Assembly: GCA_938002835.1 (NCBI GenBank)
Contig: CALKZS010000165.1
Span: forward strand, 1 to 53,667
DNA from: an uncultured Dokdonia sp.
Lineage (GTDB): Bacteria > Bacteroidota > Bacteroidia > Flavobacteriales > Flavobacteriaceae
DNA length: 53,667 bases
Direction of reading: 5' to 3'
The notes under the pieces were generated by a model, which did not search any database, was not told the origin of the DNA, and worked only from the letters and a program-made list of their open reading frames with translations. A program made the position numbers and the translations under genes. How positions within the stretch are numbered: position 1 is the first letter of the stretch; each line of letters begins with the position of its first letter. This document shows positions 1-53,667 of this stretch, in pieces.

Positions 1-315
1 TTATTAATCGATTAGATAACAGTTGACATATTTAATAGCTAAAACGATTAAAAAAGCTATTTTTTTTAAGAAAAAGGAACTTATCAACAGTTTTTTGTTA
101 AAATGAGAAAAAACACTTCTCTGATTGCGTAACACCAGTTAAGTAAAACATTATAAAAACAAGCAGAAACACTTAGATAAATCATTCATTGTTTTTAAAG
201 AAATAAAACAAGGACTACAAAAACAAAAAACTCTTGAAACCCTTATTCAAATAAAAAGAGGTACCTCCCACGCAACCAAATGAAGTTTTATGCATCTCAA
301 TAGAAACTCATAGCA
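1..315. other. AT-rich leader region without a gene
   Basis: No convincing reading frame is present on either strand. The stretch holds a 16-nt sequence (TGCGTAACACCAGTTA, 126-141) that recurs at 44210-44225, and a promoter-like element just before the first gene (272-297). Any left neighbour lies outside the window. Confidence 0.5.
272..297 (+). promoter_or_regulatory. Candidate ECF-type promoter CGCAACC-N15-CATCT
   Basis: GCAACC (272-277) is followed after 15 nt by CATCT (293-297), 18 nt before the ATG at 316. The same two blocks with the same 15-nt spacing occur at 38308-38333 ahead of another small gene. The AAC core with a distal CxTCT block resembles extracytoplasmic sigma factor promoters in general. 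Assignment to an ECF factor is inference. Confidence 0.4.
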
Positions 316-828
316 ATGCAAAAACTCTTTTTAATTTTATTATCATTAATTATACTTCAAAGTTGTTGTGTCAATGGCGATTGTGAAGATGACAGACCAG
401 ATACATTATCTACTTTTATCTCTGAATATGAACCTGTCATTCTAGATAGAGCGACTTTTGAAAATAGCGTTACTCTTGAAGAACAAAAAACTATTATCAA
501 CTCTGGGAAAATATATGTAATTGGAGATTTACTTTTTGTAAATGAGCAAAATGAAGGTTTTCACGTATTAGACAATCAAGATCCTGCTAATCCTATTCAA
601 ATTGCTTTTATAAATGCACCAGGAGCTACCGACATAGCAATTAAAGGTAACGTCTATTATATCAATCAAGCAGTAGATCTTATAGCTGTGACTTATAACA
701 AAGAAGCTGCTTCTTTAATGGTCACAAAGCGCATCAAGTATGTTTTTCCTGAAAAACAAGCCCCAGATGGACACATATTTAACGCTCCTGTAGATTCTGT
801 TATTGTAAATTTTGAACTTATAAATTAA
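316..828 (+). CDS. LVIVD-type lipoprotein, 170 aa
   Basis: The protein starts with a hydrophobic signal segment ending in a lipobox (LQSC, Cys at about residue 17), so it should be an exported, lipid-anchored protein. The body contains phrases such as GDLLFVNEQNEGFHVLD and QDPANPIQIA, typical of LVIVD-type beta-propeller repeats. At 170 residues it can hold only one or two blades, so it is shorter than a full propeller. It ends 5 nt before a second lipoprotein gene with the same type of repeat, so the two are likely one operon and may act as partners on the cell surface or in the periplasm. No enzymatic motif is visible and the function is unknown. The start is supported by the signal peptide. 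Confidence 0.8.
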   Translation: MQKLFLILLSLIILQSCCVNGDCEDDRPDTLSTFISEYEPVILDRATFENSVTLEEQKTIINSGKIYVIGDLLFVNEQNEGFHVLDNQDPANPIQIAFINAPGATDIAIKGNVYYINQAVDLIAVTYNKEAASLMVTKRIKYVFPEKQAPDGHIFNAPVDSVIVNFELIN

Positions 829-833
829 GAGAT

Positions 834-1571
834 ATGAAAAGATATAGTGTATTATACATAGTTCTAGTACTTATAAGTAGTTGCAGTACAGACAGTACTT
901 CTAGTGACTCAGTAACAAGCGATCAAGGTCAAGGAGGTTCACTCGCAACTTTTGCTATTAAAGGTGATTACCTTTATACAGTAGACAATGAAGATCTTAA
1001 TGTATTTAATATTACTCAGACAGATAATCCTGTTTTAGTAAATACCGTAAGTATAGGTTTTGGGATAGAAACTATTTTTGGTTTTAAAGATTATTTATAC
1101 ATAGGTTCTCAGGATGGAATGTTTATTTATGACATTGAAAATCCTGAGTTTCCAAATGAACTATCTTCCGTGCAACACTTTACAGCTTGTGACCCTGTTG
1201 TTGCAAATGAAAACTATGCCTTTGTTACTTTATGGAGTGACCTAGGCTGTGGTGGTCTTGTAAACCAACTTGAAGTATATGATGTGACTGATGTTGTAAA
1301 CCCTGTATTAATAAATATACGTGAACTTACTTTTCCTAAAGGATTAGGTCTCTATGGAGATTACTTAGTTGTATGTGATGATGAAATCAAAATTTTTGAT
1401 GTATCAGATCCTGTAAACTCTACTCTTGTTCATTCTATTGATAGACTTGCGTTTGACGTTATTATACAAGGAGATTTATTAATCGCAATAGGTGAAAACG
1501 GAGTATATCAATATCAATTAGACTCAAATAATATCACAAACACAGAAGCTCTTAGTGTAATTGATATATAA
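834..1571 (+). CDS. LVIVD repeat beta-propeller lipoprotein, 245 aa
   Basis: The signal peptide ends in a lipobox (ISSC). The mature part carries several LVIVD-type blades: GDYLYTVDNEDLNVFNI, KDYLYIGSQDGMFIYDI, NQLEVYDVTDVVNPVLI, GDYLVVCDDEIKIFDVSDP and GDLLIAIGENGVYQYQL. Such repeats form surface beta-propellers of unknown ligand in Bacteroidetes. The gene follows the shorter lipoprotein gene after 5 nt and is probably co-transcribed with it. It has no catalytic signature and could be a binding or scaffold protein. Confidence in the gene is high; the function is unknown. Confidence 0.85.
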   Translation: MKRYSVLYIVLVLISSCSTDSTSSDSVTSDQGQGGSLATFAIKGDYLYTVDNEDLNVFNITQTDNPVLVNTVSIGFGIETIFGFKDYLYIGSQDGMFIYDIENPEFPNELSSVQHFTACDPVVANENYAFVTLWSDLGCGGLVNQLEVYDVTDVVNPVLINIRELTFPKGLGLYGDYLVVCDDEIKIFDVSDPVNSTLVHSIDRLAFDVIIQGDLLIAIGENGVYQYQLDSNNITNTEALSVIDI

Positions 1572-1646
1572 AAATCTATTAATAAGTGTTTTTTTAATAC
1601 TTTTAAGGTGTCAAAATAAGACACTAAAAAAATAAAACCATTTATT

Positions 1647-2222
1647 ATGAAAATTAATTATATCCTCCTTGCTTTAGGAATGACCGCAATTCTTGGAAGT
1701 TGTAAAAATGACAAGAAAACTACTGAAGTGTTAAAAGAAACTAAAGAAGTAATTCCAGCAAAAGCTGAAACAAAGAAATTAACCGTTGCACTAGAAGCCA
1801 AAAGTGAAAGTAAAGCTTCTGGAACTGTTATTTTTGAAGAAACTGCAGGTGTTGTAAAAATGACTGCCGTAATAAGCGGTCTTTCTGAAGGCACCCACGC
1901 TATACACATACATCAAACTGGAGATTGTTCTAGTGCAGATGGAAAATCTGCTGGTGGTCACTGGAACCCTACGGCACAACCACACGGAAAATGGGGAGTT
2001 GCTGAAGGGTATCACAAAGGAGATATAGGTAACTTTGAAACAGACGAGAATGGTAACGGAACCATTTCAAAAACTACAGATGAGTGGTGTATAGGTTGTG
2101 AAGATGAAACTAAAAATGTATTAGGAAAAGGTATCATAGTACATCAAGGTGTAGATGACTTTACATCACAACCTAGTGGCGCTGCAGGTGCAAGAGTAGC
2201 CTGTGGTGGTATTATAAAATAA
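1647..2222 (+). CDS. sodC: Superoxide dismutase [Cu-Zn], lipoprotein
   Basis: This is an exported Cu/Zn superoxide dismutase that converts superoxide to hydrogen peroxide and oxygen outside the cytoplasm. A lipobox Cys lies near residue 19 (LGSC). Metal ligands are all present: the HIH pair (87, 89), H105 in GHWNP, H113, H123 and D126 in YHKGDIGN, and H166 in IIVHQGVDD. The structural disulfide fits Cys94 and Cys186 (ARVACGG). The region between residues 148 and 151 adds a CIGC motif that is not part of the usual set of cysteines. The gene stands alone with a hairpin terminator directly downstream. Confidence 0.95.
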   Translation: MKINYILLALGMTAILGSCKNDKKTTEVLKETKEVIPAKAETKKLTVALEAKSESKASGTVIFEETAGVVKMTAVISGLSEGTHAIHIHQTGDCSSADGKSAGGHWNPTAQPHGKWGVAEGYHKGDIGNFETDENGNGTISKTTDEWCIGCEDETKNVLGKGIIVHQGVDDFTSQPSGAAGARVACGGIIK

Positions 2223-2248
2223 CAAATTAACATCAATAAATAAAAATC

Positions 2249-2280
2249 CTGTATGATAAAATTATCATACAGAATTTTTT
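2249..2280 (+). terminator. Rho-independent terminator of sodC
   Basis: A stem CTGTATGATA pairs with TATCATACAG across an AAAA loop (2249-2272), followed by a T-run. It lies 27 nt after the sodC stop codon. Confidence 0.8.
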
Positions 2281-2328
2281 ATGTTTAAACTATGGTATTC
2301 TTTATAATGTTAAAAAACATTACTCAAT

Positions 2329-2364
2329 AAAAAACCTGTGATTAATTAAATCGCAGGTTTTTTA
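2329..2364 (-). terminator. Terminator of the nusB-yajC side, possibly bidirectional
   Basis: AAAACCTGTGATT pairs with AATCGCAGGTTTT with one wobble and a short loop. It is flanked by A-runs on one side and T-runs on the other. It sits between the convergent sodC and yajC genes and can end transcription from either side. Confidence 0.75.
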
Positions 2365-2391
2365 ATAGTATTATGAATTGTGTAAAAACTT

Positions 2392-2688
2392 TTACTTCTT
2401 CACCTCTGTAGGTTTTGATAATAAAGCTTGTGACATCTCTATAGATAATGCAGAGCGTTCATACTTTTGCTTTCCAGACATTGTCTCTATAACACAAGTA
2501 CCATTGTCATTAAGCTCAAAAATTTTTCCGTGCAAACCACTTTTAGTTATAATACGATCTCCTTTTTTAAGGTCTTTGTCAAAGTTTTTTTCTTGTTTTG
2601 CTTTTTTTCGTTGTGGTAACACAATAAAGAAGATTATAAATACTGCAAATAACAGTATAGGCCCTCCTACCCCATTTAAAAATTCCAT
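2392..2688 (-). CDS. yajC: Preprotein translocase subunit YajC
   Basis: The 98-residue protein has one N-terminal membrane helix (about residues 8-25), then the family hallmark LPQRKKAKQEK and the small cytoplasmic domain LKKGDRIITKSGLHGKI. YajC associates with SecDF next to the SecYEG translocon. Its length is normal. It follows a DUF1573 lipoprotein gene after 3 nt on the same strand, an arrangement common in flavobacteria. Confidence 0.95.
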   Translation of the reverse strand: MEFLNGVGGPILLFAVFIIFFIVLPQRKKAKQEKNFDKDLKKGDRIITKSGLHGKIFELNDNGTCVIETMSGKQKYERSALSIEMSQALLSKPTEVKK

Positions 2689-2691
2689 AAA

Positions 2692-3177
2692 TTATCTAAC
2701 TGGTGCTGATATTGCTTTTGATGGTGTCGCTCCTGCTGGTGCATTTACAAATGCCTTAATACGCACAGTCTCTGTACCACTCTCAGTATTTGCTTTAATT
2801 GTTACTGTTTTAGTTACTTGGTTAGTACCACTACCATTATACTTTACTAGTAACTCTCCTTTATCTCCAGGAGCAACTGGGTTTTTAGAATATTCAGGTA
2901 CTGTACAACCACAAGAACTTTTTGCATCAACTATTACTAAAGGCGCTTTACCTGTATTAGTAAACGTAAATTTATGCTCTACAGTAGTTCCTTTATCTAT
3001 AGTTCCAAAATCAAACTCTGTCTCATCAAAAGCGATCACTGGATATGTAGTTGCTGCTGCATCACGAGCTGCTGCTACTTCTACATTTTCTTCTTTTACT
3101 TTGCTAGATGCATCTTCTTTACAAGAAGTAAATACCATAGCAGAAAGTATTCCTAGTACTAATAAACCTTTTTTCAT
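2692..3177 (-). CDS. DUF1573 lipoprotein
   Basis: An N-terminal signal with lipobox (FTSC) is followed by a low-complexity linker and a DUF1573 Ig-like domain. Its typical pattern is FDFGTIDKGTTVEHKFTFTNTG, then the conserved SSCGCTVPEY segment and the APGDKGELLVKYN turn. Such domains are widespread in Bacteroidetes and have no proven biochemical role. The gene lies between nusB and yajC, all on the minus strand, and is probably one transcription unit. The C-terminal tail is rich in Ala and Pro. Confidence 0.9.
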   Translation of the reverse strand: MKKGLLVLGILSAMVFTSCKEDASSKVKEENVEVAAARDAAATTYPVIAFDETEFDFGTIDKGTTVEHKFTFTNTGKAPLVIVDAKSSCGCTVPEYSKNPVAPGDKGELLVKYNGSGTNQVTKTVTIKANTESGTETVRIKAFVNAPAGATPSKAISAPVR

Positions 3178-3224
3178 TGTTGTTTTTCTTTAGTTATTAA
3201 TTATCAAAAATAATAAAATCTATA

Positions 3225-4169
3225 TTATTTTAAACCCCTACCTTCTTTCTTTAACTTATTTTGGGATTCATATTGCTTTACTAACTTGTCTAATATCCCA
3301 TTAATAAAGATGCTACTCTTAGGAGTAGAGTATTCTTTTGAAATCTCAAGATACTCATTTATAGTTACCTTAACAGGTATTGTAGGGCATTTTAAAAACT
3401 CACATAAAGCTAGTTTTATAAGTATCATATCTACATTTGCGATACGCTCTTTATCCCAATTAGGTGTGTTTTTTGTAATCTCATTTGTTAAAAAATCATT
3501 GTTTGCGAGTGTTTTCTTTAACAATTCTGATCCAAAAACTTCATCATCTTCATTTTTATATAAAGAAGGAAGTAACATTTGTTCTGGAGATGCAGGCTTT
3601 ATTTTACCTAATCTCTTAAGTACTACCATATTTACCATAGGTATATCATCTACCCAAGTAAGACGATTATCTTCTATATAATCATACAACTTATCATTAG
3701 GCGCAATAACCTCAGTATAAATAGCTATTAAAAACTTTCTGTCAATCTTAAAGTCTGTTTCGGTAGCACTCATATAGCTTTCATACAGTGATGAAGCTAC
3801 TATTTCATTATATATAATCTGTACGTACTCATCATTAGTACTCCAGTTTTTAAGCTTACGTTTACTTAACTCATCACGTAGTAAAGTATTATCTGTAAGT
3901 TTTACTAGTACTTGATTATTGATAAAACGAAGGTTTGGATTTTTTTCTTCTTCGGTGGCTAGTATCTTTTTTGAGGTTTTTTCTTGTTCTGCTTTCGCGA
4001 AAGCGTGAACCTCCACCATTAAATCTAACATTAAGAGATAAAGATTATACATCTGGTGCATACTCTCTAACATAAATTTATTTTCTAATTCAAGATCAAA
4101 CTGCTCTTTACTTCCTAGAGCATAGATGGTTTGCATCACCTTGACACGAATATGGCGCCTGTTTAACAT
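3225..4169 (-). CDS. nusB: Transcription antitermination factor NusB, long Bacteroidetes form
   Basis: The protein begins MLNRRHIRVKVMQTIYAL, typical for NusB. The C-terminal all-helical NusB fold is seen in NWDKERIANVDMILIKLALCEFL and TINEYLEISKEYSTPKSSIFINGILDKL. NusB binds boxA RNA with NusE (S10) in antitermination on rRNA operons. At 314 residues it is about twice the proteobacterial length because of an inserted helical N-terminal half, as usual in this phylum. Residues HAFAKAE are encoded by a copy of the CTTTCGCGAAAG palindrome (3992-4003). A promoter-like TATTTTTG lies upstream. Confidence 0.93.
   Translation of the reverse strand: MLNRRHIRVKVMQTIYALGSKEQFDLELENKFMLESMHQMYNLYLLMLDLMVEVHAFAKAEQEKTSKKILATEEEKNPNLRFINNQVLVKLTDNTLLRDELSKRKLKNWSTNDEYVQIIYNEIVASSLYESYMSATETDFKIDRKFLIAIYTEVIAPNDKLYDYIEDNRLTWVDDIPMVNMVVLKRLGKIKPASPEQMLLPSLYKNEDDEVFGSELLKKTLANNDFLTNEITKNTPNWDKERIANVDMILIKLALCEFLKCPTIPVKVTINEYLEISKEYSTPKSSIFINGILDKLVKQYESQNKLKKEGRGLK
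3991..4004. repeat. CTTTCGCGAAAG palindrome, copy inside nusB
   Basis: Perfect 14-nt palindrome GCTTTCGCGAAAGC, read in nusB as AFAKA. Confidence 0.85.
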
Positions 4170-4230
4170 AACAACAAAGAACTTTTATAATGGTTTTAAA
4201 AATGAAAAATTCATCTTTATAAAATTGCAG

Positions 4231-4238
4231 CAAAAATA
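4231..4238 (-). promoter_or_regulatory. Candidate -7 element for nusB
   Basis: On the minus strand this reads TATTTTTG, a full match to the Bacteroidetes -7 consensus TAnnTTTG, about 62 nt before the nusB start. No clear TTG element is seen at -33. Confidence 0.35.
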
Positions 4239-4349
4239 CAGCATTTTATATACTAATCTGAATTTTTATTTAATATGTTGTGAGATAATAGTTCGTATAG
4301 CTTTTAAAAAATTGCGACCTTAGCAGCTTACTATAATACAAACTCTTTT

Positions 4350-6107
4350 ATGGGTGCATTGCAATCCCTTAATATTTACTTTTTAAGATACAAATGGCGA
4401 CTTATAATAGGCTTTTTTATTGTGATTGCGGCCAGAGCATTTGCAGTATTTAATGTAGACATTGTAGGAGATATTGTAAATGATGTCGAATTATATATCA
4501 AGTCACAAGACACAGATCTAGGAGCTTTAAAAAATAGTATGGTAATCAAGCTTGGGTTATTACTTGGAGCTACCCTACTGTCTGGTTTTTTTACATTTTT
4601 AATGCGCCAAATGATTATTGTTGTTTCTCGCTTTATAGAAGCAGATCTTAAAGATGACATCTATGCACAGTATCAACGTTTAAGTCTTGGCTTTTACAAA
4701 AACAACCGTACGGGTGATCTTATGAATCGCATCTCTGAAGATGTAAGTAAAGTCCGAATGTATGTAGGTCCTGCAATTATGTATCTTTTGCAAGCACTTG
4801 TTTTATTTGCAGTTGTAATTCCTTATATGGTTAAAATGGCACCATCACTGGCTTTATATACACTTATTCCTTTACCTGTATTATCTATTGCTATTTATAA
4901 GTTGAGCCGTACTATACACGTGCGAAGTACTATTGTGCAAGAATATCTATCTAAGCTCACAACATATACTCAAGAGTCTTTTAGTGGTATTTCTGTTATA
5001 AAAGCATATACCTTAGAAGCAAATACATATCAAGAATTTGCCCAACTTAGTGATGATAGTAAAGAAAAAAACTTACATCTTGTTAAAGCACAAGCCTTTT
5101 TCTTTCCGCTTATGATAGGACTTATTGGTACAAGTAATCTCATTGTAATCCTAGTAGGTGGTCAACAATATATCAATGGTACCATTACAGATCTTGGAAC
5201 ACTCGTAGAATTTATAATGTATGTAAATATGCTCACCTGGCCTGTAGCTACAGTAGGATGGGTTACTTCTATTATAAAAGCGGCAGAAGCCTCTCAAATA
5301 CGTATCAATGAGTTTTTAAAAATAACTCCAGAGATTAAGAATACAGTTACTAGCACCTCAAATGTTCTAGGAAATATCGCTTTTAAAAATGTATCATTTA
5401 CATATAAAGATACAGGTATAGAAGCTTTACAAAACATCACTTTTGAAGTAAAATCTGGAGAAACTCTTGCTATTATAGGCCCTACAGGTTCTGGCAAGTC
5501 TACCATTTTAGAACTTATAGGAAGATTATATGATATCTCAGATGGAGTTATACAAATAGATAACACATCGATTACAGAGGTACATTTAGATAATTTACGT
5601 TCTGAAATAGGCTATGTCCCTCAAGACGCATTTTTATTTTCTGACACTATTAGAGAAAATATCAAATTTGGAAATACGACTGCTAGTGATGAAGATATAA
5701 TCACCTTTGCAAAGGCTGCAGCCGTACACAATAATATTGCAAGTTTTAAAGAAGGATACGGTACTATTTTAGGAGAAAGAGGTATTACACTATCTGGTGG
5801 TCAAAAACAGCGTGTCTCGATAGCTAGAGCTCTTATTGGTACACCAAAAATATTATTGTTAGATGATTGCCTTAGTGCTGTAGATACCGAAACAGAAGAA
5901 AAAATTCTTAATAATCTTGAACACTTTACTAAAGGTACGACCACTATTTTAGTAAGTCATCGAATATCATCTGCAAAAAATGCAACCAAAATTCTTATTA
6001 TTGAAAATGGTAAAATATCACAGCAAGGCACTCATAATCAACTTATAGAAACTAAAGGGTACTATAGAGATTTATATTTAAAACAACTTGATGAAAAAGA
6101 AATGTAA
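4350..6107 (+). CDS. ABC transporter, fused permease and ATPase
   Basis: This is a 585-residue half-transporter of the exporter type, expected to work as a homo- or heterodimer in the inner membrane. Residues 1 to about 320 form the six-helix transmembrane domain. The nucleotide-binding domain follows, with Walker A GPTGSGKST (about 377-385), signature LSGGQKQR (about 481), Walker B ILLLDDCLSAVD (about 500-510) and the H-loop SHR (about 537). Walker B ends in DD rather than DE, so the usual catalytic glutamate is replaced by Asp, which may lower or alter ATP hydrolysis. MsbA-like lipid or multidrug export is plausible, but the substrate cannot be read from the sequence. It is divergent from nusB. 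Confidence 0.92.
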   Translation: MGALQSLNIYFLRYKWRLIIGFFIVIAARAFAVFNVDIVGDIVNDVELYIKSQDTDLGALKNSMVIKLGLLLGATLLSGFFTFLMRQMIIVVSRFIEADLKDDIYAQYQRLSLGFYKNNRTGDLMNRISEDVSKVRMYVGPAIMYLLQALVLFAVVIPYMVKMAPSLALYTLIPLPVLSIAIYKLSRTIHVRSTIVQEYLSKLTTYTQESFSGISVIKAYTLEANTYQEFAQLSDDSKEKNLHLVKAQAFFFPLMIGLIGTSNLIVILVGGQQYINGTITDLGTLVEFIMYVNMLTWPVATVGWVTSIIKAAEASQIRINEFLKITPEIKNTVTSTSNVLGNIAFKNVSFTYKDTGIEALQNITFEVKSGETLAIIGPTGSGKSTILELIGRLYDISDGVIQIDNTSITEVHLDNLRSEIGYVPQDAFLFSDTIRENIKFGNTTASDEDIITFAKAAAVHNNIASFKEGYGTILGERGITLSGGQKQRVSIARALIGTPKILLLDDCLSAVDTETEEKILNNLEHFTKGTTTILVSHRISSAKNATKILIIENGKISQQGTHNQLIETKGYYRDLYLKQLDEKEM

Positions 6108-6185
6108 AAAAAAACTGGGGCGATGCTCTTTTTTTTATCATTTTTGAAGAATCAATAATTAAACACTAACTATAAGCCTAGCAAT

Positions 6186-6557
6186 ATGAGTGATTACGAT
6201 GGACGTGACAATGAAGAGATTTTCTCAAAAGTTTTAAGAGCAGGAAGACGTACTTATTTTTTTGATGTAAGATCAACAAAAGCAGGAGATTACTACCTTA
6301 CTATCACAGAAAGTAAGAAGTTTACAAATGATGATGGTTCTTTTCACTTTAAGAAACATAAAATTTATTTATATAAAGAAGATTTTGCAGGATTTAGTGC
6401 TAACCTAGAAGAAATGACTTCATACATCTTAAAAGAAAAAGGAGAAGAAGTAATCTCTGATCGTCATCAAAACGATTATTCAAGAGAAACACAAGATACA
6501 GCAACTACTTCTTCAGATGCAGATAAATTTACAGACGTAAGCTTTGATGATATATAA
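6186..6557 (+). CDS. DUF3276 / PUR-alpha-like nucleic-acid-binding protein
   Basis: The 123-residue protein matches the bacterial PUR family: EIFSKVLRAGRRTYFFDVRST, GDYYLTITESKK and HKIYLYKEDFAGF. The family binds single-stranded DNA or RNA through a PUR repeat that forms a Whirly-like fold. The C-terminal third is acidic and low in complexity. It is probably monocistronic, with a strong hairpin terminator directly after it. Confidence 0.88.
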   Translation: MSDYDGRDNEEIFSKVLRAGRRTYFFDVRSTKAGDYYLTITESKKFTNDDGSFHFKKHKIYLYKEDFAGFSANLEEMTSYILKEKGEEVISDRHQNDYSRETQDTATTSSDADKFTDVSFDDI

Positions 6558-6577
6558 ACATCAGACACAATAAAATG

Positions 6578-6609
6578 AAAAAGCCATTTCAGATTGAAGT
6601 GGCTTTTTT
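6578..6609 (+). terminator. Terminator after the PUR-like gene
   Basis: AAAAAGCCATTTC pairs with GAAGTGGCTTTTT with one wobble and an AGATT loop, then a T-run. Because the convergent lipoprotein gene ends at 6616, it may serve both directions. Confidence 0.8.
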
Positions 6610-6615
6610 ATTTTA

Positions 6616-7746
6616 CTAATTCTTAAAAATTACTTCATCGGGTCTAATATCTTCTGTAAATAATGTTTGCAAGACTTCTCCTTGTAGAGACAAGAATACC
6701 ACCATACCTTTAGATTCATTATTCTCTTGAAAGGTTCCTAACGCTATATAAACGTTATTATCAAGATCAATGACAGAGTTAGATACAAAAAATCCTAGTC
6801 CTGTTTCATCAAAGATACTATTGAAAAGAACACTTCGATCATATAGTACAATCTCATCTGTTGTAAAATCATAGATATTAGATACTTCCCCTAAAGCATC
6901 TTTAAAAACCATCCTTTCTGCATCAAACTGAGCGTCATTAAAACCACTGCTTATAACAAATCGTTGAGGAAACTCATTATTATTAAATCTTACGGTAAGT
7001 GTTCTAAGATCTAATGCATCATACATAAAAGAGCCTGTGTCAAAATCAAATAAGTACATTTCTTCTCTAAAATCATCATACAAAAATGCTTCATAGCTAT
7101 CTACATCTAATGTTCCTAGTCTATCTCCCGTCCTTGTATCATTTATATATAATACCTCTCTTTCTGTAAAAATATCTGTAGCCTTAGCAAAGCTGTAATT
7201 TCCTTTTGCAAAAATATTAGATTGTACGGGCGAAATATCTGCATCACCTATAAACACTTCATTAGAAGTTTGTGTGCTTCTTTTAAATGTCTCCAAATAA
7301 ATATCGCAACACGAAGTACTACTGTCAAGATAATATGTAAGTATAGCATCTCCTACATTTGTTGTATAAGTACCTCCTGGAGGATTATTAGGTGTAAAAA
7401 AAGAAGGTTCGCTATCTATTGTTCTGGTTGAAACATTATAAAAAAGATATTCTTCTACTGGGAAACCAGAAGTTATTGCCACTTCACTACCTACGATGTT
7501 TCTCAAGAACCCTATCTCAAAACCTAACTCTTCTTGTAAATTGATTCTAGTGCTAGTCTCATAATTTTCGTCCCAATCTAATACAACTCCTTGTTCTCCA
7601 GTAGTTAGATCTGTTCCTAGAATTGCAATATTAGGTAATGTAGATACTGCTTGTGGAGTCTCTGCTTGATCATCATCATTACTACAGCTTATTATAACAG
7701 CAATAGTAATGACTCCCATAAAAGTTGTTAAGAACCTCATAGTCAT
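6616..7746 (-). CDS. Lipoprotein of unknown function, 376 aa
   Basis: The chosen start (MTMRFLTTF...) gives a clean signal peptide with lipobox ISC; a start further upstream at 7782 would overlap the preceding gene and place charged residues before the signal. The mature protein begins with an Asp-rich stretch (SNDDDQ), usual for surface-exposed lipoproteins here. Repeated short strands with Gly/Asp turns (DLTTGEQGVVLDWDE, DTRTGDRLGTLDV, DFDTGSFMYDALD) suggest a beta-propeller-like fold. No family was recognised with certainty. It lies just behind the exported RidA-like gene, 19 nt apart, so they may be co-transcribed. Confidence 0.8.
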   Translation of the reverse strand: MTMRFLTTFMGVITIAVIISCSNDDDQAETPQAVSTLPNIAILGTDLTTGEQGVVLDWDENYETSTRINLQEELGFEIGFLRNIVGSEVAITSGFPVEEYLFYNVSTRTIDSEPSFFTPNNPPGGTYTTNVGDAILTYYLDSSTSCCDIYLETFKRSTQTSNEVFIGDADISPVQSNIFAKGNYSFAKATDIFTEREVLYINDTRTGDRLGTLDVDSYEAFLYDDFREEMYLFDFDTGSFMYDALDLRTLTVRFNNNEFPQRFVISSGFNDAQFDAERMVFKDALGEVSNIYDFTTDEIVLYDRSVLFNSIFDETGLGFFVSNSVIDLDNNVYIALGTFQENNESKGMVVFLSLQGEVLQTLFTEDIRPDEVIFKN

Positions 7747-7765
7747 TTTTCTTTTCAAGATACCA

Positions 7766-8254
7766 TTAATTCTTGACAGCAACTACTTCTATTTCAATTT
7801 TTGCTCCTACCGCGAGTGCTTCTGCAGCAAATGTGGTACGAGCTGGTTTCTGAGGAAAATACGTTGTATATACTTCATTAAAGGCTTTAAAGTCTTCTAT
7901 ATTGTCAAGTACAACCATCGCTTTTACAACCTGTGTCATTTTTAAATCGTGATGAGCAAGAACAGCTTTTATATTTTCTAACGTTTGTATCGTTTGTTCT
8001 TTAACTCCTCCTTCAACTAGCGTTCTGGTAGTATGATCCATTCCTATCTGACCTGATAAAAAATACATATTACCTACTTGAACTACATCAGAAAAAGGTG
8101 CCATTTGTTTCTTAGGTTCGTGAGAAGGATGAAAAATAGGTTTTACATTCTCCTCTATTGCTGGAGATTGAGCTGGTACTTGAATGTTTTTTTCTTTAGG
8201 TTGGCATCCTAAAATACAGAAGCAAATTGCTAGATAAAAAAAGTAAGGTTTCAT
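7766..8254 (-). CDS. RidA-family protein, exported lipoprotein form
   Basis: The N-terminus is a signal peptide with lipobox (ILGC, Cys at about 17), followed by a 35-residue linker and a complete Rid domain: FSDVVQVGNMYFLSGQIGMD, then VVKAMVVLDNIEDFKAFNEVY and PARTTFAAEALAVGAKIEIEVVA. The conserved Arg of RidA deaminases is present (about residue 139). RidA hydrolyses reactive enamine/imine intermediates in the cytoplasm; a lipid-anchored version would act outside it, on unknown substrates. The domain is intact, so loss of function is not indicated. Confidence 0.9.
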   Translation of the reverse strand: MKPYFFYLAICFCILGCQPKEKNIQVPAQSPAIEENVKPIFHPSHEPKKQMAPFSDVVQVGNMYFLSGQIGMDHTTRTLVEGGVKEQTIQTLENIKAVLAHHDLKMTQVVKAMVVLDNIEDFKAFNEVYTTYFPQKPARTTFAAEALAVGAKIEIEVVAVKN

Positions 8255-8341
8255 AATAATTAATTTTTAATACTAAATGTACGAGTAAAATCGCTACACT
8301 TTTTTAAGGATTGCGTATTTTTATTTTTTTAATATACTACT

Positions 8342-8363
8342 TTACGCTTTCGCGAAAGCGTAA
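8342..8363. repeat. CTTTCGCGAAAG palindrome, 22-nt intergenic copy
   Basis: Perfect 22-nt palindrome TTACGCTTTCGCGAAAGCGTAA. It ends 22 nt before the start codon of the DUF853 gene and lies in the divergent gap with the RidA-like gene. It is one of the longest copies in the window. Confidence 0.9.
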
Positions 8364-8385
8364 CCCACATTAATACCCTTCCAAG

Positions 8386-9924
8386 ATGGAAAAAAAACAA
8401 GAATTTCTAGACTTTATAAATACCGGAAATACCTTTAAAGGTGATTTTATTACAATGGGTGCAGCAATGCTAGATGGTGAAACCATTACAAATGCACACG
8501 TAAAAATACCTCTCAAAACTCTTAATAGACACGGCCTCATTGCTGGAGCTACTGGTACTGGTAAAACTAAAACATTACAAGTCATTGCAGAAAACCTCTC
8601 AGATAAAGGAATTCCTGTATTACTTATGGATATGAAGGGAGATCTTTCTGGTATTGCTAAGGCAAGTCCTGGTCATTCCAAAATAGATGAACGTCACGAG
8701 AAAATAGGTGTTCCCTTTGAAGCAAAAGATTTTCCTGTAGAACTTCTTACTTTATCAGAACAAAATGGGGTACGATTGAGAGCAACGGTTAGTGAGTTTG
8801 GGCCTGTACTATTCTCTAGAATCTTAGATGCTACAGTAGCTCAATCTGGTATTATCTCTATTTTATTTAAATACAGTGATGATAACAAATTACCATTGCT
8901 TGATCTTAAAGACTTCAAAAAGATCTTACAATATGCTACCAAAGAAGGAAAAGATGAAATTACAGAAGAATATGGGCGTATTTCCCCAGCATCTGCAGGA
9001 TCTATACTACGTAAAGTAGTTGAACTAGAACAGCAAGGAGCAGATATCTTTTTTGGAGAAAAGTCTTTTGATACAGAAGACTTAACTCGTAAAACAAATG
9101 ATGATCGCGGTGTCATTAATGTAATACGTCTTACCGATATTCAAGATAGGCCTAAACTATTCTCTACGTTTATGTTGAGTTTACTTGCAGAAATATATTC
9201 TACATTTCCAGAACAAGGAGACAGTGGAAAGCCAGAACTTGTAATCTTTATTGATGAAGCACACCTTATCTTTAAAGAAGCTTCAAAAGCATTGCACAAT
9301 CAGATAGAAAGTATTGTAAAATTAATACGTTCTAAAGGCGTAGGAATTTATTTTGTAACTCAAAACCCTACAGATATTCCTGAAGGAGTTCTAAGTCAAT
9401 TAGGGCTTAAGATACAACACGCATTACGTGCATTTACAGCAAAAGATAGAAAAGCAATAAAGCTTACTGCAGAAAATTATCCTGATTCTCCCTATTATGA
9501 TACTAAAAGTGTTCTTACTTCATTAGGAATAGGAGAAGCACTAGTCTCTGCTCTTGACGAAAAAGGACGTCCTACTCCACTTGCAGCAACAATGTTACGA
9601 GCTCCTATGTCACGTATGGATGTATTAACAGATAAAGAGTTACAAGCAATTAATGACCGTTCTGAGTTAGTAGAGAAATATAATGAAGTAATAGATAGAG
9701 AAAGTGCTTATGAACTTCTTCAAGGAAAAATAGAAAAAGCAAACGAAACCGAAGCAAAAGAAAAAGCCAAAACTGAACGTGCTAAGGCTGAAAAAGCTAG
9801 TACAACAAAGAAAAAAAGTGCCAGCAGCACACAAAGTGTTGGATCAAAAGCTCTCATAAAAGTTCTTACAAGTGCTACTGTAATTAGAGGTGTGTTTGGA
9901 ATTCTTGGAAAAATGTTAAAATAA
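8386..9924 (+). CDS. HerA-like ATPase, DUF853 family
   Basis: The 512-residue protein is a P-loop ATPase of the HerA/FtsK superfamily, DUF853 (YjgR-like). Walker A is GATGTGKT (about residues 53-61), followed by LLMDMKGDLSG. Walker B is LVIFIDEAHLIF and the sensor segment is GVGIYFVTQNPTDIPEGVLSQLG. Members are thought to be DNA-translocating or remodelling motors, but the cellular role is not established. The C-terminal region contains a Lys/Glu/Ala-rich coiled segment (about 445-480) and a final hydrophobic stretch. It starts a four-gene run on the plus strand. Confidence 0.9.
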   Translation: MEKKQEFLDFINTGNTFKGDFITMGAAMLDGETITNAHVKIPLKTLNRHGLIAGATGTGKTKTLQVIAENLSDKGIPVLLMDMKGDLSGIAKASPGHSKIDERHEKIGVPFEAKDFPVELLTLSEQNGVRLRATVSEFGPVLFSRILDATVAQSGIISILFKYSDDNKLPLLDLKDFKKILQYATKEGKDEITEEYGRISPASAGSILRKVVELEQQGADIFFGEKSFDTEDLTRKTNDDRGVINVIRLTDIQDRPKLFSTFMLSLLAEIYSTFPEQGDSGKPELVIFIDEAHLIFKEASKALHNQIESIVKLIRSKGVGIYFVTQNPTDIPEGVLSQLGLKIQHALRAFTAKDRKAIKLTAENYPDSPYYDTKSVLTSLGIGEALVSALDEKGRPTPLAATMLRAPMSRMDVLTDKELQAINDRSELVEKYNEVIDRESAYELLQGKIEKANETEAKEKAKTERAKAEKASTTKKKSASSTQSVGSKALIKVLTSATVIRGVFGILGKMLK

Positions 9925-9933
9925 TAACTACTA

Positions 9934-10476
9934 ATGAAAAAAACGATATTAAGTCTCTGCATTCTCGCATTAGTGAGTTGCTCAAAAAAGGAAGATTTTT
10001 CAATAACAAACACATCTATAGGTCCACTATCTTCAGAAAGTGTAGTAACAGAACTCAAAACACTCTTTATAAATGATAGCCTAGTAGATCAAACATTAGA
10101 TACAGAGTTTACCGTCCCTAAAGGAACGGTAACCGTATATGAAAAAGGAGGTAAAAAATTATTACTACTTACTCCAAAAAAAGAAGGGAGTGATGCCACT
10201 ATAGGGCAAATACAAGTTTTTGATAACAGATACACCACTCCTGAAGGAATTCATTTAGGAAGTACTTTTAAAGATATTGCAGATACATATACAATAAGTC
10301 GTGTTGAAAATTTATTTACAACCATTGTAGTGTTTGTAGAAGAAAGTGATGTATTTTTTAGCATCGATAAAAAAAATCTCCCCGGAGAATTAAGATTTGA
10401 CTCAGATGTAAAAGTAGAACTAACTCAAATACCCGATGAAGCACCTATTAAGTATCTTCAAATAATATGGGAATAA
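9934..10476 (+). CDS. Lipoprotein of unknown function, 180 aa
   Basis: A short signal peptide ends in lipobox VSC. The body is rich in Val, Thr and acidic residues, and strands such as GKKLLLLTPKK and GQIQVFDNRY suggest an all-beta protein. No known family was recognised. The phrase GIHLGSTFKDIADTYTISRVE resembles the pattern of proteins with an internal 'start of a conformational switch' loop, but this is speculative. The last 10 nt overlap the start of the cupin gene, so translation is probably coupled. Confidence 0.8.
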   Translation: MKKTILSLCILALVSCSKKEDFSITNTSIGPLSSESVVTELKTLFINDSLVDQTLDTEFTVPKGTVTVYEKGGKKLLLLTPKKEGSDATIGQIQVFDNRYTTPEGIHLGSTFKDIADTYTISRVENLFTTIVVFVEESDVFFSIDKKNLPGELRFDSDVKVELTQIPDEAPIKYLQIIWE

Positions 10477-10835
10477 AAAAGTATACGATACAAGACAATC
10501 CTTTTGTGGTTCCCACTGATGATGGAAAGGTAATAGAAGAACATTGGGGTATTGCTACAGATAGCAACAAAGAGATAAGCATTGCTTATATGGTAGCTCC
10601 TCCAGGATGGAGTGAGCCTTTCCAAACTCCCGAATTTGATGAATATACATATATCATAAAAGGAAAGAAACAATTTATCATAGACGGAGAAACGATTATA
10701 CTGGAAAAAGGTCAAAGCATTAAAATAGAAAGAAACACAAGAGTGCAGTATAGTAATCCATTTACAGAACCTTGTGATTATATGGCTATTTGCACACCTG
10801 CATTTTCATCAGATATCGTTCACAGAGAAAACTAA
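10467..10835 (+). CDS. Cupin-domain protein
   Basis: The 122-residue protein is a single small cupin barrel. Motif 1 is degenerate (PGWSEPFQTPEFDEYTYIIKGKKQFIIDG) and motif 2 reads LEKGQSIKIERNTRVQYSNP. The usual His ligands of motif 1 are replaced (P-E-F-D-E-Y), so metal binding is uncertain. Cupins of this size include sugar-binding and dioxygenase-like proteins; the substrate is unknown. It overlaps the preceding lipoprotein gene and is followed by the hydrolase gene after 5 nt. Confidence 0.85.
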   Translation: MGIKKYTIQDNPFVVPTDDGKVIEEHWGIATDSNKEISIAYMVAPPGWSEPFQTPEFDEYTYIIKGKKQFIIDGETIILEKGQSIKIERNTRVQYSNPFTEPCDYMAICTPAFSSDIVHREN

Positions 10836-10840
10836 CACTA

Positions 10841-11680
10841 TTGAAAAAAGTATTTCAAAAATTGCTTCCTAAATTATTAGGAACAAAACTTAATATCACG
10901 AGTCTTTTTAATTCTAAAAAAGCAGCATTACAAGCATTTATCATATTCTGTTCTCCAAGACGTGGTAAAGTGCTATCCGAACAAGAAGCCTACCTCAACG
11001 ATGCAAAACTAGATGTATTACAGCACGAAAATAGAACCCTACAAAGTTATAATTGGAAAGGTACTGGTAAAAAAGTATTGCTCATACACGGTTGGGAAAG
11101 CAACACTCATAGATGGCATTTACTCATTACAGAGTTACGCCAAAAAGGGTATGATATATATGCCATTGACGCTCCTGCTCACGGTAACTCTTCTGGTAAG
11201 ATATTAAATGTCCCTAGATATGCCGCTGCTATTGAGACTGCGGTAAAAGCATATGCCCCAGAGATGATTATTGGACACTCTATTGGTGCACTAGCTACTA
11301 TTTTTCATCAGCACACTTACAACTCATCAAAAAGTTTAAAAAAATTAGTGCTTTTAGGTGCTGCATCAGAACTTTATGATATTATGCAAGACTATAAAGG
11401 AATCTTAGGCCTTAATCATCGTGTAATGAATGGCTTAGAAAAATTTATTATTGATCGTTTTGGATATAATTTTAAGGATTTTTCTGGTGCTTCTTTTGCA
11501 AAGTCTATTAAACTACCTACACTTTTAATACACGATAAATTAGATAAAATTACTCCTGTAGAAGCTTCTAGATCCATACATAAAAATATTCCTACAAGTA
11601 CTTATATAGAGACAGAGGGCTTTGGGCATTCTTTATATCAAGATGAAGTGAGAGCAGCCGTATTAAAGTTTATTGAGTGA
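10841..11680 (+). CDS. Alpha/beta hydrolase
   Basis: I place the start at a TTG codon (10841), giving MKKVFQKLLPKLL..., because it follows the cupin stop by 5 nt; an ATG at 10790 lies inside the cupin gene. The fold is clear: oxyanion region LLIHGWESNTHRW, nucleophile elbow GHSIG, the acid in LLIHDKLDKITP and the His in EGFGHSLYQDE. It is a cytoplasmic serine hydrolase of unknown substrate (esterase or lipase type). A truncated CTTTCGCGAAA palindrome lies 2 nt after the stop codon. Confidence 0.88.
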   Translation: MKKVFQKLLPKLLGTKLNITSLFNSKKAALQAFIIFCSPRRGKVLSEQEAYLNDAKLDVLQHENRTLQSYNWKGTGKKVLLIHGWESNTHRWHLLITELRQKGYDIYAIDAPAHGNSSGKILNVPRYAAAIETAVKAYAPEMIIGHSIGALATIFHQHTYNSSKSLKKLVLLGAASELYDIMQDYKGILGLNHRVMNGLEKFIIDRFGYNFKDFSGASFAKSIKLPTLLIHDKLDKITPVEASRSIHKNIPTSTYIETEGFGHSLYQDEVRAAVLKFIE

Positions 11681-11683
11681 TGT

Positions 11684-11700
11684 TACGCTTTCGCGAAATA
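11684..11700. repeat. Truncated palindrome variant TACGCTTTCGCGAAATA
   Basis: The left arm and centre match the palindrome family, but the right arm ends in GAAATA. The identical 17-mer occurs inside aroE at 31859-31875. Confidence 0.75.
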
Positions 11701-11742
11701 TTATAGCCCTCATAATAAACTACTTATATAACCGCTACTACT

Positions 11743-12300
11743 TTATAAACGTAACACTCCTTCTGATACAGATAAACTATCTAGACCTGTATAGACTTGT
11801 TGTGTTACTTCATTTTTATTAAATATATTTAATATGCGCATTCGCATTTTTTCTACCCCGTTTTCGGTAAAATAAGCAAATATCATTTTACCTAATAGAC
11901 CAGATCTAGTAGAGCCTTTTAAATTTAACTTTATAATATATAAGGTTCTGTTTGATGAGGGCTAGCAGAAGCACTATTAATCATCAATTCTTAAATACAT
12001 CTGCTTAGTACATCTTACTACCAATTGTCCTTCCTCCTTTACCAAAACAAATAATGTTTCTTCATTTTTTTTATTAGTCATATAAACCATTGCTTTGTTG
12101 TTGTGTATAAGAGGCAATGTGATAGCTGGTTTTGAATTTTCTATATCATCAACTATTATAATATTACTAGAAAGTAATGATGAGTCTATGGTTTTATATT
12201 TAAAAAAGAGAGTGATTTGTGTATCCATTTCAGAAATATCTTCTGCTGAAATGATATCCTTGTAAGAATATTTAACCTTTTTCTTAGTATCGATACAATG
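11743..12300 (-). pseudogene. Decayed gene with frameshift, product unknown
   Basis: One open segment (start 12228, stop 11977) encodes MDTQITLFFKYKTIDSS... and ends in KQMYLRIDD. Its frame stays open upstream of that ATG to about 12330 without another standard start. Immediately after the stop, the frames MINSASASPHQTEPY (11982 downwards) and YIIKLNLKGSTRSGLLGKM ending EGVLRL (stop 11743) run on with protein-like composition, joined by an apparent indel near TTATATATTATAAAG. I read this as a single old gene broken by at least one frameshift. The family was not recognised. Confidence 0.45.
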
Positions 12301-12647
12301 ATCTAACTTAAATACTTGAAGAAAATAATTTTATGTCATATGATTTACAAACTTCAAACAAAAAACGTTGAAGAACACATATTTTCGTTAAAATACATTG
12401 TAATTTATCTGTTTATAAGATTTTTGATTCTTAAAAAAAAGATTGTTTTTCATATTGAATTTATAGCTGCAGTAGTGTTAGCTATAAGAATGCATAGAAC
12501 TAATATATTTTGGTAATCTAATCAAAATGTATGTGATTGAATAAATAACCTTGATATTTGCTTTTTTTATAACCTATACTTAAAAGAGCTATTTTCGTAA
12601 AACAACAAGAAAATAGTTGATGCTAAAAATTAAAAAATAGACAACCA
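12229..12647. other. AT-rich region between decayed gene and membrane protein gene
   Basis: Apart from the upstream extension of the decayed minus-strand gene, nothing definite is visible. A 66-codon plus-strand frame at 12316-12516 has a very AT-driven composition and no supporting signal. Confidence 0.4.
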
Positions 12648-13487
12648 ATGGATTACTTAACAAAAATAAATTGGAGTATAGCTTGGGATATCATTAAAGA
12701 TATTATTATTCCTCATACAGCTACATTAGTCTTTAATATTATTTTATTTGTGTTTATTGGGTTGGTTTTATCAATTATTTATTGTGTCATTTTATCAAAA
12801 AAAGGGATTTTTAAACGAAAGCCTAAATATTATAATTGGGCAGTAAAACTGTACATACCTACACTTATAGGTGTATTTCTGTATATTTTTACTAACATTG
12901 GATTTTTGAGAGGTTTCTATAAAATTATAGATAAAGAAAGAGACCCTATTGTCACTTCGGTGTACGATCACACACTTAGTTTTGCTTTTAAAACTGAAGA
13001 AGCTAAAAACAACTTTGTTAAAAAAGTACAGGTATCTGCTAATGAAGTGAAAGATGGTTCAAATCACTTAATGGTAGAATTAAAAAAAGCATCACTCGAT
13101 TATAACTCAGGCATTTCATTGATAGATGACAGTAAAAATAAAGCTGCCCATTATCTCATAGAAAAATATGGAGATGATATTTATAAGATAAGTTTATATG
13201 GTATGTTAAATATCGCTGGAGCAAAAGCGCATACTAATATAAACGAGTCATTGCCGTATAACGAGTTTAGTGCTGGGATGGACTTGTTATTAGAGATAGG
13301 CCATAAAGATATCGAGCAAAGTATAAAAGATAAATTAGTTGAATGGTTCTCTTCTTTACTGTATTATCAATATAAGTCAATGATAAAACCTCTTATTATA
13401 ATATTACTCATCATTATAAGTATCCCTATTATAGAATTTATTATATACAAAAAGTGGATTGAACCTGCTTGGAGAGGGCGTAATTAA
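12648..13487 (+). CDS. Membrane protein of unknown function, 279 aa
   Basis: Three hydrophobic segments are visible: about residues 24-48, about 68-88, and a C-terminal one at about 247-266. Between the second and third lies a soluble region of roughly 150 residues (HTLSFAFKTEEAKNNFVKKVQ and following), expected on one face of the membrane. No known family was recognised. The gene is isolated, with a decayed gene upstream and a hairpin terminator downstream, and it lacks obvious partners. Confidence 0.7.
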   Translation: MDYLTKINWSIAWDIIKDIIIPHTATLVFNIILFVFIGLVLSIIYCVILSKKGIFKRKPKYYNWAVKLYIPTLIGVFLYIFTNIGFLRGFYKIIDKERDPIVTSVYDHTLSFAFKTEEAKNNFVKKVQVSANEVKDGSNHLMVELKKASLDYNSGISLIDDSKNKAAHYLIEKYGDDIYKISLYGMLNIAGAKAHTNINESLPYNEFSAGMDLLLEIGHKDIEQSIKDKLVEWFSSLLYYQYKSMIKPLIIILLIIISIPIIEFIIYKKWIEPAWRGRN

Positions 13488-13488
13488 T

Positions 13489-13526
13489 CCTTTGTTATGT
13501 CATAAACCACAAAGGTAGGTTTTTTT
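13489..13526 (+). terminator. Probable terminator after the 279-aa membrane protein gene
   Basis: CCTTTGT (13489-13495) pairs with ACAAAGG (13509-13515) over a 13-nt loop, and a T7 run follows at 13520-13526. Confidence 0.5.
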
Positions 13527-13679
13527 AGAAGCTAAAGCGAAATGCACTAAAGTGTATAGTTTTAACTATTTTTAAGACCAATAAAGATATCGAAGTGATA
13601 CAAATAGCCTGGTATCCTTCAAAGTAGAAGAATACCAATACTACTAGATATAAACAAACGCTTTCTTGAGGCTTATAAT

Positions 13680-13693
13680 GCTTTCGCGAAAGC
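13680..13693. repeat. CTTTCGCGAAAG palindrome, intergenic copy
   Basis: GCTTTCGCGAAAGC ends 5 nt before the 3' end (13699) of the DUF3857/transglutaminase gene. Confidence 0.85.
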
Positions 13694-13698
13694 GTTTT

Positions 13699-16600
13699 CT
13701 ATTTAAAACCTACAAGCTGTCTACGAGATTCTAATACATTCTGAACATAGCTTTTAAATGCTGGATAGTCTTCTGGAGAAATATCATCCAGAGGTGTTTC
13801 CGAATGAACTACTACTTCTAATGTCTGATCATCTGGTTGCTCAAAAGAAACTTTATATGAATGATTCTTAAATGTATAAGAAACACTCTTGGGTACTTCT
13901 ATAAAACGCTGTCCATCTTCTAACTTTAAAACTACTGTCTCTTTATAGATATCGGCATTTTCATATTGTATATAGTTTATAGGATATGTACGTTCTTCTA
14001 AAGAGATGATACTTTGATTATAAGGATTTGCAAAATAAGGTATCACTAGTGTTCTCAAAGATCCAATAGAATTAGGTTTTTCATTCCACTGCAAACTTGC
14101 CTCAAATGAGCTCACATCTGTAGCATTGCCATATGTTTTATCACCCACACTTAGCATTGTAAAATCACTTTGATTTCTATTAGAAATCTCTTCAAACAAT
14201 ACTTTTTTAAGCTTATCTTTATCTACATTCTCCGATAAACGTTGAATATATGTGGCACTTAAGCTACCTGTCGTCTGGGTTGTTAAATCGATAATAGATT
14301 TATCAAGACCTACTTTCACAAAGACATCAGAGGTGAGAATTGCTTGCTTTCTATCTAAATTAGAAAGTATTTTAACTGAATTATCAGGCATATCACCTTT
14401 TGAAAAAGGGATTTCTAGGGCTGTAGCATTAATCAAACTTACTGGCAGTGATTTATAAGGCAAGTATTTACTTGTTAACTCTAGGTATTGATATTGCTCA
14501 TCGATCTTTACTCTAATAATACAGTGGTTAAAATCTGTACTAGGTAATAAAAGAGCGCGTTTACCATAATCAGATGTGAGAATTAATACCAGGTTTGCAT
14601 CGAGCTCTGCTTGTTTTGCTAGTGTTAAAAACAAAGTAGAAAAATCTTTACAGTCACCTAATTTTGTTTCAATTACTTTGGCTGGTTTTTGAGGTACAAA
14701 ACCACTTTGTTTAAAGCTTACATAACTATAAGAAAAACTAGAAGTGATATAATCATAAATTTTCTTTGCACGCTCATCTTGTGACAATTGTTTGTACCCC
14801 TCAGGAAAAATACTTTCAAAAGCTGCTTTTACAGTCTCGTCATATTCTATTTGGTTGCGCACTAGATCTGAGTACCAATCTGATATCTCACTCCACTTCT
14901 CTATGGTGCTTATATGTAACTCTGTGCTTATATCTTCAAAAACTGGCATATAGTCTTCATATTGAGGAAGCATAAGCTTTCCCTTCTGTATCCATTCATA
15001 TACTTTATAATCTCCTTTAGTATATATTTTAGGGTCTATATCACCATTTGCACTCGTATATGTTACAGCTTGCTCATTCTTTTTTGTGAGTATTCTATAT
15101 GTTTTATTTAAAACAGGACTATAACTACTAAAGCTCTTTGAATCTTGATAATGCTTATAAAATCTTCCCGTTTTACTAAAAGTAGTTTCATAATCGATAT
15201 AGATCACATCTCCCACACTTAAACCGTTAAAAACCATATTAGAACCACTGCGTTCTGCAGGAATTATAGTATTATCTGGACGTATTATCTCAGATTTATA
15301 TATCACATAATCACCATAAAGTCCTAGATTGTATTCTTTAAGTTGATCTATTCCTTGTTGAGAAGTAATCTCATACATATAAGTACCTTGATAACGCCCG
15401 CCATTTTCTTTATATTTCAAAACATCTATTTGATCTAATAGAATATTAAATCCATAGTTGTTTTTTGTAATTTGATTTCGTTGTTCTTCAATATAACTAT
15501 ATGCATCTTCTATCTTAAACTGTTCTAACGGGTCTTTTTCACCTTTGAGATCTAAAATCAATGAGCGAAGAGACCTATCTGCACCATTGCGCTCTATTGC
15601 CTTTTCATAGTATGACAGTGCTTTCTTTTTATTATCTGTTTGCTGTAATGCAAGCCCCATTAATTTTAAAAACTTATAACTATCAGGGAAATTATCTAGT
15701 GCTTTTTCTATGTACGGAATAGACGCTTCATATTTATTATACGACTGTAATAAGTCTACATATGTATACAAGAAATTATTATCATATGAAAAATGATCTA
15801 AGCTTTCTTTATAAACATCAAGGGATTCATCAATTCTATTTTGTTTGTTATAATACCCTTGTAATAAACGTGTAATACTATAATTATAATTTTTAGAAAA
15901 TTGACCTTCTAAAGCTTTAATAACACTCTCATCATCATTAAGAATTTGAGAATAAAATTGCACGAAAGTAGGTTTGACCATAGAAGGAAGTGTTGGGTCT
16001 TCTATCAAAACATCTAATTGCTTTCTTATTTTTTTAAGATCATTTGTTCTAAGAGTTTTTAAAAGATCTATCGTTTTTCTTAAGTAAGGATAATCTATAG
16101 CTGTAGCAATTTTATCTAGTTTTGCATTATAATCATCCAGATCTAATTTCAAAAATTGATCAAAGTCCTCCATATCTGTTAAAACAGATTCATAATAATC
16201 CGGATGTTTAACCTCTATATTTTTCTTAACTTCATTATAACGTGTATCTTTTTCTTGACCAAGAAGGCATTTTGCTTGATATGTTAATAATGAAGCACTC
16301 TCGGGGTATTTTTCTAACCATATATTTACTATATCCAATGCTTCATCATACATTGAATTACGCATATAGGAATTATACAGACAATGATCTAAAAGAAAGT
16401 TTTTTCCCACTTCGTTTTGCTTTGATTTAAAAAAAGCAATAATAGAATGAGGTATTAAAACAGGATTTAGTTGTTCAAGAGTAGCCACTTTATAATCTCT
16501 ATTTTCAAGATTTACACTTACACCAGGAATAACCTCACCATTTTCATCCTCCATCCTTAGTATAAAGTATGGTGTTTGTTTTTCGGTAGCACTTTTTACA

Positions 16601-17469
16601 ACAATTCTATTTACTCCTTTTTGTAAGGTAACAGCATACGTAATAGCATCCATTTCTGTTCTAATATCTTTATCTTCTTGAGCAATCAAGACATCATTAA
16701 CAAATAATTTAAATAACCCTCCGTGTCCTATTTTAAGATGCACTCGTGAAGATTCTTCTGCTGTTATAAATGTTTGTGCATAATTAACACCATTGCCATA
16801 TTCTGAATGATTTGTAAAAAAATTATAGACTTCATTTGTCTTTGTCTTTTTATACCAATGAGCCAGACCATTACCTCGCGTATCAAACTCTTCCGAAAGT
16901 GTAGCATTATTTTCTGGTTCATACACAGTCGCAAGTCCACTATTGTTCAAATTTTCAAAAACACCACAATATTCCCAATCTTGAATAACATTTATTTGCG
17001 CCATTTCTTTTTCATACAGATCCCAGTCTTTTCTATATCTTGCTAGAATTGCCTTAAAATAATGTGTTGCATTGATAACTGTAGGATTAGATAATGTTGA
17101 TATATCTAATTGATCTCCTACTCTCGTATTAAAAGAATCATATCCGGTTTCTAGATAATTCCTTAATAAATAAGTTTTAAACCATTCACTATATAAATAA
17201 TACTCTGCGTCAGGAAAACTCATAAATTGAGTTACAAAATCCTCTTGAGGAGTCAATAATCCATTTTCTACTCTTACAATAGCTTTAGTAAGTAATGCTT
17301 CTATAGATGATTTTTCGTTTAATTTTTCAGCTTTTTCAAGAGCCTCTTTTCTATTATTAGTATGAAGAGCTTTCCATATGTCATCTGTATTTTGAGAAAG
17401 TGTAGAATAAGGAAGTATAAAAAAAAGAAGGCATAAACAGCCTAAAGAACTAGTAAGTAATGAACGCAT
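13699..17469 (-). CDS. DUF3857 / transglutaminase-like / TPR protein, 1256 aa
   Basis: A signal peptide (about 1-25) precedes a large periplasmic or surface protein. The middle contains TPR-like helices (about 400-640, e.g. YEASIPYIEKALDNFPDSYKFLKLMGLALQQTDNKKKALSYYEKAI). A DUF3857 domain follows (about 660-880). A transglutaminase core has the catalytic segment KLGDCKDFSTLF (Cys at about 936) and the His in FNHCIIRV. The third position of the triad reads LELTSKYLPYKSLP where the family usually has Asp, so activity is uncertain. A DUF3858-like tail ends the protein. The gene is monocistronic and is preceded on the minus strand by the SRP RNA gene. Confidence 0.88.
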   Translation of the reverse strand: MRSLLTSSLGCLCLLFFILPYSTLSQNTDDIWKALHTNNRKEALEKAEKLNEKSSIEALLTKAIVRVENGLLTPQEDFVTQFMSFPDAEYYLYSEWFKTYLLRNYLETGYDSFNTRVGDQLDISTLSNPTVINATHYFKAILARYRKDWDLYEKEMAQINVIQDWEYCGVFENLNNSGLATVYEPENNATLSEEFDTRGNGLAHWYKKTKTNEVYNFFTNHSEYGNGVNYAQTFITAEESSRVHLKIGHGGLFKLFVNDVLIAQEDKDIRTEMDAITYAVTLQKGVNRIVVKSATEKQTPYFILRMEDENGEVIPGVSVNLENRDYKVATLEQLNPVLIPHSIIAFFKSKQNEVGKNFLLDHCLYNSYMRNSMYDEALDIVNIWLEKYPESASLLTYQAKCLLGQEKDTRYNEVKKNIEVKHPDYYESVLTDMEDFDQFLKLDLDDYNAKLDKIATAIDYPYLRKTIDLLKTLRTNDLKKIRKQLDVLIEDPTLPSMVKPTFVQFYSQILNDDESVIKALEGQFSKNYNYSITRLLQGYYNKQNRIDESLDVYKESLDHFSYDNNFLYTYVDLLQSYNKYEASIPYIEKALDNFPDSYKFLKLMGLALQQTDNKKKALSYYEKAIERNGADRSLRSLILDLKGEKDPLEQFKIEDAYSYIEEQRNQITKNNYGFNILLDQIDVLKYKENGGRYQGTYMYEITSQQGIDQLKEYNLGLYGDYVIYKSEIIRPDNTIIPAERSGSNMVFNGLSVGDVIYIDYETTFSKTGRFYKHYQDSKSFSSYSPVLNKTYRILTKKNEQAVTYTSANGDIDPKIYTKGDYKVYEWIQKGKLMLPQYEDYMPVFEDISTELHISTIEKWSEISDWYSDLVRNQIEYDETVKAAFESIFPEGYKQLSQDERAKKIYDYITSSFSYSYVSFKQSGFVPQKPAKVIETKLGDCKDFSTLFLTLAKQAELDANLVLILTSDYGKRALLLPSTDFNHCIIRVKIDEQYQYLELTSKYLPYKSLPVSLINATALEIPFSKGDMPDNSVKILSNLDRKQAILTSDVFVKVGLDKSIIDLTTQTTGSLSATYIQRLSENVDKDKLKKVLFEEISNRNQSDFTMLSVGDKTYGNATDVSSFEASLQWNEKPNSIGSLRTLVIPYFANPYNQSIISLEERTYPINYIQYENADIYKETVVLKLEDGQRFIEVPKSVSYTFKNHSYKVSFEQPDDQTLEVVVHSETPLDDISPEDYPAFKSYVQNVLESRRQLVGFK

Positions 17470-17563
17470 TATAATTAATTATTGATTTGAGACTTGAAAA
17501 ATAAGTAAAACTAATATAGTATACTCTATATAGAAAATAATATCATTGTTAAAATTAGTACAT

Positions 17564-17598
17564 AAAAAAATCCCAAAAACATAAAAATGCTCTTGGGA
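17564..17598 (-). terminator. Rho-independent terminator downstream of SRP RNA
   Basis: On the minus strand a 12-bp stem (TCCCAAGAGCAT with ATGTTTTTGGGA, two wobbles) closes on a TTTT loop and is followed by seven T. It lies about 40 nt past the SRP RNA end and separates it from the DUF3857 gene. Confidence 0.75.
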
Positions 17599-17638
17599 GT
17601 ATATAGTATCAGTACTACTGATTTTATTTCATAAAAAA

Positions 17639-17732
17639 GGCAAGCTACCTACATCACACCGCTACGACCATCTACCCTTGCTGCGTTCCCACCCTGGGGG
17701 ATTTGACAGGAGCTGGTTGTGTAGGACTTGCC
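17639..17732 (-). ncRNA. ffs: Bacterial SRP RNA (4.5S RNA, small type)
   Basis: The minus strand contains the universally conserved SRP domain IV core: GGGTGGGAACGCAGCAAGGG, with the asymmetric and symmetric loops that bind Ffh. The two ends pair (GGCAAGTCCTACACAACC with GGTGTGATGTAGGTAGCTTGCC), giving a single long hairpin of about 94 nt. It forms the signal recognition particle with Ffh for co-translational targeting. A perfect Bacteroidetes promoter lies directly upstream (17737-17766) and a terminator downstream. The exact ends are inferred from the pairing. Confidence 0.92.
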
Positions 17733-17736
17733 ACTG

Positions 17737-17766
17737 CAAAGATATGGCTTCTTTAATAAGCTACAA
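17737..17766 (-). promoter_or_regulatory. Promoter of the SRP RNA gene
   Basis: On the minus strand TTG (17764-17766) is followed after 19 nt by TATCTTTG (17737-17744), exact for the -33/-7 Bacteroidetes housekeeping promoter. Transcription would start about 5 nt further, matching the predicted RNA 5' end at 17732. Confidence 0.75.
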
Positions 17767-17817
17767 GATTTTTTAGCCCGATTTTTTATTTTAAATTGCC
17801 TTAAAATTAAACATCAA

Positions 17818-18879
17818 ATGACTTCGTACGCTAAGCATCTCATTTTATTACTATTATCTGTAATTATAGCCTCTTGTGGAGGCACTATTGATCTAGACAA
17901 AAACTATACAATTGATACAAATGCTGTTAAAAACTCCATTAAAAATGGCAGTGAGGTTACCATTTCGCTCAAAGCGAAACAAAATATCACTGTAGACTCT
18001 GTTGTATATACATTAAATAATAAACCATTAATAACAGAAAATAGCGCTGCTTCTGTTACTACTTCAATAACTGAAAAAAAATTAGGCCAGCATATGCTAG
18101 CTGCTACCATTTATACTGAAAGTGGAAGCACAACAGTAAAACAAAAACTCAACATACTCAGTACAACAGCTCCTAAAGTATATGGATATCGTATTGTAAA
18201 TCGCTATCCGCATCAAACAGATGCATATACACAAGGTCTAGAATTTGTGGGTGACACGCTATATGAAAGTAATGGAGAATATGGACACTCTACATTACGT
18301 AAACTAGATTATATAACTGGAGAAGTTCTTAAAGAAGAGAAGCTAGACGACTCCTATTTTGCAGAAGGTATGACTATAATGGGCGATAACATTTATCAAC
18401 TTACTTGGCAAAAAAATACTGGTTTTATTTATAATCGTGACACTTTTGAAACTACAGGAACATTTACCTATAATGAGAGCAAACAAGGTTGGGGCCTTAC
18501 AAATGATGGCAAAGTAATTTATAAATCTGATGGTACCAGTAAGATATGGACATTAGATCCTTCTAATCTTGCAGAACAATCATATATAGAACCTACAGAT
18601 AATAAAAAGGTAACAAGCAAACTCAACGAACTCGAATGGGTGAATGGAAAAATCTATGCAAACAATTATCAAGTAGACCTCATCTCTATAATTAATCCTT
18701 CTACTGGAGCGATAGAAGGAATTATCGATTTAAGGACTTTAAAGGATGAAGTACAAGATGATCTTAATACCACTAATGAAGTATTAAATGGTATTGCATA
18801 CAAAGCAAATGAAGACCGTCTTTTTGTGACTGGGAAACATTGGGACACACTCTTTGAGATCGAAATTTTTGAAAAATAG
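17818..18879 (+). CDS. Glutaminyl-peptide cyclotransferase-like lipoprotein
   Basis: I choose the ATG at 17818 (MTSYAKHLILLLLS...), which gives a signal peptide with lipobox IASC; the longer frame to 17728 would run into the SRP RNA gene. Residues from about 120 onward match the bacterial glutamine cyclotransferase family (five-bladed propeller): YRIVNRYPHQTDAYTQGLEF, LYESNGEYGHSTLRKLD, YFAEGMTIMGDNIYQLTWQ and LNELEWVNGKIYANNYQ. The family cyclises N-terminal glutamine to pyroglutamate in exported proteins. The first 100 residues form a separate beta domain. Confidence 0.9.
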   Translation: MTSYAKHLILLLLSVIIASCGGTIDLDKNYTIDTNAVKNSIKNGSEVTISLKAKQNITVDSVVYTLNNKPLITENSAASVTTSITEKKLGQHMLAATIYTESGSTTVKQKLNILSTTAPKVYGYRIVNRYPHQTDAYTQGLEFVGDTLYESNGEYGHSTLRKLDYITGEVLKEEKLDDSYFAEGMTIMGDNIYQLTWQKNTGFIYNRDTFETTGTFTYNESKQGWGLTNDGKVIYKSDGTSKIWTLDPSNLAEQSYIEPTDNKKVTSKLNELEWVNGKIYANNYQVDLISIINPSTGAIEGIIDLRTLKDEVQDDLNTTNEVLNGIAYKANEDRLFVTGKHWDTLFEIEIFEK

Positions 18880-19026
18880 TCACTTCCCTCATTGAATGTG
18901 TATGCTTACTCATTTTAGGTGTTGATATACTGTTAGATGTGATAATTTTATACTATAAAATTATATCGTATAAAAACACATCTAGGGATTACCATATCAG
19001 AAAATTGTCAAGAAAATTGGCAAGAA

Positions 19027-19680
19027 ATGACTCCTACTTCTCAAGGAAAACATTGTTCTACTTGTGAAAAGGATGTGATTGATTTTACATCATTAACAAA
19101 AAGAGAATTGCACTCGCACATCACTAGCGACAAGAGCATTTGTGGTAGGTTTAGACAAGATCAACTTAACACATCACTATATTTTGAACCTACTAAAGCT
19201 AGACAGTGGAAAAAATATGCAGCCTCTCTCCTATTCTCCGCAGCACTTTTTATAATTAATAAAAGTGATGCACAAACGTCTTCAAAAACACCTCATAATA
19301 GACTTCCTCATACAATTCAAACAACAAAAAAATATGATAGTTTAGGAATTGGTTCGCTTTCGCGAAAGCAAGATACTACCACCCAAGAGTTACATTGTGT
19401 TAAAGGAATAGTCTCAGGAAATTACAGTGTTTTATCACAAGTACATATCTATGTTTCAGGAACACAACGTTCTACAGTAACAAAATTAGATGGAGAGTAT
19501 GAAATATCTATAGCAAAAGGAGATACATTAACCTTTCTTCATTCAGGTTTTAAACCTAAAAAAGTTGTGTATAAAGATCAAAAATCAATCTCTGTTAATC
19601 TTGATCCGATAAAAATTATAGAAGATGGCTTTACAATGGGTAAAATTATAATTATAGAAGAAGACTCTAAAAAACAATAA
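19027..19680 (+). CDS. Carboxypeptidase-regulatory-like membrane protein with zinc-finger-like N-terminus
   Basis: The ATG at 19027 lies inside a conserved domain. The preceding in-frame codons from 18955 (IKLYRIKTHLGITISENCQENWQE) match the usual N-terminus of this flavobacterial family, which continues into MTPTSQGKHCSTCEKDVIDFT. No ATG, GTG or TTG exists upstream in frame before a stop at 18943; only ATA and ATT codons are available. The protein then has a membrane segment (AASLLFSAALFII) and a C-terminal carboxypeptidase-regulatory-like beta domain (about residues 122-190, VKGIVSGNYSVLSQVHIYVSG). A palindrome copy encodes SLSRK. The gene may be expressed from an unusual start or be damaged. 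Confidence 0.7.
   Translation: MTPTSQGKHCSTCEKDVIDFTSLTKRELHSHITSDKSICGRFRQDQLNTSLYFEPTKARQWKKYAASLLFSAALFIINKSDAQTSSKTPHNRLPHTIQTTKKYDSLGIGSLSRKQDTTTQELHCVKGIVSGNYSVLSQVHIYVSGTQRSTVTKLDGEYEISIAKGDTLTFLHSGFKPKKVVYKDQKSISVNLDPIKIIEDGFTMGKIIIIEEDSKKQ
19356..19369. repeat. CTTTCGCGAAAG palindrome, coding copy
   Basis: GCTTTCGCGAAAGC inside the carboxypeptidase-regulatory-like gene, read as SLSRK. Confidence 0.85.
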
Positions 19681-19723
19681 CAACCTACTTAAAAAGTTAT
19701 ATTTGTTATAAAATTATAACTGA

Positions 19724-21280
19724 ATGCGTTTTTATACTTTTCTTATTCTCCTTATAAGTATCATCACTGTGAGTTCTTGCCGTAATGATTTTGAAACCAG
19801 AACAAGTACAGATGGTGATCTTACATTCTCAAGAGATACTGTATATCTCGACACTGTTTTTACAAATATAGGATCAAGCACATTTACATTGAAAGTCTTT
19901 AATCGTAGTGATGATGCTATTTCTATTCCTTCTGTTACTCTAGGTGAGGGAGAAAACTCAAACTATAGACTTAATGTAGATGGTATTGCAGGTCGTGTTT
20001 TTGAAGATGTAGAAATTCTTGCAAACGATAGTATTTTTGTCTTTATAGAAACCACTTTAGATATAAACGCCATAGGTAATGGTGCAAATGAGTTTTTATA
20101 TACAGATGCCATAGAATTTAATAATGTAGACTCGCAACAAAAAGTAGAACTTGTCACATTAGTAAAAGATGCCATTTTCTTATTTCCAGAACGTGATGGT
20201 ACAACAGGTGTTATAGAAACACTAGAAGTAAATGGTGTCGAAACTTCGCTAGAAGGTCGCTATTTACTAGACGATGAACTCACATTTACAAATGAAAAAC
20301 CTTATGTAATCTATGGCTATATGGCTGTAGGTGATCCCAATGGAACTACTCAAAAAACTCTCACTATAGAAGCAGGTGCCCGAGTGCACTTTCACGCAGA
20401 TAGTGGTTTACTTATTGCAGATAATGCCACGTTAAATATAAATGGTGACTTGAGTACAGATCCAGAAGCGTTAGAAAACGAAGTCATTTTTGAAAGTGAC
20501 AGACTAGAACCTGTATTTTCTGACGTACCTGGACAATGGGGAACAATCTTACTTACTGATGGAAGTATAAATAATACTATAAATTATGCCACCATAAAAA
20601 ATGCTACAGTAGGTATTCTTAATGAGTCTAGTATAGCTACTGGCAACCCTAATTTAACTATAGCTAACACGCAAATATATAATGCTTCTGCAGCTGGATT
20701 GATTAATAGATTTTCTACCGTAGAGGCCTCAAATATGGTAATTAATAATTGTGGCCAATTCTCTATGCTCATACAACTAGGCGGTTCTTACAATTTTACA
20801 CATTGCACCTTTGCAAATTACTGGACACAGAGCTTTAGAAATACGCCTGCTGTTTTTATAGACAATACCTTAATTGCTGGAGAAACCTTATTTGTGGGAG
20901 ATCTTGAACAAGCAAACTTCACAAATTGTATTATCTATGGTAATGGAAGTGAAGAACTTGGTTTTAATGAAGATACAACTGCTCTTTTTAATTACAACTT
21001 TACAAATAGTCAAATACGATTTGATGACACATTTGACAACTTTATAGATGATCCTCTATATGACTTTACAAATACCTCTATATATACAGATATTATACGT
21101 GGTGGTGAGCCAGATTTCTTAGACACTTCTAACAATATGCTACAAGTAGGAGAAGATACTGCTGGTAATGGACTAGCGCTTCCTGCTGGTGCAATACAAT
21201 TTCCAATAGATATTATAGGAACAACAAGAGCTGTAAATGCAGATTTTGGGGCTTATGAGAGTATTGAATTTCCTGAGTAA
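19724..21280 (+). CDS. Right-handed beta-helix lipoprotein, 518 aa
   Basis: The signal peptide ends in lipobox VSSC. An N-terminal Ig-like part (RDTVYLDTVFTNIGSSTFTLKVFNRS) is followed by a parallel beta-helix region rich in short hydrophobic/Asn repeats (LTIANTQIYNASAAGLI, MVINNCGQFSMLI, ANFTNCIIYGNG). Such proteins are surface-exposed and often bind or cut polysaccharide, but no catalytic residues can be assigned. A promoter-like TATATTTG (19698-19705) lies close to the start, inside an AGTTATA...TATAACT inverted repeat. Confidence 0.82.
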   Translation: MRFYTFLILLISIITVSSCRNDFETRTSTDGDLTFSRDTVYLDTVFTNIGSSTFTLKVFNRSDDAISIPSVTLGEGENSNYRLNVDGIAGRVFEDVEILANDSIFVFIETTLDINAIGNGANEFLYTDAIEFNNVDSQQKVELVTLVKDAIFLFPERDGTTGVIETLEVNGVETSLEGRYLLDDELTFTNEKPYVIYGYMAVGDPNGTTQKTLTIEAGARVHFHADSGLLIADNATLNINGDLSTDPEALENEVIFESDRLEPVFSDVPGQWGTILLTDGSINNTINYATIKNATVGILNESSIATGNPNLTIANTQIYNASAAGLINRFSTVEASNMVINNCGQFSMLIQLGGSYNFTHCTFANYWTQSFRNTPAVFIDNTLIAGETLFVGDLEQANFTNCIIYGNGSEELGFNEDTTALFNYNFTNSQIRFDDTFDNFIDDPLYDFTNTSIYTDIIRGGEPDFLDTSNNMLQVGEDTAGNGLALPAGAIQFPIDIIGTTRAVNADFGAYESIEFPE

Positions 21281-21290
21281 GTAGTAAAAT

Positions 21291-22169
21291 ATGAAAAAGG
21301 GGTTAAAAATTTTATTAAAAGGGTGTTTGGGCATCTTTATTTTAATAATTATTCTTTTTTGCATAGTAGTATATCCAATACTATTTCCCAAAAAAGTAGC
21401 ACTATCTGACTACACAGATGACTATACCATTACTGCAAAAACAAGGCACCCAAAGTTTAAACCATTAGTTAATCAATTCAAGCAACAGCAACATCGTTTT
21501 GAATTTGATACTTGTGAATATAAGTATAACGACCAAAGTTTTTTCTTTGGAGATACTCCTGAAAAAATTCTTTCCATTTTTGGTGAACCTGATGAAAAGG
21601 ATGAAAGAACTCACTATCAATTTGGGAATTCTGATAGATACCTTAGTAAAGACGATGCCGAAGAAATAGAACAATTAAAAAAAGACTATGGTGACTCCTT
21701 ACATATATTAGAAAGTACGCTGTATTATTATTACAATAGTTTAAAAATAGGAATCAGTTTTGAAGAAATACATAACAACGGTTATGAATTTAAAAGCTTT
21801 AGGATTAGTATGTCTGGAGATAGTTACCGATATGAATATAAGTATGGTAAAACCGAAACGTTATATGATGTTATTCTATTTAGAAAAGTCCCATATCAAT
21901 TAGATATGACTTTAAATGAGTTTATGGAATTATCAAACTTATCCCATAAAAAACTTAGAAAAACCGGTGGCTTCCATAGAAGTTTTTTTATGTTTCAAGA
22001 AGAGTGCCCTCCTACAGAAGAAACACGTATATATACAGCTATAGATTCGTATGCATCTTATGAAACTGAAGGTGGTGGCCATATGACTTGGACAGGGGAT
22101 TTTGACCCTAATGAATCATCTACTATAGAAAGTCTATCTTTTTATTTAGAAACGTTGGAGAGTTTTTAG
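21291..22169 (+). CDS. Membrane-anchored protein of unknown function, 292 aa
   Basis: One N-terminal membrane helix (about residues 9-31) anchors a soluble domain rich in Tyr, Asp and Lys. The pattern FFFGDTPEKILSIFGEPDEKDERTHYQFG resembles small SmpA/OmlA-like segments ('G.s.e.v...fG.P') that occur in several lipoprotein families, but this is only a weak resemblance. It starts 10 nt after the beta-helix lipoprotein gene and could be co-transcribed. Confidence 0.7.
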   Translation: MKKGLKILLKGCLGIFILIIILFCIVVYPILFPKKVALSDYTDDYTITAKTRHPKFKPLVNQFKQQQHRFEFDTCEYKYNDQSFFFGDTPEKILSIFGEPDEKDERTHYQFGNSDRYLSKDDAEEIEQLKKDYGDSLHILESTLYYYYNSLKIGISFEEIHNNGYEFKSFRISMSGDSYRYEYKYGKTETLYDVILFRKVPYQLDMTLNEFMELSNLSHKKLRKTGGFHRSFFMFQEECPPTEETRIYTAIDSYASYETEGGGHMTWTGDFDPNESSTIESLSFYLETLESF

Positions 22170-22291
22170 AAGTTAGTGCTATTATTATTCTGTACAATTA
22201 AAATATACAGGTCAAAATTTATATTCAGTTAAATAAAAAATCACTTATTCTATCGCTTAAGTTTCTTATATTAAATATCATAAGCAATATA

Positions 22292-22978
22292 ATGAATCAA
22301 ACAGCTCAAAAAATTCTCAACAACAAATCAGATTATAGAAGAAATCTAAAGTTTTTAGATTCAAGGTATCAGGGGATATTTTCAAGAAAATTAATAAAAG
22401 AAAAAAATGAAATTAATATACTATCTCTTTTCTCTGAAATGGAATTTGGTTATCTCTTAAATCAATTATTTTCAGAGGTAATTTATGAACCTAAAATAAA
22501 TGGCAAAACCCCAGATTGGTTAGTGAAATCTGAAAGTCAAAATATCATCTTTGAAGTAAAAAAAATAAATCCAACAGAGAAAGAATTAAACAATAGAATT
22601 AATCTATTTAAAAAAGACAAATATCTTGGAAATCAACAAACTTCATATTGTACTTCAATAGACAATTTTATTCCTCAAATATCGAAAATCACGAATAAAG
22701 AAAAAACATATAGAGAGTTAATTACATTCGACAACTACAAATTAATTATTTGCGTCGATGTGATTAATTTGCAAAAAGACTATATAACTGATAACGATTT
22801 AAAGGAATATTTAAACTTTGAAAATAAACATTCAATTTTAAATGACCATCTTGATTTTTGTAAAAACGTTGCTGGAATTATTGGCAAACCTATTTTTGGC
22901 AATTTAGTATTCATTGAAAATAAGAAAGCTAAATTTAATCTTAATAATGATAATTTGAATATAATACGTAAAATTTAA
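22292..22978 (+). CDS. PD-(D/E)XK nuclease-like orphan protein
   Basis: The 228-residue protein is rich in Lys, Asn and Ile. It contains a pattern typical of the PD-(D/E)XK fold: an acidic residue in EMEFGYLL (about 49-51), then PD75 in KTPDWLV and EVK (88-90) in NIIFEVKKI. Many restriction endonucleases and repair nucleases use these three positions for metal binding. No methyltransferase or other restriction partner lies beside it, and it stands alone between a membrane protein gene and a convergent outer-membrane protein gene. The nuclease assignment is inference from the motif. Confidence 0.65.
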   Translation: MNQTAQKILNNKSDYRRNLKFLDSRYQGIFSRKLIKEKNEINILSLFSEMEFGYLLNQLFSEVIYEPKINGKTPDWLVKSESQNIIFEVKKINPTEKELNNRINLFKKDKYLGNQQTSYCTSIDNFIPQISKITNKEKTYRELITFDNYKLIICVDVINLQKDYITDNDLKEYLNFENKHSILNDHLDFCKNVAGIIGKPIFGNLVFIENKKAKFNLNNDNLNIIRKI

Positions 22979-23017
22979 ACTTACTGTTTATGGCAAAAAA
23001 CTAAGTGAATACACCTC

Positions 23018-25501
23018 CTAAAAACTCACCCCAATTAAAAAAGCATTATCGCTTCCTCCTATCGCTCCTTGGCTATGCACATAATCAAGGCGTAAAAAAC
23101 GATATTTACCAAAGCCTACATTATCTAACCCTATAGAAAACTCTCTGTATAAACTCGCATCTTGCGTGCTCAAAATATGAGCCCCAGCAATAAGATTAAA
23201 ATTGAGCTTATTAATTAATGGTATTTTTCCTAATATCCAACCTCTAAAATTATGCTCTGCGTGACCTTCAAAATAGGCCTCATTAGTACTGCGTTCATAA
23301 TATGGTAAATTATAAAACCTATTACTATTTTCGGGGTCAAAAATTATGGTTTGATTTACGTTAAAATGCTGCCTGTCTACAAAACTTATATCTTTTGCAG
23401 TTCCTAAAAAAGTTCCTACGCGAGCGTCGTACTTTAAACGTCCTTTATTGCCCACATTAAACTCTTGCTGCACAATTAATCGCAATTGGTCAAAATCATA
23501 ATCGGCTACAGAAGCTCCAAATCCTTTTTCGTATACCAGCGTTAGACTTGGGTATTTATCTACATTTACATTAAACTTCCCATCTGGATAACTATAATAT
23601 TTCTGACCAAAATTAATACGGCCACTCACTATTAATTTTCCAATACTATGTGACTCAAAAGCAGTACTTCCTTCATCAAAAGGAGCTAGCGGGTTATTAC
23701 TAGTAAACTCTTTATCATCTTTCGGAAAAAACGTTTGATCTGTAGTATTAAATACAGGATTACGCTCTTCATAAGCTACTACAGCATCAAGCCTAAACCC
23801 ATTTATTACCTCTTGACCATAATATGCCTCTGCAAATACTTTTTCATAATACTTAGCAAAGTTTTCTTCCAGTCCTAAAGTATAAATGCTGTTTACAAGT
23901 GGTTTTATGGGGGCTGTATTATTAAACTGTAAGATGTCTACACCTCCAGAAACTTGCAATGATGCTCTATTGGTTCGGTTAAAACGTTTTGAAAACCCTC
24001 CTGTATATCTTAGTCTATCTTCTGAGAAACCGTAGTCCGCTTTCGCGAAAGCGGAAAAACTACTCGTAAAATTTTCGTCACTCCACGTGGTATATCTAGC
24101 TGTTATTGAACCGTTCCAACCCTGTACAGTATTAAAACTTATATCTTGCAATGGCCCTGAAACCGAAAAACTCTTTTTGTTATACGTATCACGATAACTA
24201 TATCCAAAAAATGGGTCTAAGATTTTAAACTTATTACCTCGTGCATCTATAGAATCTAGGTGTTTTTTAGACTTACGAATCACTTGAAGGCTATCCTTTT
24301 TAGTATAATCTTCTACCTCAACTTGAGTGAGTGGTACTGGTCTTACTTTTTGCCAAAAAGTGCTATCTTTCTTATTTGCATCTTCTTGAAAAGAGAGAAT
24401 CTCATTTGAAAATGATTTTTTTGTAAAATCTGGATTAAAATCATATTCTGAATATCCTGCTACAAAACTCCCATCTCCTTTTACTCCAAAAAAGCTAAAA
24501 CTAAAATCGATTACCTGAGAGCGTTTTACCCACTTATCTATACTTTTTTCATATTTAAAGTTTTGTTTAAAGTTGAGACTTTCTATAATGGGCACTTGAA
24601 TAGCAGTACCATTTGTATTGAGATCTACACCATACAATTGCCAGTCGTCTTCTACAATATATATTATTCCAGAAAAAATGCGATCGTTCTCACGCCTTGG
24701 AATCACCTTTACTTTATTAATGAGTTTACCTTCTTCATAAAAAGTACCTTCTAGTTTGTACTTATAATATACATAGGCATTTGAAGCAATGGGAGATATG
24801 ATTTGAGCATTAAGATCTAAAGTGTTTTCATAGAAAGAAAAATTTGCATCTACTGCCGTGTTAAAACTAAACCCATTATCATTTCCAGAAATTTTACTGG
24901 CTACAATCTCTTCACTAAAATTATCTGGACGTTGGTATGCTATATTAGAAATGGTCTCACTTAGGTATACAATCCCTGTTCGGGTTGAATCTAGTCCTCC
25001 TCCTAGATCTCCTATTTCTTGTCCTAATATTTTTTCTGGTGCATCTTCTACTTTCCAAACTCCTTTAGAATAAAACTTTGCTTTATACTCACTAAGACGT
25101 TCTAGATTTTTCTTTCTAGCTGCGATAGTTGCCTTTATAATTCTATCTGCTGGATTTACGCCTGCCTGCACAATAACTTCATCTAACGATGTTGTAGAGG
25201 CTACTAATTGTGCATCTAATAATACTTTAAGATCATCGATTACTATTTTTTGAGTCTTAGTAGTATATCCTAAATATTTAAACACAATGGTTACTTCTGT
25301 ATCCAAGTCTGCTTTTTCTAAAGGCAAATTATAAACACCATCTCCATTTGTTGTTGTCCCTCTATTTGAACCTTCTATATAGATATTTACAAACGGCAAT
25401 GCAACATCTGACTCATCTGTAACAAGACCATATAATTGAGCCTTGGTCGAAAAAGTGATAAAAAAAAGACCTATAAAAAGGCAACATTTTGATAAAGACA
25501 T
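23018..25501 (-). CDS. DUF5686 outer-membrane protein with carboxypeptidase-regulatory domain
   Basis: The 827-residue protein has a signal peptide (STKAQLYG), a CarboxypepD_reg-like domain (about 22-105: GLVTDESDVALPFVNIYIEGSNRGTTTNGDGVYNLPL), and then the DUF5686 region (IIKATIAARKKNLERLSEYKAKFYSKG) with a predicted C-terminal beta-barrel ending in an aromatic residue (AFLIGVSF). Such proteins are TonB-receptor-like but lack a plug domain; their function is unknown. A 20-nt palindrome of the CTTTCGCGAAAG family encodes SAFAKAD inside the barrel. Confidence 0.9.
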   Translation of the reverse strand: MSLSKCCLFIGLFFITFSTKAQLYGLVTDESDVALPFVNIYIEGSNRGTTTNGDGVYNLPLEKADLDTEVTIVFKYLGYTTKTQKIVIDDLKVLLDAQLVASTTSLDEVIVQAGVNPADRIIKATIAARKKNLERLSEYKAKFYSKGVWKVEDAPEKILGQEIGDLGGGLDSTRTGIVYLSETISNIAYQRPDNFSEEIVASKISGNDNGFSFNTAVDANFSFYENTLDLNAQIISPIASNAYVYYKYKLEGTFYEEGKLINKVKVIPRRENDRIFSGIIYIVEDDWQLYGVDLNTNGTAIQVPIIESLNFKQNFKYEKSIDKWVKRSQVIDFSFSFFGVKGDGSFVAGYSEYDFNPDFTKKSFSNEILSFQEDANKKDSTFWQKVRPVPLTQVEVEDYTKKDSLQVIRKSKKHLDSIDARGNKFKILDPFFGYSYRDTYNKKSFSVSGPLQDISFNTVQGWNGSITARYTTWSDENFTSSFSAFAKADYGFSEDRLRYTGGFSKRFNRTNRASLQVSGGVDILQFNNTAPIKPLVNSIYTLGLEENFAKYYEKVFAEAYYGQEVINGFRLDAVVAYEERNPVFNTTDQTFFPKDDKEFTSNNPLAPFDEGSTAFESHSIGKLIVSGRINFGQKYYSYPDGKFNVNVDKYPSLTLVYEKGFGASVADYDFDQLRLIVQQEFNVGNKGRLKYDARVGTFLGTAKDISFVDRQHFNVNQTIIFDPENSNRFYNLPYYERSTNEAYFEGHAEHNFRGWILGKIPLINKLNFNLIAGAHILSTQDASLYREFSIGLDNVGFGKYRFLRLDYVHSQGAIGGSDNAFLIGVSF
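24036..24055. repeat. CTTTCGCGAAAG palindrome, 20-nt coding copy
   Basis: Perfect 20-nt palindrome TCCGCTTTCGCGAAAGCGGA inside the DUF5686 gene, read as SAFAKAD. Confidence 0.9.
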
Positions 25502-25526
25502 ACTTATGTTTTATAATACAGCTACT

Positions 25527-26333
25527 TTATTTTAACTGGATATGAAAATGATCGTCGTGACGTACAGCTCCACATCCGTGAAATCTAATTTTAGAATTTT
25601 GTAATCCCATTCTTTTCTTTAAATGCGGTTCTATAAACACCTTTCCTACACGTTTATCTTTTGTAATTAAATTAGATAAATAACGATTGGCTTTTACAGA
25701 AAAACTATGGTCATCATTATAAGAAATTATAGAGGCATACTTTGTAAAATCATATTGCCAGTATCCTTTATTTTTACAATAATCACTTTGATTATGCTCA
25801 TTTGCTTTTGCCTCTTCAAAAACTCCATAACCAGAAAAAGATTTTTTTGCGTTAGTCAATGTTCCATCTGGAGATTCATACAGTAATGTAATATCTACTT
25901 TTTTTCCATCATTGTGGCTTAAGTGAGGGAGTAATGAAAAGCCATTTATAAATGGAAAATTTGCATCAAGATATTTTATTTGGATTCCTGGATATTGATT
26001 TGCTAACTTACTAGAAACATCTCTTAAAACATCATTAAGTGCTGGTCTTACATAATTGCGATTTGCGAGTATATAAAAATAATTATGAGAAGAGAGATCT
26101 TGTGTATTTGTGATTTTTTCTCTCCCAAACAATGGTGCTATAAACGGTACTACTCCTATTGTAACCGTAAGATAGACTGCCATAAAAATTAAAGGTTTAA
26201 AAAACCATTTTGACAATGTAACTCGCTTAAAGACAAGCAAGCAGATTATATATACCAAACCGCCTATTTGCGTGACTACTGTAAGTATAATTACAAGTAG
26301 TATATGGAGTATGAAAGCTCCTAAGACTCTCAA
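25527..26333 (-). CDS. LAS-type (MepA-like) metallopeptidase with membrane anchor
   Basis: Two to three hydrophobic helices occupy residues 5-65, after which a periplasmic domain carries the LAS metallopeptidase motifs: SHNDGKKVD (H140, D147; pattern SHxxGxxxD) and RHDDHFHIQL (H262, H264). This pattern matches MepA/VanY-like peptidoglycan endopeptidases, which cut peptide cross-links. The first 4 nt overlap the end of smpB, so the two genes are translationally linked. Substrate specificity is inferred, not shown. Confidence 0.82.
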   Translation of the reverse strand: MRVLGAFILHILLVIILTVVTQIGGLVYIICLLVFKRVTLSKWFFKPLIFMAVYLTVTIGVVPFIAPLFGREKITNTQDLSSHNYFYILANRNYVRPALNDVLRDVSSKLANQYPGIQIKYLDANFPFINGFSLLPHLSHNDGKKVDITLLYESPDGTLTNAKKSFSGYGVFEEAKANEHNQSDYCKNKGYWQYDFTKYASIISYNDDHSFSVKANRYLSNLITKDKRVGKVFIEPHLKKRMGLQNSKIRFHGCGAVRHDDHFHIQLK

Positions 26334-26791
26334 TTGTTAAATGCCTTTTTTATACGGGCTAAGTTTTTCTTATTATCTCTATCTTTTATGACCTCTCGTT
26401 TGTCATATGTTTTCTTTCCTTTTGCGAGTGCAATTTCAAGTTTTGCAAATCCTTTTTCGTTAGTAAATAATCGCAGTGGTACAACGGTAAGTCCTGCTTT
26501 ATTTACCTCACGTTCCCATTTTTTGAGTTCGCGTTTATTAAGTAAGAGTTTGCGTGATTGTTTAGGTTGGTGATTAAAGAATGTTGCGTGAGAATATTCT
26601 TGTACTGTCATATTAATCACAAACATCTCACCTTGCTCATTAAACTCACAAAAACTCTCTGCAATAGATGCTTTTCCTTCTCGTATCGCTTTAATCTCTG
26701 TGCCAGCAAGTACAATTCCTGCTACCAACCTATCTAAGATCTCATACTCAAAACGAGCCTTTCTATTTTTTATGTTTACTCTATTTGACAT
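26330..26791 (-). CDS. smpB: SsrA-binding protein SmpB
   Basis: The start at 26791 gives MSNRVNIKNRKARFEYEIL, which fits the family; a longer start at 26830 adds 13 hydrophobic residues without support. Hallmarks are VAGIVLAGTEIKAIREGKASIAESF, LLLNKRELKKWE and AKGKKTYDKREVIKDRD. SmpB binds tmRNA in ribosome rescue. The 153-residue length is normal. The tmRNA gene is not in this window. Confidence 0.96.
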   Translation of the reverse strand: MSNRVNIKNRKARFEYEILDRLVAGIVLAGTEIKAIREGKASIAESFCEFNEQGEMFVINMTVQEYSHATFFNHQPKQSRKLLLNKRELKKWEREVNKAGLTVVPLRLFTNEKGFAKLEIALAKGKKTYDKREVIKDRDNKKNLARIKKAFNN

Positions 26792-27020
26792 TATCACAAA
26801 TGTAAGTAAAAACGGTATTTTCAAATGCACTTATACATTGTTTTAAACAATACTTATTTTTGCTAATTAAAATACAAACTGTAAGTTCATTTAATGAATA
26901 ACCGACTACCCTATAATTACACTATAAATAGTACTCAATATTAAAAATTATTTTGACGTATTTTATAATCAATTAGGCCATTGTCATACAAGATTATATT
27001 TTTATAAATTACATACAGCT

Positions 27021-27560
27021 ATGCAGTATCTCTCAAAAAAAAAAACTTATATTATACTATTAATCTTCTCTTCTTTCTTGTTTAATAGCTGTGCTATTTT
27101 TCAAAAAAACAAGAACGTATTACCAGATAATCAATATATAAACTGTCACTTACAAAATGTCCAGCTTGCCCTTAGCGGTGATAAAAAAATAGATAGAGAA
27201 AAGAAAAAGAAACAACTTAAATATACCGAAAACAGGAGAACAATTCTATTCTTTTTTGATGAACTATCTAAAGAAAGTGAAGATGACAATGATTTATTAC
27301 AACATTTTGAACCAGACGCAACGATAGAATATGATAGTATTAATATCAAAAAATCTTCTCAGTTTTTAGAATACTTAGATTATGTAGCAATGCATACTAA
27401 TGAAGAACCTTTAGTTTTTGATAAAAATCAATGTGGTGGTAAAAGAAATCACAGAATCTATTTAGAAGCTCCCAACCAGAAGAAAAAAATTATATGGTCA
27501 TTTGCTTTTAGTAAAAAGCATAAAATAAATTATTTTAAAGAAACACTAGAATATTACTAA
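27021..27560 (+). CDS. Lipoprotein of unknown function, 179 aa
   Basis: A signal peptide with lipobox NSC precedes a charged mature protein with a Lys-rich stretch (DKKIDREKKKKQLK) and an acidic segment (DELSKESEDDNDLLQHFEPD). No family recognised. It is 8 nt upstream of a second lipoprotein gene and probably co-transcribed. Confidence 0.7.
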   Translation: MQYLSKKKTYIILLIFSSFLFNSCAIFQKNKNVLPDNQYINCHLQNVQLALSGDKKIDREKKKKQLKYTENRRTILFFFDELSKESEDDNDLLQHFEPDATIEYDSINIKKSSQFLEYLDYVAMHTNEEPLVFDKNQCGGKRNHRIYLEAPNQKKKIIWSFAFSKKHKINYFKETLEYY

Positions 27561-27568
27561 ACCAAAAA

Positions 27569-28360
27569 ATGACTACGACACGCCTATTTTACGTTTTTTC
27601 TCTCATATTAATATTACAGAGTTGTAAAGAACAATCGACAGCTCCTGCAACTCAAGAAAAAGAACAATCAACAGTTAATGCAACTCTTACAGCTCAAGAG
27701 ATTGTAGACAAAGCTATTGCTGCCGCTGGCGGTTCTATCATAGAGAATGCTACTATTCATTTTAAATTTCGTGATTATTATTATAATGCAACACGTGCTA
27801 ATGGTAGTACTACTTTAGATCGTTGTACAGATCCAGAATGTTTATTACAACAAGATAAAATAAAAGAAAATGGGGAGTTTGTACGCTTTCGCGAAAGCGC
27901 TCCTGTCCCAGTTCCAGATAGTATGGCTCCTAGATATTCAAACAGTATAAACTCTGTACATTATTTTTCTGTTTTACCATACGGTTTAAATGATCCTGCT
28001 GTACATAAAGAGCTTATAAGTCCAACTGAAATTAATGGAAAACCTTACTATCGTATTAAAGTAACATTTTCTGAAGAAGGCGGCGGTGAAGATTTTGAAG
28101 ACGAATATATGTATTGGATTGATAAAGAAAGTTATCAGGTAGATTATATTGCATATAACTATCAAGTAGATGAAGGTGGCACTCGCTTTAGAGAGGCCTA
28201 TAATGAACGAATTGTAAATGGTGTGCGCTTTGTAGATTATCGCAATTATAAACCAGAAGAGCAATTTCCGTCTCTTACAGACTTAGGCAGTTTATTTGAA
28301 AATAAAAAGCTTAAACTTTTATCACAGATTGAGCTTGAAAATATTTCAGTGATTAAATAA
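27569..28360 (+). CDS. DUF6503-like lipoprotein
   Basis: The signal peptide ends in lipobox LQSC. The mature domain (AQEIVDKAIAAAGG, then FKFRDYYYNATR, NGKPYYRIKVTF and YMYWIDKESYQVDYIAYNY) matches the outer-membrane-lipoprotein-sorting-like DUF6503 family of Bacteroidetes, with a fold related to LolA/LolB. A palindrome copy (27884-27899) encodes VRFRES, in a different frame from the other coding copies. It is convergent with the phosphatase gene. Confidence 0.85.
   Translation: MTTTRLFYVFSLILILQSCKEQSTAPATQEKEQSTVNATLTAQEIVDKAIAAAGGSIIENATIHFKFRDYYYNATRANGSTTLDRCTDPECLLQQDKIKENGEFVRFRESAPVPVPDSMAPRYSNSINSVHYFSVLPYGLNDPAVHKELISPTEINGKPYYRIKVTFSEEGGGEDFEDEYMYWIDKESYQVDYIAYNYQVDEGGTRFREAYNERIVNGVRFVDYRNYKPEEQFPSLTDLGSLFENKKLKLLSQIELENISVIK
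27884..27899. repeat. CTTTCGCGAAAG palindrome, 16-nt coding copy
   Basis: CGCTTTCGCGAAAGCG inside the DUF6503-like gene, read as RFRES. Confidence 0.88.
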
Positions 28361-28390
28361 ACAATATCATACAGTTACAAAAGATTGTCT

Positions 28391-28987
28391 TTAATTAAAA
28401 TGTTGTGATGAAAATGTACGTTGTTCTCCTTCTACTGTAACAATGTATAGATTCCCATAGTCAGACTCATCTATAACTGGAGCTTCTTGGGTATTTAAAA
28501 TAGCGTTTGCAAAATTGGGCGTGGTATTACTATGACCTACAACCACTACATTTTTACCTTCTGTTGCTATAGCAAAAGCATTATCGTATAACACCGAAGG
28601 ACTGTAATCTATAATTTCAAGATTATTTGCTTGAGCAGTAGGTGCTGCCGTGTTCATTGTACGTATGTAATTTGTAGAGTATACAGCTTCTATATCTTTA
28701 TCATCAAAATACTCTTTCCATTGTATTGCTCTAGCTTCTCCTTCTGCTGTAAGAGTTGGATTTTGATCACTAGGGTCACTTGTCACTTTCTCTGCGTGAC
28801 GTATTAAGTAGTACGTCGTTACTACACTTTCTACGTCTTGATCATCAGTTTCTGTATCTGTACTTTCTTGAGGGGTTTCTTCTTGAACCACTTCTTCAGA
28901 TGTTTCATTTTGAAAAACATCTTCTTGATCTGTTTTACAAGCAGTTAATAATAGTACTATTGTAAGGAAAGTGAGTATATTTTTCAT
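28391..28987 (-). CDS. Histidine phosphatase family lipoprotein
   Basis: The start at 28987 (MKNILTFLTIVLLLTACKT) gives a signal peptide with lipobox. After an acidic linker of about 45 residues, the phosphoglycerate mutase-like fold appears: LIRHAEK with the catalytic His, VYSTNYIRTMNTA with the conserved Arg, and VVVVGHSNTTPNFA with the second His. It should be an extracytoplasmic phosphatase of unknown substrate. The linker is Glu/Thr-rich. It has no clear operon partner. Confidence 0.9.
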   Translation of the reverse strand: MKNILTFLTIVLLLTACKTDQEDVFQNETSEEVVQEETPQESTDTETDDQDVESVVTTYYLIRHAEKVTSDPSDQNPTLTAEGEARAIQWKEYFDDKDIEAVYSTNYIRTMNTAAPTAQANNLEIIDYSPSVLYDNAFAIATEGKNVVVVGHSNTTPNFANAILNTQEAPVIDESDYGNLYIVTVEGEQRTFSSQHFN

Positions 28988-29147
28988 TGTAGAGTTATTG
29001 ATTGATTGATTATCTCTCAAAGATAGATGAAATTCATACAAAACAACTAAAATAGGTGTAAGGAAGGTAAAAACGCTTCGACAAATCGATTGTCTTTTAT
29101 TTATATAAAGTTGTATAAGACCAAAATCTCTGCTATGAGAAAGAGCA

Positions 29148-29190
29148 AAATCCGCTATCTGATCCAGATGCGGATTTTGTGTTTTTAATC
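29148..29190 (-). terminator. Terminator of the small membrane protein gene
   Basis: AAAATCCGC and ATCTG pair with CAGAT and GCGGATTTT around an ATC loop, a 14-bp stem with one bulge. T-rich sequence follows on both strands. It lies about 35 nt downstream of the 43-codon gene. Confidence 0.7.
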
Positions 29191-29225
29191 TATTTTAGAC
29201 ACTTAAGTTCCTGTAATAAAGAAAT

Positions 29226-29357
29226 CTACATTGAAAAGTATTGTACTAATGTATACGATACTATTACAAATGATGAAAGAATAACATAAATAGCGAGTGC
29301 TGTATTTCTTCCTTGCCTTATTTGTTCTAAAGGGATTGTTTGTGCTTGATTTTTCAT
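29226..29357 (-). CDS. Small membrane protein, 43 aa
   Basis: The frame starts at ATG 29357 (MKNQAQTIPLEQIRQGRN), has a single hydrophobic helix (TALAIYVILSSFVIVSYTLV) and ends QYFSM. The composition (polar N-terminus, one membrane span, positive-inside Arg) looks protein-like, and a strong hairpin terminator follows. It is shorter than usual gene-call limits. The function is unknown; it could be a regulator or subunit of a membrane complex. Confidence 0.55.
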   Translation of the reverse strand: MKNQAQTIPLEQIRQGRNTALAIYVILSSFVIVSYTLVQYFSM

Positions 29358-29442
29358 AATGTCCAGATGTATTGATTGATACTATAAAGACGATCAATCT
29401 CAACACTTGTTACAATTCATTTTAAAAAAAGCACTTAGCAGT

Positions 29443-31500
29443 TTATGCTTCAGATGTCTCGTCACCTTTTGTTGCTGGTGTTTCAACAACTTCTGGCTCT
29501 TCTTCTTTTTGACTCTGAGCTACGACATCTCTCAATTTTTTGAGCTTAGATTTCCATAAAACAAGTTCTTCTTTATGCTTGTTTATGTTTTTATGCACCT
29601 CAACTACCATAGGGTTATCATCTGCAACGTGCTGGAAGAATCCTAAATTATTCTCTAATTGGTTAATTTCTGATTTAGTCTCATCTATTTTCTTACGTAT
29701 GAAGAATTGTTCTTTCTGAATAGCACGATCATCATTACCCGCAGCAATAGACTGCATACGATTCTCATACTTAATGAGCTCTGCTTCTTTACGGTCTATA
29801 TCTAACTTTGTAAAGAAACCATCAAGTACTTTATTAAAGTCTTGATCTATACTTTTCTTATCATAAGGAACTCGACCTATTGCTTTCCATTGTGCAATAT
29901 ATTCTTTTATTGTGGTAAGATCTGTTGCTCTATCTTCAGAAAGTGTTATGCCTTTTACCGTTTCCATTAGAGCAATTTTCTTGTCATAGTTTTCTTGCTC
30001 ACCTGCTCGATCCTGCTTTTTAGAATCTTTCATATGGTCAAAGAAGTGATTACAAGCATCTTTAAACTCTTTCCAGATCTTATCACTATCCTTACGAGGT
30101 ACGTGACCTATTTTTTTCCAATCTGCTTGAATGCGCTTCATAAGTTCAAGTGTCACAGGGATATCTTCATTATCCTTGTTATCTTGTGCAATCTTTACAA
30201 GCTCTTTCTTCTTTGCAAGGTTATCATATTGTTCCTTCTTTTGAGACTTGTAGAAGTTATTTTTTTTATGGTTAAATAACTTTGTGGCTTCCTTGAAAGA
30301 AGCCCAGGTTTCTTCATTATTTTCTTTAGGCACTTTGCCTGCTTTAAAAAAGGCTTCACGCTGTTCTTCTACAACTTTAATTTTTTCTTGAATCGTCTTG
30401 TGGGACTTTATATCATCTTGAGCAACTTCAAGAATACGAGCTATAATAGCATTTTTCTTTTCTAAGTTTTTTACCCAAACGGATTCTATCTCCTTTTGCT
30501 TTTCATCACGAGCATCGTGTATCTTTTTTGTAGCAACACTAAACTGTTCCCATATCTCATCACTATATTCTTTAGAAACAGGACCTATTTCCTCTTTCCA
30601 CATACGGTGAAGTAATTGTAATTCTTTAAAAGCTTTATTAATATTAGGCTCTGCAGTAAGTTCTTCTGCTCGCTGTATGAGTTGTAACTTCTTAACTAAA
30701 TTATCCTTGAAGTGTTTATCTCTAAATTCACGATTTAAATGTAATAACTCATAGAAAGCATCTACGTGAAAATAATAATCGTTCCATACTAAGTTATAAC
30801 GATCTCTAGGGATGTTACCAGCATTATTCCAACGCTCTTGAATGTCTTTAAACTTATGGAACGTGGTATTTACACTCTCTGCTCCTCCTAGTTCATCTCT
30901 CAGTGTCTTAATCTCTTCTATAAGCTTTTGTCGCTCTGCAAGATTTGCATTTTGATCTTTACGTTTACGCTCAAAAAACTCTTGTCTTTTGTTGCGATAC
31001 TCGTAATAGACTTCGTTAAATGACTTTTTTAATGGAGAATTAAATCTAAAATCTATAATATTTCCTCCTTCAGCAAGAAACGCTTCTTTGGCTACTTCCT
31101 GCTCAGCATCAAACTGAGTGTTTATAGTCGTATTAATCTCTTCTACGTGTTCTTTAATATCTGTAATCTTCTCATTTTTAATGAGTGATTGTAACTCTGC
31201 AATAAGCGCTTCCTTAGAAAGCGAAGTATAATCCTTTTTTTCTATAACCTTAGGTTCTTCTTTAACTGCAACTTCTGAAACTACAGCTTCTGGAATTTCT
31301 GTTTCTAAAGCTTCTACACTCTCTTCTTTTACAACAGCAACTTCTGGAGTCTCTGTTTTTACGACATCTGCACTCTCTTGTTCTACAGCAGTAGCTTCTT
31401 CTATAAGCGTTTCTACTGTTTTTTCAACTTCTTGCGGCGTAGCCGTTTCCTCTAGCTGATCTTTGGGCTTAGGATCTTGAGGTGTATTTTCTTCAGACAT
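29443..31500 (-). CDS. DUF349-repeat protein, 685 aa
   Basis: The ATG at 31500 (MSEENTPQDPKPKD) is preferred over a TTG 9 nt upstream. Residues 1-100 are acidic and rich in Glu, Val and Thr. The rest is almost entirely helical with several DUF349 repeats, recognisable by W-K-x-I-G-x-V-P (ADWKKIGHVPRKDSDKIWKEFKDAC, AQWKAIGRVPYDKKSID, ERWNNAGNIPRDRYNLVW). The family is widespread in Bacteroidetes and Actinobacteria and has no established function. A coiled coil closes the protein (INQLENNLGFFQHV..., KLKKLRDVVAQSQ). Confidence 0.9.
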   Translation of the reverse strand: MSEENTPQDPKPKDQLEETATPQEVEKTVETLIEEATAVEQESADVVKTETPEVAVVKEESVEALETEIPEAVVSEVAVKEEPKVIEKKDYTSLSKEALIAELQSLIKNEKITDIKEHVEEINTTINTQFDAEQEVAKEAFLAEGGNIIDFRFNSPLKKSFNEVYYEYRNKRQEFFERKRKDQNANLAERQKLIEEIKTLRDELGGAESVNTTFHKFKDIQERWNNAGNIPRDRYNLVWNDYYFHVDAFYELLHLNREFRDKHFKDNLVKKLQLIQRAEELTAEPNINKAFKELQLLHRMWKEEIGPVSKEYSDEIWEQFSVATKKIHDARDEKQKEIESVWVKNLEKKNAIIARILEVAQDDIKSHKTIQEKIKVVEEQREAFFKAGKVPKENNEETWASFKEATKLFNHKKNNFYKSQKKEQYDNLAKKKELVKIAQDNKDNEDIPVTLELMKRIQADWKKIGHVPRKDSDKIWKEFKDACNHFFDHMKDSKKQDRAGEQENYDKKIALMETVKGITLSEDRATDLTTIKEYIAQWKAIGRVPYDKKSIDQDFNKVLDGFFTKLDIDRKEAELIKYENRMQSIAAGNDDRAIQKEQFFIRKKIDETKSEINQLENNLGFFQHVADDNPMVVEVHKNINKHKEELVLWKSKLKKLRDVVAQSQKEEEPEVVETPATKGDETSEA

Positions 31501-31577
31501 TTTTTTCAATGTTAAGGTTCATATTATAAATAGTAAATATACTATAACCTGCGCAAATTATTTACTACGAGTATTCT

Positions 31578-32366
31578 TTACTCATTCCAGATAGTCCAAG
31601 AAGCCTCTGCTTGTAGCTCTAACATTCTGAAACCATTTATGATAGTAGCTCCTTTTGCTGCTGCAAGTTTTAAAAATTGCGTTTCTGTAGGGTTATATAT
31701 CAAGTCAAAAGCTACGTGAGATACATCTATAAAATCATAGGGTACATCTGGTGAAGCATCTACATCTGGAAATGTTCCTAAAGGGGTTGTATTTACTATA
31801 AATGTTTGTGCGTCAATAATCGTTTTATCTAAATCGTCATAGGTTAGATTTTTTTCTGTACGCTTTCGCGAAATAAATTGACACTCCACTCCCAGTTGCT
31901 CTAATGCATACTGTACTCCTTTTGAAGCTCCTCCAGTTCCTAAAATAATAGCTTTATGACCTCTGGGCTCATAGTCTTGAGTCCCATAACCTAAAAATAA
32001 TGAATCTTTAAAGTGTTCTAATAATGTATCTCTAAAACCTACAAAATCTGTATTCATTCCTGTTAAGGTGCCATCGGCTTCTCTTTTTATGGTATTTACT
32101 GCTCCTATTTTTAAAGCGTGTTCGTCTAATCTATCTAAAAATGGTATGATCGCTTCTTTATAAGGAATTGTGACATTATACCCTTTCACGAAAGTGTCAT
32201 TAAGATATTCTTGTAAACCTGATGCATTTGGAACATCAAAATTTTCATAAGTAGCAGCAATGCCTTCTTTTTTAAATTTACTTTTAAAATACCCTCTTGA
32301 AAATGAGTATCCTATGTCTTTACCAAAAAGCCCGTATTTATTCAATTTTTCTTGTTTTTTCTCCAT
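31578..32366 (-). CDS. aroE: Shikimate dehydrogenase
   Basis: This enzyme reduces 3-dehydroshikimate with NADPH in the shikimate pathway. Visible are the substrate-binding region SFSRGYFKSKF, the catalytic Lys in GYNVTIPYKEAI, MNTDFVGF with the Asn/Asp pair, the glycine-rich nucleotide loop LGTGGASKGV, NTTPLGTFP, and the C-terminal GFRMLELQAEASW. Its length of 262 is normal. The start overlaps the preceding DUF368 gene by 29 nt. Two palindrome relatives lie inside (31859-31875, and a one-mismatch copy at 32183-32194, read as TFVKG). Confidence 0.94.
   Translation of the reverse strand: MEKKQEKLNKYGLFGKDIGYSFSRGYFKSKFKKEGIAATYENFDVPNASGLQEYLNDTFVKGYNVTIPYKEAIIPFLDRLDEHALKIGAVNTIKREADGTLTGMNTDFVGFRDTLLEHFKDSLFLGYGTQDYEPRGHKAIILGTGGASKGVQYALEQLGVECQFISRKRTEKNLTYDDLDKTIIDAQTFIVNTTPLGTFPDVDASPDVPYDFIDVSHVAFDLIYNPTETQFLKLAAAKGATIINGFRMLELQAEASWTIWNE
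31859..31875. repeat. Truncated palindrome variant inside aroE
   Basis: TACGCTTTCGCGAAATA, identical to 11684-11700. On the aroE strand it is read as ISRKR. Confidence 0.75.
32183..32194. repeat. Degenerate palindrome copy inside aroE
   Basis: CTTTCACGAAAG differs by one base from the core CTTTCGCGAAAG. Confidence 0.45.
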
Positions 32367-33360
32367 ATTTACCTAACCATACTACAATAAAAACTCCTAT
32401 GAGTATAAAAAATACTGCTAGCACATTTTCTAAACTTACTGCTGTAGGTATAAAACGATTATAATTATCTAAAATGGGAGTTCCATTACTATCTAATGCG
32501 ATTTGTCCCATTTCATTTATTTCAAAAACTTCTATTTTCCAAGGCCAAACAACTCCTAAAGACCCTATAATAAATCCTAAAATAGCAGCGTTTGTACCCC
32601 ACTTAAAGTGTTTTAACAAGTAACTTAAAAAATGAGATAACGTTATAAGCCCTGTAAGAGATCCTGCAGCAAATACAATAAGGATTGTAAGTAGCCCCAT
32701 ATGTAACGGGTCATCTATATATGAGAAATCTAAAGTAATACTTTTTACTATAGTTACATATAATGCATTTACAGAATCTACCAGTAAGAGTACATAATTA
32801 CCTAATAACATTAATATAAAAGATCCGGATAATCCTGGTAATGTCATTCCTGACACTCCAATAATACCACAAAAAAAGACAAAAAATAGATTGCTATTTT
32901 CTTGTGCTGGCTCCATAAGACTTATAGAAATACCAACAATAACACCTGCAATTAAAATAAATATATTTTGACGTGTCCAAGCTTTAAAATCTTTTGCGAT
33001 ATAATAAATAGAACCTATTATCATCCCAAAGAAAGCACTCCAGACTAAAAGTGGGTAATTTTTAATCGCTATATCTAATAATAAAGACACACTAAAATAA
33101 CTAATGAGCATACCTGCTATAAGTAGTCCTAAAAATTTACCGTTTATATAACTCCAAAAACTTCTAAAACGCCCTGCTAGTAGTAATTTAAATGATTTAC
33201 GATTAATCTTTTGTAGTGAGTAAATAAACTCTTCATAAAACCCTGCTACAAAAGCAACTACTCCTCCTGAAACACCAGGTACTTTATTTGCAGCGCCCAT
33301 TGCTAATCCCTTAAGGATTAGCCACATTTTATCTGAAAAAGAACGTGTCTCAGTGTGCAT
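32338..33360 (-). CDS. DUF368 membrane protein, second copy
   Basis: The 340-residue polytopic protein has about 8-9 membrane helices and the family hallmark GAANKVPGVSGGVVAFVAGFYEEFI near the N-terminus, repeated later as GVSGMTLPGLSGSFILMLLGNY. DUF368 members include PopT/UptA-related undecaprenyl-phosphate flippases, so a role in polyprenyl-lipid recycling is plausible but not proven for this copy. It overlaps its paralogue by 11 nt and aroE by 29 nt. Confidence 0.88.
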   Translation of the reverse strand: MHTETRSFSDKMWLILKGLAMGAANKVPGVSGGVVAFVAGFYEEFIYSLQKINRKSFKLLLAGRFRSFWSYINGKFLGLLIAGMLISYFSVSLLLDIAIKNYPLLVWSAFFGMIIGSIYYIAKDFKAWTRQNIFILIAGVIVGISISLMEPAQENSNLFFVFFCGIIGVSGMTLPGLSGSFILMLLGNYVLLLVDSVNALYVTIVKSITLDFSYIDDPLHMGLLTILIVFAAGSLTGLITLSHFLSYLLKHFKWGTNAAILGFIIGSLGVVWPWKIEVFEINEMGQIALDSNGTPILDNYNRFIPTAVSLENVLAVFFILIGVFIVVWLGKYGEKTRKIE

Positions 33361-34324
33361 TTCTTGTTTTATTTCCTGCTGCTTTTTCTAATAGAAAGAT
33401 AAGCGCAAATCCTGAAATTGCAAGAATAATCGCTCCTATTATTTGAGGGTTACCATCAAAACTTGTAGGTAGTATGCTAGTCGCCTCTAAAGTAACTTCC
33501 TTACCGTGTCTATCTAAACGAGTAGATAGCACTTCTTTCCACGGCCATATTTTATTAAGTGATCCCACCATAAAGCCTGTGAGTACAGCTAGTGTAATTT
33601 CTTTTTTATTCTGGAACATCCACTTTAAGATTTTTGAGAATAGTTTTAATCCTACAATACATCCTATTCCGAATAAAATGATTTTAAATATAGATGTTTT
33701 GAGAAGCTCCCAATTTTTAGTAACTAATGCGTCTTGCGCATCTGTTAATGTCCCTAATACCATTGCATAAGAACCTAATAAAACTAATATAAATGAACCA
33801 GAAATACCGGGTAATATCATCGCAATAATAGCTATACAACCAGATAAAAAATAAAAATACCATACATCTGGTGCTTCTGCTGGGGCTGCTATAGTTATAA
33901 AAAATGCTATTACAGCTCCAATAAGAATCGATATTATTACTTGAATAGTCCAAGCCTTAATTTGCTTACTGATATATAATATACTAGCTATCACAAGTCC
34001 AAAGAAAAAAGACCATACTAAAATAGGTTGTATTTCTAATACATATGATATTAACCTTGCAAGTGATAAAATACTTATGAATACACCGAGAAATAATGTC
34101 AGCATAAAAATAAGATTATATTTCTCTATAGCTTTTTTAAATCCTTCTTTTTTCCAAGTTTTAAAAATACCAAAATCAAGTTTGTCAATAGTTTCTATAA
34201 GCTCTTGATAAATTCCAGATATAAATGCAATAGTTCCTCCAGATACACCAGGGACTACATCTGCTGCTCCCATAGCAATACCTTTGAGAAGAATATATAT
34301 GTAGGCTTTTGTAGTTCTTAGCAT
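33350..34324 (-). CDS. DUF368 membrane protein, first copy
   Basis: The 324-residue paralogue of the next gene carries GAADVVPGVSGGTIAFISGIYQELI and the second repeat IIAMILPGISGSFILVLLGSY. Both inverted motifs contain the P-G-(V/I/L)-S-G core. Membrane helices run throughout. As a tandem pair the two may form a heterodimer or handle different lipid carriers. Function is inferred from the family. Confidence 0.88.
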   Translation of the reverse strand: MLRTTKAYIYILLKGIAMGAADVVPGVSGGTIAFISGIYQELIETIDKLDFGIFKTWKKEGFKKAIEKYNLIFMLTLFLGVFISILSLARLISYVLEIQPILVWSFFFGLVIASILYISKQIKAWTIQVIISILIGAVIAFFITIAAPAEAPDVWYFYFLSGCIAIIAMILPGISGSFILVLLGSYAMVLGTLTDAQDALVTKNWELLKTSIFKIILFGIGCIVGLKLFSKILKWMFQNKKEITLAVLTGFMVGSLNKIWPWKEVLSTRLDRHGKEVTLEATSILPTSFDGNPQIIGAIILAISGFALIFLLEKAAGNKTRNAH

Positions 34325-34400
34325 AATAGAATTTTATTCAGTATGGCTAAAATACTAGCTTTACTGAGAACCGCCTACTAATTACAATATATTTTTAAGT

Positions 34401-35789
34401 CTAAACTTCATAGTTTTTACGAAGTGCTATTACTTCTTTTTTACTAGCTACATAAGGAAAAAGCTCGTCTATAATAATGGCAAATTCTGCATCTATCTTA
34501 AGTGCATTTTTCAAAAAATAGAGTCCTTGTATATCATTGCCTTTGTTATAATTAAGTCCAGATAGTCTAAATGCTATTTCTGCATTTTCTGGGTAAAACT
34601 CCATAGATTGCGTAAGGCTTGCAATAGCTGCATCTGCCTCTCCTAATTGTATTAATATGTCTGCTCTATTAAGCCAAGTATCTAATTCATAATTGCCAAG
34701 CTCTAATGCTTTTCTATAACCAGCTTCTGCTTCTTCATAGAATTTAAGCCTGTAATTGATAGTTGCATAACGCTTCCAATACAACACATTATCTGCATCT
34801 ATTTGTATTGCTTTGTCTATGTAGTATAATGCTTTTTGAAAATTAAGCCTTTTCTTGTAAAAATCTGTAATGGCAATCCACCCATTATCAAGTAATGGAT
34901 CTTCGTGAACACATCTTTCAAAATGTTTTATTGCTAGATCATCAAAACCTAGCTTGTCATAGCATTTACCCATACGAAGCAGTGCAAAAGAGGTAGGATC
35001 TTCTAATTGAAGAGTGATTTGATAATTCTCTAACGCTTCGTTATATCTTCCTAATTTTTCTAAAACTTTTCCTTTTTCTAGATATGCTCCTACAAATGTA
35101 TCGTCGCTTATAATAGCAAAATCAAAAGCAGAGAGTGCCTTTTCGTATTCTTTTAAATCAAAGTATTGTTTACCTACTTGATGCCAGGCTACTTCACAAT
35201 ATGGATTTTTATTTAAAAACATATTGAGATAGTCTATAGCTTCTTGATGTTGTTCTAAAAAATCAAAACAATAAATAATATTATATAATGCACTATAATC
35301 TTGATCGTCTACCTCTAGACATTTCATAAAACTCACCTTTGCATTTGCATAATCTTCTAGAAATAAATATTCCATCCCTATAAGGTTATATACATCTGCT
35401 GGATCATCTGTTAGATCTATTGCTTGTTCTAAAAGGTAGATGGCTTTTTTATGATCGTCTTGTTTACTGTAGATATTTGCTTTTTGAATAAATACTTCTT
35501 CATTATTAGGCTCTAACTCGTGCAACTCTGTGAGAATTACTTCGGCTTGATCAAATTTATTTTCAAAAATGAAGAGCTCTGCTTTAAAGAGACGAAGATT
35601 GGAAGATGTAGGATGTTGTGCTAGGCCTAGCTTTACTGCTTTTCGCGCAAGCGCTATTTTCCCCATTTCAATATAGTGATTTGCAATGCTCTCAAACTCT
35701 TCTGCATCAAAGAAAAAAACATCGTTAGTCTTTAACATTGATTCAAATCGTGTAAGTGATACATTATTATCTTCTGGACTAAAACTCAT
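34401..35789 (-). CDS. TPR-repeat protein, 462 aa
   Basis: The protein lacks a signal peptide and consists of about twelve tetratricopeptide repeats (GKIALARKAVKLGLAQHPTSSNLRLFKAELFI, YANAKVSFMKCLEVDDQDYSALYNIIYCFD, YEEAEAGYRKALELGNYELDTWLNRADIL). It should be a cytoplasmic scaffold for protein contacts. The partner is not evident. It is the first gene of a minus-strand run leading to the DUF368 genes and aroE. Confidence 0.88.
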   Translation of the reverse strand: MSFSPEDNNVSLTRFESMLKTNDVFFFDAEEFESIANHYIEMGKIALARKAVKLGLAQHPTSSNLRLFKAELFIFENKFDQAEVILTELHELEPNNEEVFIQKANIYSKQDDHKKAIYLLEQAIDLTDDPADVYNLIGMEYLFLEDYANAKVSFMKCLEVDDQDYSALYNIIYCFDFLEQHQEAIDYLNMFLNKNPYCEVAWHQVGKQYFDLKEYEKALSAFDFAIISDDTFVGAYLEKGKVLEKLGRYNEALENYQITLQLEDPTSFALLRMGKCYDKLGFDDLAIKHFERCVHEDPLLDNGWIAITDFYKKRLNFQKALYYIDKAIQIDADNVLYWKRYATINYRLKFYEEAEAGYRKALELGNYELDTWLNRADILIQLGEADAAIASLTQSMEFYPENAEIAFRLSGLNYNKGNDIQGLYFLKNALKIDAEFAIIIDELFPYVASKKEVIALRKNYEV

Positions 35790-36010
35790 ACGCGTCTTTT
35801 TTCTATAATCGACTTTATATAAATGTAGTGATACTATAACATTATACTTAAAATAGATATCTTAGTTTTCAACATAATAATGAACAGCCAAAATCAAGCC
35901 AAAATGTTTTTAGATTTTACATAATATATATTAATTATTATATTTTCACAAATGACGATCACCTTTACTATAAAACCTTTTTACAATACACGCCATATTA
36001 TACAATATTT

Positions 36011-36478
36011 ATGAAGCAATCTATCTTATACAAGGAAACTCAAGTATTTAAATGGCTCCTTATAATATCAATTTTATTAGTTGCTATTTTTGCTATGTGG
36101 AACTATAGAATATGGCATCCTGAACATTCAAATTTGATATCAATATCATCCCCTGGTATATTTCTCTTAATTACCTTAGTACTATTTTATAAGTTAAAAA
36201 TTACAATTACAAAAGAAAAAGCAATTGCTTCTTTTGGGATAGGTATCATTAAAAAGACAGTTTTAATTAGTGATTTACATATTGAAAAAGCTGAACAAGT
36301 AGATATCCCTCTTTTATGAGGAATTGGATATCGTCTATCTACTCCTAAAGGAACGCTACTAAATACTAGGCCAGGATCTGGAGTTTATATCCCTGCACAA
36401 AATTCCTCTTTTTTTGTAGGAACTAATCATCCTGATAAAGTTATAAATGCGGTTAAAGAAGCTCAAAAAAGTAATTAG
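36011..36478 (+). pseudogene. PH-like small membrane protein gene interrupted by TGA
   Basis: The first 102 codons encode a protein with two membrane helices (WLLIISILLVAIFAMWNY and ISSPGIFLLITLVLFY) and a beta region ending DIPLL. A TGA at 36317-36319 then stops translation. The same frame continues for 52 codons as GIGYRLSTPKGTLLNTRPGSGVYIPAQ... NSSFFVGTNHPDKVINAVKEAQKSN and ends at TAG 36476-36478. The continuation matches the usual C-terminal part of such proteins (G-I-G-x-R then TPKGT, then VGTN.P). A TGG-to-TGA change of a Trp codon explains it. The end overlaps the convergent gene by 4 nt. Confidence 0.75.
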
Positions 36479-37842
36479 AACTTAGATTTACCCAGATAGG
36501 CTGCTATAATTTCATTATATGTTTCTCCTACACGTATGGTAATTGTATGCGGTATATCATATAATGCTTCATAATCTGTATAACCTGCTTTAAGTAATTC
36601 TTCTAGATAAAAATAGGCAGCTTTATAATCTCTCTCTTGAGCACTTAGGGATATTGTTTGGATAAATGCATCATAATTTACAGGATCTACTAGAGTACGA
36701 AGTACATTTATAAACAACAGTTGATCTAAGCTTGGGTCTTGTGTTTGTAATATAATATATTGCTGTTCTACTAATGATTGGACATAGGCTTTAAGTCGTT
36801 TTGCAGATTTACTGGCTTGTACTATTTTATCTGAAATTTCAATTTTAGAATCTATATCATCCATTTGAGATCCCCACCAACCTAGGTTATCAAAATAACT
36901 GTTTTTAGTATCTTCAAATAGGTAATACTGAAAATCTTCTAATAGCACAGCTTCTTCATACTTAAAAATATTGTATTGAGACCGCTCTGATTTGTATATT
37001 GCATTTGCTCTTATTTTTTTAAGCATCTCTTTTTGAGCTGAGAAATCTACACGCTTTTTATATTTATCCTTAAGATTATTTATAAAATCATATGCATAAA
37101 GATGTAGTTGCTTTCTATATAAGTATGTACCAAAAGCTAGATCATTTTCATAAAAATTTTGCACTTCATTATCTGGAGTACTACTTTCTATTAATAAATC
37201 TACAAGTCCTGCAGATAAGTAGCCAGCATCTGGCCAATCGTTTTGACTATAAGTTTGATATCCAACAATATACTTTTTAAAAGTATAGTCTTTTGAATAG
37301 GCACGGAGTTTATAAAAATTACTTCCTTCATCTGATGAAAAAATTGTAAATTTTATCGTATTCTGTTTTTTTAAAAGTGGTTTATCTAAATAAATATCAT
37401 TTACTGCCAATACACCATATATATTACTAGACAATTGCGCAATTGAACTTGCAACAAGAGCTCCTTCATCTATCCCTGAAAGGATAATTTTAGAACGGTC
37501 TATTGCATATTTTTCAGCGGTAACATCTATTAGTTTATTTACTTGTTTGAGTGCCACTGTAAGTGTATCATTTAATGTATAATTGACCCCTATTATAATA
37601 GTGTTAGTTAGCTCGGAGGCTATAGTGTATCTCTGAACTACAGATGCACCACGAGCTTTATTATCAAAAACAAAAACTACAGGATATGACTTACTTTCAT
37701 TATACTCTCTGGGTAAATAAAGAGCAAATGTTTGATTTTTTGAAGCGTCTAAAACAATTTTAGGTTCTATCGATCCTATTGATAAAGAAGATTGCGCATA
37801 AGATGTAATAGAAACAAAAAACAATAAATACAGATACCTCAT
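36475..37842 (-). CDS. Secreted esterase-like alpha/beta protein, nucleophile replaced
   Basis: The start at 37842 (MRYLYLLFFVSITSYAQ) gives a clean signal peptide. Residues 40-230 resemble putative esterase-type alpha/beta hydrolases: FALYLPREYNESKSYPVVFVFDNKAR, TIIIGVNY, and the nucleophile elbow region KIILSGIDEGALVA. The last reads G-I-D-E-G where G-x-S-x-G is expected, so the catalytic Ser appears to be Asp. The C-terminal 220 residues are helical. It may be a non-catalytic binding protein. Confidence 0.82.
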   Translation of the reverse strand: MRYLYLLFFVSITSYAQSSLSIGSIEPKIVLDASKNQTFALYLPREYNESKSYPVVFVFDNKARGASVVQRYTIASELTNTIIIGVNYTLNDTLTVALKQVNKLIDVTAEKYAIDRSKIILSGIDEGALVASSIAQLSSNIYGVLAVNDIYLDKPLLKKQNTIKFTIFSSDEGSNFYKLRAYSKDYTFKKYIVGYQTYSQNDWPDAGYLSAGLVDLLIESSTPDNEVQNFYENDLAFGTYLYRKQLHLYAYDFINNLKDKYKKRVDFSAQKEMLKKIRANAIYKSERSQYNIFKYEEAVLLEDFQYYLFEDTKNSYFDNLGWWGSQMDDIDSKIEISDKIVQASKSAKRLKAYVQSLVEQQYIILQTQDPSLDQLLFINVLRTLVDPVNYDAFIQTISLSAQERDYKAAYFYLEELLKAGYTDYEALYDIPHTITIRVGETYNEIIAAYLGKSKF

Positions 37843-37996
37843 AAAAATAATAGAAAGTGAATAATATATAAGTAACAAAATTCATACCATATAGGGGTAA
37901 GAAAAATACTTAAAAAGAACACAATAAAGTTATAGAAAATAATAAAATTCAACTTTTAACTAATTAACGTGAGTTCGATATAAAAAAATAATATAA

Positions 37997-38027
37997 TTGT
38001 TTGATTATTAGGTATTTTATATCTTTG
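37997..38027 (+). promoter_or_regulatory. Housekeeping-type promoter element without obvious gene
   Basis: TTG (37997-37999) and TATCTTTG (38020-38027) separated by 20 nt fit the Bacteroidetes consensus. Transcription would run rightward into a region without a large gene. Confidence 0.4.
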
Positions 38028-38307
38028 TTACTTGTTGTTTGTTGAAATGTAAGTCATATTTTTACGTTTTTAGTTAATTAAAACTCATTTTTTATAATCA
38101 AAGTAACCTTATAAGTTGATTTATTTTATAACTAATTGATATACACGAAGTATTATGTCGAAATCACCTTAATTAAATAACAAAAGATATTTTAACTTCA
38201 TTTTTTAGTAAAAAAATTATAAAAAAATTAACATTTTTGCTTCTTGTCGGTACAATAAGTTATTTTGTCGATAAAATACGATTTATAAAAATTATTGTAT
38301 AACCAAC

Positions 38308-38333
38308 GCAACCTTTTACTAACTTTATCATCT
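38308..38333 (+). promoter_or_regulatory. Candidate ECF-type promoter CGCAACC-N15-CATCT
   Basis: GCAACC (38308-38313) and CATCT (38329-38333) are separated by 15 nt, exactly as at 272-297, and lie 30 nt before the ATG of a 27-codon frame. Confidence 0.4.
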
Positions 38334-38363
38334 ATCACTTATGCAACTAATAACCAGTTATAT

Positions 38364-38447
38364 ATGGACTCATTGATTAAAAATAAAGCAATTGTAGTAT
38401 TATCTATCGCAGTAATTATTATCTGCGTTATACTTTTCTTTATATAA
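38364..38447 (+). CDS. Putative 27-aa membrane microprotein
   Basis: The frame reads MDSLIKNKAIVVLSIAV followed by IIICVILFFI, a basic N-terminus and one hydrophobic helix. A promoter-like element shared with another gene lies 30 nt upstream. No terminator is seen on this strand. The small size and AT-rich context make chance occurrence possible. Confidence 0.35.
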   Translation: MDSLIKNKAIVVLSIAVIIICVILFFI

Positions 38448-38459
38448 TTCTCATTTAAT

Positions 38460-38491
38460 TACAAAAAAATACCCGATACAAAAGTATCGGG
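38460..38491 (-). terminator. Rho-independent terminator of ettA
   Basis: On the minus strand CCCGATAC pairs with GTATCGGG over a TTTT loop, followed by T7 after one A. It lies 30 nt after the ettA stop. Confidence 0.85.
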
Positions 38492-38520
38492 CAATTAATG
38501 ATAAAAGAAAATTTATAATT

Positions 38521-40212
38521 CTATCTAACCAATTTCTTGTACTTAATACGTTTAGGCATTAAATCACCCCCCAATCGTTTCTTCTTATTTTCTTCATATT
38601 CGGAGAAACTTCCCTCAAAGAAATATACTTGACTATCGCCTTCAAAAGCAAGAATGTGTGTACATATACGATCTAAAAACCATCTATCGTGACTAATTAC
38701 CACAGCACAACCTGCAAAATTCTCTAATCCTTCTTCTAAGGCTCTCAATGTATTAACATCTAAATCATTTGTAGGCTCATCTAATAGTAACACATTCCCT
38801 TCTTCTTTTAGTGTCATTGCGAGGTGTAAACGATTGCGCTCTCCTCCAGAAAGGGTAGCTACTTTCTTGTTTTGCTCACTTCCCGAAAAATTAAATCTAC
38901 TTAGATAAGCTCTAGAGTTTACTTCCTTACCTCCCATTAAAACAAGATCTTGCTCATCTGAAAAGTTTTGCCAGATCGTTTTTTCTGGGTCAATATTACT
39001 ATGACTTTGATCTACATATGCGATTTGAGCAGTTTCTCCCACAATAAAATTACCATTATCAGGCTGCTCTTCTCCCATTATCATTTTAAAAATGGTTGTT
39101 TTACCAGCTCCGTTAGGACCTATAATACCTACAATTCCAGCCTGAGGAAGATTAAAGTTTAAATTTTCATATAACAACTTATCTCCAAAAGCCTTACTCA
39201 CACCCGTTGCCTCAATCACATTAGTACCTAAACGCGGTCCATTAGGAATATAGATCTCAAGCTTAGCATCTACTTGCTTTTGATCTTGACTCATTAGTTT
39301 ATCGTAATTCTGTAAACGCGCTTTTTGTTTTGTTTGACGTCCTTTTGCACCCTGACGAACCCACTCTAATTCTCGTTCTAGGGTTTTTTGACGTTTTGAA
39401 GCAGTTTTACTCTCTTGCGCCATACGTTTTGACTTCTGGTCTAACCAAGAAGAATAATTACCCTTCCAAGGAATACCTTCTCCTCGATCTAACTCGAGGA
39501 TCCAGCCAGCAACATTATCTAAGAAATAACGGTCGTGCGTCACTGCAATAACAGTACCTTTATATTGCGCAAGGTGATGTTCTAACCAGTGTACAGACTC
39601 TGCGTCAAGGTGGTTTGTAGGTTCATCAAGCAATAATACATCTGGTTCTTTTAATAATAATCTACATAAAGCTACACGTCTTTTCTCTCCTCCTGAGAGA
39701 ACTCCCACTTTTTGATCTCCAGGTGGTGTGCGCAATGCATCCATTGCGATCTCTAGTTTTGTATCTAACTCCCAAGCACCACGTGCATCAATCTCATCTT
39801 GCAATACTGCTTGACGTGCCATTAATTTGTCCATCTTATCGGCATCAGAATACACTTCTTCTAGTCCAAAAGAATCATTAATCTTATTATATTCATCGAG
39901 AATAGCAACCGTTTCTGCGGCTCCCTCTTTTACAATTTCAAGTACTGTTTTTTCTGGATCTAATTTAGGCTCTTGTTCTAAATAACCTACTGAAAATTCT
40001 TTGTCTGATGTTACATCTCCTTGATAATTGGTATCTAATCCTGCTATGATTTTCATCAATGTAGATTTACCAGAACCATTAAGACCTAAAATTCCAATCT
40101 TTGCTCCATAGAAAAAACTTAGATATATATTTTTAAGTACAGGTGTTTGTGCTCCTGGATACGTTTTTGAAACGCCTTGCATCGAAAAGATAATCTTTTT
40201 ATCGTCGCTCAT
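38521..40212 (-). CDS. ettA: Energy-dependent translational throttle protein EttA (ABC-F)
   Basis: The 563-residue cytoplasmic ABC-F protein has two nucleotide-binding domains: Walker A GLNGSGKST (43-51), arm region (about 95-140), signature LSGGEKRRV (172-180) and Walker B VLLLDEPTNHLD (192-203). A linker with RQTKQKARLQNYDKL follows, then second Walker A GPNGAGKTT, signature LSGGERNRL and VLLLDEPTNDLD. EttA binds the ribosomal E site and gates the first elongation step according to ATP/ADP ratio. It has its own terminator. Confidence 0.95.
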   Translation of the reverse strand: MSDDKKIIFSMQGVSKTYPGAQTPVLKNIYLSFFYGAKIGILGLNGSGKSTLMKIIAGLDTNYQGDVTSDKEFSVGYLEQEPKLDPEKTVLEIVKEGAAETVAILDEYNKINDSFGLEEVYSDADKMDKLMARQAVLQDEIDARGAWELDTKLEIAMDALRTPPGDQKVGVLSGGEKRRVALCRLLLKEPDVLLLDEPTNHLDAESVHWLEHHLAQYKGTVIAVTHDRYFLDNVAGWILELDRGEGIPWKGNYSSWLDQKSKRMAQESKTASKRQKTLERELEWVRQGAKGRQTKQKARLQNYDKLMSQDQKQVDAKLEIYIPNGPRLGTNVIEATGVSKAFGDKLLYENLNFNLPQAGIVGIIGPNGAGKTTIFKMIMGEEQPDNGNFIVGETAQIAYVDQSHSNIDPEKTIWQNFSDEQDLVLMGGKEVNSRAYLSRFNFSGSEQNKKVATLSGGERNRLHLAMTLKEEGNVLLLDEPTNDLDVNTLRALEEGLENFAGCAVVISHDRWFLDRICTHILAFEGDSQVYFFEGSFSEYEENKKKRLGGDLMPKRIKYKKLVR

Positions 40213-40248
40213 TGTTTGTCTTTATTTTGGTAATGGTTTATTGTGAGT

Positions 40249-40270
40249 ATACGCTTTCGCGAAAGCGTAT
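40249..40270. repeat. CTTTCGCGAAAG palindrome, 22-nt intergenic copy
   Basis: Perfect palindrome ATACGCTTTCGCGAAAGCGTAT. Its last base is the last base of the stop codon of the 136-aa membrane protein gene, and it lies 36 nt upstream of ettA. Confidence 0.9.
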
Positions 40271-40680
40271 TATTCTTTAATTTTAATTCCAAACGTATTC
40301 ATTTTATCAATGACTACAGGAATATCTTCGGAATATAGATATAAATTCCGGTATCTCCCATTTGAAAGTAACAATCGTAATGATCTATGGCCTGTAAAAG
40401 CCGTTTTATCCTTAAGGCCTATAATATCACTGATAGAATTTTTTTTTTTAAAACTAACCTTAAAAGACATATATATAGAAAAAGCAAGTGAAAAAAAACC
40501 TATTGCAATTAACAATATAACCGCAATAGTAATCCCTTGCTTATTATAATATTGAACTCCCATATTTAAAAGAACACTAGCAGCAAGTGCATTTATAATT
40601 AAGGTATATTTGCCTGTTGTTTTATCATCTATTGTCACTGTCTCTTTAGTGATAGTAATATTTTCTACTGTATTTGCCAT
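40270..40680 (-). CDS. Membrane protein of unknown function, 136 aa
   Basis: Two adjacent membrane helices (LIINALAASVLLNMGVQYY and GITIAVILLIAIGFFSLAFSIYMSF) separate a Thr-rich N-terminus from a C-terminal basic domain ending VIDKMNTFGIKIKE. No family was recognised. It lies between pabB and ettA on the same strand. Confidence 0.75.
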   Translation of the reverse strand: MANTVENITITKETVTIDDKTTGKYTLIINALAASVLLNMGVQYYNKQGITIAVILLIAIGFFSLAFSIYMSFKVSFKKKNSISDIIGLKDKTAFTGHRSLRLLLSNGRYRNLYLYSEDIPVVIDKMNTFGIKIKE

Positions 40681-40702
40681 TAAATTAAGTTAGAATACAA
40701 AG

Positions 40703-42004
40703 CTACGATATTCCTTCCAAAACATTGCGCATTGCTCTAGCTTTGAGGTAACACTCTGCATACTCTTTTTCAGGAATAGAACCTGCTGTGATAGCACTTC
40801 CAACTGTGTAAGAAATGTACTCTTTTTCTGTGTTATACAAAATACTTCGTATCACTACATTAAAATCAAAATCTCCTGTAGGTGTAAAATATCCAATAGC
40901 GCCACTGTAAAGACCTCTTTTAGAAACTTCTAGCGCTTCTATAATTTGCATTGCTTTTACTTTGGGAGCTCCTGTCATACTCCCCATAGGGAAGGTGGAT
41001 CGTATTACATCTACTGGGGAAATCCCTACCCCTATTTCTGAACTCACTGTAGAGATCATTTGATGCACTTGTTTAAACGGATAAACACGACACAATTCTT
41101 CAACTTTTACAGATCCTTTTTTTGCTGTACGAGACAGGTCATTGCGCACTAGGTCTACAATCATTATATTTTCTGATCGCTCTTTGGGGTCTTGTGATAA
41201 CGCTTTCGCGAAAGCAGAATCTTTCTCCTCTCCTTCTCCACGTCTGGCGGTTCCCTTTATGGGTTGACTAATGATCTTATCGCCTTGCTTTCTAATATAT
41301 CTTTCTGGGCTCGCACAAAGTGCATATTGATGCTCTAACTTTAAAAAAGTTGCAAATGGCGGTGCACTAATCGCATTGAGACGAATATAAGTATCTAAAG
41401 GATTTATAGTGCCTGTTGCATAAAACTCTTGACACATATTTGCTTCATAAATATTACCTCTTGCAATATGATCTAGCATTTCTCCTACTCTTTTAAGATA
41501 TGAGTCTTTATCAATCTTGTTTTCTATGTTAAGATCTGAGTGGTTATTTTTTGATGTGTGTGTGTGTGCTGTATAGATCTCATTAATATCTTCTTCTATC
41601 TCATCATCTACCATAGAGAGGTAATGTATTTCTAGCGTATTATTTTTTATGAGAAATAGTTTTTTAGGTTGAAAAAAGTAAAGATCTGCAAAGTGAAGTT
41701 TGTCTGTATTTTTTGAAGTGAGACGTTCTGTATCATTTTTAAGATCATAACTTAAGTATCCAAAAATCCAATCCTTTGTTGTATTTTGATATTCTTCAAG
41801 TTGATCAAAAGCTCCTTGAAAATCAGTTTTTAAACTTGTAAAGGCATCGACAGCAAGAATCGCATCATATTCAGGATAGTTCTGATGGTTATAGTCATTA
41901 CTATCTAACCACACGATCTCTTCAAACTGCTGTGCCCATACTAATAATTGCTCTTTAAAAGTGTCGAGATGGGAAATAGATATACTTTTTGAAGTTCGAT
42001 TCAT
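40703..42004 (-). CDS. pabB: Aminodeoxychorismate synthase component I
   Basis: I use the ATG at 42004 (MNRTSKSISIS). The chorismate-binding domain is clear: ARGNIYEANMCQEFY, SPERYIRKQGDKIISQPIKGTARRG, ENIMIVDLVRNDLSRTAKKGSVKVEELC, STFPMGSMTGAPKVKAM and YSGAIGYF. The PIKGT motif with Lys distinguishes PabB from anthranilate synthase TrpE (PIAGT). It makes aminodeoxychorismate for folate synthesis with a glutaminase partner not present here. A palindrome copy encodes SAFAKALS. Confidence 0.93.
   Translation of the reverse strand: MNRTSKSISISHLDTFKEQLLVWAQQFEEIVWLDSNDYNHQNYPEYDAILAVDAFTSLKTDFQGAFDQLEEYQNTTKDWIFGYLSYDLKNDTERLTSKNTDKLHFADLYFFQPKKLFLIKNNTLEIHYLSMVDDEIEEDINEIYTAHTHTSKNNHSDLNIENKIDKDSYLKRVGEMLDHIARGNIYEANMCQEFYATGTINPLDTYIRLNAISAPPFATFLKLEHQYALCASPERYIRKQGDKIISQPIKGTARRGEGEEKDSAFAKALSQDPKERSENIMIVDLVRNDLSRTAKKGSVKVEELCRVYPFKQVHQMISTVSSEIGVGISPVDVIRSTFPMGSMTGAPKVKAMQIIEALEVSKRGLYSGAIGYFTPTGDFDFNVVIRSILYNTEKEYISYTVGSAITAGSIPEKEYAECYLKARAMRNVLEGIS
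41202..41215. repeat. CTTTCGCGAAAG palindrome, copy inside pabB
   Basis: GCTTTCGCGAAAGC, read on the pabB strand as AFAKA. Confidence 0.85.
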
Positions 42005-42126
42005 TATGGTAAAAATAAGCAAGAATCCTTTGGTTTTAAACTGAAGTTAAAAATCAATTTTTAAGAAAAAAATAAAATTAACTCATTGATGATATGATAT
42101 CAAAATCATTACATACAACCTATTGA

Positions 42127-42760
42127 GAGCGCCTCTTTAGACATCTTGATGGTATTGTGACAGCTCCTTCTGCTTTTACACTGTATAAAAATGGCGTTAT
42201 TGAGTATCTCTTGAAACAAAACGAGGTACGTCTAACAGAATTAAGTAAACAGTTTACGGTAAATGAAGGGTATTTGAATGTAGCTCTACGAGTACTTGCT
42301 TCAAACTTGAAAGATCAATATTACATCACATTAGGTGATTTACTTAATGTTCGTTCTTTTTTAGACCACAATTGTGTATAAAAACCCCCAGTATAACAAT
42401 TAGAGATACCTAGTATCTCAACAGGGGCTTTTGCTTATGAAGGCGCTCGATTATCTAATAATGAAGTAGAGGTTTCACTCAGTGAACATTTTGAAAAATG
42501 GTCTCCATATGTAGGAAAACACGGTTTACTTCTTATAGAATTACATACTGTGCCTCCTACTATTGCAGCAAAAGAATATAGGTCGCACGGCTGTCACTGC
42601 ATATGACGCTACACACGGTTATTCTGATCAATACATTGTATAAGTACCTGTTTTTTATCGTATTCTAAAATATATTGGGATGAAAAGAGATGAGCAATTA
42701 AATGTAAAATTTCCAAATACTGAAGCAGCAACAGTCACGGTTAATATTTTTAGAAAATAG
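42127..42760 (+). pseudogene. Remnant of SAM-dependent methyltransferase-like gene
   Basis: The left part (42127-42381) reads ERLFRHLDGIVTAPSAFTLYKNGVIEYLL and NEGYLNVALRVLAS, a winged-helix N-terminal domain typical of flavobacterial class I methyltransferase-like proteins. The right part reads AFAYEGARLSNN... EHFEKWSPYVGKHGLLLIELHTVPP (42428-42585), then shifts frame to TAVTAYDATHGYSDQYIV and VPVFYRILKYIGMKRDEQLNVKFPNTEAATVTVNIFRK ending at 42760. The SAM-binding core between the parts is missing, and a nested inverted repeat sits at the junction (42381-42432). A short frame with a GTG start at 42157-42381 is probably not functional. Confidence 0.75.
42381..42432. repeat. Nested inverted repeat at the methyltransferase deletion junction
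   Basis: Outer arms AAAACCCCC (42381-42389) and GGGGCTTTT (42424-42432), inner perfect hairpin GAGATAC-CTA-GTATCTC (42403-42419). Confidence 0.6.
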
Positions 42761-42779
42761 TTTCTTTTATCTTTGATAT

Positions 42780-43001
42780 ATGGAAGAAAAAAAGCAACAA
42801 CCTAATAACCCATTGCACGGTGTTAAACTCGTTGATATTTTAGAATATCTAGTTTCAAAATACGGATGGAAAGAAATGAGCTTACAGGTAGATATAAATT
42901 GCTTTAAGAAAGACCCTTCTATAAAGTCTAGTCTCAAATTTTTAAGAAGAACGCCTTGGGCAAGAGAAAAAGTAGAACAGTTATATCTACAGTCTATTTA
43001 A
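42780..43001 (+). CDS. VF530-family (DUF2132) DNA-binding protein
   Basis: The 73-residue protein matches the VF530 family over its whole length: [22 protein letters not shown], then [31 protein letters not shown]. The family forms a small helical DNA-binding-like fold of unknown role. It is located just after the methyltransferase pseudogene. Confidence 0.9.
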
Positions 43002-43176
43002 AAAAGTAGAGATATTAAAATCATAGTAGAGGGCGTAATTTAAGCCTTGTCTGAGATAATAATTTATTAAATTTTAGCTATGATTGTATACTTATATCAA
43101 TCTATTATATATAAATACATCACATCTATCTAATTTATCATTTCTAATACTACTTAAGTCAAGTATAACTCTATTT

Positions 43177-43869
43177 TTAGTTTATAAATAGTTGTCTAGT
43201 AATTGTACCCTTTCCCCAATTAAAATTTGGGCCTGTAGGTTGCCACATATTAAATCTATAGATATTAGTATTTGTGCTATATTGTTCAATATAGCCGTTT
43301 AGAGAATACGTTATGGTCCTGTCTACACTATTAGCAGTAAAGTTTTCTGTATATATGGTACCAATTGTAATCATATTTACAGTTTCATTAGGATCAAGAC
43401 TAGAGATGACAGTAGACTTTCTAGAACCAGATTGTCGCTCTACTCCATTTCTTAAAAATCTTACCCCATAATACCCTCCCAAGTTTGGTACTGTAAATGA
43501 AGATATTCCGATAGGAAGAGAATAATTTATAATTACAATTGCATTTCTACCTGCTGGAATAGTAACACTAATAGAAAGTCCTAGATCTATATTGTTTATT
43601 ATTCTTGTTCCAGAGACGGTTCTGTCTATATTAGTTGCTGCAACTACAGAACTTACACTTGAAGGTAAAAAAATATTTGACTGTCCAATGTTTCCATCTG
43701 TATCTGTTGTTAGAACACTTGAAGTTGCTATATCTTGATTAGGTAAGTTTCTAATTCTCAATTCGCCATTTATATCTAACTCTTTAGTTGGGTTAACTGT
43801 TCCTATACCAACTTGTGCAAACATAAGATTGTAAAGAAATAGCGTACTAATAAATATGAGTTTTTTCAT
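43177..43869 (-). CDS. Secreted protein of unknown function, 230 aa
   Basis: A signal peptide (FAQ at about residue 19) is followed by VGIGTVNPTKELDINGELRIRNLP, a segment typical of surface or tail-fibre-like proteins in Bacteroidetes. The rest is beta-rich and Ser/Thr/Asn-rich. No C-terminal sorting signal is clear. A single TGTGAAGTAA element (43977-43986) lies about 108 nt upstream, like those of the LytTR operon and the adhesin gene. Confidence 0.8.
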   Translation of the reverse strand: MKKLIFISTLFLYNLMFAQVGIGTVNPTKELDINGELRIRNLPNQDIATSSVLTTDTDGNIGQSNIFLPSSVSSVVAATNIDRTVSGTRIINNIDLGLSISVTIPAGRNAIVIINYSLPIGISSFTVPNLGGYYGVRFLRNGVERQSGSRKSTVISSLDPNETVNMITIGTIYTENFTANSVDRTITYSLNGYIEQYSTNTNIYRFNMWQPTGPNFNWGKGTITRQLFIN

Positions 43870-43976
43870 AATAATATTTGATAATAAAATAGGCTATTGC
43901 TTATTTCTTTTGATTAAAAACAGTTTTAATTTTTGTAAAAAAAACTATTAATGTTTTATTCTTATATTTTATACTA

Positions 43977-43986
43977 TGTGAAGTAA
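43977..43986. promoter_or_regulatory. Single LytTR-like element upstream of the secreted protein gene
   Basis: TGTGAAGTAA on the plus strand (TTACTTCACA towards the gene), identical to the elements at 49978 and 50452. A -7-like TAGTTTTT (minus) lies 29 nt closer to the gene. No second copy at 21 bp is visible. Confidence 0.35.
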
Positions 43987-44094
43987 TAAGATTTATACAT
44001 ATAAAAATGTTAGTATGATTATGTTGTAATGGTTGATTTTAAAATAATAATTTTCAAAAAGATGTATTGTTCTATTTTTTTCGAATAGAAATAT

Positions 44095-44108
44095 GCTTTC
44101 GCGAAAGC
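44095..44108. repeat. CTTTCGCGAAAG palindrome, intergenic copy
   Basis: GCTTTCGCGAAAGC between the secreted-protein gene and the beta-barrel gene. Confidence 0.85.
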
Positions 44109-44255
44109 GTATTTAAAACAATATTGTCTAGAAAGGAATACTTATAAATTTATAGTAATCAGCAGTTTAAATACTTATTAACAACAAGGTTAAATTTTTG
44201 ATGATTTAGTGCGTAACACCAGTTAGTAAGAACTTTTTCTAGCACTGTATTAGTT

Positions 44256-45080
44256 TTATAAATCTACACGTAGTCTAATGCCAACTAGAAACAATTTAGT
44301 TTTATCATTTATAGGAGAATTAGTTGCATTTAAAACACTAGTTGTAATAAAATCTGTAGGAGATTCTGTGTTGTAAGTAAGTAATCCATTTGTTGATTTT
44401 TCTCTTATATCATTTAATCCAATCTCAGCAAAGAAACTTGCATAAATGAGTTTATTTGACATAAATTTTTTCCTAATTCCTATACCAGCTTCAAAAACAA
44501 GATTGATACTTCCTTTTATGTCAACATCTTGGTTTTGAAAATTGATGTCATTAAACTCTCCAAACCCTGCAAAACGCGGTTCTGATATGGTTGCGTTAAA
44601 TCGTTCATAAAACCCTGTGGTTGTTAATTGAGAAGCTTCGGTACTACTTTTACCTGCAAAGGGTATTGTATAACTTGCTCCTGCTCTTACAAAAAAGCGT
44701 GTGTGTTCTAAAGATTCATATTGTATTGTTAATGGTATATTTAAAGCACCAAAGCGACTGCTTTCTATATAATTATCTACTGTATATTGAAACTCAAAAT
44801 TTTCACCTTCTTCATCAGTAGCCATTTGACTACCACTTAGTGTATTTATAGACTTTTGAATATTTAGGAGAGATACACCTGCGCCACTATTAAGGCTCAG
44901 ATTAGGAGACAAATGATAGTTTACTCCAAAAGCAACACCACCACCAGCATTATTAGAATTACCCTCTGATATTGATGCGAGATGAAACTGTCCTGATACA
45001 TCAAAAGATAATTCTTGACTATATGTATTACTTCCTATAATTATTGTTAGAAGACATATAATTTTATTTACGTATTTCAT
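44256..45080 (-). CDS. Outer-membrane beta-barrel protein, 274 aa
   Basis: A signal peptide (SNTYSQ) is followed by alternating strands typical of a small outer-membrane barrel (GGGVAFGVNYHLSPNLSLNSGAGVS, RFFVRAGASYTIPF, LVFEAGIGIRKKF, KLFLVGIRLRVDL). It ends in the usual hydrophobic C-terminal strand. It follows the HYR adhesin gene after 25 nt on the same strand, so it may be co-transcribed and help secrete or anchor that protein. It does not look like PorP/SprF itself. Confidence 0.82.
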   Translation of the reverse strand: MKYVNKIICLLTIIIGSNTYSQELSFDVSGQFHLASISEGNSNNAGGGVAFGVNYHLSPNLSLNSGAGVSLLNIQKSINTLSGSQMATDEEGENFEFQYTVDNYIESSRFGALNIPLTIQYESLEHTRFFVRAGASYTIPFAGKSSTEASQLTTTGFYERFNATISEPRFAGFGEFNDINFQNQDVDIKGSINLVFEAGIGIRKKFMSNKLIYASFFAEIGLNDIREKSTNGLLTYNTESPTDFITTSVLNATNSPINDKTKLFLVGIRLRVDL

Positions 45081-45105
45081 ATTTACTTTTATAAATGAGA
45101 ATGTA

Positions 45106-48100
45106 TTATTTTATAATAACCTTTTTTGTGATACGACTGTTTTTATCACTGAGTGATACTAGATATATCCCTTCTTGTATATCGTTAGGTAAGAGTATGT
45201 TTGTGTGAAAATCATTTACTTGATGTCTTGCGATATGCCTTCCTCTTATATCATATATATCTAAAAATGTATTTTGGTTATCAAAATTATTTAGGGATAT
45301 ATCTATAATGAGTCTTAGGTTACGATCAGATACTGGATTTCTAGAAAAGTCAAAGGAGAAGGTATTCCCATTCTCGATAATTGCCTCACAGGTCCTGATT
45401 ATATCTCCATTACTTAATGTTACTTGTACACTATATAAAGCATTTGGATCTAATACATCAGAACGATCTGGACCTTCTGAGAAGAATTGTTCTGTGCTTA
45501 CTGAGTTTCCATTTTTAAACCACTCGTATGCAATAAAGTTATATCCTCCATTGTTTAGAGGGTTATTATTCACTACAAGAAGGTTATTAAATTTTTGTTC
45601 TACAATGTCATTAAATTCAAATTGACGTTCAATGATTATCAAATAATCTCTAGTCGTAATTCCATCTTGAGCAGTTATTAGTACTTCTTGTCTATAGATA
45701 CCTGGTTGTGGTGTATCAACATCAAATTCTTGAGCAGGAGAGAAGCTAGCACCAGTATTATTAATTAACTCTATTAAAACAGCATCTGTTTGATTATCAC
45801 AATTAATAGTATAATTTATTGTTTGTGAAGGATTGCTAAACAATGTTCCATTGATGATTATGGCCTCGAGGGAAGCATCATTATTTAAGAATACTTCTAA
45901 TTGTTGAGAAACAGCGATAGCAGGAAGGTGATTGTTATCCCCTGGTTGATTAGCAGTTATTGTAATGAAACCTATGTTTTGTAGTGTGACAAAACCGCTA
46001 GTATTTACAGCCGCTGCAGCATCTGTTCCTTGTGGAGAAGCTGTAAAGTTAGTAGGTAATCCAGAACTACTAGTAGCTGTTAATTGAAAGTCTGTATCAT
46101 CAATTAAATTCCTAGGAGTTAAAGGATTAAAAGAAATTGTTTGTGGTGCTCTTTCTATAGTAAGTATTGCATTTAGAATGATTATTGGACAATCTGTACT
46201 GGCACTATTTATAGTAGCTGTAACGTTATAAACACCAGCTTCTGTTTGATTATTATTAGTATAAGTAACAGTTGCGTTTGTAGGTATGTTATTTACAATA
46301 AGAGATCTTACAGATCCATCATAAACAAAACTTTCATTCTCAAGAGTAGCATTAACAATATCACTTCCTAGAATAATCACGTTTTGAGTTTGTGTAGCCG
46401 TGTTTCCATTACCGTCATCGTATGTCCAAGTTACTACTGTTGATCCTTGTGCAGCGATAGGAAGTGTAGCATCATTAGTTACAGTTACGTTTCCATTACA
46501 GTTATCAGTTGCTGTAGGAGGAGTAAGTCCTGTAACTTCACATTGTGCGGTTATGTCTGGTAATGTTGTTAGGTCTGGTACTGGAGCAGTAACATCATCA
46601 ATAATTATATTTTGAGTTTGTGAAGCTGTATTACCATTGCCGTCATCGTATGTCCAAGTAATGATTGTTGTTCCTTGCGTTGCGATAGGCAGTGTAACAT
46701 CATTTGTTACGATTACGGTTCCATTGCAATTATCAGTAGCTGTAGGAGGAGTAAGTACTGTAACTTCACATTCTGCTGTTACATCAGCTAGAGTTAGGAT
46801 ATCTGGAACAGGAACGGTCACATCATCAATCACTATATTTTGTGTTTGTGTAGCTGTGTTCCCATTACCATCATCATAGGTCCAAGTAACGATTGTTGTT
46901 CCTTGTGTAACGATAGGCAGTGTAGCATCATTTGTTACAGTTACCGTTGCATTAGAACAATTATCAGTAGCCGTAGGTGCAATTAAAGTTGTTACTTCAC
47001 ACTCTGCTGTCACATCAGCTAGTATTGGAATATCTGGAACAGGAGCGGTAACATCATCAATCACTATATTTTCTGTTTGTGTCGTTGTGTTTCCATTCCC
47101 ATCATCGTATGTCCAAGTTATAACTGTGGTTCCTTGTGTGGAGATAGGTAATGTCGTATCATTAGTAACTATAACCGTTCCACCACAATTATCAGTAGCC
47201 GTAGGTGGAGTAAGCATAATTACTTCACATTCTGCAGTTATATCGGTTAGGTTTGCTATGTCTGGAACAGGAGCGGTCACATCATCAATCACTATATTTT
47301 GTGTTTGTGTAGTTGTGTTTCCATTCCCATCATCATAGATCCAAGTGATTACTGTTGTAGTTCCTTCACCTGAGATAGGCAGAGTTGCGTCATTAGTTAC
47401 AGTGACGTTTCCATTACAATTATCAGTTGCAGTAGGAGGAGTAAGGGCAGTTACTTCACATTCTGCAGTTACATCTGCTAGTGTTGGGATATCTGGAACA
47501 GGAGCAGTCACATCATCAATCACTATATTTTGTGTTTGTGTAGTTGTGTTTCCATTCTCATCATCATAGGTCCAAGTGATTACTGTTGTAGTTCCTTCAC
47601 CTGATATAGGTAGTGTCGCATTATTTGTAATTGTTATAGTTGTTGCACAATTATCTGTTGCTGTAGGCGCTGTAAGTGTAGTAACCTCACACTCGTCTGT
47701 TACATCTGCTAGCATTGCTATATCTGGAACAGGAGGAGTTACATCATCAGTAATGATTATATTTTGGGTTTGTGTGGTTGTATTTCCATTGCCATCATCA
47801 TAGGTCCAAGTGACTACTGTAGTTCCTTCTGTTGTAATAGGTAATGTCACATCATTAGTTATTGTTAAAGTAGTTGTGCAATTATCAGTAGCATTGGGAG
47901 TTGTTAGGGTAGCTACTTCACATAGAGCAGTAACATCGGTAAGTGTTACTATATCTGGTATTGGGGCGATATTATCTTCTATGGTTACTACACTTGTAAA
48001 TGATGTGCTATTGCCATTTATGTCTGTCGTGTTTATGGTAACATTATTAGTACCTATGTTTGAACAATCAAAAGTTGAGATATCAATAGATGTTGAAGCT

Positions 48101-49833
48101 ACACCACAATTATCTGAGGCAAAAATGCCCCTTGGTATAAAAGCTACAAAATCATTTGTTGCAGACCAACTTCCGTTTCTATTACGTCCAGGAGTTGGGA
48201 TGCCAATAGTTCCATTACTATTTTCAACACCTTGTGTATGGAGACCACCATCAGTAGGCATATTGGTGGTATGTATTTCTATGATATTAGTACCTTCATA
48301 TAGTTGTGCTTGTGTAGTAATATTATTGCCGTTAGAAAAATGATCTACATTAAAATATTCTACAACAAGGATTCTGTTAGGTGCTACACCTATAGTTTCA
48401 TACCTAATAACATTTTCTGTAGGTTGTCCACCATTATCTGGGTCAAGGTCTTCCCAAGCCAGTGCGATTAAATTATTGGGAGTACTAGTGTTTGGAATAT
48501 TTTGCCCTGAGCAACAACCACTAGAAGCACTGTTATTAAAAGTTATAAATCCATTAGACCCAATACGAAAGTTAGTATAGCTTATATTAAAGAAGTCAAA
48601 ACTAAAATCAATAGGCAATGCACCTGAAACGGCATCATCTCCAAGAGAAACATTAGTTCCTGTTAATGAAATGTCAATAGGGTTAAATGTACCTGATTGA
48701 TTTACAGAATAGGTAGGTGCGAAAGGCTGAGTAATATCTTCAATGGTTATAGAGGCCATTCCGTTGTTACCTAAATCTACAGTTATATCCTGAGGATTTA
48801 TTACAGGTGCTTCATTGTCATTTACAGTAATTGTAAAAGAGCAAGTAGAAGAATTATCACTAGAATCTATAGCGGTAAACGTAACTGTAGATGTTCCTAC
48901 AGGGAATACAGAGCCAGAAGGGAGACCTGCTGTTTGTTCTAATACAAAATCACATTCGTCAGTAGTTACAGGGTCAAATGTAGCAATTGCTCCGCAGATG
49001 CCTGGATCATTTGATAAAATGATATCAGAACACATAATAACAGGAGGTGTAGTATCTGGAGTACCTCCTGGAATAGATATTGCGACTCTTCCCGTACCCG
49101 TATTATTTGCTGGTAGAAAAGTAGTTGCGCTGCCTCCATTATAAGAGGTTCCACCAGTACCTCGGGTTCCAAAATCTGAACCACCATTACCACCAGTAAC
49201 ACCCCCGCCGCCGCCGGCTCCTCCATCTCCGCCGCCACCGCCACCAAAGCCACCAGTAGCTGTACCAGGAAAACCAGGACCTCCTGAAGCACCATTTACA
49301 GCTGCGTCGCCTCCACGATTACCTGCTCCATCATTAGAGAGTGTTCCTCCTCCTCCTGCAAAAGATACACCAGAGGTAGTTCCACTAGTACCCCCATTTC
49401 CACTTGGTTGTGTTTCAAGTATAGTAGATGCACCACCAGCACCATTAGGTGCACCACCACCTCCTCCACCAGCTATGAGTAATATATTTGCTGGAGTAAA
49501 GTCTGAAAATCCGTTTGTCCCACGTGCTATGAAAGTAGCGCCACCACCATTAGAATTATTTGCACGTCTGTCACCAACAATAATTTGCAAGGTTTCTCCA
49601 GGTATTACAGGAAAGGTACCAAAGAGTGTTGCGCCATTGCCTCCTTGATTAACACCATTTCCACCTTGACTTCCTGAGGCTTCAATGTTTATAGAAGTAA
49701 CTCCTGCAGGAACAGTATAGGTTTGTAAAGCTCCTGTTGCTTCAAAAATAACGGGGCAATCTACTTGGCTATATCCTTGATTAAAGATTAATACTCCAAA
49801 GAAAAAGAATATTAGATGAGTAATTTTTTTCAT
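45106..49833 (-). CDS. Giant HYR-repeat adhesin with glycine-rich domain and T9SS sorting signal
   Basis: The 1575-residue protein has a signal peptide (GYSQ), a glycine-rich region (about 85-245), one HYR-type domain (TPPVIMCSDIILSNDPGICGAIATFDP), a beta-sandwich region, and seven near-identical tandem units of 76-78 residues (about 655-1170). Each unit contains D-x-T-A-E-C-E-V, P-T-A-T-D-N-C and V-T-W-T-Y-D-D-G-N-G-N. The last 85 residues (FSRNPVSDRNLRLIIDI ... GIYLVSLSDKNSRITKKVIIK) are a type A T9SS sorting domain, so it should be secreted and attached at the surface. Two 21-bp-spaced TGNGAAGTAA elements lie about 125-155 bp upstream. Confidence 0.9.
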   Translation of the reverse strand: MKKITHLIFFFFGVLIFNQGYSQVDCPVIFEATGALQTYTVPAGVTSINIEASGSQGGNGVNQGGNGATLFGTFPVIPGETLQIIVGDRRANNSNGGGATFIARGTNGFSDFTPANILLIAGGGGGGAPNGAGGASTILETQPSGNGGTSGTTSGVSFAGGGGTLSNDGAGNRGGDAAVNGASGGPGFPGTATGGFGGGGGGDGGAGGGGGVTGGNGGSDFGTRGTGGTSYNGGSATTFLPANNTGTGRVAISIPGGTPDTTPPVIMCSDIILSNDPGICGAIATFDPVTTDECDFVLEQTAGLPSGSVFPVGTSTVTFTAIDSSDNSSTCSFTITVNDNEAPVINPQDITVDLGNNGMASITIEDITQPFAPTYSVNQSGTFNPIDISLTGTNVSLGDDAVSGALPIDFSFDFFNISYTNFRIGSNGFITFNNSASSGCCSGQNIPNTSTPNNLIALAWEDLDPDNGGQPTENVIRYETIGVAPNRILVVEYFNVDHFSNGNNITTQAQLYEGTNIIEIHTTNMPTDGGLHTQGVENSNGTIGIPTPGRNRNGSWSATNDFVAFIPRGIFASDNCGVASTSIDISTFDCSNIGTNNVTINTTDINGNSTSFTSVVTIEDNIAPIPDIVTLTDVTALCEVATLTTPNATDNCTTTLTITNDVTLPITTEGTTVVTWTYDDGNGNTTTQTQNIIITDDVTPPVPDIAMLADVTDECEVTTLTAPTATDNCATTITITNNATLPISGEGTTTVITWTYDDENGNTTTQTQNIVIDDVTAPVPDIPTLADVTAECEVTALTPPTATDNCNGNVTVTNDATLPISGEGTTTVITWIYDDGNGNTTTQTQNIVIDDVTAPVPDIANLTDITAECEVIMLTPPTATDNCGGTVIVTNDTTLPISTQGTTVITWTYDDGNGNTTTQTENIVIDDVTAPVPDIPILADVTAECEVTTLIAPTATDNCSNATVTVTNDATLPIVTQGTTIVTWTYDDGNGNTATQTQNIVIDDVTVPVPDILTLADVTAECEVTVLTPPTATDNCNGTVIVTNDVTLPIATQGTTIITWTYDDGNGNTASQTQNIIIDDVTAPVPDLTTLPDITAQCEVTGLTPPTATDNCNGNVTVTNDATLPIAAQGSTVVTWTYDDGNGNTATQTQNVIILGSDIVNATLENESFVYDGSVRSLIVNNIPTNATVTYTNNNQTEAGVYNVTATINSASTDCPIIILNAILTIERAPQTISFNPLTPRNLIDDTDFQLTATSSSGLPTNFTASPQGTDAAAAVNTSGFVTLQNIGFITITANQPGDNNHLPAIAVSQQLEVFLNNDASLEAIIINGTLFSNPSQTINYTINCDNQTDAVLIELINNTGASFSPAQEFDVDTPQPGIYRQEVLITAQDGITTRDYLIIIERQFEFNDIVEQKFNNLLVVNNNPLNNGGYNFIAYEWFKNGNSVSTEQFFSEGPDRSDVLDPNALYSVQVTLSNGDIIRTCEAIIENGNTFSFDFSRNPVSDRNLRLIIDISLNNFDNQNTFLDIYDIRGRHIARHQVNDFHTNILLPNDIQEGIYLVSLSDKNSRITKKVIIK
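46375..47985. repeat. Seven tandem 228-234 bp coding repeats in the adhesin gene
   Basis: The recurring string (G/A)(T)CCAAGT appears at 46424, 46652, 46880, 47111, 47339, 47570 and 47804, spaced by 228-234 bp. Units differ mainly at third codon positions and in a few residues. Confidence 0.85.
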
Positions 49834-49956
49834 AGTAATTTGTTTAAATTCTTAAATAGTCAAAGAATAGTTATCTGTCTCTTATGAATACTGACAAACT
49901 GATTTTTTTGTAAAAAAAAAGTATAATATTCTATTATGAAGCTTTTACTTATTCTT

Positions 49957-49987
49957 TGGGAAGTAACTATAGTTTTTTGTGAAGTAA
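49957..49987. promoter_or_regulatory. LytTR-like direct repeats upstream of the adhesin gene
   Basis: TGGGAAGTAA (49957-49966) and TGTGAAGTAA (49978-49987) are offset by exactly 21 bp, two helical turns, as expected for LytTR-domain dimers. They lie about 124-154 bp upstream of the start codon. Confidence 0.5.
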
Positions 49988-50073
49988 TCAATTTTAGGTG
50001 TATAAATGCACAGTGTTTTTTGATTAAAATGCTTTAACATATAGTTGTTATACTATTTGTAAAGTATATATGT

Positions 50074-50087
50074 GCTTTCGCGAAAGC
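50074..50087. repeat. CTTTCGCGAAAG palindrome, intergenic copy
   Basis: GCTTTCGCGAAAGC in the region upstream of the adhesin gene. Confidence 0.85.
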
Positions 50088-50243
50088 GTATGAAAAATAG
50101 TTTTTAGAGAAAAAGAGAATTTTATATGTTAATCTATTGTACTCTTTTAATATAGGTTTCACATATGATGCTACTCATAAATGTATTCTATGTATTTGTG
50201 TTAGATATAGACTTGCGTTATAGAGAAAAGAGGTACTCAAAAA

Positions 50244-50477
50244 CTATATTTTAATAGTGGTATTAAAGCCTATAATGTTAGGAGAAATTCTTTTACCAAA
50301 TACGGGCCTACTATAACACTCCCTGTAGAGGCTATTCCCCCGAAAGCCTTCTACAGTTAGAGTTATATATTCTGTTTTAATTTCTAAAACAGCGCAATAA
50401 TAATATCCCCAAAACTGTTTTTGTACTATTTGTGAAATATTGGGTGTTTTATGTGAAGTAATGGGAGTTATACTCAA
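50244..50477 (-). pseudogene. Possible remnant of a surface-protein gene, or a non-coding transcript
   Basis: The minus-strand frame is open for 77 codons. Its second half (YITLTVEGFRGNSLYREC... IIGFNTTIKI) looks like the C-terminal strands of a secreted or barrel protein, but the first half has no signal peptide. Two LytTR-like elements lie inside its 5' part. The segment also forms a hairpin (50323-50356, CTGTAG-A-AGGCT with AGCCT-CTACAG). I cannot decide between a truncated gene and an RNA. Confidence 0.3.
50431..50461. promoter_or_regulatory. LytTR-like direct repeats, second pair
   Basis: TGTGAAATAT (50431-50440) and TGTGAAGTAA (50452-50461) are offset by 21 bp. A further CTTGAAGTAA (50515-50524) lies at 63 bp, three times 21. 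No complete gene is found at the expected distance on the minus strand. Confidence 0.45.
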
Positions 50478-50568
50478 AAAAGGAGCTTTACTCTATTGGA
50501 TATTTTGAACTTTTCTTGAAGTAAGTAAAGAATAATTTCTTGTACAGAAAATGAGATTATATGTCAGG

Positions 50569-51279
50569 TTATTTTGTTAGAAATGCAGAACTGACTTCTT
50601 TCTTATATGTGGCAGATAATGGGATATCAACATCTTTAATACTAATTGTATTAGTTGATATTTTTGTAATTGCTTTTATGCTTACGGCGTATCTTCTATG
50701 TACTTGGGTAAAAAAAGGCGCTATGTCATCGGTTAAAAAATTTGAGATTTTATCACGTATAAGATGCATCTCATTATCGGTGTGTAATTCTATATAATTA
50801 CCATCAGACTTAATATATAGAATATCACGTGCATCTATTTTTACTTGTCCTCTAGCTTTTTTTATAAAAATAGGATGAGATGGGATGGATTTTTTAATTG
50901 TTACTTGTTGATTTTTAAAAGAGCGTATTGCGATATCAATTGTAGTAAGTAGGGTAGGCGTGTTGTATGGTTTCATTAAATACCCATTAGGAGCAGTGTC
51001 TTGTAATTCTTTTAATGTTTTATCATCTCCATAAGCGGTGAGGTACACAAAAGGTATATTGTAACTACTGCGTATTTTTTGAGCTAGCCATATACCATTT
51101 TTATCTCCTGCAAGGTTTATATCTAATAATACAAGATCTATATCTTGATTTTTAATTTCTAACCAGGCTTTATCTGCTCTAGCGCTACTACCTGCTATAG
51201 TGTGACCATTATCTTCCAGCATACTTATGAGTGCTGCTCTAGATATTGCCATATCTTCTACTATATATATATTATACAT
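50569..51279 (-). CDS. LytTR-family response regulator
   Basis: The 236-residue protein has a receiver domain (residues 1-120: acidic pair E8/D9, phospho-acceptor D53 in LVLLDINLAG, T80 in YLTAYG, K102 in LMKPY) and a C-terminal LytTR DNA-binding domain (about 137-233: FIKKARGQVKIDARDILYIKSDGNYIELHT and RRYAVSIKAITKIS). LytTR domains bind pairs of short direct repeats about two helical turns apart. The gene follows its sensor kinase gene after 9 nt and is likely co-transcribed and autoregulated through the repeats at 53301-53331. Confidence 0.94.
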   Translation of the reverse strand: MYNIYIVEDMAISRAALISMLEDNGHTIAGSSARADKAWLEIKNQDIDLVLLDINLAGDKNGIWLAQKIRSSYNIPFVYLTAYGDDKTLKELQDTAPNGYLMKPYNTPTLLTTIDIAIRSFKNQQVTIKKSIPSHPIFIKKARGQVKIDARDILYIKSDGNYIELHTDNEMHLIRDKISNFLTDDIAPFFTQVHRRYAVSIKAITKISTNTISIKDVDIPLSATYKKEVSSAFLTK

Positions 51280-51288
51280 AGGGTTGTG

Positions 51289-53238
51289 TTATTTTTTAGA
51301 AAAGGTTATTTTGACTTCTACACCTTTTGTTCCTGTTATTTTTATAACGGCATCCATCTCTTCGGCTAATAAGTGAATAAGTTTAAAGCCCAAAGTTTTT
51401 GACTTTTTTAGATCAATTTTTTTGTTAAAACCTATACCGTTATCCTTATACATAAACTGTAATGTGTCTTGTTGTTTTTGAATTAGTGAGACCCATATAT
51501 CACCACTTTCTCGATGTGTAAAAGCGTATTTATTTGCATTTGTGACTAGTTCTGTTATTATTAAACCTAGAGGAATTGCTCTGTCTATATCTAGATCTAT
51601 AGTTGCTGCTTGAACGTGACAGTTTATTTTTTTGCCTGAAAGACTATAGAAAAGTTGGTCTGTTAATTTTTTTAAATACTCATTCATAGGAATAAGTTTA
51701 ATGTCTTTTTGGTCATACAACATTTGATGTATGAGAGACATACTCTGTATATGCCTTTGAGAGTCATTTAAAATGTCTGTCATCTGAGGATTATCAGACT
51801 TTTTGGTTTGTAATTGTAGTAATCCAGAAATAACTTGAAGGTTATTTTTGACACGATGATGTACTTCTTTAAGTAATATTTCTTTCTCGTGAAGTGAGCT
51901 TTCGAGCTTTTTATTTTGTTTGTTTATTATTTTACCGTCTTTTCTTGTATGATAATATAGAAAACCTATAATAGAAATTGCGATAATGGCTATAGTTAAT
52001 GCTATCCACTGGTAGCTTTTTAATTTTTCTGTAATGATTACTTGATTACGTATTGCTTCAAGCTCTTTAGTTTGATTTTCACTGTCAAATTTTGCAGTAG
52101 CAATCATATAATCTCGAGCAGCATTTGCTATTGCTAGAGAGTCTTTTATATGATCACGAATTTTATAATAATGGGTAGCTTCTTCTAAATTCCCGTTTAA
52201 TAATAGAATTTTCCCCTTAAGTTCATATGCTTTTATTTCTGTTGCGGTTGCATCATAAACGCTCATCGCATTTAGAGAACTGTCTACATATTTAAGAGCT
52301 ATCTTAGGTTGATTCTTTAAGTAATATGCTTGAGCAAGATTAAGGTATGCATTTGTTACAATGTAGTACTCTTCACCTATCAATTTATGGGCTAATTCAT
52401 TTTTAAATCCAACAATAGCATCATCTATATTGCCATTATGCATATTTATTTTTGCAATATTTCCTAAAATAACAAACTTGAAGTATGCTCGATATTCTGG
52501 ACTGTTACTAATAGTATCATTGTCTGGAATTGCAAGTTCTTTAAGTGCGATATTAAAATGTTCTAAGGCTTTATCATACATCTTCATTTTTTCATAACAT
52601 AGAGCTATGTTATTAATCATACTTGATTTATGAAGTTGGTTTCCTTTTTTATCAAAAATGGTGGCTTGCTTCTTAAAGCCTTTTATAGCCTCTTCATAAT
52701 TTTGTAAATTATAATAGATTTTTGCTGCATTGTATTTAAAAGAAGAAGCTTTTCTTTTTGATTTTATAGAAGACTTGCTATTATAAATTAGATCAATAAT
52801 TTGTAACATCTCCCCATACATTTCTAAACCTCTATAAGAGTCAAATAAATTGTCTAAGAGTAAACTGTATTCTGGCATCTTCTTTAGAGCTGGATACATA
52901 AGTAATTCATCTCCTAGAATAAGAAGTTCCTTATCCATATGTAGTTTAGCATATACTTCTATTAGATATGTTTTTGCTCGTAAAACATCAGTTAATTTTT
53001 TTTTGCTTTCAGAATAAGTAATTGATTGCTCAAAATAGGGGATTAAGTTTTTATATTTTGGGCTTAAAAAATCTTGAGGGTAGTTATTTAATGTTGTGCC
53101 AAGGTTTTCAACTTGTTTTAACTTTTTATCTGTATTAATAGGCATTTCAATAGCACTCATTATAGAGTCCAGCACTACTTCTTGTGCTTGGGCAAGAATT
53201 GTAGAGGTAAATAATAAGATATAAATAAACTTAAGCAT
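51289..53238 (-). CDS. TPR-containing sensor histidine kinase, HisKA_2 type
   Basis: The ATG at 53238 (MLKFIYILLFTSTILAQAQE) gives a signal peptide; a frame extending to 53373 would run through the regulatory repeats. Periplasmic TPRs occupy about 100-370 (YEEAIKGFKKQATIF, YDKALEHFNIALKEL), one membrane helix follows (WIALTIAIIAISIIGFLYY), then a coiled coil and the kinase core. HisKA_2 carries the phospho-His in LLKEVHHRVKNNLQVISGLL; the ATPase domain has LVTNANKYAF and DNGIGF. The partner is the LytTR regulator downstream. Confidence 0.93.
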   Translation of the reverse strand: MLKFIYILLFTSTILAQAQEVVLDSIMSAIEMPINTDKKLKQVENLGTTLNNYPQDFLSPKYKNLIPYFEQSITYSESKKKLTDVLRAKTYLIEVYAKLHMDKELLILGDELLMYPALKKMPEYSLLLDNLFDSYRGLEMYGEMLQIIDLIYNSKSSIKSKRKASSFKYNAAKIYYNLQNYEEAIKGFKKQATIFDKKGNQLHKSSMINNIALCYEKMKMYDKALEHFNIALKELAIPDNDTISNSPEYRAYFKFVILGNIAKINMHNGNIDDAIVGFKNELAHKLIGEEYYIVTNAYLNLAQAYYLKNQPKIALKYVDSSLNAMSVYDATATEIKAYELKGKILLLNGNLEEATHYYKIRDHIKDSLAIANAARDYMIATAKFDSENQTKELEAIRNQVIITEKLKSYQWIALTIAIIAISIIGFLYYHTRKDGKIINKQNKKLESSLHEKEILLKEVHHRVKNNLQVISGLLQLQTKKSDNPQMTDILNDSQRHIQSMSLIHQMLYDQKDIKLIPMNEYLKKLTDQLFYSLSGKKINCHVQAATIDLDIDRAIPLGLIITELVTNANKYAFTHRESGDIWVSLIQKQQDTLQFMYKDNGIGFNKKIDLKKSKTLGFKLIHLLAEEMDAVIKITGTKGVEVKITFSKK

Positions 53239-53264
53239 CAAACGATGTATAGAAGTAGATAGCT

Positions 53265-53272
53265 CAAATATA
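53265..53272 (-). promoter_or_regulatory. -7 element of the kinase-regulator operon
   Basis: On the minus strand this reads TATATTTG (TAnnTTTG), about 26 nt before the start codon. There is no TTG at -33; instead the direct repeats lie where an activator would bind. Confidence 0.5.
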
Positions 53273-53300
53273 GGAATCGTCAATTGATTCTTCTTTAAAA

Positions 53301-53331
53301 TGTGAAATAGTAAAGGTTTTCTGTGAAATAG
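53301..53331. promoter_or_regulatory. LytTR-like direct repeats upstream of the sensor kinase gene
   Basis: Two identical 10-mers TGTGAAATAG at 53301-53310 and 53322-53331, offset exactly 21 bp, 28 nt upstream of the -7 element. Confidence 0.6.
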
Positions 53332-53373
53332 GAACTTTCTTTTATTGGATAGTGTTTTATAATAAAGTATCAA

Positions 53374-53559
53374 GCATTTTATTGTGAGTAATTGGATGTC
53401 ATAAAACTAGAAAAAGAGGTCGTCTATTGAAACCGTTGCAAAAGGGTAGTTAGATTAGGAGGTTTCTTATTTTTTATTTTTTTGTTCAAAACTTAGTCGA
53501 TTTTTCAATTTCATTTTAGTTTTAGAGCATAAATGAGTGTTTTTAAGGCTCATTTTCTC
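53374..53559. other. AT-rich region next to the transposase end
   Basis: No gene is visible. An AAATGAG...CTCATTT hairpin (53531-53555) follows the transposase stop and could be its terminator; the insertion-sequence right end should lie here, but its inverted repeat cannot be identified without the other end. Confidence 0.35.
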
Positions 53560-53667
53560 TTAATTTTTAGAATTAGACGCAAGTATCCCTGGGCTTCTAT
53601 ACAAATTATAAGACATCGCCTCCATTAGGTTTTGAGTGTGCATTTTTTTGATGCCTCTATATCTTGC
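53560..53667 (-). CDS. C-terminal end of a DDE transposase (partial)
   Basis: At the window edge the minus strand ends in ARYRGIKKMHTQNLMEAMSYN... LYRSPGILASNSKN and a TAA at 53560-53562. R-Y-R-G-x-x-K, then an aliphatic/A-Y-N-L helix, is typical of the end of IS1182/IS5-like DDE transposases. The rest and the other inverted repeat lie outside the window. Confidence 0.55.
   Translation of the reverse strand, partial: ARYRGIKKMHTQNLMEAMSYNLYRSPGILASNSKN

Follow-up and report, generated by a model that had tools for sequence, protein, structure and literature searches.

The window, a stretch of 53,667 nucleotides from an uncultured Dokdonia sp., carries ten copies of a perfect 14-bp palindrome, GCTTTCGCGAAAGC, which is a lineage-specific genome word of a few marine flavobacterial groups; the word arose in place by substitution and is kept at the DNA level. 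Since it is present in hundreds of copies that are evenly spread and intact even within genes, it is very probably the recognition tag for one specific, putative DNA-binding protein. By analogy, our tentative lead is that the word may act as a tag for the uptake of own DNA, as uptake sequences do in Haemophilus and Neisseria, with a chromosome-organising site as its close rival.

Within the window, the 12-mer CTTTCGCGAAAG occurs in ten exact copies, all of them where the earlier note had placed them, and each is the core of the longer 14-mer. As had also been noticed, the symmetry extends beyond the 12-mer: the perfect palindromes are between 14 and 22 bp long, and the fullest form of the word is TACGCTTTCGCGAAAGCGTA. 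Two shorter copies, described before as lacking the last base, are real in their coordinates (11684-11700 and 31859-31875), where an identical 17-mer, TACGCTTTCGCGAAATA, is found; each is in fact without the final two bases of the 14-mer. The sequence at 32183-32194, CTTTCACGAAAG, had been taken as a copy with one mismatch and is excluded from the family because its GC ends are absent. All 12 occurrences of TTCGCGAA in the window are members of the word family. The copies are as follows, the palindromes being given without a strand:

3991..4004, 14-mer GCTTTCGCGAAAGC, within the nusB gene, reads AFAKA
8346..8359, 14-mer, intergenic with divergent genes on either side, part of a 22-bp perfect palindrome
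11687..11698, plus strand, one-sided copy GCTTTCGCGAAA, intergenic
13680..13693, 14-mer, intergenic with convergent genes on either side
19356..19369, 14-mer, within a gene with a carboxypeptidase-regulatory-like domain, reads LSRKQ
24039..24052, 14-mer, within a DUF5686 gene, reads AFAKA, 20-bp palindrome
27885..27898, 14-mer, within a DUF6503 gene, reads RFRES
31862..31873, plus strand, one-sided copy GCTTTCGCGAAA, within a shikimate dehydrogenase-like gene, reads ISRKR
40253..40266, 14-mer, intergenic, 22-bp palindrome
41202..41215, 14-mer, within a chorismate-binding enzyme gene (PabB/TrpE-like), reads AFAKA
44095..44108, 14-mer, intergenic
50074..50087, 14-mer, intergenic

The G+C content of the window was measured as 32.2%, not the roughly 34% assumed earlier. 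The expected count of the 12-mer in the window is 0.0014 at order 0, 0.0010 at order 2 and 0.0002 at order 3 (word copies were masked first for Markov orders 1-3), and against ten copies a chance origin is rejected. The earlier note had named a frequency near the Markov expectation and confinement of the copies to the window as outcomes that would count against it; neither was seen. The genome holds 610 copies of the 14-mer in 3.10 Mb, with 0 in the reversed-sequence control, a density similar to the ten in 53.7 kb of the window. All 18 Dokdonia genomes examined carry between 369 and 905 copies. In a survey of 397 Flavobacteriaceae genomes, six were word-rich, comprising Dokdonia, one genus with 578-664 copies and a single genome with 408, and the remainder had 0-19; three stretches of the word-poor genomes G116, G326 and G091 contain no 14-mer and were left aside. 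Across 22 rich genomes there is one copy per 3.6 to 7.8 kb, and the exact word is dispersed over the whole chromosome: 20-kb stretches sampled at 20 places around one chromosome each hold 2-7 copies. Near-misses are scarce, the ratio of one-mismatch to exact copies being 5 to 48 in the set from the window's own genome and 10 to 92 in G008. A rarer variant, GCTTTTGCAAAAGC, has matched changes in both halves and occurs 28 times in genome G000 (reversed control 1); in the 13 word-poor genomes searched it has 0-2 copies (reversed control 0-3). As a side observation, the word flagged a metal-efflux segment that is common to seven other genera. Plasmid searches returned partial EttA matches only, one stretch of the metal segment having no match, and a scan of viral contigs gave more than one site in 4 of 80 loci among the matches listed.

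Alignments of orthologues reveal how the word came to be. Copies within genes occupy fixed alignment columns, and they arose by base substitution. For the nusB copy, 15 of the 16 Dokdonia sequences have the core, which all five from word-poor genera lack; for the chorismate-binding enzyme, it is present in 15 of 17 and absent from all four. Where aligned residues are the same, codons within the word are identical in 1646 of 1713 pairs (96%) against 89193 of 165891 (54%) elsewhere, and therefore selection or drive acts on the DNA. The proposal of a highly iterated palindrome under DNA-level selection (or drive), present genome-wide in unrelated genes and in gaps, is supported, and so is the claim that the word is not a gene family or an inserted element.

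The arrangement of copies is equally constrained. They are spaced more evenly than under a uniform null and a null matched to gene layout in Dokdonia and g11, so that gene layout is rejected as the source of the evenness; in g210 the evenness of the 14-mer is not significant (302 of 5000). Close pairs are depleted, as copies avoid each other within about 1 kb. One-sided GCTTTCGCGAAA copies obey the same spacing rule as the palindromes, and for this reason the minimal functional unit is probably GCTTTCGCGAAA, with the palindrome offering it in either direction. Roughly half of all copies are within genes, and intergenic copies (25/48, 52/92 and 18/51 in three sets) are over-represented since intergenic DNA makes up only about 12%. 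A flanking TAC is more frequent at intergenic than at in-gene copies (0.42 vs 0.11 in the own genome, 0.63 vs 0.24 in G008, 0.25 vs 0.15 in g11). There is no consistent preference among gap types for those between convergent genes, and no replichore bias in G008, where one-sided copies split 9/8 and 7/10 (34 in total, a small sample from one genome).

Several other classes of repeated sequence deserve consideration. REP and BIME palindromes are dispersed and hairpin-capable like the word, and a mobile or RNA-level element of this kind, a MITE or a terminator would account for the hairpin it can form; such an element is nonetheless scarcely credible here. Where word-poor comparators exist, at three sites, no indel separates orthologues with the word from those lacking it, so an inserted element is rejected, and no empty site with an insert of defined length has been seen so far; two further sites adjoin alignment gaps, of which one does not follow the presence of the word and the other separates subgroups. 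The word differs from REP and BIME in lying about half in genes and in having arisen by substitution rather than insertion, and its in-gene conservation is at the DNA level in three reading frames. When five copies were folded as RNA, stems of 6 to 10 pairs formed directly around a CGCG loop, and two of the five folded no better than shuffled sequence. The earlier argument that the lack of a loop speaks against a terminator accordingly fails in its reason, while its conclusion stands because about half the copies are in genes, convergent gaps are not consistently preferred and, in positions 1-20000, the stretch scanned, all 19 terminator-like sites lie away from the copies, which have no T tail there. 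Restriction avoidance, another earlier suggestion, is unsupported because TCGCGA outside the word, on which it was judged as the 8-mer is too rare, occurs near its expected rate in five sets (observed/expected 6/7.2 in the own genome, 26/22.4 in G008, 33/37.1, 14/14.6 and 22/17.2). The same counts weigh against the idea that a methyltransferase together with biased mismatch repair makes the word as a by-product, without its being used. Like cyanobacterial HIP1 (GCGATCGC), the word is a palindrome iterated genome-wide under DNA-level constraint whose function is unsettled, near-misses are scarce, and HIP1 has been linked to methyltransferases (PMC4390886). The word is, however, longer and sparser than HIP1 and of another sequence and phylum; in a search confined to the C5 methyltransferase family PF00145, it is missing from nine of 15 word-rich genomes, so that a C5 partner is not supported, and the depletion of close pairs does not follow from biased repair by itself. 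This origin is improbable. A polar motif of recombination or segregation, of the Chi or KOPS type, is more improbable still. The word is longer than known Chi, it is palindromic, and its one-sided copies in G008 show no bias with GC skew, although a one-sided core does exist and the density is similar to that of E. coli Chi, given as 1008 copies in 4.64 Mb in a table of PMC1939737.

The close rival would have a dimeric nucleoid or segregation protein bind every copy, with the spacing of about 4 kb reflecting loops or bridges, and it is a credible if doubtful alternative. The matS, parS and Noc-site motifs are exact dyads bound by a dimeric protein, as the perfect dyad of the word may be, and its TTTC...GAAA halves resemble those of parS and the Noc site. 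The sharp recognition implied by few near-misses, the symmetrical changes in GCTTTTGCAAAAGC, the even spacing and the presence of copies in every 20-kb stretch sampled also favor such a site. Against it, no candidate protein is at hand, and one-sided copies keep the spacing rule, which is unexpected for a strictly dimeric site. Word copies are also far more numerous than sites of the matS, parS or Noc type and are dispersed over the whole chromosome. A search of 40 genomes gave one strong HTH_ParB match in each, word-rich and word-poor alike, so that an extra ParB/Noc paralogue is not supported; a second, weak match is found in only one of 15 word-rich genomes (G010) and in nine word-poor ones. 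A more specific version, unlikely on balance, is a chromosome ruler in which a flavobacterial dimeric protein would read the exact dyad at intervals of 4-8 kb, sites less than about 1 kb apart excluding each other; the ruler would then be a sequence-encoded spacing system common to a few groups and absent from their relatives.

For the uptake tag, a putative receptor would read the word and favor own DNA during natural uptake; as it would prefer fragments that carry the tag, tags would be created and restored when these fragments recombine. Another tag near an existing one would bring no gain, and even spacing would result. Uptake sequences are described as occurring in genes, yet enriched between genes, without orientation bias (PMC1939737). 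Their even spacing was reported by Karlin and is considered not even enough for compaction by the author of the same paper, while another paper regards a relatively even distribution as what uptake drive should produce and reports that a pair of USS within 100 bp of each other has no detectable added effect (PMC7811141). The word resembles the USS and DUS of Pasteurellaceae and Neisseriaceae in its hundreds of copies, its presence in genes and over-representation between them, its lack of strand bias (G008 only), its even spacing with close pairs avoided (Dokdonia, g11), its weaker extended flanks and its restriction to lineages. It differs in being a perfect 14-bp palindrome, whereas uptake sequences are described as not palindromic (PMC1939737), and in a density several times below the roughly 1-kb spacing given for USS (PMC7811141). 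One-mismatch copies, abundant in that class, are also far fewer here; the table of PMC1939737 gives 947 for Actinobacillus pleuropneumoniae, where chance would yield 86, beside 438 exact ones. This scarcity counts against uptake because graded drive predicts more near-misses. ComEC, present in all 40 genomes, counts for uptake and is non-discriminating as word-poor genomes have it as well. A literature search found no competence test of Dokdonia, which counts against uptake. One phage of a Persicivirga/Nonlabens host, putatively word-rich, has 0 copies in 35.7 kb, which counts for it.

No description of the word was found in a literature search; a paper on Zunongwangia deals with CRISPR instead. 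Should the word prove to be an uptake tag, the phylum Bacteroidota would gain its first well-supported uptake sequence, as far as that search shows. Riemerella columbina, placed in Flavobacteriaceae in PMC7965970, is reported there to prefer own DNA in a transformation competition, and the putative uptake k-mers presented in that paper are A/T-rich only. An uptake tag would belong to a family in which own-DNA preference is known; if the word is instead a chromosome ruler, it would represent an organising principle of a new kind. On both readings, the word may mark DNA derived from word-rich groups.

The ten occurrences of the 12-mer CTTTCGCGAAAG reported in the earlier note were all confirmed in the window, where chance would supply at most 0.0014. 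Each is the core of the 14-mer palindrome GCTTTCGCGAAAGC (the word), and the perfect palindromes around these copies span 14-22 bp. All 12 occurrences of TTCGCGAA in the window belong to the word family, which includes one-sided copies, half-extended 12-mer forms without one end; the two in the window share the 17-mer TACGCTTTCGCGAAATA. The window also carries:

17634-17740, minus strand: Bacteroidales small SRP RNA

Across the genome of the window (3.10 Mb, 196 contigs), the word occurs 610 times and its reversed string, the background control, not at all. Every one of 18 genomes of its genus, Dokdonia, holds 369-905 copies. The word was found in two of 18 genomes from other genera of the family (578 and 6 copies), and in none of 23 genomes from other families of the order. 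Among 397 family genomes it is present in 80, of which 74 have 1-19 copies and six are rich, and the other 317 have none; the rich genomes hold 610 and 857 copies, 578, 664 and 609 in the genus g11, and 408 in g210. In a phylum sample, 22 of 395 genomes contain the word, 610 times in the genome of the window and 1-6 times in the other 21; since the reversed control also matches once in each of 14 genomes, single copies there represent background. None occurred in 79 named loci from other species. A blind scan for 10-mers over 167 loci ranks the word first in most rich-group loci, as it does in two stretches belonging to a transferred segment discussed below; other repeats rank above it in the rich-group loci L328 and L336. 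Two flavobacterial loci without the 14-mer, L065 and L070, show unrelated repeated 10-mers, ACTAACGACT and TCTACGTCAA, above the scan threshold.

By simple ORF calls, 25/48 copies in the genome of the window, 52/92 in a second word-rich genome (G008) and 18/51 in g11 are intergenic, on about 12% of the DNA; under a second ORF rule, 42 of 149 copies in fetched syntenic loci were intergenic. Convergent, tandem and divergent gaps showed no consistent preference, and one-sided copies in G008 showed no link with GC skew (9/8, 7/10). Of the in-gene copies in sample stretches, 9/23 (genome of the window), 14/40 (G008) and 15/33 (g11) fall in the first fifth of the gene, a crowding towards gene starts. 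Sampling G008 in twenty 20-kb stretches around the chromosome gave 2-7 copies per stretch. The coefficient of variation (CV) of the gaps, observed versus random, is 0.543 vs 0.918 in the genome of the window, 0.626 vs 0.875 in G008, 0.401 vs 0.849 in g11 and 0.615 vs 0.978 in G016, a D. donghaensis genome sampled over its first 230 kb (0/5000 in each case), and nulls matched to gene layout never reached the observed CV in the first three (0/3000). Evenness in g210, with 10 gaps only, was not significant (302/5000). Close pairs are depleted: in Dokdonia the density of pairs relative to expectation is 0.17 under 1 kb and 0.62 at 1-1.5 kb, then stays about 1 except at 2-2.5 kb and 7-7.5 kb, where it falls to 0.63. 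The depletion extends to 2.5 kb in g11. Short-gap exceptions are 199 bp in the genome of the window and 100, 262 and 421 bp in G008, and in G016 a palindromic and a one-sided copy lie 33 bp apart. Of the 34 one-sided copies in G008, chance would place 12.6 less than 1 kb from a palindromic copy, and only 4 are that close (0/2000); because they follow the same spacing rule, one-sided and palindromic copies are probably functional equals. Two G016 loci, L387 and L388, have word-poor gaps of 9-12 kb, one with raised G+C; the one feature recognised in them is a Flavo-1 RNA.

Near-misses are few: 5 one-mismatch and 13 two-mismatch forms accompany 48 exact copies in 233 kb of the genome of the window, and 10 and 33 accompany 92 in 400 kb of G008. 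GC flanks TTTCGCGAAA on one or both sides wherever it occurs in the Dokdonia sets, g11 and g210; a single occurrence in the transferred segment breaks this rule. One-sided copies, estimated genome-wide as the 12-mer count minus twice the 14-mer count, number 90 in G000, 222 in G008, 132 in G016 and 17 in G027. In G008, 19 of 34 aligned one-sided copies continue with AT, tending to ATGTGA; eight in the genome of the window are without it. This tendency follows GCTTTCGCGAAA in the G008 stretches L297-L316, as a second right half. The flank TAC is commoner between genes than inside them. For GCTTTTGCAAAAGC, a variant altered in each half, the count is highest in G000 (28); G001, G011 and G013 have 15-16 each, and two g11 genomes have 21 and 16. 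The remaining 16 word-rich genomes carry 0-6 and 13 word-poor genomes 0-2 (reversed control 0-3). Sampled copies, with the nearest word 1.4-3.6 kb away, are:

L097, position 3590: GCTTTTGCAAAAGC
L100, position 750: GCTTTTGCAAAAGC
L102, position 19017: GCTTTTGCAAAAGC
L104, position 709: GCTTTTGCAAAAGC

Regions around two genes were taken from relatives and aligned. The core stands at one alignment column of NusB in 15/16 Dokdonia and 0/5 sequences from word-poor genera, in a chorismate-binding enzyme in 15/17 and 0/4, and in an ABC exporter in 11/16 and 0/5; a fourth gene, which we take to be RuvX/YqgF-like, has it in 13/13, with no outside comparators. In NusB, the chorismate-binding enzyme and the exporter the alignment of word with non-word sequences is gap-free, so copies arise by substitution. 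In other genes, a site reading LSRK adjoins a gap that does not track the word, and one reading FRESG adjoins a gap that separates subgroups. In-gene copies use three reading frames (AFAKA, LSRK, FRES). Where one of a same-residue Dokdonia pair has the word, word codons are identical in 1646/1713 pairs, compared with 89193/165891 elsewhere in the same genes, the pairs being non-independent. Copies also change place, in a single anecdotal case: G013 and G001 are without the chorismate-binding copy and have one 340-360 bp upstream of the start, absent from the others.

The rich groups may share one origin of the word or may have gained it by transfer. An EttA tree separates g11 and g210 from Dokdonia and from each other; the AU test does not reject joining all three (p 0.127), and it gives p 0.055 for Dokdonia with g210. 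EttA and ParB combined place G230 (g210) with Dokdonia (support 98/93) and g11 elsewhere on a long branch, and a single clade of the three is again not rejected (p 0.247). Stretches with clustered copies were also sampled from 10 word-poor genomes. In seven of these, from seven genera (G118, G127, G141, G254, G376, G029, G386), the copies lie in one homologous segment, with identity of about 73-95% in blocks of at least 5 kb and lower in some shorter blocks:

L317, L318, L319, L320, L321, L322, L323, L327, L356: metal-efflux segment stretches

Together these nine stretches cover 180 kb and contain 26 copies, in hosts otherwise word-poor. Ten of their proteins (L321, L317) comprise an RND pump, outer membrane efflux, an AraC-type regulator, multicopper oxidase, heavy-metal ATPases, CusB/HlyD-like proteins and two others. 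One pair of copies, separated by 933 bp, is shared by G118, G127, G141, G254 and G200. Matches to the segment are only short or weak in G133 and G216 and absent from the clustered stretch of G389; G254 and G376 each have a second cluster (L354, L355), which lies outside the segment. Dokdonia samples gave two short matches only, at about 70%. We infer that the segment came from a word-rich donor.

A string search of the open-access literature returned no match to the 16-mer form. In their excerpts, open-access papers with TTTCGCGAAA contained neither the 14-mer nor the 12-mer, and none concerned flavobacteria by title or start of abstract; the excerpts of top-ranked matches held no description of the word. 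Avoidance of TCGCGA was unsupported by test, a C5 methyltransferase partner gained no support, the enzyme being absent from 9 of 15 word-rich genomes, and neither a search for an extra HTH_ParB protein nor tests of a terminator role gave support. With these alternatives unsupported, one specific protein reader would recognise the word. As a side observation, ACGCGT is at about half of expectation in L297-L316 (23 vs 51.3) and in stretches of the genome of the window (7 vs 14.6), and near it in other Dokdonia loci (64 vs 71.5); its scarcity is possibly a separate restriction signature.

What that reader does may be approached from two sides. A chromosome-organising site, read by a dimeric protein inside the cell, is overall somewhat less likely than an uptake sequence; the few near-misses and the dyad fit such an intracellular reader better. 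ComEC occurs in 40/40 genomes and, being universal, discriminates little. Most traits of the word are common to uptake sequences as excerpts of PMC1939737 and PMC7811141 describe them, and own DNA is preferred by R. columbina according to the excerpt of PMC7965970. On this analogy, the word may tentatively be read as an uptake sequence.
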